This document shows, piece by piece, positions 1-64,000 of a stretch of DNA of 64,000 nucleotides. Position 1 is the stretch's first letter, and every line of letters begins with the position of its first letter. The translations under genes and the position numbers were made by a program. Source of the stretch: Echinostoma caproni (Eukaryota > Platyhelminthes > Trematoda > Plagiorchiida > Echinostomatidae); assembly GCA_900618425.1 (NCBI GenBank), contig UZAN01040103.1, positions 1,739-65,738 of the forward strand, written 5' to 3'. Below the pieces are notes generated by a model. That model ran no database searches. It was given only the letters and a program-made list of their open reading frames with translations, and was not told the origin of the DNA.

Positions 1-229
1 ATCGATGCAGGAGAATTATGTCAATGTGTAACTGAACATGGTGTGTGCACATAAAGTAAGAATTATAAGAGAAATCCTTATGTGTGTTTATCCGGTGATG
101 GGCAGTAGTCCCTTGGACAGGAACTTGAACAGGAACTCATGAAATTCACTCAGACGTTGCTTATCTATAGTTCATAAGAAAACATGTGGTTAATTGTTTT
201 AATCAACTACCAACTGGTTTCTCTTTCAG

Positions 230-244
230 AGGATGCATTCGAAA
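230..244 (+). CDS. Microexon U1-A15 (DAFE)
   Basis: Sequence aggatgcattcgaaa: split codon, D-A-F-E, then first base of the next split codon. Strong acceptor (ggtttctctttcag), donor gtacgt. First exon in the window. Close in peptide to 21056 (DAFN) and 62566 (TAFE). Confidence 0.85.
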
Positions 245-2454
245 GTACGTTGATCGATAAAAACTAAACAGTACTTCGAGTAAACATTTTGCATGATGGC
301 AATTCGGAAGTGGGCCGAATCTAAAGCTAATGAATTAGATGCATTTTTGGTCCGACCACCAGTGCTAAGAATACTATCCAATGAATAGTGCCTTCCATTT
401 TTTTCTACAGTGACTTCCAAAAGAGTATTGTATGCGTGTACATCTCGCTTGATTTTGCCGGTACGAGACTACTCGGGTCCCTCGTTTGACCTCACGTGAC
501 CTGAGTCATATTTGTTCCTGCAGTTTGAACCGTTCGAATCCTTCCCATGAGTCCCTAACGCCTGTGCTCCAGATGTATTGAACCCAAGTTGATAGCGAAT
601 ACAAACTGGATCAAAAAGGATAGTTACCATTGATCACTCAGTAGTAATTGATTTGAATTCAATTCTGTTCGCGTTTATCGAAACTAGTGGGTAGTGTTTG
701 TCCAGCAGCTAAAATTACTGGCATTGTAAACAGCTGCTATTGGCCACGGGAATTCAGTTTCGGGTATTGTATACTCCTTTCACATAATCACGAAAACCTC
801 AGCTCCAAACAGTTTGGTTGCTGATATAATAGGTTTATAACACACTAATTTCATATGTATCTCTCAGATACAACATAGATTGCTCCACATTAACTTCCAT
901 GGAAGAAAGTGTGGACTTTAGTGATCATTCGTTGAGCTCACTATCCCGCATTACCATATCATCTATAAAACTTTACGAACTTAATATTATTCTATGTAAG
1001 TCGTTACTGTACACCTAAAATATTGCCTCAGTGAAATAGTAAAATTAGCTGTGTAATGTGAACAACGACCTTGCTATCTAGAGGCTGAAACGGAACGCAC
1101 TTAATGAATCTAAAAATCGTTCTCTCACTTGTATTACAGAACACATTGAAGGCAAGTTACTGGATGTCCCCTTGACCAAACATTTGTCCAACCTATTCTA
1201 TACATTTTTTTCATTTTGCATAGCCTAAGTCATGGGTCGTTCATAACTACCGGCTGACAAGGAAGGAGAAAAGGAGCGGGCATTTTATGCTTGCAGGACT
1301 AGCTTTTAAACAATTATGAGTTGATAACACAATACAACGTATTATTGGGCATAGTGGAGTTTAATGTATTGGCTAGATATAGAGGCAGAACTAATTAATA
1401 AACCATTCATGGCATTCTTCCCATGGAACTGAGCTCACCGTTCATAAAATTTCATACTCATACACAATGCTCCGTGCATTCACTCGAAACACCCACATAG
1501 GAGGTAGTGGACTCCGGTTCTCTAACTTGGTACAGTTCACCGCTCGTGCATATTTACCTCTGGTCTTCGACATCCGGACCGTTGGCGTACCAACTGACTA
1601 GCATTGTGACTAACCAGAATTCAGCTTTTGGGACAATGGAACTGACTGGCTACTGTTGAAGATGACATCTGAACACATTTAGATTACCGAATCTGCTCAC
1701 TTGGCTTACACAGTGGTGACGTGCTTGATCCATGGTTGATCCACAACGGATACGGAGAACAATGGAGAATACACGAGGCGGGCGATTTGCAAAACTGATA
1801 AGCTCTAATAGATACAAGAAGAGAGTTTGGTGCTTTCTGTGTGACCGTTTTGGTGAATAAACTGAAGATTAAGTCTAAAAGACGGTTGGTTTATGTGGTT
1901 CCAGCAGTTAGAATCCAATCAATCAGAATTGATGATCATCTATGAAGATGCAGTAGTGTGGCAAACTGGCCTTTATTTACAATACTGGAGAGTTCATTTC
2001 ACAATAAAATGATGATCCCAATGATATTAAACCCACTGAAACTAGACCAAAATTTCAGGTCGGTTTTAAAAACAAATTATCTCCCTTTGGTTAGCCTAGG
2101 AGTTGTTATCTCGTAATTGAACAGATTGCAAAACTGAAGGAAGTGAGTGTGCCTAAAGCACCTAATAGCTATTTTGGTCCATATTTTGGTCCGTATTCAG
2201 ACTACCATCATTTTAAATGAGTAGGTACAGATTGGGATGGTAATTTATTCAAGTGCTCACTCAAAAGCACCGACTGATATCTCATGCTACGTTAAGTTGT
2301 TTTAGTAATGCCGGTTGCTAAGCGAAGAATCATGAACAATGTTATTCAAAGGAGATATATGTGCTTGATAAAGTGCTAACGATATATCTTGATGTTTATC
2401 TTTGAGAGGTTCTATTCCTCCTACAAATAAATATTCAACTTTCAATTATTGCAG
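245..2454 (+). other. Introns of U1 (around the exon at 1140)
   Basis: Apart from the 12-nt exon at 1140, nothing coding is recognised. An 18-nt in-phase candidate at 2125-2142 is discussed under rejected items. Confidence 0.6.
1140..1151 (+). CDS. Microexon U1-A12 (HIE), GC donor
   Basis: Sequence aacacattgaag: split K, then H-I-E. Acceptor tctctcacttgtattacag; donor is GC (AG|GCAAGT), the usual context of a functional GC-AG intron. I missed it at first, then found it because the alternation required a 12-nt exon between 244 and 2455. Confidence 0.75.
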
Positions 2455-2469
2455 CATTGGAAAAGAACA
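2455..2469 (+). CDS. Microexon U1-B15 (LEKN)
   Basis: Sequence cattggaaaagaaca: split A, then L-E-K-N. Acceptor ttcaattattgcag, donor gtgagt. A typical L-E-x-x B15 exon. Confidence 0.85.
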
Positions 2470-3951
2470 GTGAGTGAAATTACTAATTCTGGATCTGTTT
2501 TCCCTTTGTGATGCCAAATGAGCACTGGAATGCACTTGATGTTTCTGGAAAGCCCATTGGCTAGTGGATTCGAAATTGCATTGTCCCCAGTTGATCTACT
2601 CAGGCACTTCGTTGTGTCCTACTGCAACCACCTGTTTTTCTTCCCTCCGGAATTAAGTTGATATGTGTGAAGCAGTCTATGGAGTCCATAGTCCGTTGAC
2701 TGAAGTGTCCTAACATATGGTCCTTTGTGGCAAAGCAATTGTATGGCATGTACTGGGACTGGAACTATGAACCCGACAACATTGATGAACTTGGTTGTTT
2801 TCCGTTTCACATGCGGAAAACGAACCACGCATAGCAGCCTGCCAGGGATTCAATCTGACATCAATCTAGAGATATGCAGCATAAAAAGGGGGATTAAATG
2901 GAAGTGAGATATGCATGCAAAGTAATCCAATTCAGCCGACCAGAATGTTGTATATGATTGAAACAAACGGAATATTGTAAATGAAGTTTTAAAGATAGTT
3001 AACCCGGTTACACTTAGTGGACCCCAGTGATAGTCAAACTGAACGATGCAAAGTTATTTTACTGCATTGGTTTCCAAACATGCTTCTTGTTTAGTTTTTT
3101 TCACAAATTATATTTTTCATATTTAAATACTCCCTTTGACCAAAGTTTCACTACCTGTGCACACGCTCATCTTCTGAGGGCATCACATCAGCCCTATTTG
3201 GATATAAAATCACAAATGACACGAAAATCTTCCAGGATGACAGTACTCTTCCAAGTTTTAAATAAAACCTAATGTAATGTGCAAAACGCTAGTGCAAGAA
3301 AAAGGGTTGAGCGCTATTTTGTGACTCGAGGCGTTCGATCACAGATAAGCTTTATTTTCTCATTCATATCACGTGGAATTGTAGGTTAGAAGTATAAAGC
3401 AGCCTTTGCCTTTCTGTGGAGCTTTTATGGGGCCACTGATTGATGTTCGTATATTTGACAATACAATCAGATTATTTTCGAATAACACGAGGTCTTTTGA
3501 AAAACGCTTTGATTCCCCACCGCATACTGGCTCTTTCGAATTGAATTGAACCCCAGCAGAGGTTCCCGTTTTGAAGTTATGTTTTTAATTACATTTTCTC
3601 ATTGTTATGGGTTATGAAGTAAACATTCGGCAGTTGAGAGTTTTATGTGACCACCGGTTCTATGAACCACGGTGGGGGTACGAATCACCTCTTTCTTGTG
3701 ACATGTTTTACCGTATTGATCAAATCAAACAAAGCAACTATGAGCGTGTACCCAATGAAAGTTAAATTTGCTTTCAGTGTCAATTAAAAGGTTTGGATGC
3801 GCAACAAAATTTAAGCGGTCTCTGGTCATGACTTCCTAGGTTTTTCAAGTTACCCATAAAGTGATGATTGCAAATACAACCGCCCATATGTCTTCCTTGA
3901 CAAGAAACGAAAATAATGAGTTTTGCTTTTGATATAAATGAACATTTTTAG

Positions 3952-3963
3952 AAAACGATCATC
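3952..3963 (+). CDS. Microexon U1-B12 (NDH)
   Basis: Sequence aaaacgatcatc: split K, then N-D-H. Acceptor aacatttttag, donor gtaagt. First of three exons within 262 bp. Confidence 0.83.
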
Positions 3964-4088
3964 GTAAGTGTAAAAACTGTATCATTTTCCAAGTCGTTTT
4001 TGGTACAAATCCTTTCTAGCCTCAAACCCTTTACATCTCATCATCATCATCGCCATCATATCGATTACCTCTTGATTTTCCATTTCAG

Positions 4089-4103
4089 TCGCCGAATTCG
4101 AGA
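4089..4103 (+). CDS. Microexon U2-A15 (AEFE)
   Basis: Sequence tcgccgaattcgaga: split L, then A-E-F-E. Acceptor gattttccatttcag, donor gtaagt. The upstream intron is only 125 nt. Confidence 0.88.
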
Positions 4104-4201
4104 GTAAGTTTTGAAGCTGCTCAACGTTCATTAGAGCACAACTCAAAACCATTTGCATGGCACTGACAAAACGTTTCATCACAAACTTCCATTCACTTCA
4201 G

Positions 4202-4213
4202 AATACGAAAACG
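4202..4213 (+). CDS. Microexon U2-A12 (YEN)
   Basis: Sequence aatacgaaaacg: split K, then Y-E-N. Acceptor cttccattcacttcag, donor gtgggt (weaker). The upstream intron is 98 nt, the shortest in the window. Differs from the exon at 29787 by one silent base. Confidence 0.82.
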
Positions 4214-6103
4214 GTGGGTTGAATCGAGTTCATTGAGTTTGGTTGATTAGGTTTTCCGTTACTTTATTAGGTTTTCTTTCCAACCCATATCACAATCAAT
4301 AAATTTGGAAAAATAATTATCAATACCGAAAAATAAATTTGGAAGATTGTTGCATGAGTATAAATTAACTTATGTGAATACACTGTTAACATATTCTTTC
4401 CACCTTTATGCGCATGTTGTATGAGGTTCGTAAAGGCGCTGATTCAAACTGTTCCAGCGCTCTAGGACCTCCTTTTACAGTTGAATAATGAACATATTTT
4501 TCCTTAAAACTACGAGTTGCGCAAAACGACCATGTACACATGTTACAAAATCGTTCTGTTCATATAAGATAGATACTGTGACTTGGAATGAAACTTCAGG
4601 TTGACAAGTTGCAACGAATCTCGATTTCTTATGGAAGCAACATGCGCACGAACGCTGAGTGAATGTCCATTCTTAGCCATTCTTCTTGAGTGATTCTGTG
4701 GTAAATGACGGCACACGCAAGAAATTTAAAGCTTTCAAATCCTCCATTGTGGTGATTGATTTCAAAAGAGAACATAAGCGAGGTTTGGACAGATATAATT
4801 TATTCTCAACTGCAAACAACTGCAAGACAGAGGACAAAACCGACATAAAATGCTAAGGGAAAATGACGTGTACGACCCAGTTTTTACAAGAAAGAGCGTT
4901 TTGTGCAAATAATCCAAATTTATAAAGTAAATAAATCAAAATCAGGGGGGGGGGTAGTCGTTTCAAAATATTTGGCAGTAAAACATTGCTTTCTGAGAAA
5001 CTGCAAATAAAACCATTTGGTTAACCACTATGTCCAAAAATGACAAATATATGGCTCTTCTCGTACTTACCTGAAGAAACACCACAGTCAAAGAGTAATC
5101 AAGGAAGTGATGCAACACAAATTGGTGCAAGGAAGAACGGAGGTTTGGTTTCCAGAAATCAATCATCATCATTCGTTCATGGGCAAGGTGGCGATAGCAT
5201 GTGAAACCGCGAAAAAGAAGGCTGTTTCTTGCTCATTTTCATTAAGTTAAAGTGAAGATACTGCCGCACAAATATAGAATAGCCAAATGCATTCATCTAA
5301 TGGTTTTGGATAACGTATATTGATTTCAACTGATAATCCTTCACACTCCACCTTCACGCACAATCTTCATTTATTCTAGTCAACTATACATTCGGATGCA
5401 CGAGACTCAAGCTCTAATCTTATTAGAGCCCATCAGCTCATTCGTCGTCCATTCTTTGTTTTGAATTAGAGGGATACATTGCATGGAAAGTGTGTGCGTT
5501 ACTAATTTGTCAACCAGCTTATATTACGGTTGAACGAAATTGTCAGTGATCTTTTTTATTTCAACGTCGTATTCAGAGAAAATCGGTCACGAAGGAAGAA
5601 ACAGTTAACTATCGGTTAACTCCAATAGAAGACCCCTAATAAATCAGGTCCTCCATACAATTTACTTGCTGGTGGTCCTGACTCCGTTAAGATGAATTGA
5701 TAAATCGCATATTATTTTTTATTAGAAAACCGTTTGCTCCATTTGTGCTTCTGAAGCTGCCTGTTGCTGCCGGGCAAGATATTTAGTTTGAACCACGTGT
5801 CACGGATCCGATCACAGCACTATCAAGATAGATTGACAAGAACCGAGGTGACAGCATCTTGTAACGAAAGATTAGCGTTCTATCTTATCTATTTGTTTCA
5901 CGAAAGGTTGTTCAAAGAGGTTTATCTGTATTTCCGTTTCAGTAATACAAAAGTTCTCTCCCAAGAAAGAACAAATTCCCTCAAACCTCTCTTTTAACTG
6001 CTTTTTTTGGAGTAATGCAAACGACTATCAATCAATGAGGTATTATTCTATTAAGTAAACCATTTTTCGACGTCAATTATTATTCATCCATTTTAATTTT
6101 CAG
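4214..6103 (+). other. Intron, 1.9 kb
   Basis: Between A12 and B15 of U2. It holds a G10 run. A short open frame at 5764-5997 shows no recognisable similarity. Confidence 0.6.
4945..4954. repeat. G10 homopolymer
   Basis: Ten G in a row in the intron between 4213 and 6104. Nothing else is recognised nearby. Confidence 0.9.
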
Positions 6104-6118
6104 AACTGAAAGTGAAAC
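6104..6118 (+). CDS. Microexon U2-B15 (LKVK)
   Basis: Sequence aactgaaagtgaaac: split E, then L-K-V-K. Acceptor ccattttaattttcag, donor gtgagt. Unusual for B15 in being basic and having V at codon 3. The same exon type recurs at 41928 (LEVR). Confidence 0.87.
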
Positions 6119-6488
6119 GTGAGTACCACTTCATATCTGGAAATTAATTCCATGAGGAAGATGATCTCTTAACAGAACCTAGATGGTATGGCTTGTAACA
6201 TGCCTCAGGTTCACTGTTCACGTCCATGCGGGGAGTCATTCACATATCTCTTATTGTCGGAAAACTTATTTGTTGAATTAAGTTATGCATATGAAGATGA
6301 GCAGATCAAACTCAAGCTTACTGAGGTCTTTATCATTCTTCATAGTTCTCCACCTTGTTGCTACTTAATGGTAGGATCGTGAATTTGCATAAAAACTCTG
6401 CAATATTTACTACGAGCTCGTTTTTGATCCAGTGGTTAAAAGCCAAGAAAATTTTAAAAAAACTCTCTTTTATCCACTTTTGTTTCAG

Positions 6489-6500
6489 AAAAACAACAAG
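6489..6500 (+). CDS. Microexon U2-B12 (KQQ), GC donor
   Basis: Sequence aaaaacaacaag: split Q, then K-Q-Q. Strong acceptor (tatccacttttgtttcag); donor is GC (AG|GCAAGC). Supported by its length, phase and the expected B12 position. Confidence 0.7.
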
Positions 6501-7338
6501 GCAAGCTTTATAATATGCCCAACGATAATCATGATTCCCTTGCATATCTGCTTGATACAACTACAAAACCCTGAGGATTTTTCCAGGGTTAATCTTGACT
6601 ATTGATCACGGAACTGATACAGATATACAATATTTTCTCTTCCTTGTTGTATAGCTTCTCAGTCTGACTACCCGAAATCGCTACTTTGTAGTACGTTGCT
6701 CGACAAAGCTCCATTAACTGAGAATGCACGGAAATGAAGCATCTATTCCAGATTACATGATCCACGGACTCAAGGGAATCGAAAAATCACGAGCTATTGT
6801 CAATACAGGGCCCTGATTTCTTCCGGCCTGGTCTGAATGAGGCGGGAACTGAAAATGGGATTGTTGCAATTGTCGACATATGCGACTATTTCGACAATAT
6901 GACAAGTAAATCTGAATGTTCTGGAATCCCAGGCATCTAAATAATAATGAAATTAGGATGAACTCATGCACGGCAAATTTAATTCGCATCCAATTTAGTA
7001 GAGGTGATTGATAACTGACTGTCACTCGATAAAGGTCAATTAAAAAACTTTGTTTGGGTGTCCCATGTAGACACGCAGGTTGGGACAGTTCTATTTAGAC
7101 AATAGAACATTTTGGAAATAAGAAGAAATTATAGTCCCAAACGGGACAAAACAGCTGCCCAGTGCTGTTTGTTGGTTATCACAAACATTGCCATTGCATT
7201 TAAAAAGAAATTACTTGCATACAGCCTTTTCAAGCCTGATGATAGTACACATGAATACCAATTTGCGATGAAAGGAACTGCTTTATGTACCACGTATTCA
7301 TCAACTGGTATTTGTCTACAACGGTACTCTGTTTGCAG

Positions 7339-7350
7339 AAATCAGAGTTG
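7339..7350 (+). CDS. Microexon U2-C12 (IRV)
   Basis: Sequence aaatcagagttg: split E, then I-R-V. Acceptor actctgtttgcag, donor gtaagc. An additional 12-nt exon between B12 and the next A15; defines class C12. Confidence 0.82.
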
Positions 7351-7469
7351 GTAAGCTCAAAGCGTTGAACCGGCGATTTTTCGACACTAGCAGTATTATT
7401 ACATCATCTGAATTATGACTATTGCAACGTTTCTTCCCGGATTGCATCAAATCTGTTTTCGCATTTTAG

Positions 7470-7484
7470 CAAACCTCGTTAGTG
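7470..7484 (+). CDS. Microexon U3-A15 (NLVS)
   Basis: Sequence caaacctcgttagtg: split A, then N-L-V-S. Acceptor ctgttttcgcattttag, donor gtaagt. Diverged A15: no acidic residue, V in place of the aromatic. Confidence 0.82.
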
Positions 7485-7818
7485 GTAAGTTTCAACTTTC
7501 TGATGATCTGTCTAGGCCAGCAATTCAGATAGTGCTAGCATATATATATATTCTACTTACTGGTATCACTCAACTATCTATCTCAAAGAATGAACGCTAA
7601 AACATTAGACACTTGTGTAAGAAGAATTTCTTTAAACTTTGATCTTGTTTCCCTTGTATGATAAATGGAGTTATGACACGATGTTCTACAGGCTGCATAT
7701 GTAAACCTCCCCTAAAGATACCTTTGACGGTTATCGTTTGTTTATTTTTCAAATCGAAAATAGCTCCGTTTTTAGCTGTGAGCACTGTGTTCCTTCCGAC
7801 AATATTTGTTTCATTCAG

Positions 7819-7830
7819 AATGTACCACAA
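7819..7830 (+). CDS. Microexon U3-A12 (CTT)
   Basis: Sequence aatgtaccacaa: split E, then C-T-T. Acceptor tttgtttcattcag, donor gtaagt. One of only two cysteines among the 64 exons; the other is in the next exon. Confidence 0.82.
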
Positions 7831-7937
7831 GTAAGTACACTTGCAAACTGAATTTATCCAATCCGTGTTATCAACAAATTTATATGGTTTACTTTGTACC
7901 TGATCCTAATCATCGATACAACCTCATGTTTCTATAG

Positions 7938-7952
7938 ACTGTGACATCAAAA
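7938..7952 (+). CDS. Microexon U3-B15 (CDIK)
   Basis: Sequence actgtgacatcaaaa: split N, then C-D-I-K. Acceptor atgtttctatag, donor gtgagt. Atypical B15 with C in place of L. Upstream intron 107 nt. Confidence 0.8.
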
Positions 7953-9341
7953 GTGAGTGCCTTTCAAAAAGAACCAACCTGAAACCCAGAGATTGTGGAC
8001 TATATATGATGTTTTACACAACATGTACGTTAGTGAATAAATCACTGTTGGGGGTTGTCTAGACGTGATGCGATTTCAAGGCTTCGCATGTGATGCTGCC
8101 ACATTGTAACGTATGTTGAAGTCAATTTTGGGCTAGGTTTGTGAGATTTGTAAAGAAAATATTACTTGGAGTGTAACTATGAATATCATAAATCAATTTT
8201 AGACTTCAGCCACAAAAGCAGAAATCGTTCCGGAGAAACTATTTAAAACATTGTGCACAGAACGGCACTTCACGTGACATGAAGAACAAAAAAGCTCATG
8301 CTTGGCGTCAATCACTCAGCAGCTAAGAGACGTCGAACAAACAAGAAGCCAGGAGTGATTCAAGAGGGGAAATCACCTTGGATTCGGCATAATGATAATA
8401 CTGTGCCAGTCAAGCAGATGGAATGCAGCAACCTACAAAGGATACGTGCTTTGGGAGTCAAACAGAAGTGCGGTTACGGAATATACTCTAAAAAAACGAA
8501 CCAATCAAACCAATCATAGCTCCTGTTATGAAAACCATCGCACGCTTCCCATCAGATCAAAGAGCTTTCCATACCGTGGTAAAACCCCACCAAGTTCCAG
8601 TGAGGATACATGAAGTTCTTTTGTCTCATGGACCTCCAGGTACACAAATGGCCCACTTAAAAGTGGCACCAACTTTCAGGAGTAGAAGGCACTCTGAAGG
8701 ATCTTTACTGAACTATGAACATCCACGGTTTAGTGAATGGTACCTGTCAAAAGCGATAATTGCATATTTTCAAGTGCCCTAGGTTGAAAAACGACTTCTC
8801 AGTAGACCTAGGAAAACCCTTAATTGGATCCTTTTATTTCTCACAAAACGTCAACCAACATCATGGATGTAGTGCCATAAAACGATTACTTTGGAGCGTT
8901 TATCCCTTTTTAAACTGCAAGCCTTGGTTTGTCTAATGGCAGAGATACTCTGAAGATAGGCGTCCCATGATCCAAAATAGGCATAATCAGGAAAATAAAT
9001 TACGGACATTCTACTTTCATTCCAAGCACAACTCCATCAACGGACATGCGTGCTTATAAACCGTGATTATGAATTGAAGTCAACCCAATATCCTTCACTA
9101 GGCTGCGTTTTTCTGGTTTTACGTTGTCGAATTTTGGTCATTATAAGCACAGACCGAAGCGGTGTGAGAGATTTGGGCCGAATTCGTTCTAGTCGAGGGA
9201 CGTTCTTTTTTCTTTTACTAGAGCTGTATGTTTTCGGGAATAAAAGCAAATTTGCATTATGAGAAAAACAATTACTTGATTGCTAAATTTATTCATGAAC
9301 ATATCTATAAAATCTTTCGAATCCAATAAATTCCATTTCAG

Positions 9342-9353
9342 AGAAAGCAATGC
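9342..9353 (+). CDS. Microexon U3-B12 (KAM)
   Basis: Sequence agaaagcaatgc: split K, then K-A-M. Acceptor aaattccatttcag, donor gtgagt. Confidence 0.85.
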
Positions 9354-9547
9354 GTGAGTTTGGTGTGGTGGCGTAATTCTCTAACAAATAATTGTCTTTC
9401 AATGGTGGTTGAATTTGAGGTGGGTACCTTAAACAATCCGCAAACGTGATTTTTGGGTGAATTCAAAATTTAGTGTCTCCCTTAATGCTGTAATGCTGCT
9501 GCAATGTTTTATTGTGAATCGTTTCATCAAATCGCTTTCTCTTATAG

Positions 9548-9562
9548 TGGAGGAATACGACA
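9548..9562 (+). CDS. Microexon U4-A15 (EEYD)
   Basis: Sequence tggaggaatacgaca: split L, then E-E-Y-D. Acceptor tcgctttctcttatag, donor gtaagc. Close to 13903 (EEYE). Upstream intron 194 nt. Confidence 0.86.
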
Positions 9563-10548
9563 GTAAGCATTTTATTTAATACGTTTATTCTAGTTTGGTT
9601 CACTGTTTACCCATTAACTGTGGACAACGAAGGTGGGTTCCGCATCCATGCACGCATAAACTGTGATTGCAGTCCGTTATTAGGCGATTGAGCATAAAAG
9701 GATTCCTTTTGATAGTGAGTGGTTAGCGTTTTGTTCCACGGAAGTACTCTGAATGAAGTGTGATTACAAACGACTTCCTTCCAGTAGTTCCCCGTTATAT
9801 TACAACAACCCTCTTACTCGAAATGTACTCAAACAGAGAATAATGCGTTCAAGTAAGATTACGCAACTTATCAGCGCTCTCATTTTGCTTCATCGAAGCC
9901 TGTATGTAGCAGAGTGGATCTGATTCCAGTGATCACAATAAGGTCAACGGAGTTTTCTTCAACTTAAAAAAAACAATCATCACCGGGTATACAAAACCAT
10001 TGTGGCAACCAATTATTTTAGTAAGATTCGGTGTCATCTGGCTATCTCTCTCTACATGGTCAGTGCAAGGAAACGATGATTTTAGCTCTACAGACGACAC
10101 GAAGTGAACTTCCTCAGTTCACCAAACGACGTGTCTTTAAAATGTAATGTGTTGCAAATGATCACAGTTCCTTGTAACACAGTACAAGAAAACTAGTTTG
10201 GTACGTCAGTCTCGGAGCCTGAGGTACAATGTGATCTGCCAAACAAGAAAGATGACGCAAATATTATATCTAATCAAATAGTTATCAATTTCAAAATAAA
10301 GATTCGCAGCAGTCGTAAGGATTGCTGATTTTTGTGTAACACTGTACGATTGACAGTGTTCACGTCTAAAGCACAAACATATAGTGAAAGGACAAGAGTT
10401 ATTCTTGTACTACCTTATTCTGATTCTATCTTAGGAAAATATCAGTTCTTTATTATTCATCATTTTCACGAAATAATTTTTTCAATATACTTTGCCGGAC
10501 GAACGGCGGTACATTTTCCGATTACGATGTTATTCCCATCCATATCAG

Positions 10549-10560
10549 GTTTCGTTGAAA
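10549..10560 (+). CDS. Microexon U4-A12 (FVE)
   Basis: Sequence gtttcgttgaaa: split S, then F-V-E. Acceptor tattcccatccatatcag, donor gtgagt. Same peptide as the exon at 63635. Confidence 0.84.
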
Positions 10561-12433
10561 GTGAGTTCAACAGAACGCAGGCCATTTTGTCCCTTTTTCA
10601 CTTTGTGTCTACACCAAATCATTCTGGTATCCGTGCTTTGTGGTATATTAGATTCCAAAAGAAAATAGTTGCTGTAAGAGTAGTGAAAATCTGATACGAA
10701 TAGATAATGCTACTTAATATTCCGCGTCGCTTTGAGGTGAGGTACAATAATGTGCAAGCCTTTTCAATAGCAGCGAAAACAACACAGTGTTCCTCCTTAG
10801 TTCGTAGTGCAACGATCCACACACGTTAGCACAGATTACGCCGCAACAGAATGACGCGGACATCAACATATATGTTTTATTACAACTATATGGAGCACAT
10901 AAATGATTCAATGATCCAAAATCCTGACCATCTTTGATTCAGTAGACTCATTTTTTAATATCTTGTGGAACTACAGTTTCATTGAATTGATTGTGCTTTC
11001 TGAAGCGCCTCCTGAAAGGCTGAATGCAGAACCGTTTGATAAGAGATTTGGTTTTGATACTGTTTTTTCATCAAACTCACAGTTCTGCGCCAACGGTTGT
11101 TTCTTTTGCAAACACAGAACCGCTGTCAACGATGAATACTACCCAGAACCAGTACAGCTAAACTAAGTTTCAATCATCCAAGTGTGTTATATCCCGCTTA
11201 ATTAAGTAATTAAGCACGCAGTCAATTATGCCGTACGTTTAAGGTAGAGACTACGCATATAGCCTGGTGCAAAGGCAGAAGATGGAAACACGTAGGAAGC
11301 CAGAGATGCAGATCAACCCTGGATCGTGTATCACACAATATCCGTATGCCATCGTGAAGGCATTCTAACAGTCAGCGAATCAATCAGCGGATCAATCAGT
11401 CTCGGCCACACGCATGCAGAACAAACGGGTCAGTCCATTTTAGGCCATAACGACGTGTACCTGTGGTTCAATCCGAGTGGGCTCAGTGAATGAGCATCAA
11501 TGCTCCCAGTGATAAACAATAGTAGTCTGAAAGGTTTGGTTCCCTTTATTCAAGGGACATAAAATGACAGACTGGGGTACATTTCGTACTTACTTTCCTC
11601 AGTTTCTACAAGCAAAGGAAATCGAAGTGCCCGATCATAAAATTGTTTCAAAATAATATCATGTTTTCCGATCCAGAGACTGTGGAATTTCTTGAAGTTA
11701 TTACTGATTAAGAGACAAAGATCACCGATTTGAGCGCAAATCTAGTTATATGTTTATCGTGAATGATAAGGGCACGCACGGATGCAAACTAAAAGGATTC
11801 GAGCTGTTTGCAATATTTCCTGAAATTATCAGCGATAAATGACAATGGACGAACACGTCTGCCTCTCGCTTTGCCCTGGGCTTCTCGGGTCTTTCGTAAA
11901 CTAGGCTGCTTGTAACATTTTTTGTCCATTACAATATTCGTATGCTTGGGCTTATTCCTATAGGCGATCACAATTGTAGTCAAGGTCGACACGATTCTGC
12001 AAAATTCGGAGGTTGATGTGATGTGGGAAAACAGCAAACCGCTTGTACTGTTCTCGTATATGGGAGCAGTTATCTTGTTGAGTTTTGTAATCATTTGCCA
12101 GTTGATATAATTTACAACATGTTCAAATAAATGGGAATACTGATCTCCGTTTGATGCTACCGTATTGCTATGCGAATAAACACATTTTTTGACCGATTAA
12201 CAAATGTGTGGTGGGAATTGGCGGTAGTTTCACCAGGGATTTTTGCAAACAAGTGATTTTAAACTTTCAAGTATCTGCTTTACCCGGAACATAATGATCA
12301 ACCACTTCACGGGGAGGTGGGGGGCATTGTTTTCTCGTGGCGATAACCGATGAGTCATCTGAACCCATCTGACGACAGAATTACTGGTTTGGCTTTCAAA
12401 CTGACCCCGTCCATTTCGTCAAATACATTTCAG
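10561..12433 (+). other. Intron, 1.9 kb
   Basis: Between A12 and B15 of U4. It holds one short tandem repeat; no gene is recognised. Confidence 0.6.
11371..11400. repeat. Short tandem repeat (tcagcgaatcaa type)
   Basis: Two adjacent near-copies of a 12-13-base unit and a partial third, in the 1.9-kb intron between 10560 and 12434. Confidence 0.6.
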
Positions 12434-12448
12434 AGATGAAACAAGAAA
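12434..12448 (+). CDS. Microexon U4-B15 (MKQE)
   Basis: Sequence agatgaaacaagaaa: split K, then M-K-Q-E. Acceptor gtcaaatacatttcag, donor gtgagt. M takes the usual Leu place. Confidence 0.86.
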
Positions 12449-12775
12449 GTGAGTCACGTTTGACGAATCTCAACGCGCTGAGTATTGCTTAGGCAATACG
12501 CATATCTACAAGGCGTTGACGAACGATATTTCAACTGATTTTATATCTATTTCAAGCTTTATCTGATGATACTCTGAACAACGTTTTTTGTAGATATTCA
12601 CGTATCCAGTAGTTTGATATAGCAGACATAAAAAGACGCTGTTTTCATTAGGGTTCTACATAAAAGAACTATCTGTTTGTCTTTCAAGACAAAAGAAAAG
12701 TGAGAGTATGCCAATTTTTCAACCACATGAACTTTTCAACGTAATACAAAAAAATCTCATTTACTCTTTCTTCAG

Positions 12776-12787
12776 AGGGAAACGCTT
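12776..12787 (+). CDS. Microexon U4-B12 (GNA), ends in T
   Basis: Sequence agggaaacgctt: split K, then G-N-A. Acceptor tactctttcttcag, donor gtgagt. One of three exons ending in T: joined to an exon starting AA, AG or GA it would create a stop. The next exon in order starts CC (giving Ser). Confidence 0.86.
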
Positions 12788-13902
12788 GTGAGTTACTAGC
12801 AATACCTGCAACAAATTCTGGTACCTTGTTGCATCAAACTGTGGACATTATCCATTTTGGAAAACCTTGTTCACTTCATTTGCCTCGTGAGAAAAAACAC
12901 CCAAAATTGCCTGCGGTCCAACTCTCGTGTTTTCATATAACTGATGTAGCCCGTATCGTTCAGATCACCTGTTCAAGTTGGCCAAAATCATGCCTGTCTA
13001 CGTTGACAACTCTTTCAACAGGTCCACAATCTTCCGATTTGCTAGTTCCATTCTGAGGTAAAAAATTCGGGTGTACTTTTACTTGGGTTAGAAACACAAC
13101 AACTTGCTCTACGCTGATCGAACAAAAAGAGTTAAGGTGTGAGGTTGTGTGAATAAAAGTTGTTAATCTATGTCTATGAATATATGTCTGTTCCACATCT
13201 CAAATCCGTCTAATAAATTACAGTAGCAGCAAATATTTGGATGTCTTCATTAACTGCGATTCTGATTATGTTCGTGGGGAGGGAAGTGGTGACAATCCAA
13301 ACAACAGAAAGTGATTTGCATACATTGTTCATGAGACAATCCAAACGGATAATTAACGCTCTCAACTTGTTTACGGGAACACCAGGCAGAGAAGGGTCGG
13401 GAAAATGGGTGACTGGGACGTATGCGTGAATGATTCTTTGCTCTTGAGACAGAGTGAGAACGAGATAGAGAATGTAGGGGACATGGAATTTAAAGGCCCA
13501 TGAAAACATAAATAGACGGTTGGAATTGGTGTCATTTGGTCTCACTGGTCTCGTAAACCGGAATTCTATATTCACCTATGCCCCCCAAAGTGTACCTAAT
13601 ACTTGCTTGCACTTGTTTCCAAGCGGAATCTCGTAATAGTTAACCAAGAAATGCTCGCCGTATTTTTTACCGCGGCTTTTACAAGTGTATACTTGGTCAA
13701 TCAATCCCAGCTGCATTCTCCATCAACTACACCGTTTATAGATGTTGGGCAGGCGCTGTTCGGTGGTTGGAAAAATTTGGTCATTTGTGTCTACCGCTCT
13801 TGGTTTGGGTACATAAAAGATGGAAATTTTGATTTGATTTGAAGGCAATCATTATCTTTGTGATACGAAAATGATTATGATTATTGATGTGGTTCAAAAC
13901 AG

Positions 13903-13917
13903 CCGAAGAATATGAGA
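13903..13917 (+). CDS. Microexon U5-A15 (EEYE)
   Basis: Sequence ccgaagaatatgaga: split S, then E-E-Y-E. Acceptor weaker in pyrimidines (gatgtggttcaaaacag), donor gtaagt. Strong peptide match to 9548 (EEYD). Confidence 0.78.
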
Positions 13918-14486
13918 GTAAGTCCGTTATGAATCAGATTTTGTACGTGATTAAGCGTGTGATCGGTGGAATGGTATGTGTGGAAGGGTAAACAACAGAG
14001 CAATCAATGAATGACTGNACTGAAAATTCAGGCAAGACATGTGTCAAGCCGGCTAACTGAACTTCCACTGAAAAATAGAAATTTTCACACTGTCTACCGG
14101 AGGTAATTAATCATGCGGATAAACTTGCAACTCAAAAACCCTCATAGTACGTTGCTCTACTTGACTCAGGTCAATGTGAACCGAGGTTATTCCCCTCTGA
14201 CCCGCTGACCCGAGGTCATGAAGGCGGAATCTCTGCGCGCAGATAAGTCGCGAGATTGATGATGGTGGCTAAAACTCGAACAAAGGGAATGGCTTATACT
14301 CAAAGTTTTGCATATGATCAAATTCTCCAATCTGTCCATCGAGGTGGGTAAGCATCCCGTAACGACCGCGGTCATCAGCAGACCTGTAGATACATAAACG
14401 AGGCACAGGCAGACGAGACGTCGGTAATTACTCATTTCCTTTCTCATGTATATGTTTGTAATACAAACAAATGAAAAGGAGATCTA

Positions 14487-14876
14487 NNNNNNNNNNNNNN
14501 NNNNNNNNNNNNNNNNNNNNNNNNNNNNNNNNNNNNNNNNNNNNNNNNNNNNNNNNNNNNNNNNNNNNNNNNNNNNNNNNNNNNNNNNNNNNNNNNNNNN
14601 NNNNNNNNNNNNNNNNNNNNNNNNNNNNNNNNNNNNNNNNNNNNNNNNNNNNNNNNNNNNNNNNNNNNNNNNNNNNNNNNNNNNNNNNNNNNNNNNNNNN
14701 NNNNNNNNNNNNNNNNNNNNNNNNNNNNNNNNNNNNNNNNNNNNNNNNNNNNNNNNNNNNNNNNNNNNNNNNNNNNNNNNNNNNNNNNNNNNNNNNNNNN
14801 NNNNNNNNNNNNNNNNNNNNNNNNNNNNNNNNNNNNNNNNNNNNNNNNNNNNNNNNNNNNNNNNNNNNNNNNNNNN
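14487..14876. other. Assembly gap (390 N) with the same 33 bases on both sides
   Basis: The 33 bases at 14454-14486 are repeated exactly at 14877-14909, on either side of the Ns. Most simply two contigs overlap here and the gap is artificial, though a real tandem repeat cannot be excluded. It lies in the intron between 13917 and 15446, where no exon is missing from the pattern. Confidence 0.85.
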
Positions 14877-15445
14877 GTTTGTAATACAAACAAATGAAAA
14901 GGAGATCTATGTGCAATGAATGGAACGAGTTTAATTAGACTTAAAATTATTAACTCCACCATTTAGCATTTAATAAACCAAAATATATGAATTATTAAGA
15001 TTGGAGGAAGCCAAATTACCTTGGATCGGACAAGAGTTTTAACCGACCAACGTATAACGGAGCACTTTGGAAATGTGTCAACGGTGGGGCATAGTTAGTA
15101 TAGCACACGTATTCGTTGAAGACCCGAATTTCGACTACATAAAAACCAGCTGAGTTGAAATGATTTCAGGTGGATAAATCCAACTCGGAAAGAAAACAGT
15201 ATTCGAGACAATCAACACAACCCATGTTACGGAAGTGATAAACAAATATACAAGATCGATGGGAGATCTGGAGCAAAGTAAAAAGATGAAATTCGTCAAC
15301 AAATTCAGATTTCCATAGTTTCTGATACTTCTACTTATCATAAAGTTCGATGACATATTTCCAATTAGCTGCAAATACTCAACATTGTTTTCGCGTCTTG
15401 TCAAAATGAATAACGTCCAATTATCTTCATTTCTCGATTTTCAAG

Positions 15446-15457
15446 AATTCCTCCAAA
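15446..15457 (+). CDS. Microexon U5-A12 (FLQ)
   Basis: Sequence aattcctccaaa: split K, then F-L-Q. AAG acceptor after a good tract (cttcatttctcgattttcaag), donor gtgagt. Confidence 0.76.
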
Positions 15458-15488
15458 GTGAGTGTGAAAGTTACCCTTAAGAGTAACA

Positions 15489-15526
15489 TATATGTATATA
15501 TATATATGTATATATATAACATATAC
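15489..15526. repeat. AT-rich (TA)n microsatellite with TG interruptions
   Basis: An imperfect alternating TA tract just downstream of the exon at 15446. Intronic. Confidence 0.85.
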
Positions 15527-16449
15527 ATGCGCTTCCGCCATAATTGGGATGAAGGTTCCCCATCCACATAAATTGTCACTGCTGTGCAAATTGCGAAGAC
15601 GTAACGCGGCCAATGAAAACAATTTTATCAGTGGACTGAGTTTCCTACATCCTGGATGGCGGTGAGAGCACAACATGAAGTTGTTTATGTGAGCCAAGTG
15701 ACAACAATCTGAACATAATGCACTTTGCATTTTTCTCTGTTGAGGTTCCTTCTATTGGTCCAGCAGTGAAATACGATACGTGGTTAAAACGATATCTGAA
15801 ATGTTGGCAACTCTTCTATTCATTACTGTTCAAAATAACCTGAAACCGTGACCCTTGGTTTGACAAACTTGAAGCACTTTGCGAGTAATTGATGATGCCG
15901 ATATCTTGCTCGTCCGATATGACAAATTGGTCATTTTTATGGTTCTCAATTTCACTTGTTCGAGTTTGACCTGTATTGTCAAATCCGAATTCCAAGACGT
16001 GTAGCTTTTGGTGTTCCCTTCCATACCACACCACATACCCGTTCCGGCATCCGTGAATATCTCCGTGACTAAAATTCTATTCAACCAAGTTGTTTCCAGT
16101 TTCCCAGACCATACAGAATAAGGATAGTACATTACTGATATAATTGCTATTTATAATATGATATCCTTTAGTGTTCTACTTGGCATTTGCTTTGAAACTA
16201 GGCATGATGGATGGATTTATAATCTGTGAACAAAACATGGTTACGTTGTGGACCCATCTGTATTTGTACACATTTGAACTAGGCGTTTGGAAGATCAAGG
16301 GCAGAATGCTGAAACAGTATTCGGTTACGTAATTCCAAATAAAGTTTGCGGGTTACACAGAAGCACATTTGTGTAGGAAGACACTGGATCAAAATATGAC
16401 TCCGAACAATCAATCATATTTACATCTGGCAAATGTTTATTCACTTCAG

Positions 16450-16464
16450 AATTGGAAGGAGAAA
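16450..16464 (+). CDS. Microexon U5-B15 (LEGE)
   Basis: Sequence aattggaaggagaaa: split K, then L-E-G-E. Acceptor tttattcacttcag, donor gtgagt. A model B15 exon. Confidence 0.88.
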
Positions 16465-16614
16465 GTGAGTTTTCAATGATGGAATACGGGAACTATTTGT
16501 TTCACTCAGAGCATTCATTTTCAACGTATACGCATAAAATACACTTTCCACCTTGTTATCTTTCGGTGGAGTTAACATTACGAGTGTTTCCGTCTTTTTT
16601 AATACTCTATGCAG

Positions 16615-16626
16615 AGAAACATCAGC
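16615..16626 (+). CDS. Microexon U5-B12 (KHQ)
   Basis: Sequence agaaacatcagc: split K, then K-H-Q. Acceptor ttttaatactctatgcag, donor gtgagt. Upstream intron 150 nt. Confidence 0.87.
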
Positions 16627-17001
16627 GTGAGTTCGGTGATATTGCTTTGTGTTATCCGAAGACCGTGTAATGCGGATATTTGGACTGTGATTTCCTGCAA
16701 TTCGGTCTCTGTACATTTCCCTTCAGGGTCATACAGTATCCATGTATATGCAATATAAAACTGATCTTTTATTACTGCCGGTGATAAAATGTAGAAGCAG
16801 CTGGACGATTTTTCGTATGATGTCCGTTTAGGTATCCGATAAAATCGTTTTGTTCGTAGGCTCTGAATGTGTAGTTATTTAAATCTTCATTCCTTAGTAA
16901 GGAGTTAATTTTCCCTTATATTTCTGATACGAAATCATAAAGCTATTCATTTTATTCAATAAGTTAACTTCTCCGATGTTCAATAAATTCCCTGGTTTTA
17001 G

Positions 17002-17016
17002 AAGCCAAATGGGAAG
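17002..17016 (+). CDS. Microexon U6-A15 (AKWE)
   Basis: Sequence aagccaaatgggaag: split Q, then A-K-W-E. Acceptor attccctggttttag, donor gtaagg. W replaces the usual F/Y. Confidence 0.84.
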
Positions 17017-17603
17017 GTAAGGAAGTTCCCACACGAATAATTTTAGTTTTGCTTTATCTCAAATATTTTCATTGTTTCAACCACTCTATACAGTTGGTAA
17101 ATCATGACGTTAGTGGAGTGATGCCTTATCATCTCTCACTCGTTAGATTTGAACTTCTTGTTTGTGGTGGCATTAAACATTCTACCAAATGTGTAACCAT
17201 GTTTTGGACATTGATGACAGACAGCAATCTCAGTCTAAGACTTGCAAGCCTTAGATCGAGGTAAACCAAATCCAACTCCTACGCTCACATGGCCAACCGT
17301 TCATTGAATCATTTGTCAACTGCTGACCGCCCGGGGCCATCAAAACATAATGGATGCACCTAGGCAAAATATACATATAATTGGTTCGTCAATAATTGAT
17401 TGATCAGTAAACTAAGTTGCTCCCTTCCTGTATTGCATGATACAAATTTTATCTTACGCCCACTAGAATGACAAACGAAAGCACTTTTTAGAGCGTTTTT
17501 AGAAATAATTACCACTCAAGTGAAAAATTCTTAATGGAACAATACATTTGTGTTGCCACTTCTAATTTCGAGTCACTAAAGTATAAAAATACGTTTCTTG
17601 TAG

Positions 17604-17615
17604 AATACGTTCTGT
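17604..17615 (+). CDS. Microexon U6-A12 (YVL), ends in T
   Basis: Sequence aatacgttctgt: split E, then Y-V-L. Acceptor acgtttcttgtag, donor gtaagt. Ends in T; the next exon starts TG (giving Leu). Skipping that exon would create TAG. Confidence 0.83.
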
Positions 17616-18827
17616 GTAAGTTTTGTTAGATGTAAATAGAGTTTTACCCCTCTATTTATTCAAGTTGCATAATCCCCAAAAACGCATTCGTCACTTTATT
17701 AGGACACACAACGAAGCGCATCTTCAACCATGAATCAAATAATATCTCTACGGAAACGAAAAGCGTCACAGTTTCATTCCAGAAAGTGAAAGAACCGAGC
17801 GAGCTGCAATCAAGTTCAACAGTTGCATTGAAACATGTTTCATAACGGTCTCGTTGTAGCGAATTGAAGGAAAGTAACGTATGGTCCCTAGAACAACGGT
17901 GATGTTTTTCCGATATGAATATCATAAACCCCTATTACTGTTAGTCATTACAGAAAAATGTCGTTGTATAACTACTGTTATCTTCTGTTGAAATAAATCT
18001 GTACACAATAATGACGAGTAGATAAACTACTCAACCAAAAATGTGAATGAGGCGAGAGCCACCCAGGGTACATCAAGAGTCATGAATATAGCAGTACGGA
18101 AACTCATTTTGCGGGTGAATCCATTTGGGAAGCAGAATTCATTGGGAATCAAATTAAATTGAACGACATCTCACAGCATTTTTCCTGTTCTTTACAACTT
18201 TTTTGTGTGATATTCTCCGGCGTAAATGTAATTTAGCAGTGGGCATTATCGGACCCCATGATACCCATTCTGACGTCACACGTTGTTTCCCACTGTGCCT
18301 ATCTGAAAACACGGAATCCTTCTTGAACTTTAAAACATTTTCTTCTGGCAACAAAAATATCTTTGGACTGCGTGAAAGCTTTGGTGCTCAATGATAAAGC
18401 AAAGCAATTGTGAGGCTCGATCCAAAACTCAATGGATTTCCTGTGTTGCTCAAAAGGATAGAAGTAGGATGAATAGACTACATAGTCGTCCCATTGCATT
18501 CGCTTAGCAAGGAAAGGATAGCCGCTCGAAAAAAGTTTAATCGTTTGTTCAAGAGTCGTGTATACGTTACGTTCCGATTTGTTATGAATGCTCAACTATT
18601 ATATGAGGCATATTACTAACAATAGTTTAGTGAAATGAAAAGAAAGCACTCTCTCAATCGAAATGCTTCTCGCAGTTAAGCAGACTGCTTCACATGCCCC
18701 ACAAAACGTTTGACAATGCTCACGGTTGGTCCCTTGCGCCATTTTTGTGCCGAAAAATTCACAATGGACAAATCTAAACCTTTTGATTATTGTTTATTCC
18801 ACTTGAATATTTCGCTCCATTTTGCAG

Positions 18828-18842
18828 TGAAAGAAAAAGAAA
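18828..18842 (+). CDS. Microexon U6-B15 (KEKE)
   Basis: Sequence tgaaagaaaaagaaa: split L, then K-E-K-E. Acceptor ttcgctccattttgcag, donor gtgagc. The hydrophobic residue is the split Leu rather than the first full codon. Confidence 0.86.
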
Positions 18843-19455
18843 GTGAGCAAAACCTTCGTTTTTTTAACCATCAAAACCTGATTGACTTTTAGTCCGTTTT
18901 GTTCGTCAGTTTTTATATCGCCCTTCGAAGGGGTTTGAAAAAACCGTGCCTTCATGTTGGATTTTGGGAAAAGAGCAGATAACGCAGTCCAGTTTCAACA
19001 TTTAACCAAACCTGAATAACTGCGCTGATATAGTTCGGCAACATTAAGTGTTTTAGAATTTCCCGGCGCATTTTATGATATCGATAAACATTAAGTTCAG
19101 TTAACTCTGAATGTTGTTCCATGAGCCGTATGGTCACAGAATGTGATACTCACTGATGTTACGGACCTCGAATGCACACCACTTACTGCGTGGTGCTCAC
19201 GCCCCTATGTATCCCTCAACAGTCTCAAGTATCATTATGCAAAGTTTATCGGGCGGATGCTTCTTGATGAAGTACACGAAACTGTATACTAACTTTCAAC
19301 TAGCCTTCCAATCATAGGAAGCCAAAATCCTGGTGTTAGGAAACCTCTTTACTGTCCAAACAATCACGTGTTTCCATCATGTCGGGCATACTATGTTGCA
19401 ATCATTTCATCAATGTTTAGCCACATCATCTGTAATTGGTCCGGCTTTACTTCAG

Positions 19456-19467
19456 AGCAAGAAAAGC
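19456..19467 (+). CDS. Microexon U6-B12 (QEK)
   Basis: Sequence agcaagaaaagc: split K, then Q-E-K. Acceptor ggtccggctttacttcag, donor gtaagt. Confidence 0.86.
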
Positions 19468-21055
19468 GTAAGTTCGCTCTACATAATACATTTTTGTTTA
19501 TCACCCTATTACGCCTCTGGCCGCAGGATACCAAGTATCGGTTTCACCTCTTGCAGCGGGAACGTATGTGAGGTGTGCTGGTCCTAACGTTTGCATTTCA
19601 GTTCACCAATGTGTGCATTGATGCATCGGGAGAAGTCCTCGACAACATGGATTGCCAAGAACATCACTTTAGATCATCTTGTTGAAAGCCGAATATGGTA
19701 TTGTTAGGTAGTGGGAAAATATTTGTACCTGATGCTAAGCAGTGGAACGAGTACCCCGCTGTGTCATCGGAATGGAAGTTGGGCAAATAGGTCCGGATTG
19801 CTGAGTATCTCACAGACAAATTTTCTCATATGAGGATATATGAAGATCACTCGGTGTTGTGATTGCCAAGTTAGCGGGTTTGTAAAAAAAACACGAGCAG
19901 CAATGGCTAAATCGTAGCAAAGCGCAAAGAAATCTCTGCTTTGGAAATCCGGGGTAAGTCACCGATAGAAATTAAATCGAGCAGGAGCAATGTAGGGGTC
20001 CCGTATCTTGAGCATGTTTGTCCAATTCTCAATAAAGTCAACGAGTTAGAAAATTGTCTTATATGCCATAGTCAAACGGATATCACACCCGAACATTACA
20101 CTTATCTCAAGTATAGACCCCAATATTTACAAATATAGGTAAATGGCAACGTAAAGTGGCGGCCAAATTTACCGAACCGAAACTTTCATCCTCACTCGAT
20201 AACTCATTCAAACGGTACCCTCATGTGTCTATGGTGAAGTCAGGTCACTCTGACTGGTCAGGTTTTTGAGAGACCCAGTCATAACAGGGAAATGTCACGA
20301 TAGAGAAACAAATCACTTCGTTTGGTTCCTGGTACAATGCGATCGGTGGGATACACTTCAAGTTACAACGGATTTACTAGAAGTTGAAAAGGTATCGTAC
20401 CACTTCATGAATAGGCTATTTATGAGAGTCAAAGATTGATAGTAATTAAGACCAAATCGTCGGTGAGGGTGCTTCGATCATTTTTCTCGATTAATTCCAT
20501 GAAAACCACAGGGGGAATGTCAGGTGTGTTGAGGGCCTGTTTTCATTTCGATCAACTTGAGTATCCAAAGTGCAAACGGTTCAGATTACTAACGCAGGTT
20601 TTTTACATAGAACGGTCACCGTGTAGGGCTCTCCAAGACGACCACTTTGTATTGAAGGGTGTGAGCTGATTATGGATACTGAGATGATAATAAGGGATTC
20701 TGATGGGCAAACAGAGAGAGAAGAACATTGAAACCCAATCAAAACACACTACAGCATTTAAAGGAAAACCGAATGGAGCTGTAAATAACTGAAGCCTTTA
20801 AGAAAATAAACAATCATTTCAGAATCGCTGGATCCAATAATCAAACGTCATTCGCAAATAAACTGCAAGGATACACTGGTAAATCACTAATAAACCTGAA
20901 ACGCCAATTAGCAAAGGAAAAATACGTGACCTTACAAACTTCCCAAGCTATTTATACACTGTTTCAGACCACGTCTACGTGCATCAGATTTTAAGCCCTT
21001 CCGATAAAGAAACTAAAACATTTTCCCCGCAAACTGAATTTATTTACCATTGCAG
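19468..21055 (+). other. Intron, 1.6 kb
   Basis: Between B12 of U6 and A15 of U7. Nothing recognised beyond weak splice-like matches. Confidence 0.6.
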
Positions 21056-21070
21056 AAGATGCATTTAACA
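21056..21070 (+). CDS. Microexon U7-A15 (DAFN)
   Basis: Sequence aagatgcatttaaca: split Q, then D-A-F-N. Acceptor tttatttaccattgcag, donor gtgagt. Clear relative of 230 (DAFE). Confidence 0.87.
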
Positions 21071-21422
21071 GTGAGTGATCCACTGAAATAACCATGAACA
21101 CCGCAATGTTCTGCCATGGAATTCTTGCTCCCCCCGCACGCATTGTTCATTGTCAATTTATGTCACGACTGATTGTGAAACCTCACCAAAGATTGACTTG
21201 GGATGGGACAATTTTTTATTCAGTCAGTAGAACTGAGCCTCATTCGTTGTTTTTATGAGAGTACTGGCCTTGAACTTTCATTGGTGACACTCAGAGTTCC
21301 ATCCCCATGAAATGTCATAGAATGGTAAAATACTGAAATCGAGAACTACATAGCTGCTTGCTCGCTTATGAGTATTGCTGATGAGTATTGTAGGAGAAGA
21401 ACATTGTTCTTATGCACTAAAG

Positions 21423-21434
21423 GTGCATTCATTG
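21423..21434 (+). CDS. Microexon U7-A12 (AFI)
   Basis: Sequence gtgcattcattg: split S, then A-F-I. AAG acceptor (ttcttatgcactaaag), donor gtgagt. The acceptor is weaker than most; length, phase and expected position support it. Confidence 0.68.
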
Positions 21435-21731
21435 GTGAGTGAATGTATGCAAGCTGGGGCACAATGGATTGTCAGAGTGCATGCAGAGTCGGTCTAGCTT
21501 TTCGTCAAAGATTCTACTCATCCACCTCCTCGAAAGAAAAAACCCTTACCAATTTTCAAAGTTGCAAATGGAACCGAGAAAAATAAATCTCATATGGCTC
21601 TCAAAAAATTGTCAGCCTGAGTTTTCGTCTGAAGTTACAACTGATATCGATTTATCTATCTGGTTTTCGGTCTCACTTGCTTCTTGTCTTTTTTTATTTA
21701 AACAACTGTTTCCTAATCAACACATTTGCAG

Positions 21732-21743
21732 AATTCGTGGCTG
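21732..21743 (+). CDS. Microexon U7 extra 12-nt exon (FVA)
   Basis: Sequence aattcgtggctg: split E, then F-V-A. Acceptor aatcaacacatttgcag, donor gtgagt. It follows another 12-nt exon (21423) inside the A-to-B part of the unit, the only such case. Either it is an insertion, or one of the two is an alternative A12. Confidence 0.82.
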
Positions 21744-24700
21744 GTGAGTTTATGAATCCCTTGAATCCTTTAATTTCCTAACGCATGCGCTTTTGAAAAC
21801 CCAGGCATAGGATGAAGAAACAAAGCCTCAAGGTAACTTGGGTGATGGTGAAATGATGGAGTGAACACACAATCCTTGGGGGTGATGTGATACGGTCATA
21901 CACTGCATCACCACAGTGGCCCAACGGGTCGGAACTTAACGTCTCATATCATAAATGATATTGTCACAGATCATACTACCCAATCCCTAATTACAGAATC
22001 AGGGGAATTGATCAAGACAAAAATGTGTCTGATGATAAATAATTCATAACCAATTGAAATAGTGGTGATCGGCATAATTTAAGTTTGTGGAATTAAACAC
22101 ATGAATGATGAAGTCGGTAACAATTCCTTTGCTCGCAGCAAGTGCATGCGTAGCTATTCTGCAGGCCGATGAGCAAGCAGAGCTGTACAGATATCAAACA
22201 CTCCACAAAGTAGAATGAAGACGCACACATTGTGGGGGAATCGCGTACAAGAACTTTTTCCCAGATGTATCAAGATCAAAAGTCACGTGTGTGACGTGGT
22301 GTAGTTGCAAACCGATCGGTTTGTTTTACGAGATGGGTCGCGAAATCACTCAATGCGGGTGATTGTTTCGTCGCATTGGAGTGTGCTCACATCAGATCTA
22401 ATGATTTTGACCACGTTTGGATTTGATCAGGCAGCTGTATGCAATTTGTTTTGCTGGCTATTCGAGATGGAGTGAGAATAATAATAGTAGCGATAAGGAA
22501 CTTAAGGATCGATCGATATAAGTGAGTAAAGCTAACCGGCGCAGCGAATACATGAGCGAGTGGCTGATTGGAGTCCCTTCGTCCCACGGGTGGTAAATAG
22601 TCAATTAGTCAATTTTATCCCTGATTGGAAATGCCAAATTGAAATTTACTGCATCCAAAATATGGAAACAGCTAATTCCGGTTAACCCGTTAAGATGTTT
22701 TTCTTTTTATGGCGCTTTACTTGTAGCGATCTAAATACAATCCGAAGAAATGAAATAAAATTATTAGATCTCGCGATCTATTTCGGTGTGCCTGTAGCCA
22801 CCTGTATGTTGTCTGAAGTTCGAACAATCGAGTTCAAGATCTGAGTAATATTCAAGCTGCCATTGTAAAGTTGTATTATCGGCTTGCTTGAAGTACAAAT
22901 GAAACCGCATGCCTTGAGCCGTAGGAAACTTATAACTGTAAGGGAAACAACGCAACTTATGGAAAACCGGGCTTGGTAGACCGACTTAGATTAAGTTCAG
23001 CCAAATGTCTAACTTGTCACCCATCCAATACTGAACGTTGTCATCCAAGCCGGCATTTAATCTGCTGGTAAGGTGGGAGCTTATGCGATCTACATCTGCT
23101 TGGATAAGACATAATACTGACGTAACAATAGTGACTCGGAGAAGAAAGGGTACGGAGTACGGAATAAATAAATCTACGAAAATCAGTTGTGAAATAACGA
23201 CAAAGTCAAGACGTATTTCGATTCAATTTTATAAATCAGCTATTTATGTAAACTAAAAAGTGGGAGCACTAGAAAACTCTTACACGTTGTTGGGTTTCAC
23301 CAAATGGAGTAAACCTATTATCTGGGACCTTACAATCACACGAACAAAAGTCTTGGCCGCGTGAATAATGAGAAGTTTGATCGTATAATTAACTTCTTCT
23401 ATACGCGATTTTTCAGGCAACTAGCCTATCTCTAGTTGGTGACATTCTCCGGTTCACTATGCCCCTGTTATGCACGCAACGAACTCAGTCTCACAATTCT
23501 CTACCACCTCCTTGTTATCCATGTATTGCAACTTACTGCACAGTCCTGTTAATTGATGCAATGCAAATGAGAATGCATTCTAGTCTTGGAAAATGAAACC
23601 ATGCGGGATCACAGTGACTTAATAAAGTGGTTAACATATTTTTTTCATTTTAACTTACCTTTTAGACTTGAAGAACAGCAGTAAGTGTCCAAAGCGGAAG
23701 AACTGATCTGATTGATGTTTCATCAGATGAAGCAATTGATAAACAGTGCGAACTTTGAGCGTATTTTTTCTGAAACCAAGAGCACTGACCGGCCTCAATC
23801 GACATGAGTCAAGGCTGTCGGTAGACCACGGAATTTCGTAGTTTGTTAAGACACAAAGATGAAACGAATTAATCGGATTAACAACAGAGTGGCGGACAAG
23901 CTTTTTTCCGATATTCGTATTCATACCAATACAGCTCAATATATAACACTATTTTGGATTAAAATTAACTTGGTAAAATAAAATAACATAAAATCATTGA
24001 TCATTAGAAATGATTTCATCAAGAGACCGAAAATCAGGATCACCACGATCACATATTTGTTTTTCCACTCAGTCGATCATCGAGATTACTCATGATACGG
24101 TGTGTGTGGGGGGGGTTGATCAAGGAAGCTTTAGCGCTTGCACAAATTGTTATTGATCACAGGGGGTTGTGCAGATAAATGCCCAGCATCCGACAGCGAA
24201 CGTGCGTCGATAATCGCGCAAGAACTTCATAAAACGGACATGTCCACAGTGTGATTAGTTTCCGCTAGGCGTGAAACCACTGAACTGGTGAGTGACAATC
24301 GTTCCCGTGTTCAGTCACGCAGGGTGGTGTTCACAAATATGTTTGGACAATCGGGTAACCGTACGTTGTTTCACAAGAACAAGCAAATTAGTATGCACAG
24401 AATGAGACCGCACAACCTGGGACTTTGTCCTTCAGTCGCAAACACATCATTGGCTTGGATATGAACAAAACACGCAGAATGGATGCACAGAAATGCTTAC
24501 CGAAATAAAGTTAAGAGAAAAGAGGCTTTGTGTATATAATAAGGTAAATTTTCAAAATTTTTATAAACAATTATATATAATAATACTACATAAACAATAA
24601 TAATAATAGCAGTAAATTATATCGTTGAACAAGATATCAGTTACAAACAAATACGACAAGTCTAACTGAGCACAGTTTTATCGCTACTGGGACACCACTG

Positions 24701-26172
24701 ATTCCGCGATTGACAATTCTCACACATGCACACACAAGCAGACTAGCTCAATGTCTTCGAATTGCAACCGGATGCTCAAAACCAATAGGAAGGAATTTTT
24801 GTTGATGCATATATGGTCGCAAATCTATTTGTCGAGTCCAAACCATAATTCTTCGTGTGTGTAGCGTCAGATTGCACAGCTTGTTGTTGTTGTGTTCGAT
24901 ATTCTCGTGCAAGGGTCATGGATTGGTAACAATGTTATGGAGTTGAACAAGCTTGTTTTGGTGTTGGGTGAAGCGTATACCTAAGGGGTTGATGGGGGGA
25001 GGTGTAATTATATTGTTATTGGAATGATCATATGACTCGCTCAAACGGCACAGATTATCGTTTACTGCCTTATTATACCAGCTACGCTTCAGAGAAATCT
25101 GCCCAGACACAAACCATGTAATCTCGCCCTTTTTGCTCAGTCTACAAATTTATGTATTTCCTTCCGGAAAACGACAAGGATTTTAGGTTTAAAATACTTC
25201 ACAGACTGTTTTCGAACTCCGGTGCTAAGGTTTTTTAACATGCTCGAATAGAAAAATAGTTTGTACGGCATGGTTACACCGATGAATTCTAAGAGGTCAA
25301 TCTGAGAAATGATAAATGGTTATTCATACTACATTCTGTCAGGTTACTTAACCGGGTCTAATATATAGAAGCCTGCTTTAAGACACAAAAAACATGCATG
25401 AATTTATTAATATTTAGCTCGAGGAAAAGACCCCCTAGAAATTGGAGATAGGCAGTCTTATACTTTGTGGAAACTGTCCGGATCAACTGAGAGACATGTA
25501 ATTATAACTTCATTGGTGTATTTTGTAAAGTGTTTGCGTGCTTCAAGGAGCTTCTTCAACGATGACCACACATTAAAACATCTGTCTCCCACAGGCATGC
25601 ATCGGAATCTGGCTTTTTATCTGCTTCTGGATTCAATTGGACAGTCGTTTCTCATCAGTTCACCAGTGACTCATCAGGGCCTTTTCTTAACCCTTTCATT
25701 AGCTCTAAGGACGGTTTGTCGGTTCGAATAGTGTCGGTATGAAGATCCCATTGGGCAGAACAGGCCAAGGCAAAAACTATTGCCGTAAGTAATAAGGTCC
25801 GTACTGGGAGACTTACACGTTATCTTCAAAAATGTGGCACACAGAAGAAGAAACCGATGCCTCCGGAGAGCAGAGATGCACAACCCGACTGCGAGCTGTG
25901 TGTGGTTGTGGAGAGAAGGTCGAAGACTGATTTTATCTCCGAGATCGATGTGTCAGGCGTAGTGTTATGAAGTCAATCGCACAGTCGGAGCTTACTACTG
26001 TGGGCACCTAAGTGAGCTTTTTCAATCACCCCTGAAAATATCAAATCGGTGACAAAATGATTTGGTAACAATATTTTAAGACTTAAAACGAGAATTTCCA
26101 AAAAAAGTATTACGTTGCTGATAAATCTACTAACCGCACGTCTCACATATTACATTACCTGTTCACTTTCAG
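21744..26172 (+). other. Two long introns flanking the exon at 23666
   Basis: About 1.9 and 2.5 kb around B15 of U7. AT-rich with an AAT-rich patch near 24570-24620; no open frame of interest. Confidence 0.6.
23666..23680 (+). CDS. Microexon U7-B15 (LKNS)
   Basis: Sequence acttgaagaacagca: split D, then L-K-N-S. Acceptor cattttaacttaccttttag, donor gtaagt. Confidence 0.86.
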
Positions 26173-26184
26173 AGGAAAAGAGCC
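26173..26184 (+). CDS. Microexon U7-B12 (EKS)
   Basis: Sequence aggaaaagagcc: split K, then E-K-S. Acceptor acctgttcactttcag, donor gtaagc. Confidence 0.87.
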
Positions 26185-26553
26185 GTAAGCATCTTTTTCG
26201 ATTCATAAATAAATTATGATCTAACCCTAACTGTTTGCGTGATTCAAAATTCATTTTAAACCATAAGAAACACTACCTGCTAAGGAGTCGATTGCATGAA
26301 CTCATTTGTGACCACCAAACCACAGAAAAGCAAGCGGTGCCCAGTTCGATAAGGATAATCGATTAAAAATCATGTATCAACTGGTTACACTACGGTCATA
26401 AAATATCTGATTTGATCGGTTATTTCCTTAAATGGAAATGGTTGGGGATGTTCGTGTGCGCACTTGTGGGAGAAGGAACCTAATGGATAACAGTGTTGGT
26501 TAGCAGCAAAACTCATCACATATAGCAAATAGATACATCCGCGGTCACAGATG

Positions 26554-26575
26554 TAGGCAGGCAGACAGGCAGGCA
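26554..26575. repeat. (GGCA)n-type short tandem repeat
   Basis: Imperfect GGCA/GACA repeat units in the intron between 26184 and 27004. Confidence 0.75.
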
Positions 26576-27003
26576 AATAAACGGCTATCTCAGACCCCAC
26601 TCGGATCGGAGGGCAATTCATCCGGGTAGTCGGGCAATTGAGGAATGTATCTTACCGGGCGATTTAAAATTTCAAACTGGATCGGATCAATATCACGATT
26701 GTATACGTCTTCGCAAGGCGCGTACATGCGTACTATTGTAGCAACAGGCGGTATTGGTCAATCAATCAATTATATCATAGGTTTTCACGGTCAGCGTTTC
26801 GGTCAATTGTATGTCACGATAGCAAAAATTGATGAAGCGTACTTTTCTGTATGACTGAAATTTCCCATGATTCGTGTACAACAACTGTCTAAGAGTAATA
26901 ACTTAGCTATAGAGTTTTCAAATCAAAGACGCGAAGTCAAACTGTCCAATTTTACATGCGGATAAGTAATCCGGAATCACTGTTTTTTTTTTCTTCTTTA
27001 CAG

Positions 27004-27015
27004 AACAGGACAAAC
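27004..27015 (+). CDS. Microexon U7-C12 (QDK)
   Basis: Sequence aacaggacaaac: split Q, then Q-D-K. Very strong acceptor (ttttttttttcttctttacag), donor gtaagc. Sits after B12 like the other C12 exons; the A15 that should follow is not visible. Confidence 0.86.
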
Positions 27016-27793
27016 GTAAGCTGGGAGAGTAGTTTGTATAAAACAGTGTTTATCTAAGTCACCACGTATACAAACACTGTACTCTTTTGAAAACGTTCAA
27101 ATTCCTCACTAAACGTTCCTGTTAAGTCACCATAGCTTATCCTCAGCAGATGTTTTGGAAAGATTACGTCAACAGATTCCTCAATAGAATGACTTCTCTA
27201 ATTGTCAAGAATATGCAGTTAACCGGAAGGCAGAATTAGCAGAGGTAGGAAGCTGGCTTTTCTGCTGAGATCAGCCATAAGCGTTAAATTTCTCGAGGGA
27301 GAATTAAGATGCGTGCACTTATCTGTACTGATTATCCGAATACACGTGAATGATGGAGTAAGAATCTTCCGAAATAGCGGATTGAGGGGAAAATGGGAAC
27401 AATATCCAGTTCCACGCTACATAATCTGATTGACTGTGGTCGCAAAATCGACCCAACGATTGTTTTGAAGTTGTATATAGCCTTTGTCCATCGGAGAGAA
27501 CCCAGAATTTGGATCTCGGTCCAATCAGAGGCCATCACTACGTCAGAGACAGCCCCTGATCAAGGTGTACAAAGAAAGCCGTTCCCAACAATGTAGCTTG
27601 CGGTGTGAACAGAGCATTCCAATAAATCAATAGTACACCCAATATGACAGCCACAATTCTTTGCCCGGGAATGAGGAATATCGCACTAAAATTTCAACTG
27701 CTGCACCGTTTTGTCAGAACTGCAATCTGCAATAGTATGAATAATAATCAATAAAGATAACTGTTTGCCTTCCATCTTTTGTTTTTAATAAGT

Positions 27794-28755
27794 NNNNNNN
27801 NNNNNNNNNNNNNNNNNNNNNNNNNNNNNNNNNNNNNNNNNNNNNNNNNNNNNNNNNNNNNNNNNNNNNNNNNNNNNNNNNNNNNNNNNNNNNNNNNNNN
27901 NNNNNNNNNNNNNNNNNNNNNNNNNNNNNNNNNNNNNNNNNNNNNNNNNNNNNNNNNNNNNNNNNNNNNNNNNNNNNNNNNNNNNNNNNNNNNNNNNNNN
28001 NNNNNNNNNNNNNNNNNNNNNNNNNNNNNNNNNNNNNNNNNNNNNNNNNNNNNNNNNNNNNNNNNNNNNNNNNNNNNNNNNNNNNNNNNNNNNNNNNNNN
28101 NNNNNNNNNNNNNNNNNNNNNNNNNNNNNNNNNNNNNNNNNNNNNNNNNNNNNNNNNNNNNNNNNNNNNNNNNNNNNNNNNNNNNNNNNNNNNNNNNNNN
28201 NNNNNNNNNNNNNNNNNNNNNNNNNNNNNNNNNNNNNNNNNNNNNNNNNNNNNNNNNNNNNNNNNNNNNNNNNNNNNNNNNNNNNNNNNNNNNNNNNNNN
28301 NNNNNNNNNNNNNNNNNNNNNNNNNNNNNNNNNNNNNNNNNNNNNNNNNNNNNNNNNNNNNNNNNNNNNNNNNNNNNNNNNNNNNNNNNNNNNNNNNNNN
28401 NNNNNNNNNNNNNNNNNNNNNNNNNNNNNNNNNNNNNNNNNNNNNNNNNNNNNNNNNNNNNNNNNNNNNNNNNNNNNNNNNNNNNNNNNNNNNNNNNNNN
28501 NNNNNNNNNNNNNNNNNNNNNNNNNNNNNNNNNNNNNNNNNNNNNNNNNNNNNNNNNNNNNNNNNNNNNNNNNNNNNNNNNNNNNNNNNNNNNNNNNNNN
28601 NNNNNNNNNNNNNNNNNNNNNNNNNNNNNNNNNNNNNNNNNNNNNNNNNNNNNNNNNNNNNNNNNNNNNNNNNNNNNNNNNNNNNNNNNNNNNNNNNNNN
28701 NNNNNNNNNNNNNNNNNNNNNNNNNNNNNNNNNNNNNNNNNNNNNNNNNNNNNNN
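27794..28755. other. Assembly gap (962 N), probably hiding a microexon
   Basis: The gap lies between C12 of U7 (27004) and A12 of U8 (29787). The repeat order calls for a 15-nt A15 exon here, and I find none in the sequenced flanks. No repeat of the gap edges was seen, so this gap may be real missing sequence. Confidence 0.7.
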
Positions 28756-29786
28756 ATCATTAAGTTTCAGTTCGACGTGCTCTATACAATTGAGATGTGA
28801 CCAATGTTAAAAAAGGCTGAGATGAATAAAATTTAGTGTAATGGCTGAAGTACCCACAGATCAGGAAAAGCGAATCAGGTATTATGAATCACGGACGCCA
28901 CGGAGGCATTGAATCACACTAGCACTTGCACGACAGTATCTCACGTAGCCAAGACGCAAGGAAAAAGCCACAAAAGTAGAAGTTCGTCTATTGAAATAAA
29001 TCAAATGGTTTAAATGACGTACAAAAGAATTTCATTGGTTCTTCAGGCATCCACGAATCACGTGCTTGTATTATTGGCGTCGTACGGCTTCCATTTCGGC
29101 CGCGAGGCTTCCGATTGGTCGGCACAGTCGGCCTGTAGTTAGCTGTCAAGAAGTTGTAACCCTGTGCTTTGCTGGCGTCATCTGGGAAGCTTGACTCATC
29201 GCAGTTTTCCAGAAACTGTAACGTGTTTCCCCGTGGTTTACGTCATATCGTAAGCCAGGATCACGTCAGTTGATCAAGTGCAAACAGTGTGTGTGGATGG
29301 GTGGTTATGCCACACTATTTTTCAACGGATCTTACCAGTTTGATCCGATAGTACGTAGCGAAATGGTTTGTATCCTTGTGTTTTGTCTGTCACCTATGGG
29401 GATTGCGTCTCAGTAACCTTGAGAAGTTTAAACTAGATGAAATAGCTCGTCCGTGGTGTTTGTTGTGTTTCGGTCGATGAGTCTGAAGGCAAAGTGCAAT
29501 ATCTATTGATTGCTGATTTGTAACTCAGACAAATTGGAGGCAGTGCTGTGCTTTGTATTACTGTTGGACAAAAAGAATTATGGGCCGCTAGAATTATCAC
29601 GCTCAACCACACTGAAACAAAATAATAAACACAAACAAATTTGCAACATGTAATTAGAAAGATCAAGATAATATACATGAAGATATCTAGTATCATATTA
29701 GATTTTGCACAGCCCTCTTCGAGTGAAGTCAAACTGTGTGCCTACCATTTATCGAATCCCTTTTGTTTGACATTTTCTGATCCCAG

Positions 29787-29798
29787 AATACGAAAATG
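29787..29798 (+). CDS. Microexon U8-A12 (YEN)
   Basis: Sequence aatacgaaaatg: split codon, then Y-E-N. Acceptor cattttctgatcccag, donor gtgagt. Same peptide as 4202, with 11 of 12 bases identical. The A15 expected just before it is missing. Confidence 0.86.
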
Positions 29799-30204
29799 GT
29801 GAGTTTAAGTTAATATTCTTCTTTGCAAGCTTACCAGATATTTTTAAGTGTTTTAATACTTTGCTTCGTTTTTTATTAAATGGACACAGATTTGTGCAGT
29901 CAACTTTCATGCATAGGGCCGTGACTATACACAGGAAACCTTAGGAAATACTAAAACGTTTGCTGTTAGGACGTTAAAAAATCGGATAGACTTTCTACAC
30001 AGTCGCTCCAAAGTCTAAACAGTTTTATCGGTTTTCTTGTCTATAAGTTGTCTCATGATTCGCTGTATTCGGTCACCTGCAAGTTGGAACAGGGTATACA
30101 TCCAAATCAAGAAGTTACTTTCCAAATGAGTGCATTACCTTCTTCTTTGACCGGAGATTTTTGTCAGTTAAACCAGTGTGAAAATGTTTTCACTTGCTTT
30201 TCAG

Positions 30205-30219
30205 AGTTGGAAGAACAAA
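30205..30219 (+). CDS. Microexon U8-B15 (LEEQ)
   Basis: Sequence agttggaagaacaaa: split E, then L-E-E-Q. Acceptor tgttttcacttgcttttcag, donor gtgagt. Confidence 0.89.
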
Positions 30220-31279
30220 GTGAGTAAATTTCATTGTGTTTAATGTTGATTATTCACACTGGTTGAATTCGCAGATATGATTGTGTGGAATTTATTTACC
30301 CAGTGGAATGGATTAACAGAGAAGGTATGCGAATAATCTATCCACTATAGAAATACGACCGTCTTTCTCGCTGGAGTTGATGGACATTTGGTAATGTATG
30401 ATGACATACTTGATGACGTCTCATTGTGTTTTAACCCATCCGAATAATATCTGCATGATGCGTGCTACTGGTGTGATGTTTTTCATCCAATGGGATCACA
30501 TGCTACGGGGTGGGTGATGGGGGTGGAATGAAAGTGGCGCAGAATACACCCCAGGATTCCGTTAGCTTTGGTAATTGAATGATGTTAACCTCGCCCTGAT
30601 ACTCCAAATGTAAGGGTTCACCAGAATTACCCATTGAAGCTTGTTCACATAACATATTCAATGATAGTTAGTCCGTTATTTCATCCAACTTTACCGAAAG
30701 GAGACACAGTTGGTTATATGTTAGCTCCATTCAAAAGCTTCCCATTGGGACTTCTGAACAGGCTCGGACAATGCTCAACACAGGTTAATATGAGCTTTGC
30801 ACACCACAAGCTTATAGTATGAGCGGCTTAGCACAGTAGTAACACGCACACCTTTGATGCTATTTTTCTGGAGTTAAACGCCCAGAAGGGAAGGTTGTTA
30901 TTGCATAACTGATGAACTCTAATGGGAGCGAAATTCGGGCTCACGGATTCCGAGTGTATAGGTGACCGGGGAGAAATGAAAAATGCGCGTAAGAAGTTGC
31001 CTGAAGAATTATTACTCCTAAACAATGATGTGTACTCCACAATACCACTCACAAATAACTGTGACTTTTATGTACTTACATAATGATGAACAACAAGCAG
31101 TGAACCGTTATATGATTGTAATTACGAAAAGCTTTTTCACTGAAAATAAATCACCTCCTACATTCATTGTTTCAATTATATGTACCCGATTTTGCATTGA
31201 ACGGAATCCATCTACTGACAACCTAAATGTCTACCGTCTCTAACTCTCACTCTACCCGAATGAATCAAAATGATACCAG

Positions 31280-31291
31280 AAAGCAAACACC
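31280..31291 (+). CDS. Microexon U8-B12 (SKH)
   Basis: Sequence aaagcaaacacc: split K, then S-K-H. Acceptor aatgataccag is pyrimidine-poor next to the AG, but a C/T-rich tract lies about 25 nt upstream. Donor gtaagt. Confidence 0.72.
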
Positions 31292-32065
31292 GTAAGTTCC
31301 TTCGATAAGCAAAGATGTATTTCGGACGCACAATTTATGAGGTACACATGATTCAAGTCCGTCTTTTTAATGAACAGTATAGTTTGCCTTATAAATGCTT
31401 GCCGGTTAACACGTGAGTATTACTGACACAGAGATCTCAGACGCACTGAAGAATTCCTTTAACTTTCCGTCGCACAATATGTATCTCGCATGTTCAGGGA
31501 GAACAAATTTATCCATACGTACTACATTATGCAAAGTATCCAAATGGTCAAATCTAAGCGAAGATCAATACCCGGGATTTTTTCCATTCGTTAAAATTCA
31601 ACTGCTCCACGTGACGTTTTTGTGTTCCAAGTGGAGAAATTCACATGCGGACGAACTCTAAGCTCTTTTTGCTTCAAAACATGTGATCTCATTATTGTTT
31701 TTGAAGCTATCTTTAGGCGTTTTGGTTATGCATTGGGTGTTTTTTTACAAGTTGACTGGTAACAGAAGGTGACAAAGAGTCAATCTTTTTCGAGAATTCT
31801 CTTGGGTTACCGATATAAACCGTTGATGGGTACCATGGATTTCGCGAAAAGGGGCATCACTCCTGACCGGTTGTGGGCAGTTATAACCACTGAACCATTC
31901 CAGCGTACATTAGATATTTTTATGTTGTACCGGTGAAAGGAAAATGAAGTTGCTTTTCAATTCATTGAGGCTTTCTCAGAGAATTTTGAAACACAGATTT
32001 TCTTTAAAAGTCGAGCGGGAAAAAATCATTCATGAATTGCATTTACCAATTGTTGAATTTTGCAG

Positions 32066-32080
32066 ACGATGAATTCCAAC
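32066..32080 (+). CDS. Microexon U9-A15 (DEFQ)
   Basis: Sequence acgatgaattccaac: split H, then D-E-F-Q. Acceptor attgttgaattttgcag, donor gtacgt. Followed by the longest interval without a confident exon (5.3 kb). Confidence 0.85.
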
Positions 32081-33340
32081 GTACGTCAGCGTCAAAAATC
32101 GATTTTGTAGGCCTTTTTATTTCAACCTATACAGGAAGCTTGTTAATGCGTTCCTCAAATCAAACATTTGGTATTTTGTTAGCAAACAAGACGACGCAGT
32201 ATATAAGAGTAATTTGTTTTTAGAAATTCAAAAGGATCACTACCCTGGGAAAATTTGTTGCGTATTTTCAGTCGATTGATATAAATGAGCCATAAATCTT
32301 CGAAGACAGAATAAAATAATGAATATCAGATTCACAATAAAATAAACGACGAGATGAAACATTGGAATTTAGGTAGAGCACTGCGGTGTAGTCTCACGCC
32401 CCACCCCCTCAAGCACTGTTGGTTCTCGTAAGTGCATATTCAACAATGTTATGCATAAGAAACATGACGGATGAAGAATGATGCTTTGCAGATATTGGAA
32501 AAACGATGGTCTCAGCCAAGGCCATCAAAAGTTTATGCTACATGTGATCAGTTGAATGAATAAATTCCAACATGAAATTCAAAATATAGTCATTCGATTA
32601 AGGTGTTTATTGTTAAAGTTAGAACTGAAGGGTAGGGGTTTTGATTTCAAACCCGAAGGTTACTCGGTTGAGTCCCGGAAGGGGCCCGTGAAGTACGCAC
32701 TGGTGACGAATCCTAAGCAAGATTAGAACAGCTCTCCTAGGCTCTTTGTCGGTTATCACAGAGATCTTTGTTGTCCATAAATAACATCCTTGTCTGGGTT
32801 CGGAAACGATTGGTTGACTAAATGGGACTGGGACCCACACGTGAATGACGACCATCTTTGGTACATTGCATCTATTGCTAGATCGCCAAATAGGTCACAG
32901 TCAGCAAAAAGATACGGCGCATCGGCATCACGTGATTGGTTCTGAAATATGTATTGTGCTGAAAGATGAGAACTCCGAAAACAGTGTAAAACCAAAAGTG
33001 CGAAACAATTTCAAAACTGCTTAAAATCCGTTACAAACAAAACGATTAGCTTATGTTAGACTGTTTACACTTAGGTAAATCGGATGAGCAATGAATTACA
33101 TTTATCCGTTGTTTGGTTACTTACGAAAAATAACGTCTGCGCGCCAACGTAAGCTTCTGTTCATCTGAGATTCAGACCCATGGGTTTATCGGATATCATT
33201 ACTCAACTTTCTCAGTGGACGGGAAAGATTGTTCGCTTGTAATAACCCTTTTATTTGCTTGCATAAAACCTTGATGATATACACAAAGTGGTGTGTGAAT
33301 TAGAAACAGTTTATTGCATTCGGAACCGAGAAATCCATTT

Positions 33341-33368
33341 CTATCTATTTGTCTATCTATCTGTCTAG
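33341..33368. repeat. (CTAT/CTGT)n microsatellite
   Basis: Imperfect tetranucleotide tract in the 5.3-kb interval between 32080 and 37359. Confidence 0.85.
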
Positions 33369-35314
33369 CTTGCTATTTTGTAGCCTAGTCGTTATTCAGG
33401 GGATCCTCCATATGTGATATCATGGGATGGAGTTATTTTCAGCTTGCACGTGTAGGGATGCAGCGAAATGACCATCAGGATACATTGTATATACCCATGC
33501 TTCAGACTTCTCTGTTCAGATCATAGGTTGGGAAAGTTCGTCCCAACCCATCACAATTCGTTTCAAGACCGTCGGAGATATTTGTATAACCAGGGTGTTA
33601 CATTTGTTTGAACAATTGAAATTTGTATTTTAGACAAATAACTATGAACGCGGTAACACTCATTTAGGATTTATCAATGCGCAACTGATTTTTTTCACCG
33701 ATTGGTAAGGCAAAAATAATAAGTAATTGTTTATTTTATAAAGCAATATTGTCAGCAATCTGTGATATAGAATATTGAAACGTATCTTACTGTTCAATAT
33801 TACAATCACAGGCTTTATCGACGGTACGTTTATATGATAAGAAGGCACTTATATGTTTCCATCTAATTGACATTGACATTTTACCTTTTGATTTCCGCTT
33901 CTAATTTAAGTTTGTTTCACCATTAGTTCAATAATTTCCCTCTGAACCTCGTCACAGTTACTAGATTCCCCTCTCCTTAGGGGTTCAAGCTTCATGCCGA
34001 CATCTGCGTACTCACCATTCAGCACTGATATTTTGGCCTCTTACTGAAGCGCCGAGGGGGAGAGAGAGACGTTCTCGCGACCTGCATCAGTAGTCACCCG
34101 TCTTACAAATTCACTAACGTTTGCATATTGGTTATTCGTGTACTGGTCTGTGGTTGTGGGTGTAGTCTCCCTCTGTGAACTATCACATGGTGCCTTGTTT
34201 CGTGAACGCGAATGGGTCATGCTTGCGAGCGATCTAAGCTTATTCGAGACTCACAAACGGTTAGTAGGTCGCCGGTATATTTTCCTTCCACTCTGTGTTA
34301 CCGTCAACATAATTCCCACCGCTGAAGTACCGAACAATTATAGTAGTCATTTTCACCATTTGTCTGGAATGGAACATCGCTAGCAAACCAACTGAGGTTT
34401 CAATGGTGTAAAATGAGGTGACAAAATTGACCATAAATAATGTTTTTGTTCCTGTGAAGAATTTTTTCGTGTAAATGGCAAGCGGAATTTACGGTGTGAT
34501 CCCCAGTTGGGTCGATGGATTCGCATTGCTGATGAGACCTAACCAGATCGAAAATGTATAACTGCACAATGCGCTCTAGCTCTAAGTTTATACCTCATTC
34601 ACTCTGTCCATCATTATGTGACGTGAACTATTTGTATGATGATGATGAATTTCATAGAGCACCCTTATTCTTAGATAACATCTCCGTGCTCTTCTCGACC
34701 TCAATGTTGTTGTACCTTCTATTCTGGTTCGCAGTTAAATTGTCCATACCCCATCCCAATGACCTTGGTTTGATCAATATGGACGGTACATTTTGTCCGG
34801 TGAAGGTCTTTGGCTAAAGACCTTATAAAAGCCAGCAAACAGTAGATACTTCATGGTATTCATATAATTGCAAAAACACAGAGCAGACTACACGATGGTT
34901 TTCAGGGCTTCATAATGATGCCAATGAAACACGATCGATATAATATGTGAAACTTTTACCGCAAAATCTCTACATTCAGTTGCTTCCGTTGAGTAAAGTA
35001 TATTTTAGCGTATCCCCGAGCACCGACCTGCATGGCTGAAAAGTGGGGTTATTGAGATTGTCTTAACCACGGTCCTTTAGCATTCAGTTGACAAGCATTG
35101 CATTGCAAAAATGTAAGCGGACCATCTAGATACGCTCTGTTTCATATTCTTGCCATGCGACTGCAGTCCGTATGTGTTCTCAGCTCCAATTTGTGCAGTT
35201 ACTTAAGCTCCTATGCCCGGACTGAGGGCAATTGACAATTCCCAGAGCAACAGAAAAATGATATTTGCTTCTTAATTAACACTATCATATACCTTATGTT
35301 TTATGAGCACGATT

Positions 35315-35333
35315 AAGAATACGNAAGAATACG
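35315..35333. other. Single N inside a duplicated 9-mer
   Basis: The 9-mer aagaatacg stands on both sides of a single N at 35324. This looks like an imperfect contig join or read-edge duplication. Other single Ns at 14018, 50665 and 62090 lack such a duplication. Confidence 0.7.
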
Positions 35334-35347
35334 CCTGTGTTTTCCAG

Positions 35348-35359
35348 TTTGTGTCCTCC
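35348..35359 (+). CDS. Candidate microexon U9-A12 (CVL)
   Basis: Sequence tttgtgtcctcc: would give split L, then C-V-L. Good acceptor (gcctgtgttttccag), weak donor gtgtgt. It has the right length and phase where an A12 is missing between 32080 and 37359, and resembles YVL of U6. Not included in the 64 counted exons. Confidence 0.4.
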
Positions 35360-37358
35360 GTGTGTGTTCTGTTGCACGGTTTACTCAATAATGATATGAA
35401 GTTGGAGATTTGTTTGTGCTGCTGCTCTAGTGGACCTCAGTTTGAGCTGCATTCCCTCGGGTTTGGATGAATGGAAATTTGTATGTGTAAGCTTTGACCT
35501 TCACAAAACGTCCGTAAGGTGCCAGAGTGCTACCTGTTATATGCTGCACTATCAAAGAACCGAAATATCGAATAACCTGTGTGAGTGTGAGGCCAATGTG
35601 ATAAATTTGTGGAAATTTTCAAAAAGATATTTTACCGGATTTCAAATAGCCACCATTCGCATTGCTGGTGTCAGCACAACGCTCTGAAAAACGGAATCCA
35701 ATTTTGTTTCCACACTAAGGACGCGTTTTGTATTTTCAAAAGCGATGCCCTCAAATCGATGCTCCAATTCTTGGCCTCTGCATTATGAGTACGGCAATCT
35801 AGGTAACTAAGCAACCGTGAACAACTGTCGGCTAATTTATATGGGCTCGGATTTTTAATACCTTGTGACACTAAATTTAGAAAAACTTAACTAAAGGTCT
35901 AGCTTTCTGAGCAACCAAAATCTGCAGCCCGCCCAGAGTTGCTGATCTCCGGTTGAACCGATAGAAGATATATTAAAGAAGAATGCTTATTCAGAATTAT
36001 TCAATCATCGACTTAGATGGTCAAAGATAATTGGGTTATTGAAAGTCAAGACCTCACGCATTTTATGACAACAGGCCCAGTGAACTGTCTATTCCGGGAT
36101 GATGTGGTGATCCACGTTGTACTTTTACGTTCATCATTCCGTATCGTATTCTGGTCACTCAACCATCCTCGCACGTGTCCTACTGTCCTAGTAATAGTTA
36201 CGCTCTCTCGGACTGTCTGCACCTCTATTCGTGAACATGGGTCTCGAATTTGGTTTGCGTGTTTTCAGATCTCATTCTTGAGCCTCAAGATCCCATCTGT
36301 TTGTATCTCTCAATTTGGATTTACCCACCCCAATCGACACCAATCAAACACCAACTATACGCAAATGATTATAGAAACACTCAAAATTCTCAACGAGTCG
36401 CTTAGTAAGACAGTGTGATTTCAGTCGCGTAGATTACGGAATTCAGGATTCATACTTCAATGACACCATTTTGAAAAACTGGCCAATCCCCCAACCCAGG
36501 ATTCAGTGTTTGATAATACAAATATCATAATTTATGGTATAGTTCGTGAGCTCTATTTACGCTGTTTCAACCACAACTGGATTAGTAGACATCGCATTCC
36601 GTTTCGTATGTTTGGTCTATTTGTAAGCTAGAAATTGTTTCTTCTTTGGCATGGACAGATGTCAGCATTTCAGTCAAATACAATTTCCAGGAAGTAGGGA
36701 AGTGATCAGTCAAAGGTTTGCAATACAACAACAGTGACAAAGTCGGGCGGCGATAGTGATAGTGGAATGTGAACACTCGTCCTCTGAGGTGATAATCTGG
36801 TGACGTTACCAACCGGACATTACCGTCCACCTGGTGGTACATATATGCAGATAACAGAGAAATGGAATAAAATCTCCAAGTAACACTAACTATATATAAT
36901 TCTGGGTAACCATAGCTAATATATCAATCAAGCGTAATCCATTCCTCACGGTGGAACAAGATGCCATGTGTCTTTTCTAAGAGCGCGGGGTGGGCTCGGG
37001 GACACCAGAAGCGTATAAGCAATTTAAAACCTTTCCGGCAAACCTTGAGATTTGGAGCACTTGAGGCTGAAGCGAGTCACACCACCGCCCTCAAGCGTTT
37101 CAGATTGTGTTAAACGATGAGCATGCAGACATAGGCACAATATGTGAGCAGTACGTGGGTTCGACAACTCTGATGTGGTCAACGGGAGAACTTGAAACGA
37201 TGCTCGGATTTCTTGATTTGAACCTCGAACAGTTTATCTGCAAATGTTTTGCTCAAAATTTCCATCACCCTAAATATTGCTTTCTCTTATTATTGTGCGA
37301 TTAATCTCTCCTATTTGGTGAACCAAGTTTCTTATATCTGTTTGTGTTTCAATCCCAG

Positions 37359-37373
37359 ATTTGGAAAAGGAAA
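37359..37373 (+). CDS. Microexon U9-B15 (LEKE)
   Basis: Sequence atttggaaaaggaaa: split codon (His if joined to 32080 or to the 35348 candidate), then L-E-K-E. Acceptor tgtttgtgtttcaatcccag, donor gtgagt. Confidence 0.89.
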
Positions 37374-38697
37374 GTGAGTGACGGGATTTGACTGAATCCT
37401 ATAACTGTCAGAGACCTAATTATTTCATCCGTACCGTTATCGTACAATTAAAGTAGTATTCCCGTTGTTCAAGAGGAGCAGATTGGACCAGGTTCAAAAG
37501 CAAGGGGGTAGGAGTAATCGAGAGTAAATGAACAGAGCTGGACAGATTGTAGTGAGCAGCTGATTTTCCATTAGCTGAAGAAATAAAGTCATTCCGGCTT
37601 CCATTTTACCGTAGACAAGATTGAGAGTGATTGGCATGAAACGTCTTCAAGTCGGAAGTTGCGTTGTGAGTGTGCATCATTCTTACTGATTAATGACACT
37701 CAGAAACGGTGGCTAGTTACAGTGAACTATCAAGTAGGTGTACAAAGAGGGTGAAAACGGGTTCCGAACAAACTTAAAACGCACTGGGAGGATTGGGATT
37801 GAATTGAATATTGACTGGGGATGTTACCTCAAGAGAATGCCAAGTTCTATATAATTTGTCCACGTCAAGCAGTTCACTGGACGAAAAACCTGAATGGCAA
37901 ACAACAGTCAGATAATCCGTGCATGTTTCAGCTTATTAAAAAGCCATTTGAATTTGCTACATGTCTTTGGCTTTTCCACGTTCGTTTTGGTCAAAAGTTT
38001 GAGTACTCTTTGATATTTTAGATAGGAAAACATGATTTTGCAGCGCAAAACACTTCATTTGTGACATAAAAGCTTTGTTGTACAAAAATGTATGACGCAA
38101 ATCGTACTTGAAAGTTACGAAATTTTATAACAATTGCAATCACAATGCATTGCCATACAACCGTTCTCCGAGGGGAGGAGAACGCGGGTAGTCCTCAACA
38201 AGGCTACCTTTAGTTTACTATAGTGATGGTCATTATTATACGCGGATGGACACAATAAAGAACTCGGATGGGTAGCGGAAGTAACCAGACTGAGGAACAG
38301 TTTGATGACACCAGAAGAGAGACTGGTTACATGATAGCGGTTGAAGTTGAAACTTTGTCACAAAATGTAATCTGTCAAATTTGATAATCACCGTCAAAAT
38401 GCTAAATGGTATCACGGCATTTAGGAAAGTTTTGACTGACCAGTCGGGAGCCTTGAAAACAATTATTAGCCCACCTCAAACACTTTTTCTCTCAAAATGA
38501 TATTGTCTACCCGATTATGTCCGGCAAATGATACACAGTGGTAGATTAGATAGCTTAGACCATCTTTTTTCCGCTCCAAAATGGTGCAGTTCTTTCCGGT
38601 TTTATCTTTGATTTTTCTTCTCATCATACCATGCACTCGATAGAAATCCTCCACGAATCTAATAAAACAATATTGTTTTATTTTCTAATTTCAATAG

Positions 38698-38709
38698 AAC
38701 AAAATAAGA
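38698..38709 (+). CDS. Microexon U9-B12 (QNK)
   Basis: Sequence aacaaaataaga: split K, then Q-N-K. Acceptor ttttattttctaatttcaatag, donor gtaagt. Confidence 0.84.
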
Positions 38710-39770
38710 GTAAGTAATTACACGCCTGAAGTATGTAGTGTGCCTCTTTTGAACATCGGTAAATACACTGAATTCCAATAGTTTAAATTATGTCTGCTGC
38801 TGACTTCCCTAGAATAGTAAAACATAGATGCGCATCCCTGGATGGCATCAGCGAAAAATCCCATGAAATGTATTTGATAGTTAAGAGCGTTTATCTTCCT
38901 CTAACGAAGTGTTTCACACCATGCTCCAGTTTACATCGTCCGGTTACAGTAACTGACGAAGTATTATTCAATAAGAATCAAGCAAATCCTAAAGCTTCTC
39001 AAATGTGTGAATAATGTGTTGATTATGTTAGACTAAAAACGTAATTCTTTAAGGTTCATTAGGTTATCAGTGATTGGTATTTTACTAACCCTCACCATTC
39101 TACTCAAATAAACCCATCAGCTGTGTCTATTGGTTCTAAACTAATTAGGATGAAATTCTACGCGTGGTGCAGAACATAAATGGTATCAAAACTGCACTAA
39201 CCTGGAGCTATAACACAGAGTCCAAATGGTGATTTAGACACACACGAATCAACCTTTACTCAAAGCACTGGCAAAAGTTGTGCAGGCAACTGCCATCGAT
39301 CTTTGAACCATACCGCTAATATCCTTCTCCAAATAGCTGTGCGAATTCATGTAAAGTTAATATGTCATTGGATTCTGGATTCTGGAGCACTTCCTCACTA
39401 TCTGATTGCAGTATCCTTCCGCCTCAGATGAGCTCTTTCAATTTCACAGGCCGTAAATATAATGATGTGAGCGAGATACCTATGGCCGAACACAAGGCAA
39501 ATGCATATTGTGTTCTTTTGGAAACGGAAAGCATGAAATTAGACATGGCATCAGGGTTTTCATTAGTGCATAAAGCCCGATGCAGACATGGTAACTAATG
39601 GGAAACGCTACCCCCCACTGCTCATTGAAACACATCAATCGGGGGAAATAAATTGAAAAAAAATTCATTCATTTTGCCGCCGGAAATCGAAACAGTGTTT
39701 GTACGAGAGATAAATCATACTTGATTTATTCACAGTCTACTCATCGTCTAAATGAACTAATTTATTGCAG

Positions 39771-39782
39771 AAGTTCTTCAGC
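39771..39782 (+). CDS. Microexon U9-C12 (VLQ)
   Basis: Sequence aagttcttcagc: split K, then V-L-Q. Acceptor gaactaatttattgcag, donor gtaagt. C12 class, between B12 and the next A15. Confidence 0.84.
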
Positions 39783-40100
39783 GTAAGTTTGCATATTAAA
39801 GAAATGATCCCTTTCATTGTTTTATTTTCACCAGTAATGGCTACAACAAAAAGTCAATGTTGCTTGTGACAGGTCTACAGTTAAATGCTTCTTTAGGTAC
39901 CTGAATTATTGAATTAGATGGCTTGATAATTTTTCGAATTGTAAAACTATTCCGATGCCTGTTGACTCGTTTTCATTTGCCCATTAGCTGTACTGAGTGT
40001 ATGCAAATTTACTTGATTCGGCAAAAATGATACATTCTGTTTTTTTAATCAGGCACTTGGTTGATCAGTACATTTGTTTTCTCACATATCGGTTTCATAG

Positions 40101-40115
40101 GTGATTCATTCGAGG
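40101..40115 (+). CDS. Microexon U10-A15 (DSFE)
   Basis: Sequence gtgattcattcgagg: split R, then D-S-F-E. Acceptor cacatatcggtttcatag, donor gtaagt. Close to 230 (DAFE). Confidence 0.84.
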
Positions 40116-41792
40116 GTAAGTCCTCGGAAACATAATTCCATCCACACTGAAGTAGACTTTGGTTATTGTGCAGATGTATTTTTGTCACAAAATCCTGAAT
40201 CGGTGCTTTTGCTTTCATCCATTTTAGTAAAGCAGTGAACTCACTGCGCCCACAATTATAACTGACCATTTGTTTTCCGTGCTTTCTGCGTTCACCGATG
40301 TCTATAAACAGCAAATTTGACAGAACATTGTGGAAAGATATACACTCAGAGAAACTCAAAAGTTTCATGGGGAATATTTCAGTTGCTAGGTTGAGGCCGA
40401 ATCATTGGAGGTTGAAAAAGAAAAATCGGAAGCGGTAACGAAACAATTAGATCATTTATTAAGGATAGCTAGTTGAAGGTGATTACGTTATACAATCAGA
40501 TGTCGTTAGTATTCTACCATCCGAACCTGCCAAAAATATGTAGCCACCTGATTAACGGTAGGCCACTTGAAGGACCGAGTCGCAATCACATTCACCTTTT
40601 GTGTGTTTTGTCTTTTTTCACTATTTTCGCATTGAATTGTAATTTCGGAATACAGATGGTGTCGGAACAGTTAATATTATGAACTGGGCTTGATGAATAA
40701 CCCCAGTGCTGTAAGCGATCAAGTGGTAGTGATGCTTTTGGGTGCTCTCAGTAGAATGGTGTTCATCCGAGCACACATCGATCTGATATTGGATTAGCCG
40801 TCGGTGCTATTTTCTAAATCACGGCATTTAAATGCATAAATTGGTATTGCTTTGATGCATAGATTTCTCTTCGTTGTACGTGAAACTGCCAATTTTACCA
40901 TCATAGGTGTTGCGTTGTCACTACGGTTGTTCTCAAGCTGATGTAAAACACTATTTTGAAAATTAAAGCCGAGCATTGTGGTTTCATTGAAACGTTCGGA
41001 TTAAGACCTACGGCTCTGTGTGCGTATGTGTGTGAATGTATGAGGCCACTTGTGCCCAGTGCTGTGGTTTATTGTGCACCTGTTTGTCCATCAAGCCCGC
41101 GATCTTCGTCGGCGGTGAAATCGTTTGTCAATGTTTGTCAATTTCGATGTGCCAATTGAATGAGTTGGCCGATTGGGAAGCCCCATGGATTAGACGTTTC
41201 CCTTCTCCTTTTGTCCTTGCTGCTAGCCTTTTGCCTTGTTGATTCCGACCTCTGGACCTGTCGTTGCTGATCGGTTCTAAATGTGTGACCTCGGATCAGC
41301 GTGTTGTTGTGCAAGTGTGTCTTACTAGTGTCAAGCACGCAGTGGTTCGTCAGTCTCACCTACGTAACTTTCATCGCAGTCTGAAAACGAAATTACCTAC
41401 ACCACCACTGATTGATTGTGTGGCTCTGGTCAACGGAAGAGATTGATCGTTATGTTGTTGTGGAGAACAGTGACACAGATAGTTTGAAGGATACGATCAA
41501 TGACTTCTGACAACTCAAGTATGTAGTAGGTGGTTTCGCTTTTGTTTCTCCATAACTTGGTTTAGTCATTTAGTAAGGTAGTTTGCAAAGGTGTATGCAT
41601 GGGTGTCAGCTTCCACCATTATTCCATTTCATTCCAAAATTTATTCCAAAAGACTCGGTTATTCCGCTTGCTTTGTTTAGAGCAATAGCACATTTGTACA
41701 GGCGTTTTTCGTAAGGACGCTCCACATACAATGTCGACCAAACGAATGCAAGTTTCCTAATAGTCTTAAAACGATCTTTGTGACTGTTTCAG

Positions 41793-41804
41793 AATACCGG
41801 AAAG
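41793..41804 (+). CDS. Microexon U10-A12 (YRK)
   Basis: Sequence aataccggaaag: split E, then Y-R-K. Acceptor ctttgtgactgtttcag, donor gtgagg. Confidence 0.87.
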
Positions 41805-41927
41805 GTGAGGATTAACATTTTCTGTTTTCTTGGAGTTGGAAATTTGCATCAAGTGAAATGAATCCACAATATGTTTTTGATACTGCTTGTTGTGCTGAAA
41901 TATCATTGAACATTTTTTTACTTACAG

Positions 41928-41942
41928 AACTGGAAGTGAGGA
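41928..41942 (+). CDS. Microexon U10-B15 (LEVR)
   Basis: Sequence aactggaagtgagga: split E, then L-E-V-R. Acceptor catttttttacttacag, donor gtgagt. Nearest relative is 6104 (LKVK). Upstream intron 123 nt. Confidence 0.88.
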
Positions 41943-43092
41943 GTGAGTGTTATTTTTAATTTATGATGATTGGAAACATTCACCCCGCGTGTTTCGGAAT
42001 TGAGCAAATTGGATAAGAATCGAGCAGTGGGCGATGAACACCTAATCAAAACTCATGTCTAAAGCTTAAACAGCGATGCACATATACCTGTAAACATAAG
42101 AAACATGGGTATGTATGGGGATATGTTAAATGGACCCCCAAGTGAGACATTTTCCAATCTTTTAAGCTGTATTGTGACCTCACTGATTGATAACCTTTAC
42201 CAATGCATTCACTACTTCAAATGCAATCCTCTCTATATAAATCCTGCACTCCATGACATAAGAAACAAAAAAACTTGACGGTGGCATCCAGATAAGGAGG
42301 AAAAAATAGAACTTCCTTATTTACTGATCACCTGAAATTGAATGTGGTCCCACTGTAAACTCAAATCAACGCTAGATACTGTTGTTCGGACAAATGCGTA
42401 ACCTCTGTTAGCTGGTGCCTAACGCGTAACAATGATTGGCCGTTTAACTGTTTATTGAATCGCTTATAACACAAAGCAATCTCCAAAACTGGAATCAAGT
42501 TAACTTCTCCTCCTTGCAATGCAGTGACAAAATTAGAACATCATACCCAATTAACTTTGGTGATGACTCAAGAGCTCAGTTGTTTTCCCATGAACCCACG
42601 TACATATATAGATTTCAATATATGGTATATGGTTCATATGGTATTGTTCTTATACATTTATATTTAGTGTACGTAGACAACCGATTGAAAGCAGGCGAAA
42701 TTGATGATGAATATCATCAATTCTGTTCTGTTACTTTTTTTATTCAAAAAAATAACAAATCCTGGTACTAAGCTAATCAGTGAAACTGCCCTTATGTACT
42801 GGTTAAAATATCATCTAATTTAACTTTGTACATCTGTACTCTGCGTCATTTACACCCGCAACGTGTTACGGTATATTGCTCTCTCAAAGCGCTTCAATTT
42901 TCTTAGGCCAATTGTTGTAGTAGGACATGAAAACACGCCATAGAGATACCCGACAATATAGAGAAAAATCCATTTGGTGCACCCAGTTTCGGGCACATTC
43001 ACTTGACTAACGAACCTAGTTACCGAATTCCCATCCGCAATTATGTGTTCACCCAAATAAATCGTTTATTTAAACTTCTTATTCATTTTCAG

Positions 43093-43104
43093 GAAGCACA
43101 ATCG
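43093..43104 (+). CDS. Microexon U10-B12 (STI)
   Basis: Sequence gaagcacaatcg: split R, then S-T-I. Acceptor ttcttattcattttcag, donor gtatgt. Confidence 0.83.
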
Positions 43105-43919
43105 GTATGTAACCCTGGTGTTTCGGTTTCAGAGTAAATGCTTCGCCCCTCTAAGTTTTCCACTGGGTCCACTACGTGATGAATGGGTTATATTCGAAGA
43201 AAGTCGTTCTAGCACATTCGCAGCTTAACTGATCATTTTGTTCTGTTTGCTACCATCGAGGTGCCCTTTTTGAGAACCGAATTTACTGGTTTCAATTAAT
43301 TATAAGCCTTCTCCAGTCTAAGGTTTCCTACACCGTATTCTGTGGCATTCTGAGACTACTCATCGCGTAAAAATTACCGTACAATAATGTTTCAAGAGAG
43401 CGCATCCTATTCTTTCGACAGTGTTTACACACATTCGGTGTGATTTGGTGTACATACAGAGCATACAATAAATATACTACTCAGAAGTAGCCATGACTTA
43501 AATGTGGCTTCAAGTTCTTGGACATCAGGAGCAACCCAGTCTGCGTTGCTTCTAAACACACACAGGTTGCTGTCCATTGTGTTCAAAAAATATGTTATCG
43601 AAAACTTATCAAAAACAATATGCCAAAAGAACATGGCGCACTCCTAAGCACTTTATAATTTCAGCGGAAACGGGTCACACTAGGTAGTGTGCTCTATGTG
43701 GTAAAATGTTGCTTAATCTAATCAGCATATCCAGTCCACTCTCGTTTAATCTTCGATAAAACGCGTATTGGGACGAGCGTTCAGGCAATTTGTTCCCAAG
43801 TAGTTCTTTAAAAATTTTGATGCGCAAAGAAATAATCGTCCATCAAAAATGACCACTGTGTGCAACTTAAGTGAAATTCTCCTTGATAAAACTGATTTAT
43901 TTAACTCCCCTGTTTCTAG

Positions 43920-43931
43920 AGCGTAAATACT
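43920..43931 (+). CDS. Microexon U10-C12 (RKY), ends in T
   Basis: Sequence agcgtaaatact: split E, then R-K-Y. Acceptor aactcccctgtttctag, donor gtaagt. C12 class. Ends in T; the next exon starts CG (giving Ser). Confidence 0.84.
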
Positions 43932-44767
43932 GTAAGTACATTTGCAGAATCATGAAGTTCTGCACAATTACATTTGACTAATCAATAGTTCAATGCACAT
44001 AGTTGTTCCGCATTGTATATAGATCATTTATGCCCATGAAATGTTGACGCCATGACTCCCATCAGTTTAAACATTGTCGGGATTGACCACGTTTGTTCGC
44101 CCTTGGGAGTGAGGTTCGAGAACTGTACAAAACACGGCTACTGCATGCCTGTCTTCCGATTGATTTCTCTGGGCTCATTTATTCATAACACAAAACAACT
44201 TTTCAGTGGTAACTCCCTCCAAATTTTGATAGACCATGCTGTCATGCTAACCTCTCTGATGAATTCACAGTTTCTAGCCTCGGGGTTTCTGGCATGATGC
44301 TGAAATCAAATATGGTAGTAAATGTATGATTGAAACTATTCAAACTTTGTGATAGTATTTTACCATTCGGCCAACACAGCCATCTTGTCGTCGTCGTCTT
44401 CGTCGCCATCGTTATGTTGTGAGAGTGCCGCCAGTTCATGTTTACCACGATGAAATTCCCCAATACCGAATATGGTTTGATATTAGCCGCTCGTTCCACA
44501 ATCAGACGCGTGTTTTTTAGTCCCCTTCATTACCCTCCGACACGCTGTGCAATCTCAATTATCACGAGAACATCATTTTGCCTATACGAAGTAGGTGGCC
44601 ATTATGTTCGAGTATTTTCGAAGTGAGGACTACGGTATTTGTTTTATTGACTAACATTTTTCTTAAGTGTCCTACAAAGTGATGGTATTGTTGTTCTACA
44701 GAGTTCAATGAGGAAAGATTAGAGCTTTTTGTCATTCGATCTGCCATACCCTTCATTTGACTTGCAG

Positions 44768-44782
44768 CGGAAGAAATCGCCG
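44768..44782 (+). CDS. Microexon U11-A15 (EEIA)
   Basis: Sequence cggaagaaatcgccg: split S, then E-E-I-A. Acceptor cccttcatttgacttgcag, donor gtgagt. Confidence 0.87.
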
Positions 44783-45457
44783 GTGAGTAACTATGCAGTT
44801 TTCTACTCCCAAAGGCAACGAATAAAGCTTTCTTAAAAGGTGGAATAGCAAGAAAACCAAAATCAGGCTAAAGTATGTTACTACTTCATTCATATAGTTC
44901 GTCAAGCTTCACCAACTATCAATCAGAGACCAAGAAACCCTCCAGTTATTAAGACATCTTTAAGGTTAGGGCATTTGGCGAAACTACTCTTTAACCAAAC
45001 AGGACACGCATATGACGACATAAACACTATTCCTCCCCATCACTTTAGCTCCGCTAATATAATCAGATATTCTAGAAAGCTGTCATCACATAAACTAGAG
45101 GAAGTAGAATGTCCTAAAATTTGAATCTCAAGCAGTCAGCTATGGTAACATCGTTTGTGTAGCAAAAGAAGACAACCATGTACGTTGTAATCTTGAAATC
45201 GGATATCGTTTGAACACGATTACTGAATCGCAATAAAAATATGTAATCACATTTGCAATGGGTTGTCACCGCCATTGGCCTCCGTATACGTGTTTCAGTT
45301 CATATAGCAAACCTTATGATGCTCCTAGATCAATTTTCCAATTTATAAGTAATTTCACCATTCAGCACCTCTAGATAAATGATACAAGGATTTATAATTC
45401 AATAACAATGAGCGATTTCAATTTCATCACAACCTTAATCTGGATTTTACCTTTTAG

Positions 45458-45469
45458 TATACACTACTG
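45458..45469 (+). CDS. Microexon U11-A12 (YTT)
   Basis: Sequence tatacactactg: split V, then Y-T-T. Acceptor ctggattttaccttttag, donor gtaagt. Similar to CTT of U3. Confidence 0.85.
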
Positions 45470-45575
45470 GTAAGTTGATCTCAGCTCTGATATACTACAC
45501 TTTGCAGTTTCCATCTTGAATTGGTCCTTCTGTTCCAATGATCTCATATTTTCCTACTATATTGCATCCCTGCAG

Positions 45576-45590
45576 AAATTCAGGAGAAAA
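45576..45590 (+). CDS. Microexon U11-B15 (IQEK)
   Basis: Sequence aaattcaggagaaaa: split E, then I-Q-E-K. Acceptor tatattgcatccctgcag, donor gtaagc. Upstream intron 106 nt. Confidence 0.86.
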
Positions 45591-45834
45591 GTAAGCACGT
45601 GTCATGACCTTGGTAACTGTTGATCAAAAGTGTTCATCTGACTCTTTCCTCGGCAGTATTTATTGTCATCCTGAACAGACAGAAAGTGCATTCGCATCCT
45701 GAAATTCTCGGACCTCTGTTATTCGGAGAGTATCGGTATTGTCATTTGTTTACCTTTTAAGTCCATCTTACCGGAAATGGTTTTCGATGTAAAAGATTGG
45801 GAATATGTCCATGAGAATAGTTATCTTCTTTCAG

Positions 45835-45840
45835 CGAAAG
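45835..45840 (+). CDS. Microexon U11 extra 6-nt exon (T-K)
   Basis: Sequence cgaaag: split T, then K, then the first base of the next codon. Strong acceptor (ttatcttctttcag), donor gtaagg. The only 6-nt exon counted; it sits between B15 and B12 and keeps the phase. So short an exon needs transcript proof. Confidence 0.55.
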
Positions 45841-46031
45841 GTAAGGTAAATATCGTTTCTACTTACGGAATACTAGTGTTTAAATAAAAGAACAAAGCAG
45901 CAGAACATAGAAATTTATTTGAAATCTGCGTGGGCATCCACTTCATTCCAATCGCTTGAAAATTGACAAATGAACTCTACTTGATTCTGCATACAACTTG
46001 AACATATTCCTTAAAAATTGGCAAATTTTAG

Positions 46032-46043
46032 AACAACACGAAG
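46032..46043 (+). CDS. Microexon U11-B12 (QHE)
   Basis: Sequence aacaacacgaag: split E, then Q-H-E. Acceptor attggcaaattttag, donor gtaagc. Confidence 0.83.
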
Positions 46044-48049
46044 GTAAGCTACAAGAGTTATTTTATACTGGCCTTCATTTGAAATACGAGCAGTATCCAA
46101 AAGATGTGACATGCATACAATCAGGCAACTCAGTATATCATGCTCAATAAAAATCTCATCGATCCCAACACATCCAGGTTATGAAATCTCAGATGCTCTA
46201 AAATACATAGTGTCTATAATCCTAAATTTAACTCGTTTTTCAATCGATTAGACGGAACTAACGTTTATTGGAACAGGTCAGACGGAGAATTGGACCTCAG
46301 GGTCCGAGATATTTCTTTTCCCTTGGCGAGTCTGCTCTGGAAACATTATAATGGAGTGATAACTGTGCCACACTAACACAAAGCGGCAATATTCCCCAAA
46401 GTTTCGCTGAAATGCACAATGAATGCTACCTGAGGATTAGCAGTGTAGCTTAGATAGCAGGGAATAGATTATGGTCAACCAGTGAAACGCACATATAAGT
46501 GAAAAGATAGGCTAGTTTACAATCATCCTTTTTGTTTGAAGAAACAGGTAAGAGAGGGACGTCAAGTCTATGCGGAAAATGTTTTGATCAACCAAAGGGT
46601 ACGATTTTAGCAGTTGGAGCAAATGGGACTTTATTGTGAATGTTATAATGTAAATAACACAGCGATATCGGTAGAGAATTATATTCGCCGACGTTTCGGC
46701 TACCGTGGGTAACCGTTCTCACGGCAGGTTTACAATCAAATGACTCAAGGCTCTGTGTAATTTGATCGTAAACCTGCCGTGAGAAAGGTTACCCACGGTA
46801 ACCGAAACGTCGGTGAATATAATTCTCTACCGATATCGCTATGTTATTAACATTATAACATTCACAACAAACATAACACATGGTGCATCAATTTTTCGAT
46901 ACATCATTTGGTCCTGTTGTATTAAAAATGGGACTTGAAAAATGTGTGCTAAAATTGGACAAAGACAACGGGTAATTAGCATTTAATGAATATGGGAGGA
47001 AGACTTTTCTACATGGAGACAAATGTACAATTATGCTTCAGTTGGAAACGAGTTTGGGGTGGAATAATAACTATTCATCGACGTTGGTAATCGTCTTCAT
47101 TACACATCATCACTGAGCAAATCCGAATTGGTATCAATACACTTTTATGCAATCAGTCCAAATGCTACATTCTTCGGGCCACCAGTGCAAACGTGAAGAC
47201 AATAGCTTGATATAGAGGAAGGAGTGACGTTCGTTCCCTTCATGACCAGAAAATACCGGGGTAAATACAGTACAAAGTGGAGGATACACTAGGTCGTAAA
47301 TTTCCGATTTCAACAATGCACACAGTGAACATTTACCTCGTTTCATTCTAGGTGGAGCTCCTCAGTTAGGTATAATCAGTGAAATCTTTGAGACCTGACC
47401 TAGAGACAACCTTAAGTGGTGGGGTTTATCTTTTCAATGAGCAGATCACATTGGACCTGACAAAAATGGCTCGATTCAATATTCTCCAGAAGTCTTCTTC
47501 ATCGTCAATCATCGAGTTCATCGCACCCACCCACGCATTTTCAATTGACCATCACATTCTTCAACAAAGCCAGACTAAACAGGATACGAGGAACAATAAA
47601 TATTACGCATATTTTTTCTGTTAGTAATTTGTTCACTTTAGTGCTTGCTATATCTGTCCTAGTGACTTTTATCTGAAATATATCAATTGTGATTTAATAT
47701 CCGAAGAAGACAAATCACTGAAAACAAGGCTTTTTCGTTACATTCTATCTTATTCATAGGCTCACTAAACTCTACAGGAGTGAAACATCGCACCAAATCA
47801 ATTGTTCTATGCAAAGTTGATTACATCAACCACATTCAACCTATTAAATCAGATACTCAATCGCGACCAACTGACAGTTACTTATCATAGAAATATTGCT
47901 GGATGTGATGAAAATTTTCAGTCCTTCAAATCAAGGAAAGCATTTCAACGCGTTACTGTTTAGTCAAACCTTACAATGGAGCATGCGAATGGTGCGAAAA
48001 TAGTAGGACCCTACTGACATGATGCATTTACTATTCCGCTCGTTTCCAG
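46044..48049 (+). other. Intron, 2.0 kb, with foldback element
   Basis: Carries the foldback element at 46634-46867. Two further in-phase splice-bounded segments (6 nt at 46542, 18 nt at 47352) do not fit the repeat order. Confidence 0.6.
46634..46867. repeat. Foldback (MITE-like) inverted repeat, 107-bp arms
   Basis: The left arm (46634-46740) and the reverse complement of the right arm (46761-46867) match at about 101 of 107 positions, around a 20-base loop. The outer ends read ttgtgaatgttataatg and its inverse. There is no coding capacity. It looks like a fairly young non-autonomous foldback DNA element inside the intron between 46043 and 48050; no target-site duplication was identified with confidence. 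Confidence 0.85.
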
Positions 48050-48064
48050 AAAAAGAATTTGAAA
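48050..48064 (+). CDS. Microexon U12-A15 (KEFE)
   Basis: Sequence aaaaagaatttgaaa: split E, then K-E-F-E. Acceptor ctattccgctcgtttccag, donor gtgagt. Confidence 0.88.
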
Positions 48065-48223
48065 GTGAGTTGGACGGAATATTTGCCGTTTGTCATAATT
48101 TCGACTTGTTTTCATACCTCGTCAATAATCATTATAAAAATTCAATATATGCAAATAAATTATCTTTCTTATGATTGGATTACTGATTCCTGAACTTTTG
48201 ATTTTTGTGAATATTTGCTATAG

Positions 48224-48235
48224 AATTCGAAAAGG
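48224..48235 (+). CDS. Microexon U12-A12 (FEK)
   Basis: Sequence aattcgaaaagg: split K, then F-E-K. Acceptor gtgaatatttgctatag, donor gtaaga. Upstream intron 159 nt. Confidence 0.83.
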
Positions 48236-51200
48236 GTAAGAAGGGTGTTGAGTGCATTTGTCTGCAGTTGTATTCAGTGGTTGACAACGTATTTCGTAAT
48301 GTAGTGTAGCTGCCTTTCCTTTGCCAAACTTTGGTTTCCTCTCTTGAAGATGCATTTGTGTAAAACGGTAACAATCAACTGTTGGCATTCAAAAGTTTAA
48401 ATGATTCGGTCCCCCTATCCGTAACAGTTTGCCAGAACAACTGGGTTTACACCACTTGTTTTCACAATTCGGGAGTATGGTGGGTAATTGAAGAGTGAGC
48501 TGTGTGTCTGCGGAGAGCTGACCCCACCAAGCGGGCAATTATGAGATTTCTGGCTACCATTGTCAAGAAAGGCGGCCACATAGGGATTTGCAATACATCA
48601 ACAGCTATTCTGGAAGATCGCTTGGCTTTTATTACCATCTTATCACGTCGGGTTCATCAAATTTAGTGTCTAGATTGTTGATATCCACAAATCCGTTCGT
48701 CGATCAACGGACTTTCGTCCGAACCAAGGAAACGGAACAAAGGATATTACGAAGCCTGAACAACGGTTGAATTGGAATGATCTGTGGAGCCGTGTGATAG
48801 AAGTGTACAAGTTAGTGAAATCCTATCTTTCTGTCACGTATGTAGCACAAAAGCTCGATCAAATGAAGCACAGTTCTCTTCTGCGCGCATAGAGACTTTA
48901 TACAATATCATTAGAGTAAAGTAAATTATGAGCAATTCGGTCGTGTATATCCCAAGTGTAATAATGATCCAGTAGGGCCACTTGAAGACCAAAAAATGAA
49001 ATAAGCGCATTCAATTAACTATGGCGTTTTTTGCAGTTTTCTGACCTTACATACCTGCACCATCTGTTTTAAACATCAATGACATTGTTCTTCAATGTAT
49101 CCTTTTTACTGCATACTTCTTCAAACCCTTTATGTACTTTCCTTGATCTCAAATCTTTTTCCATTCCATAAAAAGATTTCATTAGTTTTCCTACCCCACA
49201 TTGTTACCACCTTTCCAATCCTAGTTTCCAGCATCACATAAACCCCTAATTCTGTCATTTTTTAAAGATTTTGCAACCCTTATCACTACACGCTAATATT
49301 TTTGAAATGACCGTCGATTCCGACTTCGCCTGCGTCAATCCACCGGTGACCTACTGGCTTGCACATTGCATTCCTGATCAATTGCACTCAACAAACAGGA
49401 CGAAACTTCTATGTTAGGGCACGATATTTCGAAGGAATCCCACTGTGTTTGGCACGAAGGTCTCCTGTCAAAAATACTCACATTCACGTTCGTTCTACGG
49501 TTTTCTTGTACATGGTTTCAATTTTTCCTCAGCAATCCACCCATCTCCACCCAAAGCATTGGAGGCTAAACTCTTATTTTCTCTCCTAATGCCGGTACTT
49601 CCCAAAGTCCCATATTTTTCTCTTTCTTCCTTTGTTTACTAAACGTCTTTTGGCCAAATGTCCTACTTGTCTTTACTTTTTCTCCAGTCTCACTCTCTGT
49701 CCTCTTGAACAGCTTGATCACTACCAAACTCTGTCGTTTTGTCGATGTCGTTAAAATGCCTCTTTTCATCGCCAGGCCGTTGCGCCTTATCGCTTTTATA
49801 TCGTTACCACTTGGGGTTCTATTCCTTTGATATCACTTTAGCGGTTCCCCTTTCCCCCGGACTTTTCCGATCTACTTTGTTCTGGGATAGGCAGTAACTC
49901 TTAAAATGTTTCTCTGCCCAGATGTTGGACTTCGTTGTCCAGTCCATATTATCCTCAGGGTTGGGAAATTGTGGAACACTCTCCAATCTGGGCATTTTCA
50001 ACCACGTACCATCTTACTCTTTTCCAGAGGTGGATCAACAAATTCGTTTCAATCTGAATGTTTTATCGCATACCTATACTCTTACAGTGTATCCTTGGAT
50101 TCAACTCTTTTTCTTTAAATCACTTTATTTAGAAAAAAAATGCGGAGTGAAGGGAACGTGAAAGAAAAATGTTCTTTCGCTAGGCTATCACCGAACATGG
50201 TTTCACTACACATCCCAAAGATCCCAGTTGAAAGATAGTTGCAGGCATTACAATCATTTATTGTTAATACCAGTCAAACTTGAATTGAAAGCGGATTTGA
50301 TCGCAGTCTATAGATGTCAATAGTCATTCGTCCGGAATCGGGGTTAAGCGGGCACCGACAAAAAGAATGCACACAAAAGGTTGCCGTTCTCCGTCCGTTA
50401 ACTCTGATGCCCTGCGAGGAAATGCCGAAGCTTTCCCAAGGTGGGAACTGAGCTCAATCCATTTCAAATTCAAACCTGGAGAATTTTCAGGGCAAGGTTG
50501 AGCTTCCTCTGACAGAAAGGCTTTGAAGTGTTGGGGTTTTGAAAGTTCCCGATACTCAGCGCATTCGACTGACACCAATTCTGACTCTGATTGTCACAAA
50601 TCAGCAACGATCAAGCTTAGCACCGCACTCCCGTGCCTATAGGTCTAAATTACCGTAGCTGGCANAGTTTTGATGCAGTGTGATAACTGTATCATCCATT
50701 AGCTATGATCAGTGGTATCACAATTAAACTTGTTAGGACCAGCAATTTGCTCCTAATTCAACACAAACTGAGGGTAGAGGGGTTGGTTGTAGCTAAGTGT
50801 CTCAGTATGGAACGATTTATTCACTGAGGGTGACCAATCCCTTCCACTGAAACGCCTCTTTTGTGTAAAGATAGTAGAGATAATGAGCTTAATTTCTCTT
50901 CGCTCTGTTTATGCGGTTTTGTTCATACTTCCCAAAGAGGACCAGTAATATTCATCGGAGCATTGGATCCCTAATGCAATTCCATGAAGTGCTTTTGACA
51001 TTTCGCACAGCGTGTCGTGCGAGCATGTTTGGTTTGTTGTGGGTGATAAACTCCTAAGGCTAATGTAACTACTATAAGAATCTCCATACTGTTCATTCCA
51101 TGTCAACTTATGGCCTATGCTTCTTCTCATAACATGGTAACATAATATTTGAAAACGGAGATCGATTGTTAGTCTCTTTTTCATTTGAGAAAATGTATCT

Positions 51201-51821
51201 TAAGAACGTAATCAAAGGTTTTTCGATGCATCCGTATTTCAGGTTGAAACACGCATGAATGTTTACTGTTCTTTGTAATCATGGCTAATGGCGGATGCCG
51301 TGAGGCCTGTTCGATTCAGGCGAACATTACGTGCACCGCTAGCGGATCTCCTGGAAGCATATGCATATACAAATCCGTGGTAGCGTCTAACACTGAACCA
51401 ATTTGATTAGATTAGCTGATGAACTATGATGGATCGTATAAGCGTGGTAGTAAAGACTTGAGAATGCAATCTTCGAAGATATACGATATTGATTATACCA
51501 ATTATTTTGATAATCACCCAGTGGTCCGTTTTGGGCACAGCGCAATTGAATAATTGCACATATGAGATCAGAGGAAGACTAAATCTGATTACAACCACAC
51601 TTACATTTTTCATCAAATAATAAATGCTATTGCGGGGAAGTGCATCCGCAGATATAACTGAGAGCTCCTTGAAGTTCAACATTCAGGCATTCAACCGGAA
51701 TAAATGTAACGGTATTGCTACAAGCTACAGAATTTCGTATCATTTTTACGGTTCTGATTGTCGAACTACATGACCTGACATAGTGATCGTCTCAGTGTAT
51801 AACTTCACTTTTCTTGCACAG
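48236..51821 (+). other. Intron, 3.6 kb, with a pyrimidine-rich stretch
   Basis: About 49020-49900 is strongly C/T-rich on the + strand. The reverse strand at 49819-50001 has a short open frame with a vague Gag-like look (tryptophan and HFxSYC); too weak to name. Nothing else recognised. Confidence 0.5.
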
Positions 51822-51836
51822 ATACAACAAACGACC
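51822..51836 (+). CDS. Microexon U12-B15 (TTND)
   Basis: Sequence atacaacaaacgacc: split D, then T-T-N-D. Acceptor acttcacttttcttgcacag, donor gtaagc. The most diverged B15: no Leu. Preceded by a 3.6-kb intron. Confidence 0.8.
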
Positions 51837-53222
51837 GTAAGCAGTTCCTCAACTGTCTGTCTATTGTCATGGTGCCATTCTTTCTTTCGATTGCAATACA
51901 TTGATATCCGCAACCGGATGTAGTATATGTACATGTAAACATATAAGGGAACAATTTCGAATACAACTTGTACAGGCGCGAAAGAAAACCCTTTTCTCAT
52001 CTTCATTAGCTTCGAACAAGATCAACGTAGCGTCATCCGATCAATCTTGATAGATTCGATCGATTAACACGTGCGCAATTAGCAATCATCCCTCATTATC
52101 CGAACTACTCTAATATGGTCGGTTAATCCACCTATAAAAATCTTTTGAAATGAAGTAAAAAATAGTTATGTATTTAATTGTGTAGACATCCTGTTCCATG
52201 CAATTTTAAACAAAGATATTTTTCCATCGGATGGTGTCAGTGATGATTGATTGTTATAGTTCGCTGTAAATAATAAGCCCCCAGTCTAATGAACCGATTC
52301 TCCTATCATATTTTATCGTTTCTTAATTATTCCGTACTGAGGAAGGGCCGTGATTACCAGTGTCTTTTTAAATTCTGTTACAGAACCTAGCAGTGGATAT
52401 ATACAGACGCATTCACATATGTACATATGTCATCATCGTATAGAATTTTTCCATTCCCGATTTCCCAGATATCGCATTGCTGCGCTACTGATTATATTGT
52501 GGTGATTATCTAGCAACACTTAAGCAGCATCGGATTCAGAACTTATCCTCCTCCTCCTATTTCGGCGGATAATCACACAATCGATAGGGTTCATTTATTG
52601 ATCGGTCGGATAGTTCAGTGGCAATGAGCGATGTGATCCTTGCTCAGCTGACCCGAGCGAGAACCCACACATTGTCTACAGTAGCGAGTTGTTAGCATAC
52701 CCAGCGAATTTCGACTGTTCACAGCTGGAGTGCCATCAGCACACGACTGGACTACAGGTGACAGCTGGAGTATCACAAGCATTACGGCCGAGTGATCAGA
52801 TTGTCTAATGTCAGGTTGAGGGATTCCAAATTGCGCTAATTGCGGAAAATGATCCAATCAAATCTTGAGGAGGGTCAGAGTGAATTCAGTTGTTTGAGGT
52901 CACTGTTAACATGACAATGTGAAAGAATGCAGTAATCACAACCCTCAAGGTTGAGACCTTATTTACCTATGCAGTAGTAATGATACTGAATTCCGTAGCA
53001 ATATTCCGGAGTCTTGCGGTTGTCCGAAATACCAAGAAGGTCTCAGTTTGTTGCTCACTGAAATGTACTTTTTGGGACCCAAAGGGGATACTGGATCGAA
53101 AGCTAAGCAAACCAGTGAGACATGTTCTCAGAGCTGCGCCTGAACTGGTCCCGTGAGTTCATGGCTTGAGAATGAGTCACATAGGTGGTATGAAATTCGC
53201 CAGCAATGGCGAGCACGATGAA

Positions 53223-53250
53223 TGTGTGTGTCTGTGTGTGTGTGTGTATA
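53223..53250. repeat. (TG)n microsatellite
   Basis: TG dinucleotide tract with one C interruption, in the intron between 51836 and 53641. The minus-strand His-Thr-rich frames here are by-products of it. Confidence 0.9.
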
Positions 53251-53640
53251 CGAAGGAGGGCATGGTAGTCGCACATTGCGAACTCAGCGCTATTATGTAA
53301 ATACATGACCGAGTATCGGTGGATGGTATTAAGCACGAAGTCTCTTGACTGCGCTCGACAAATTCGGGTCCATTCTGTTCTTTGAATCTTTGGAAAAAAA
53401 GTGTAAACATGTTTCGTAAATTTGAGTTAGCTAATAAAAATGAGTTTTACAAGAAATAATACCAGATAGAGCCCACGCTCTTGATGTCATTTTGTTGAAG
53501 CAGAATATCCGAAATTTTCACAGCTTAAGAAAATTCATCCTTGCCCGTTGTGATATAATTAATATTCTATTTTAATCGATCGATACATAATTATTGAACT
53601 AGAGTCTAACGTAATACATTTTAAATAAATTACGTTACAG

Positions 53641-53652
53641 GAGAAAGACTAG
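53641..53652 (+). CDS. Microexon U12-B12 (ERL), GC donor
   Basis: Sequence gagaaagactag: split R, then E-R-L. Acceptor taaataaattacgttacag, donor GC (AG|GCAAGT). Third exon with a GC donor; in the expected B12 place. Confidence 0.65.
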   Translation, partial: EKD

Positions 53653-54664
53653 GCAAGTTACTAACGAAGCTCTGTGTAATAAGTTTCACTATTTTAAAGC
53701 AAGCAATGGGCGTTTTTATTTCAATGTTCGTGTACGCTCTTAATGTTATTTAACCTGTGCATCTGATATGGGCAAGGTGACAACAGAGTACAAGTGTTTT
53801 ACTTTGGAAAATTATGAAACTTATGGCATTTTATCCGTGGTCCCGTAACCACAAACTGAAACACGGTATCTCGGAGGCTTCACTCAGCACATGTCCATAT
53901 CTCTGTTCCCCGTTTAATAAAACTGAATCTTTGCCAAACTATTCTTTAGAAAATTGTGCTCAAATCACAATCACTCTAAGAAACAAATTTGCATTCACTC
54001 CTGTCGACTGGCTGAACACATTCCCTTCATAAACACTCTCATCGCACGTAGTAGCATCATTTGAATTTATCGATCTCCATTTTACATCTTAAAAAAATGA
54101 AGTTAATTGAATCTTAGCAACGTACGAGCCTTTTAACTGGCACTATTAAATTCTTCATCACTGTTGCTATTTCTTTCCCCCAGAGTGGACGAATCGGAAG
54201 TGACCGCTCACATCGTCGTCTCTGTGGATTCATCGTGTTTAGCTTCACTTTTCTATTACTCACTCATGTATTTAACAGTGAACTGAGTCACTGAGACCTG
54301 CCGTTTGATCAAGGATACCAAACACCTAAGTCCCTTGATTTTGAGTAATTAAGCACACAACTCTGCGCCAGTTTGGGCGTAGGGATCAATCGTAAGCCGC
54401 TGAAGCTGCCTGTCATCAAATCTGTGGCTTCAGCCTTACTCAAACCTTGGTCCAAGACACATCGGTATCAGCAAATTAAACGGTTTAAATTAAGGTCGGA
54501 CTATGGGTTGCACATGAACCGACGTTGTTCTAATATGATGTAATTAGAGTCAAAATTGTTCCCATACTTTATCATTCCTGCCGGAGAAAATTAGCCCGCC
54601 CTGCTGTTGCAACTCAGATTCATGGTGCATATCTATCTAAAGATTATTTGTTTCCTCATCACAG

Positions 54665-54679
54665 AGACCGAACACAGGC
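54665..54679 (+). CDS. Microexon U13-A15 (TEHR)
   Basis: Sequence agaccgaacacaggc: split E, then T-E-H-R. Acceptor tttgtttcctcatcacag, donor gtaagt. Diverged A15: H in the aromatic place. Confidence 0.85.
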
Positions 54680-55043
54680 GTAAGTTTTATCGACAGGTCG
54701 GAGTGTGAGTACTATATTTTTTCTGCTCAGTTGGTTACAGTTTGATCGCCAGAACAAATCAAATCAATCAATGGCCAATGATGATGACGAATTTTCATCG
54801 TAAAAAGGGTTTTACTGGAACTGTGTCCGTGACAGGATACGTGAGCACAAATGCACACCTGGTATATGGTAATAAAATCAGTATATTGGTATCATAAGTA
54901 AGATGTATCGCAATCGTTGTGCGAGCAATACCAACCGGATGTGCTAAACTCAATTATTTTCACTGACGTTTTCATATGTGGGCTTACATTTGGGTTCCAA
55001 TTATCATATTTCCCCTTTTCTATTCAATCCCATCCCGTTTCAG

Positions 55044-55055
55044 AACATCTTCAAG
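55044..55055 (+). CDS. Microexon U13-A12 (HLQ)
   Basis: Sequence aacatcttcaag: split Q, then H-L-Q. Acceptor caatcccatcccgtttcag, donor gtgagg. Resembles FLQ of U5. Confidence 0.87.
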
Positions 55056-55838
55056 GTGAGGTTTGACTGCCCATTGGTGGACTGACTTAATTTGGACAAA
55101 TAGCAGCTGATTATATTTCGGCCACAGAATTTAAAACTATCAAAAGAAGAGATTTCTGATTACTCGTAAACAATGACATGTTCACCATTGTAAGAAACCC
55201 TTGTAAGTGACAAATAGTTTATCTTTTTAGCAGTGATCACCATTATTTCATTGGGAAAGTAGGGATTAGTGATCTGCACAACCATTGAAAGGGAGAGCAG
55301 AAACAATATCCCCATTTCACCTGACAACAATGGAAGCAAAATGTCATTTAAGAGCCTGAAACTGTGACATCCTCGTGTTTCAGTGCTGTGGAGCGGCTCG
55401 AAACACTCAAAAATTGAATCACTGTGGCGAAGGAGATAATGAATGACATACCACAGGTCATTCGTAAACTCAGCAGTGGATAAGATATGACCATTCCTGC
55501 AAACGGAACAGATGCCCTATTGCTGATTGGGAAGTAAGACGCAGAGGGTCAAACACCAAAAGACTAATAAAAAAATCAATATACATTTTGCACATTCTGT
55601 AATGGAATTTTGTAAAATCAACTGGAGAATATGGCACCGCTTTCAATTTGGCCGAGTGCTGGCATCTTTGATAGCTAATAAGAGGATAGTTCTCTCAGCT
55701 GTTGGACGCCAGCTGGATTCAAGATCACGCTTAGCTTTGGAAGGGTATGATCCAAAAACTGTTCTGGAGAGAAAACTTTGAACTCTTTCAATGTGTGTTC
55801 GCCCGTGTTAAAATCCCTGCGTTATTTTTCTGTTTTAG

Positions 55839-55853
55839 ATTGGGAACAAAAGA
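55839..55853 (+). CDS. Microexon U13-B15 (WEQK)
   Basis: Sequence attgggaacaaaaga: split D, then W-E-Q-K. Acceptor gcgttatttttctgttttag, donor gtaagt. W takes the Leu place. Confidence 0.88.
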
Positions 55854-56089
55854 GTAAGTTCATTCACATTGTGTTCATACTTCATACCAACCGTTTGTGA
55901 ATAAGCTCTCAAAGGAGCCAGAGGACAGTTCACATCCTGCAGTTGTTCATATATATCTCTATGAAAAATCGATCAAATCCGCAGTTAGTATACCGAAAGC
56001 ACGGATAAATTATATTGCAGGTGAATAATGCTAACTATGAAATCACATAATTGGTAGATAACAAACATACACGCTTTGTTCATTTAAAG

Positions 56090-56101
56090 AGAGCGCCAAA
56101 A
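56090..56101 (+). CDS. Microexon U13-B12 (SAK)
   Basis: Sequence agagcgccaaaa: split K, then S-A-K. AAG acceptor (gctttgttcatttaaag), donor gtaagt. Confidence 0.7.
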
Positions 56102-57783
56102 GTAAGTTTTAAGCAACTATTTTGTAGCAATAGTGAATTGCAAGAATATGGTTGCTTCCGAATGGAAATTTATCTCAACATAAAATTGTTTGACATTGTA
56201 AAAATCGCAGTAGGGGATTAATTTGTTATCGCAGAATCATTCACTTGCTAAAACAATGCATCTGATAGTACACTGTTCCATGAATACAAGATTATTCACG
56301 TACATGACGAGGATAAAAGGTTAGCAAGAACTTCAGTTTACTGTACGAATAAACGTGTACCTGAGGTATTTCTTTAGAACCATTCATCTTATCTGCATGA
56401 CGTCTTGTCTACGTGTGACCAATAACCCACTAATCGCTTGATTTTACACACCTCGCAAGGCCAAAACTGACGGCGAACGTGGTGATCGAAGGATTTTGGT
56501 CCCCGGTTTTCTGGTTGCATCACGACCAAAAGTAGAGTGAACAGAATAGGCTTAGTTATCCGCGCCACCTATGGCCCCTACTCAAAACAGTTTGTAAAGT
56601 TGATCGTTCCTCTAAGATCATCGTCACATTTGACGCACTATTCTTCACTCTCCCACCATTCACGATCGGACACTTTGCTGGTGTGTTGACCTATAGGTTG
56701 GAAGACCTCGATTCATACCTTTGGGCTAAAAGGCCAAATTTTGATACTAGTGCCATAACAGTGATGAAAAGGAGCTTCAACACCACACTCCTAAGAAGCT
56801 TTGTTAACCCGAAAGTTTGCGCTTCACAAATATGCTGCTTTTATAATAAGTTCTAGGTGACGAATTGCAGGAGCATTGATGTCCAAGCAACACAGCCATC
56901 TCAGGAGGAAATTCATAACAGGTCAAGCAAGAAGAGCTACCGCAAAGATTTTAATATAAGATTTTATAGATAACATGTTTTTAACGAAAGACTCAAAATT
57001 GAGATCGATTTTGTGAGTTTATGCAAAAAGAGATATGGGCTACTAACACAGAAGAACATCAGTGGCAGTAAGCGCTTTTTATAAGACTCAATTTAAACAA
57101 GATAGCTGCTGTTCAATGACCTTTATACAAAATTCCTTTAAACGGTACAACAATTGTGGGGATTACGCGTACTTCCTTGAAGCGGGATCTGCGCATAAAA
57201 TACAGTGCACAAAGTCCATTTTATGCGACTTTGCATGAACAATAACGAGAACATCTTTAACGAAATTTCTATCTACCATCAAATAACCATTAACTATTTC
57301 ATTTCTTAGACGAATTATTCTTAAATTCGTTCCAGCTCCATCTGTTAGACGTCATCTTCTAAAACCTCCTAGCTCCATATGAATGCAAAAAAATCAATAA
57401 AAATTTTCCATCTAATATTAGGCTCGCTGGGAGTTTGAATTCTAATCTGCAAAACACATGCTTATGTGTAATCTATTTGAAATACGTGTTTCAAATGCTC
57501 AAATGATTCCTGTTTGCTAATCTGTCGAATCCGTGTTTAAGTAGCAAATATATCCCAGGAACACCGCTTTTTCAAATCAACTCTTTCTTGTTTCAAATTC
57601 AAGTTTCAAAATTCTATTATACTTTGGCGAGTTGGGATTTGTGCAAAACATAACGAGTTTTTTTTTTAACGCACCGCCAAACGTTGTTTGTTCAACACTG
57701 CGTTTGTTTATATTGAATATGTGCAAATCCCCGGGTTTGTTTGATTAGCTTGCTAATCCTCGAACAATATGTACCAATTATAG

Positions 57784-57795
57784 CGGACGAGATAG
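57784..57795 (+). CDS. Microexon U13-C12 (DEI)
   Basis: Sequence cggacgagatag: split T, then D-E-I. Acceptor aatatgtaccaattatag, donor gtaagt. C12 class, between B12 and the next A15. Confidence 0.78.
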   Translation, partial: RTR

Positions 57796-58071
57796 GTAAG
57801 TTGACATATCGGATTCGTATCATTTTTAAATTGGTACACTCCAGTTAAATTTTATGTAACGCTTCAACAACGTGTGTCGCAATGCCGTAAACAATGTACG
57901 GTTTGAAAGTGGGAGGATGGAATCGGAATTTCTCCTGAACTAAATTCACAAGCTGTAATATTATGGCGTTCAAGTGGCATTATAAAGATCTTAATGGTTG
58001 TTCTCTTTGGTACACCTATTTCGGATCGAACATTCAACCAAGCCTCGTTTGGTTATTATTGGAATTTGTTT

Positions 58072-58080
58072 CCCCCCCCC
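58072..58080. repeat. C9 homopolymer near an acceptor
   Basis: Nine C in a row about 20 bases upstream of the AG of the exon at 58101; part of its pyrimidine-rich region. Confidence 0.85.
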
Positions 58081-58100
58081 TCCCGTTTAACAATTTTCAG

Positions 58101-58115
58101 CTGCGGAATACAAAA
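58101..58115 (+). CDS. Microexon U14-A15 (AEYK)
   Basis: Sequence ctgcggaatacaaaa: split A, then A-E-Y-K. Acceptor cccgtttaacaattttcag, donor gtgaga. Confidence 0.86.
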
Positions 58116-59397
58116 GTGAGAACATTCTTCTGTCAATTGTTATTTTGAGCACCATTTGGCTGACTTGAAGGATTGTTTCATATAATATTTGCAGCATTGT
58201 GGTTGAACACAAAATAATTCTGAGCAGTCCTTCAGGAGTCGCATGCCCGCAGGTAATCGACAAACTAAAAATACCTTCGAGGAAGGCCAAACATTTTCTC
58301 ATGCTGTATCTACCACACGTACACTTCGCTGAAACCATGGATCCACATATTTGCGGACCCTGGAAATAGTCATGTTTATATAAATAGGATTCTCATGTCG
58401 ACTATTTACAATACTGGTAGTAGTTAACTGTAGGGGGATAATCACTACTGTTTGTTGGGTATCTGGCGCGCAAACACACCCAAACAATCTCTCGTCTCGT
58501 GCTGCACCATAACTACAATCTGGATACTCGTGACTAGGAAGTTTTTGGTAAATATTTAGAGCATCAAGCTTGGATTGGCCCATGCGACTATTTAGAGAGA
58601 CACCAGGCACTCTGGATGCTCTTGGGTGTGGGTTTCACTTCTTGGGAGTTCGTTAGTTAACCAAATACATACCAAAATATTTACTTCTAGAGACGCAATG
58701 TATTGGCTACCAGTGATCTGCAGATGAGATTAAAAGATGAACGAAAACCTATTCCCATGTTCTTTATGGTGTTCTGTCACAACTGATCTATCTCACCTTC
58801 GTATTTGGAAGCAGATCAACGGCAAATGCAAAATTGTTTTCGTAGAAGAAGAAACAGTATCTGGCCGATTTTATTGCGTGCTGTTAAATTCTTTCGCCGA
58901 ATTTTGTTCTTCTTCAGGGGAACGAGAGTGATGCGTTATTCGGTCGTTATGGGGACCCCGTGTACTTTACCGAAAAACCGCCAATTACTCAATTTTAACA
59001 TACTACAAGCCACCCTCTGATTTGCCCAGCAATTGCATCTACAGCGCGTGTGCGCATCTCAGTCGGTTGTTCTTAAGTCGTAGTTTAAAAATATTATTAT
59101 TAATTTTTCCTCCACTTCCTTTGCGTTATTTTACCAGTCCGCTTGAAGGTTTTGTATCTGGATGTAATAGAATATAAAATTGAGTATTGATACCATTCGT
59201 TTACATTTTCAAAGCTCAGTCTATCCTGTGAATTTTGACGCCATTCGGTTGGAAGTGTTTTACGCTTCTGCCTCAACAATCAGATCCACATGAACCTTAT
59301 CTGCCTTGCGATAAAGTTAGTACGGTCGGAACATTGTCCAGGTTTGAATTGATAGTCTTGATTTGTAATCCTCAAAACGATATAAATTCCTTTTCAG

Positions 59398-59409
59398 AAT
59401 ATTTTGACA
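59398..59409 (+). CDS. Microexon U14-A12 (YFD)
   Basis: Sequence aatattttgaca: split K, then Y-F-D. Acceptor atataaattccttttcag, donor gtgagt. Confidence 0.88.
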
Positions 59410-59989
59410 GTGAGTTCCAAAACGCCTAGTGTGTACACTGTGATAAACTCTAACTATACAATCTTTATGGTTTGTGAGCAGGATGATCCAATTCCCGATG
59501 TGCCATAAAAGGCGGTACTCCAAAATTGCTAACATTTTGCTTTCACTGGATAAGTGGATTGAATTTTGGAAACTTCTAATCATCCAGTCAAACCGAAGAA
59601 AACCAAGGAAAAAACAGAGGGTGGACTCAAAGTTCCGCAATGTGATTTGTTCATTTTAAATTGTTCACATCTGTTTAAAACCCGATATTCAAGTTCCCGT
59701 GGGGATGGACAAAAGGGGAATATTGATAGTTACGTCCGTACCACGGTTAACCAAAAGTCTTTCTTTCATTTGTAACTTTTGTCACCAAATTGTCATTTGC
59801 AGTGCTGGTCTAATCTCATACTAGGTGTTTGGTTTTTCAATAGCTCATGCATACTACAAAAAAAACATGTCTGTGTTAACTACTTGCGTGTTTGTATATT
59901 TATGTATCAGTTAACGCTCGTCTAGGCACTAAGATATTTGTACACCCACTTACCACCTGTGCAAACCGTGCTTCTATAAACAATTACAG

Positions 59990-60004
59990 ACTTGGAACGA
60001 CAGA
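59990..60004 (+). CDS. Microexon U14-B15 (LERQ)
   Basis: Sequence acttggaacgacaga: split N, then L-E-R-Q. Acceptor cttctataaacaattacag, donor gtgagt. Confidence 0.87.
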
Positions 60005-62425
60005 GTGAGTTATATCCACAAAACATCAGAGTGCTTTTGTGACTGCAGCCCTATTTATCATACACAAAAATTTGATGAAAATTAGATGTTATGACCCCTA
60101 TGTTTACCAGTATCTACTTTGCTCAGATAGAAAACGACAACCTTAGTTCTTTGAGTTCTAAGAGGTGAACTAGTTAAGACCCCATCGCTGAAACGGACAG
60201 CAGCAAAATGAAAACCTCAAATCTTAATGTTAAAAGCACAAGACTTAAAGACAAAAACGTGAACCGCTGAAGCAACATCAACCTATTTCATTATCTCCTA
60301 ATTCATATATTTTCCACTAATTCTAGGCATTTGGTTGAAACAAATTACTCAATTCTGCAGTCAGTCGCACTAAAATGGGCAGGTAAATTGCAAGTCAGAA
60401 CCCACCAGGAATAAAGCATGACAGGGTACCACAGAGAGAACGTTCAGTTGTTGTTTGACAAACAAAACACAAAATGGATACGGAAAGACTTCCACTATCC
60501 TATGGGGGTCAGATAGCTACTTACCACTAGAAAACACACATTCAAGTGCATTCTTTCCTCTGATATTGTTGATCAGGCATATGCCGGGTTGACCACAAGC
60601 GAGGCGTACAGAAGGGCCTAACGTATGAAGGATATATTATAATTTCCCCGGGGTGATTTACGCAATATTAATCAGATAAAAGTGACTTCTATCCTTAAGC
60701 ATTTCGAAATGAAACATTCGGAATTGTGGCTTTGTAAAAGATGTTCTTCTCCAAAATCCATGTTAAAAGTACGTAGACTAGCTTAAAATATTTGAGGCAG
60801 ATTGTTCATTCGTGTGTCTTCCGAAAACATTTTTCAGCTCATGATTCTCACTGTATTCAGTCAACCGCAGATAAATTGTGATGATAGTGTTCCTCGGGTC
60901 TCGTGATTGAGGAGTGGTTTATTGACGGGTTGCACTGGGAATCGTGCAGGAAGACTATATTTGAAGTGCAGTCAGCTAAACATCTACTAATGCGAAGTTT
61001 TTGTCTGTCGAAGGCCAGTAGCGAAATAAAATAGTGCAGTGAAATACAGGAAATTTAGGTTTTATATCAGAGAAATTCCATGAACAAAATGTTTCCGAAC
61101 CAGTCTCGGTATCAAACAGGTGTACTCAAATATAAGAAAGTTCGACTTGAGTCTAATAATAGCATTACTGGTTACCTGCGTGGTAAGAACTTGTCAAGCC
61201 CCACTGACAATTAGCTGAATTACAACGCTCATCAACTTTGTCCTTCCTGGACTGGGTCATTGTGTGTATAACAGGTAGGAACTTAATGTCATTTGAGTTG
61301 ACTCATCTGATACCGTGTATACTCGTGAATAGAGGACACAGCCACCAATCGTTACACAAGGAATGTAGGAGACATTTCGCCGTATCTTTTCACATATATA
61401 CTACATTCAAAGTAAAGAGAATAATACTAAGTTCCCCTTACCGTCGCTAGTTGCGTATGGCAAAGTTGCTGCTCCCTCAGTGGAGAGAGTGTGGGAGTTA
61501 AAAATATTTCTTTCTGCTCGCAATCTCTTCGGGTTTGCATCGTAGACCAACCAAGAGTTTGGTGTGAAGAAATCCGTTGAACTTCGTGGTCAATTTTACT
61601 AGTCTAGTCTCTTCTATGTGACGAACAATCCATTAACCTGGTACGCGGCGTTAGGGATACCTTTGATTTACACCGTATGAGTGTGGTTCGCTTTCCAGTA
61701 TACTGACCCCTAAAGGGATGTGTTTGGTTATTTCATCTAATCTGTCGCTCAAATCTAATGAATTATTTCATTTGATGACGTTTGACTTACTGCGGAAGCG
61801 GTCTTTTGACAGGAGGAACCGGTATTCTGTCGCAAGAAGATTACTCGACTGCATTGATGAATGAGCTTAGGCAACATTCTAACAACACGATTACCTCATC
61901 GATATTGAATGGGAGTTTTGGAACAACCTACCACTCCGGTGCAATTATCCGTTGCCCAGTCTTTGGACGTACAATGCTGTGCCTTGAACGAAAGGATTCG
62001 AGTAATCGATTGAACGAGAAGTTTCATTCTGTTTAACTTGACATCAGCTGGACAGGTATTTTTTTCTCACACAGTCGCGCCCCTCCCGNCGCACTCACAG
62101 ACCTACGATTTAAGCATAAATCACAACGAGAGTCCTGTTTCAGCATTGATAAAGAATTTAGATTGTCCCATACAGACAATGACGATAACGCTTGATTGAT
62201 TTTGTCTAGCGAAAACATCCGAGTTCTAGCGTTCGACCTGAGTTTTGATTCGCCTTACCTGGAAACAGTGCTGGTATTATATTTCTACTGTTCATTTAAT
62301 AATAAGAAATGACCCTTTTTAGTAACATCAAATAATTTTTGTTGTTGTTGTCAGATAGCTTGGCCTGCATTTCTAATCCACATAAAAATGTGCGATAATA
62401 CTCTTTCATCAAATGCGTCGCGCAG
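60005..62425 (+). other. Intron, 2.4 kb
   Basis: Between B15 and B12 of U14. An 18-nt in-phase segment at 60365-60382 with a good acceptor and donor is a possible extra or alternative exon, outside the repeat order. No other coding sequence is recognised. Confidence 0.6.
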
Positions 62426-62437
62426 AACAAGAACATC
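62426..62437 (+). CDS. Microexon U14-B12 (QEH)
   Basis: Sequence aacaagaacatc: split K, then Q-E-H. Acceptor atcaaatgcgtcgcgcag (moderate), donor gtgagt. Confidence 0.8.
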
Positions 62438-62565
62438 GTGAGTTTTAATCATTTTATTCACTGATTTTATTCATTGCTAAGAAATTAAGCGATTATTGCC
62501 AGTAAATTGACATCAAGTTCCTTGAACTCAACAAAACTTGTTTTATATCTCCAATCAATTTAAAG

Positions 62566-62580
62566 AAACTGCTTTTGAAC
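62566..62580 (+). CDS. Microexon U15-A15 (TAFE)
   Basis: Sequence aaactgcttttgaac: split Q, then T-A-F-E. AAG acceptor (tatctccaatcaatttaaag), donor gtaagt. Upstream intron 128 nt. Close to DAFE of U1. Confidence 0.78.
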
Positions 62581-63634
62581 GTAAGTTACATCACCGTGTG
62601 TCACTGATACGCAACGTCCGCAAGAAGAACAAATAGAGCTTGCGCTCTTTTCTCACAAATATAAAACAAATCGGTTAGTCATTTGTAGAAAGTTAATGTT
62701 CCCAACTGGTTTTACAAAAACCTTTGCCGAAATGGAAGGACGGAACGGATAAAAAACCGGTTGTGAATTGAGCATCCTTGCAGCTGTTTTATCATGTTTT
62801 TTCGTACCCAGTTGGGACAAAATAATAATCATAACTACCCTAACCATGGTTGCTCACCAATTCTAGATGTTTGCGAAGGAAACACCATATCCGTGGCATA
62901 AAACTCATTTTGATGTAATCAAAAACTTCGATCGTTCTCTGGCCTTATTTTGTCCAAAATACTATCTGATTCATTCACTCAAGTATAAAAGTTGAGTATA
63001 ATAATTTTGCGGATTGGTTACCGTTCATTAACACCTTACACTAAAACCTCAGGGATTAACCACTTACGAAAGCGGTTGGTTTGTAGCAAATCTGATTGTG
63101 CGTTTGATCGGATTCTGATTTCCCTGTTTACAGTTGAACTTTTGTCTTAGTGTTCGTCTCCTTTGGTCATTTGTGTCTACATGCGGAATGTGCAACCCAG
63201 AACTTCGGGTTGCGTCCGTTGTAGGTATCTGAATTTCAAACACTCAGACACCGAAAAAGGGCCATCAATGTATGTTATAGCATGATTGAGAATAAGTCGT
63301 TGGATCTAATCCGACTGTCTAGTCAGCGTTTACATTGCTATTCATTGTCTGCACTTGACCTCATTGACCCATGCTAATCGCATTCCTTGGGGCTTCTGTA
63401 AATGAATCAATGAATGATGTAATCTTACGGCGTTAGGCCACCTCATGTCAACAAAAACACAAGCTATATAAGTTTGATTATTCACTCACCATTTAGTTTA
63501 AGTGTACACAAACAATGTTTTATTACAGCAGGACATAACCATGCTGTGTGAGATCTAAATTTTAGTCAGCCACATATAATCCCAAATATATTCACATGTA
63601 TTCAACTTTCCATTACATTTTTATAAAAACAAAG

Positions 63635-63646
63635 GATTTGTTGAAG
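63635..63646 (+). CDS. Microexon U15-A12 (FVE)
   Basis: Sequence gatttgttgaag: split R, then F-V-E. AAG acceptor (atttttataaaaacaaag), donor gtacgt. Same peptide as 10549. Confidence 0.68.
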
Positions 63647-63907
63647 GTACGTTCTTTTCGTATATTGTGTGTGCCAAGGGCACTGCTGCACTCAGTCCCT
63701 TTCCTCTCAGTCATTTCTGACTCCACGTTCGAAATAGGCACGTTTCTATTGCTGAGAATTATCTTGCTTTACTGGTGAAACACATTCAGCTACATGCACA
63801 ATTTAGACAGTTGGAGTCAAGGCTATCACTATAGTTGTAATTAATACCTAAAAATATTGTTTGGCTAACGCTGGCTGTTTTACGTCCTTATCTTCTGACA
63901 AACACAG

Positions 63908-63922
63908 ATCTGGCTGCTCAAA
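63908..63922 (+). CDS. Microexon U15-B15 (LAAQ)
   Basis: Sequence atctggctgctcaaa: split D, then L-A-A-Q. Acceptor ccttatcttctgacaaacacag, donor gtgagt. Last exon in the window; the gene continues to the right. Confidence 0.84.
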
Positions 63923-64000
63923 GTGAGTCTAGAAGAATCTGTCTTCTGTGTTATTTCATATCGAAAAACCTCTCAAATTGTTTTGACCGATAACGCTAAT

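Follow-up and report, generated by a model that had tools for sequence, protein, structure and literature searches.

The array of exons described here has its closest known counterparts in the micro-exon genes (MEGs) of schistosomes and the megacycle gene of aphids. The coding sequence of schistosome MEGs consists mostly of short symmetric exons, among which 15-nt exons are prominent, separated by introns of ~0.1-5 kb; the products, of 7-20 kDa, carry an N-terminal signal peptide and have no relevant homologues among other proteins; for MEG 2.1, the isoforms are described as disordered (PMC10526429, PMC5825161, PMC10399815). MEGs of S. mansoni have 10 to 20 short exons, and their longest protein has 189 residues (PMC10526429). 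The megacycle gene, described from aphids only, comprises over 100 micro-exons; in Melanaphis sacchari there are 118 exons spread across ~100 kb. Its 118 exons encode 2092 residues and 15 repeats, it carries an N-terminal secretion signal and an internal tandem duplication, and the micro-exons of aphid bicycle genes begin at codon position 2 (PMC9168663). By arithmetic, these megacycle figures average ~53 nt per exon and ~139 residues per repeat. In fibrillar collagen genes a 54-nt exon encodes 18 residues of a Gly-X-Y triple helix in a long secreted rod. At 12-15 nt, an exon approaches the minimum size that exon-definition models permit.

We analyzed a stretch of 64,000 nucleotides (the window) on a contig of 68,187 bp, on which neither gene end is visible. 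The window is very probably the interior portion of a giant protein-coding gene, probably from a trematode flatworm. In its mode of working the exon array would resemble both the MEGs and the megacycle gene, yet it fails as a member of either group.

Results

A chain of 12- and 15-nt exons

A plain scan for segments between a C/TAG acceptor with at least 60% pyrimidines and a GTRRG donor covered lengths of 2-39 nt. On the + strand, 12-nt exons numbered 18 and 15-nt exons 24, with 0-4 at each of the remaining lengths; the minus strand gave 2 of 12 nt and 0 of 15 nt. A second scan, using hand-set metazoan splice weights at threshold 5 and lengths 1-300 nt, found 23 exons of each of the two lengths on the + strand (other lengths: mean 1.63, maximum 6), and 3 of 12 nt and 0 of 15 nt on the minus strand. 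In the phase proposed by the sequence-only reading, 0/46 of these hand-weight exons contain an inner stop; the two alternative phases give 4 and 9.

We also applied a chain finder, which was trained on the window itself and excludes exons with stops, so that the independent tests are the two scans and the other contigs. The window yielded a chain of 63 exons, 34 with 12 nt and 29 with 15 nt, amounting to 843 nt and 280 codons in a single, stop-free phase. This chain scored 870; the reverse complement scored 12, and none of 10 Markov controls exceeded 7.7. The micro-exon observation is genuine, and the earlier description of one in-phase chain of very short symmetric exons is strongly supported; its tally of 64 exons and 849 nt needs correction. 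The 6-nt exons that it had listed occur at background, with counts at threshold 13 of 2 on the + and 3 on the - strand of the window, and no more than 1 in any of six stretch-and-strand sets from contig C432.

All but one (35348) of the 46 hand-weight exons are also in the chain. The hand-weight set has a stop at one junction, where 12776 is joined to 15446; it vanishes in the chain because exon 13903, sub-threshold in that scan, sits between them. When the learned splice weights alone were applied to the window contig, 1/65 exons (29339, outside the chain) had a stop in the chain phase, and 6 and 13 had stops in the other two. The whole contig carries 65 chain exons, 63 within the window and two beyond it, and introns between the window exons measure 0.1-3.6 kb. 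The exons are listed below in window numbering with residues in parentheses; "chain" denotes the chain finder and "hand" the hand-set splice-weight scan.

230..244, +, 15-nt exon, slot 15a (DAFE); chain, hand
1140..1151, +, 12-nt exon, slot 12a (HIE), GC donor, less certain; chain only
2455..2469, +, 15-nt exon, slot 15b (LEKN); chain, hand
3952..3963, +, 12-nt exon, slot 12b (NDH); chain
4089..4103, +, 15-nt exon, slot 15a (AEFE); chain, hand
4202..4213, +, 12-nt exon, slot 12a (YEN); chain, hand
6104..6118, +, 15-nt exon, slot 15b (LKVK); chain, hand
6489..6500, +, 12-nt exon, slot 12b (KQQ), GC donor, less certain; chain only
7339..7350, +, 12-nt exon (IRV), extra after 12b if 6489 is real, otherwise 12b; chain, hand
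7470..7484, +, 15-nt exon, slot 15a (NLVS), diverged content; chain, hand
7819..7830, +, 12-nt exon, slot 12a (CTT), diverged content; chain, hand
7938..7952, +, 15-nt exon, slot 15b (CDIK); chain, hand
9342..9353, +, 12-nt exon, slot 12b (KAM); chain, hand
9548..9562, +, 15-nt exon, slot 15a (EEYD); chain, hand
10549..10560, +, 12-nt exon, slot 12a (FVE); chain, hand
12434..12448, +, 15-nt exon, slot 15b (MKQE); chain
12776..12787, +, 12-nt exon, slot 12b (GNA); chain, hand
13903..13917, +, 15-nt exon, slot 15a (EEYE), weak acceptor, omission gives a stop codon; chain
15446..15457, +, 12-nt exon, slot 12a (FLQ); chain, hand
16450..16464, +, 15-nt exon, slot 15b (LEGE); chain, hand
16615..16626, +, 12-nt exon, slot 12b (KHQ); chain, hand
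17002..17016, +, 15-nt exon, slot 15a (AKWE); chain
17604..17615, +, 12-nt exon, slot 12a (YVL); chain, hand
18828..18842, +, 15-nt exon, slot 15b (KEKE); chain, hand
19456..19467, +, 12-nt exon, slot 12b (QEK); chain, hand
21056..21070, +, 15-nt exon, slot 15a (DAFN); chain, hand
21732..21743, +, 12-nt exon, slot 12a (FVA); chain
23666..23680, +, 15-nt exon, slot 15b (LKNS); chain, hand
26173..26184, +, 12-nt exon, slot 12b (EKS); chain, hand
27004..27015, +, 12-nt exon, extra after 12b (QDK); chain, hand
29787..29798, +, 12-nt exon, slot 12a (YEN); chain, hand
30205..30219, +, 15-nt exon, slot 15b (LEEQ); chain, hand
31280..31291, +, 12-nt exon, slot 12b (SKH), weak acceptor; chain
32066..32080, +, 15-nt exon, slot 15a (DEFQ); chain, hand
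33812..33823, +, 12-nt exon, slot 12a (FID); chain
37359..37373, +, 15-nt exon, slot 15b (LEKE); chain, hand
38698..38709, +, 12-nt exon, slot 12b (QNK); chain, hand
39771..39782, +, 12-nt exon, extra after 12b (VLQ); chain, hand
40101..40115, +, 15-nt exon, slot 15a (DSFE); chain
41793..41804, +, 12-nt exon, slot 12a (YRK); chain, hand
41928..41942, +, 15-nt exon, slot 15b (LEVR); chain, hand
43093..43104, +, 12-nt exon, slot 12b (STI); chain, hand
43920..43931, +, 12-nt exon, extra after 12b (RKY); chain, hand
44768..44782, +, 15-nt exon, slot 15a (EEIA); chain, hand
45458..45469, +, 12-nt exon, slot 12a (YTT); chain, hand
45576..45590, +, 15-nt exon, slot 15b (IQEK); chain, hand
46032..46043, +, 12-nt exon, slot 12b (QHE); chain
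48050..48064, +, 15-nt exon, slot 15a (KEFE); chain, hand
48224..48235, +, 12-nt exon, slot 12a (FEK); chain
51822..51836, +, 15-nt exon, slot 15b (TTND); chain, hand
53641..53652, +, 12-nt exon, slot 12b (ERL), GC donor, less certain; chain only
54665..54679, +, 15-nt exon, slot 15a (TEHR); chain, hand
55044..55055, +, 12-nt exon, slot 12a (HLQ); chain, hand
55839..55853, +, 15-nt exon, slot 15b (WEQK); chain, hand
56090..56101, +, 12-nt exon, slot 12b (SAK); chain, hand
57784..57795, +, 12-nt exon, extra after 12b (DEI); chain
58101..58115, +, 15-nt exon, slot 15a (AEYK); chain, hand
59398..59409, +, 12-nt exon, slot 12a (YFD); chain, hand
59990..60004, +, 15-nt exon, slot 15b (LERQ); chain
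62426..62437, +, 12-nt exon, slot 12b (QEH); chain
62566..62580, +, 15-nt exon, slot 15a (TAFE); chain
63635..63646, +, 12-nt exon, slot 12a (FVE), weak acceptor; chain
63908..63922, +, 15-nt exon, slot 15b (LAAQ); chain, hand
65525 and 65682, next two exons, 12b then 15a, past the window

In favour of a decayed pseudogene array are the lack of a known start on the contig and the divergence of the units at 7339-7952, but the splice sites are intact and the chain phase lacks the inner stops seen in the other two phases (0/46 versus 4 and 9). Letter-shuffled coding sequences of the same chain composition were stop-free in 0/20,000 cases, which is weaker evidence because the finder excludes stops. 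We consider such a relic very unlikely.

Exon order and the 18-residue repeat

The exons follow a cycle of four, 15a-12a-15b-12b, in which 15-12-15-12 gives 54 nt or 18 residues; the commonest residues of this repeat are QEEFEKYIEELEKKKKEQ, a charged, helix-like pattern. Every chain exon is flanked by phase-1 introns and begins at codon position 2. Successions stay in cycle in 55/62 cases in the window chain, an order that the finder favours, and the two exons beyond the window follow the predicted order. Tested on the window alone, alternation of 12 and 15 nt gave p values of 0.0003 at threshold 4 and 0.02 at threshold 5, and was not significant at thresholds 6 (0.08) or 7 (0.20). Five extra 12-nt exons each come after a 12b; in four cases a 15a comes next, and in the fifth an N gap (27794-28755) that may contain the 15a expected after 27004; the extra status of 7339 depends on exon 6489, with its GC donor, being real.

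Several shorter micro-exon genes placed head to tail would also leave neither end visible. The order nevertheless continues through the window, if with the finder's preference behind the 55/62 successions, and an exact start of the kind described below was not found there, although a diverged start would be missed. We regard this arrangement as unlikely; a single gene is the simplest reading of the chain, though short of proof.

Within the repeat, position 4 is F/Y in 33/46 cases, position 7 Y/F in 38/50, position 11 L/M in 39/53 and position 15 K/R in 39/53. Proline occurs twice in 908 residues, and glycine is also nearly absent. Of the three codon positions, the third carries the least information: the values at positions 1, 2 and 3 are 0.61, 0.58 and 0.37 in the window and 0.50, 0.63 and 0.36 in C432. 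The C432 plus product alone shows a helix period of 3.6 above its shuffles (power 19.2 versus a shuffle 99% level of 9.7); the window product peaks near 3.65 (7.4) under a shuffle level of 10.5, and the C432 minus product has its top peak at 4.5 residues (12.4, shuffle 8.9), with 8.8 at 3.62. A search of the window for direct-repeat families of at least 40 nt gave 0, which marks the duplications as old.

Related chains in the same genome

Contig C432 holds two further chains, divergently oriented, which start alike with a TATA box, a first exon that is signal-peptide-like as judged from hydropathy only, and a 30-nt second exon beginning GA. This exact start signature is absent elsewhere in the genome, the window included, in a search that a diverged start would escape. 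The minus chain has 85 exons (78 in the four slots) and the plus chain 69 (64 in the four slots); the latter count, a lower bound, extends to 199 kb, and pattern matches continue to 300 kb. Apart from their first two exons and a few that are uncertain, both chains consist of 12- and 15-nt exons.

The sequence-only reading had rested its case on an ordered repeat, and this was reproduced out of sample. With splice sites only and 50,000 permutations for alternation, C432 minus gave 81 exons, of which 68/80 neighbours alternate (permutation maximum 60), with stops in 0/81 in the chain phase and in 11 and 13 in the others; C432 plus gave 63 exons, 52/62 neighbours alternating (permutation maximum 48), and stops in 0/63 compared with 11 and 17. 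A further contig, C1114, has 17 exons within ~18 kb in unbroken order, and pattern matches point to C806, C994 and C2493 too. The exon signals, their order and phase, the repeat and the family are shown directly, as is the start region of two members. The finder scored 898, 661, 893 and 195 on gene strands and 6.6, 20.0, 12.0 and 2.1 on the opposite strands; none of eight mobile-element loci from this genome scored above 0.2. It is true that length and frame had been used in the original choice of exons; that these are chance matches picked by eye is nonetheless contradicted by both scans, the chain finder, the out-of-sample test on C432 and the opposite-strand scores, and we give the idea practically no weight.

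Homology searches gave 0 hits at E 0.01 among 1,506 word-sharing candidates and none at E 0.001 among the 7,998 candidates listed. The joined product of the window matched 0 Pfam families and, at E 0.1, 0 chains among PDB sequences. No known MEG was matched in the protein searches, which reach only proteins sharing five-residue words.

The genome also contains one match to PF08034 (30.4 bits, cut-off 24), which we take to be TES, trematode eggshell synthesis. Together with a window GC of 32-40%, this match argues against an aphid.

Discussion

The comparison with schistosome MEGs, already drawn in the sequence-only reading, holds for architecture and not for membership. The likeness to MEGs as described extends to short symmetric exons, introns, 15-nt exons, a signal-peptide-like start in the two C432 chains and the lack of detected homology. 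MEGs place ~75-80% of their coding sequence in symmetric exons measuring 3-36 nt, a share that is reached in the part seen, where 63/63 window exons are of 12 or 15 nt, the last exon lying outside view. A signal peptide on the first exon is indicated by hydropathy in the two C432 chains, the start of the window gene not being on its contig. Unlike MEGs, with their 10-20 exons, the arrays here number 63 exons for the window, 85 for C432 minus and 69 for C432 plus, follow a set order of 12- and 15-nt exons from exon 3 onwards, and encode a helix-like 18-residue repeat.

Internal exons that start at codon position 2 (stops in that phase 0/46, 0/81 and 0/63) are shared with the bicycle genes as reported. 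The megacycle gene resembles the present chains in its many micro-exons, its length of ~100 kb, its internal duplication and its secretion signal, which is predicted here for the two C432 chains. With more than 100 micro-exons, compared with 85 in C432 minus and at least 69 in C432 plus, it shows that placing such an exon number outside described cases went too far (PMC9168663). It differs in that exons here are 12 or 15 nt, the repeat is 18 residues rather than ~139 (about two CYC motifs), and the genome is trematode-like; a run of only 12- and 15-nt exons locked to an 18-residue repeat did not turn up in the literature searched. Fibrillar collagen shares the unit of 54 nt and 18 residues and the predicted rod-shaped secreted protein, while here the 54 nt are spread over four exons and the pattern is alpha-helical.

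We propose that splicing assembles the coding sequence from many consecutive exons of 12 and 15 nt, each presumably transcribed and included, and that four successive exons would encode one 18-residue repeat, or five alpha-helix turns. Since four exons make one repeat, the array most likely grew as a module of four exons was duplicated again and again. The product would be a long, highly charged, nearly proline-free amphipathic helix, most likely forming a coiled-coil or single-helix rod, and the TATA box, signal-peptide-like first exon and 30-nt second exon of two chains suggest that the family is most likely secreted. Overall, we hold it highly probable that the chains are fragments of giant trematode micro-exon genes for secreted, rod-like proteins.

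Two versions of this explanation differ in the use of the exons. There is about an even chance that the product is a constitutively spliced structural rod of gland, tegument, egg or cement, the tiny exons being no more than the footprint of an ancient and much duplicated four-exon module; the regular order, the near absence of proline and glycine, the helix-like repeat and the old duplications implied by 0 direct-repeat families of at least 40 nt are consistent with it. Somewhat less probable is a generator of secreted variants that would work as the schistosome MEGs do, by skipping symmetric exons, but on a larger scale. Every exon is symmetric, two members have a signal-peptide-like first exon, extra 12-nt exons are present, and any single-exon skip keeps the frame, with no junction stop in 59/61 window cases and in 81/83 and 62/67 in C432. 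However, skips create a stop in 2/61 window cases (13903 and 18828) and in 5/67 in C432 plus, and the S. mansoni MEGs are described with 10 to 20 short exons and with no protein above 189 residues (PMC10526429). By skipping or adding exons, rod length may vary in steps of 4, 5, 9 or 18 residues.

More tentatively, exon lengths may be locked to helix geometry, with the spliceosome setting the length and register of the rod if the extra exons are optional. Exons contributing 5+4+5+4 residues give 18 in five turns, and an extra 12-nt exon gives 22 in six turns (3.67 per turn); the secreted rod would then be adjusted in steps of about one helical turn. If this is true, the genes may span several contigs and hundreds of exons.

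In one window, 63 tiny exons each need recognition across introns of 0.1-3.6 kb, and a fixed order of exon lengths that matches one protein repeat offers a natural case for co-evolution of splice sites, exon length and protein geometry. The splicing of tiny exons, and how exons relate to the shape of the protein, become directly testable here, and the array suggests that standard gene finders would overlook whole families of secreted proteins in flatworms.

Micro-exons of 12 and 15 nt

A plain scan of both strands of the window, covering lengths from 2 to 39 nt, counted 18 exons at 12 nt on the + strand against two on the minus strand, and 24 at 15 nt against none; every other length gave 0–4 on the + strand. 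With hand-set metazoan splice weights and a splice-site score threshold of 5, there were 23 exons at each of the two lengths, compared with a mean of 1.63 at the remaining lengths up to 300 nt. An excess of larger exons in the window was considered and discarded, as multiples of three from 18 to 300 nt averaged 1.61 against 1.67 for other lengths at the same threshold. None of the 46 exons in the hand-weight set has an inner stop codon in the phase given by the sequence-only reading, compared with 4 and 9 in the two alternative phases, and the common stop-free phase that it described is borne out. The junction from exon 12776 to exon 15446 (exons are named by their start positions) does form a stop codon in this set, because the intervening exon, 13903, scores below threshold there.

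A dynamic-programming chain finder, its splice and content weights trained on the window itself, assembled 63 exons (843 nt, 280 codons), of which 29 have 15 nt and 34 have 12 nt. This chain scored 870; the reverse complement scored 12, and none of ten Markov sequences exceeded 7.7. Of the 64 segments of 6, 12 or 15 nt first proposed, the long single-phase chain thus persists in its 12- and 15-nt classes; the 6-nt exons were discarded, their counts being at background both in the window and in C432, another contig of the same genome.

The exons fall into four kinds, 15a, 12a, 15b and 12b, and this order is kept in 55 of the 62 steps of the window chain, a figure to be read with the finder's own preference for that order. 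All five extra 12-nt exons come after a 12b and four lie directly before a 15a; the fifth, 27004, precedes an N gap (27794–28755) that may contain the expected 15a. Exon 7339 counts as extra only if 6489, one of three less certain exons with GC donors, is real.

Extra and less certain exons of the window chain
7339, + strand, extra 12-nt exon
27004, + strand, extra 12-nt exon
39771, + strand, extra 12-nt exon
43920, + strand, extra 12-nt exon
57784, + strand, extra 12-nt exon
1140, + strand, GC donor, less certain
6489, + strand, GC donor, less certain
53641, + strand, GC donor, less certain

Tandem DNA repeats were discarded as a source of the pattern, the window having one short AT array and lacking any direct-repeat family of at least 40 nt; it also gave no match to a recognised RNA family. 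An inverted repeat at 46630–46871, in the intron after exon 46032, has two 118-nt arms that are 92% complementary with 6 nt spacing, and looks like a small mobile element.

The ordered repeat outside the window

The window covers positions 1739–65738 of its contig, C1159 (68,187 bp), and the 2.4 kb beyond it carry two exons, a 12b followed by a 15a, as the order predicts. Splice sites used without other information yielded 65 exons on this contig, with 12 and 15 nt alternating in 46 of 64 neighbours (p 0.0003) and a stop in one of the 65 in phase, compared with 6 and 13 in the other phases.

On C432, positions 1–200 kb of 308.5 kb were analysed, about 31 kb of that being N. The splice-site excess is again confined to 12 and 15 nt; it falls on the minus strand from 1 to 130 kb and on the plus strand from 130 to 200 kb. 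From splice sites alone, the minus chain comprises 81 exons, with alternation in 68 of 80 neighbours (permutation maximum 60) and no exon with a stop in phase, compared with 11 and 13 in the others; the plus chain comprises 63 exons, with 52 of 62 neighbours alternating (permutation maximum 48) and stops in none, compared with 11 and 17. Applied without retraining, the chain finder returned 85 exons (score 898), 78 of which fall in the four slots, and 69 exons (score 661), 64 of which do, while the opposite strands scored 6.6 and 20.0 and eight mobile-element loci of the same genome at most 0.2. Chance or reader bias was discarded as the origin of the array on the plain scan, the hand-weight set, the chain scores and these out-of-sample tests.

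Pattern matches to the plus chain continue to position 300,007, and the C432 plus gene, if it is one gene, therefore extends over at least 176 kb. Introns from 12b to 15a are short in this chain (median 203 nt, n=14), against medians of 475–1294 nt for the other three kinds.

Pattern searches covered the whole genome (426.5 Mb, 12,689 contigs). The 15b pattern YAGNNNTGGAANNNNNNAGTRAGT had 29 matches (reversed control 3 + 3). Four contigs account for 21: C432 (8), C806 (3), C1114 (4) and C1159 (6). A looser 15b pattern gave 52 (control 9 + 5), with 43 in C432, C806, C994, C1114, C1159 and C2493. For slot 15a, allowing one mismatch, 12 of 14 matches lay in C432, C994, C1159 and C2493 (control 1 + 0), and for slot 12a, 20 of 23 lay in C432, C806, C994, C1114 and C2493 (control 0 + 6). 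Outside these six contigs, a single exon-like match at C1616:69417-69440 (minus strand), recovered by both 15b patterns, is either chance or a further family member. C1114 carries 17 exons over about 18 kb with the order unbroken, and a second piece with nine more. The ordered exon repeat reported for the window thus recurs on C432, with alternation above the permutation maximum, and on C1114.

Other loci of this genome point to a trematode and, given the identities usual within that genus, probably one outside Schistosoma. The Pfam family PF08034 (TES, trematode eggshell synthesis) has one match at 30.4 bits, above a cut-off of 24. For a CR1-like element the closest sequences are unnamed (54%), and the named ones among its best 120 include a bird, one record labelled as a bacterium and Dicrocoelium dendriticum (46% identity over 98%). 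Thirteen exon matches to the mu GST of S. japonicum show 41–79% identity.

Two divergent starts

The two C432 chains are divergent, with their first exons 1.25 kb apart. These exons were picked by mutual likeness among 8 and 10 candidates.

First and second exons of the C432 chains
122,629, minus strand, first exon of the minus chain; 20-residue start MLRTVFSSWAPVLGLLIFMN, ends in phase 1, donor GTAAGC
123,881, plus strand, first exon of the plus chain; start MFRIWFTTWVFGFVLLVDFMT, ends in phase 1, donor GTAAGC
122,081, minus chain, second exon of 30 nt, beginning GA
125,675, plus chain, second exon of 30 nt, beginning GA

In both chains TATATAAACCG lies 40–41 nt upstream of the ATG, and the upstream stretches are similar, each single match being weak (E 0.8). 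The back-to-back starts (C432 122.6–123.9 kb), whose TATA boxes and first exons resemble each other, are an inverted duplication and perhaps share a promoter.

A pattern search of the genome found no third copy of this start signature; its four other matches (control 2 + 1), on C625, C7290, C10962 and C12194, share TATATAAACCC and a conserved stretch after it, and look like one repeat. A DNA query with the first exon matched itself alone. Since no third start was found, C1159, which holds the window, and C806, C994, C1114 and C2493 may carry more downstream portions of the two C432 genes, or belong to separate members whose start has diverged. Unit-by-unit co-linearity is absent among the window, C432 minus and C432 plus chains (best z 1.6 among 27–33 offsets), giving no support to recent paralogy. 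Six matches between C1159 and C432 1–200 kb (72–567 nt, 75–90% alike) are probably dispersed repeats.

The predicted product

The consensus of the 18-residue repeat, from the commonest residues of 46–54 exons per slot, is QEEFEKYIEELEKKKKEQ. Position 4 is F or Y in 33 of 46 exons, position 7 Y or F in 38/50, position 8 I, V or L in 36/50, position 11 L or M in 39/53, and position 15 K or R in 39/53; the three joined products hold two prolines and six glycines in 908 residues. Hydrophobicity in the C432 plus product peaks at 100 degrees (3.6 residues; 19.2 compared with 9.7 in shuffles) and in the minus product most strongly at 4.5 residues (12.4 compared with 8.9), and the window product has no peak above shuffles. 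We read the product as a long charged helix, either a coiled coil or a single helix. Information content is higher at the first two codon positions than at the third, as would be seen in translated sequence. The A content of the exons is 45%, compared with 30% for the contig, which might reflect purine-rich splicing enhancers.

Membership of a known coiled-coil family was discarded, as Pfam and PDB sequence searches with the window's joined product gave no match, and no homologous protein appeared among the 1,506 and 7,998 protein candidates scored. This absence is weak evidence, because the protein search requires shared five-residue words and such genes are easily overlooked by gene prediction.

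Relation to other micro-exon genes

Literature searches, with passages of PMC9168663, PMC10526429, PMC5825161 and PMC10399815, yielded no published array of 12- and 15-nt exons. The schistosome micro-exon genes (MEGs), as described in PMC10526429, share short symmetric exons and a signal peptide with the present array; they differ in having 10–20 exons and short products, compared with 63 exons in the window chain. According to PMC9168663, the aphid gene megacycle resembles the array in secretion signal, internal duplication, exon number and size, and bicycle genes resemble it in exon phase; in contrast, the average megacycle exon has about 53 nt and the megacycle repeat spans about 139 residues, as computed from figures in that source. 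By the tests made, the array would work like the MEGs and megacycle and appears to belong to neither.

The sequence evidence establishes the exon signals, their phase and order, the repeat, a family and the start regions of two of its members; we infer that the array is transcribed into a rod-shaped product that, judging by hydropathy, would be secreted. It presumably grew through duplication of four-exon units, and these duplications would be old, since no direct repeats of 40 nt or more are left in the window. Omission of any single exon keeps the frame, and within the window the new junction is stop-free for 59 of 61 exons, on C432 for 81/83 and 62/67; the array would therefore tolerate variable splicing almost everywhere.
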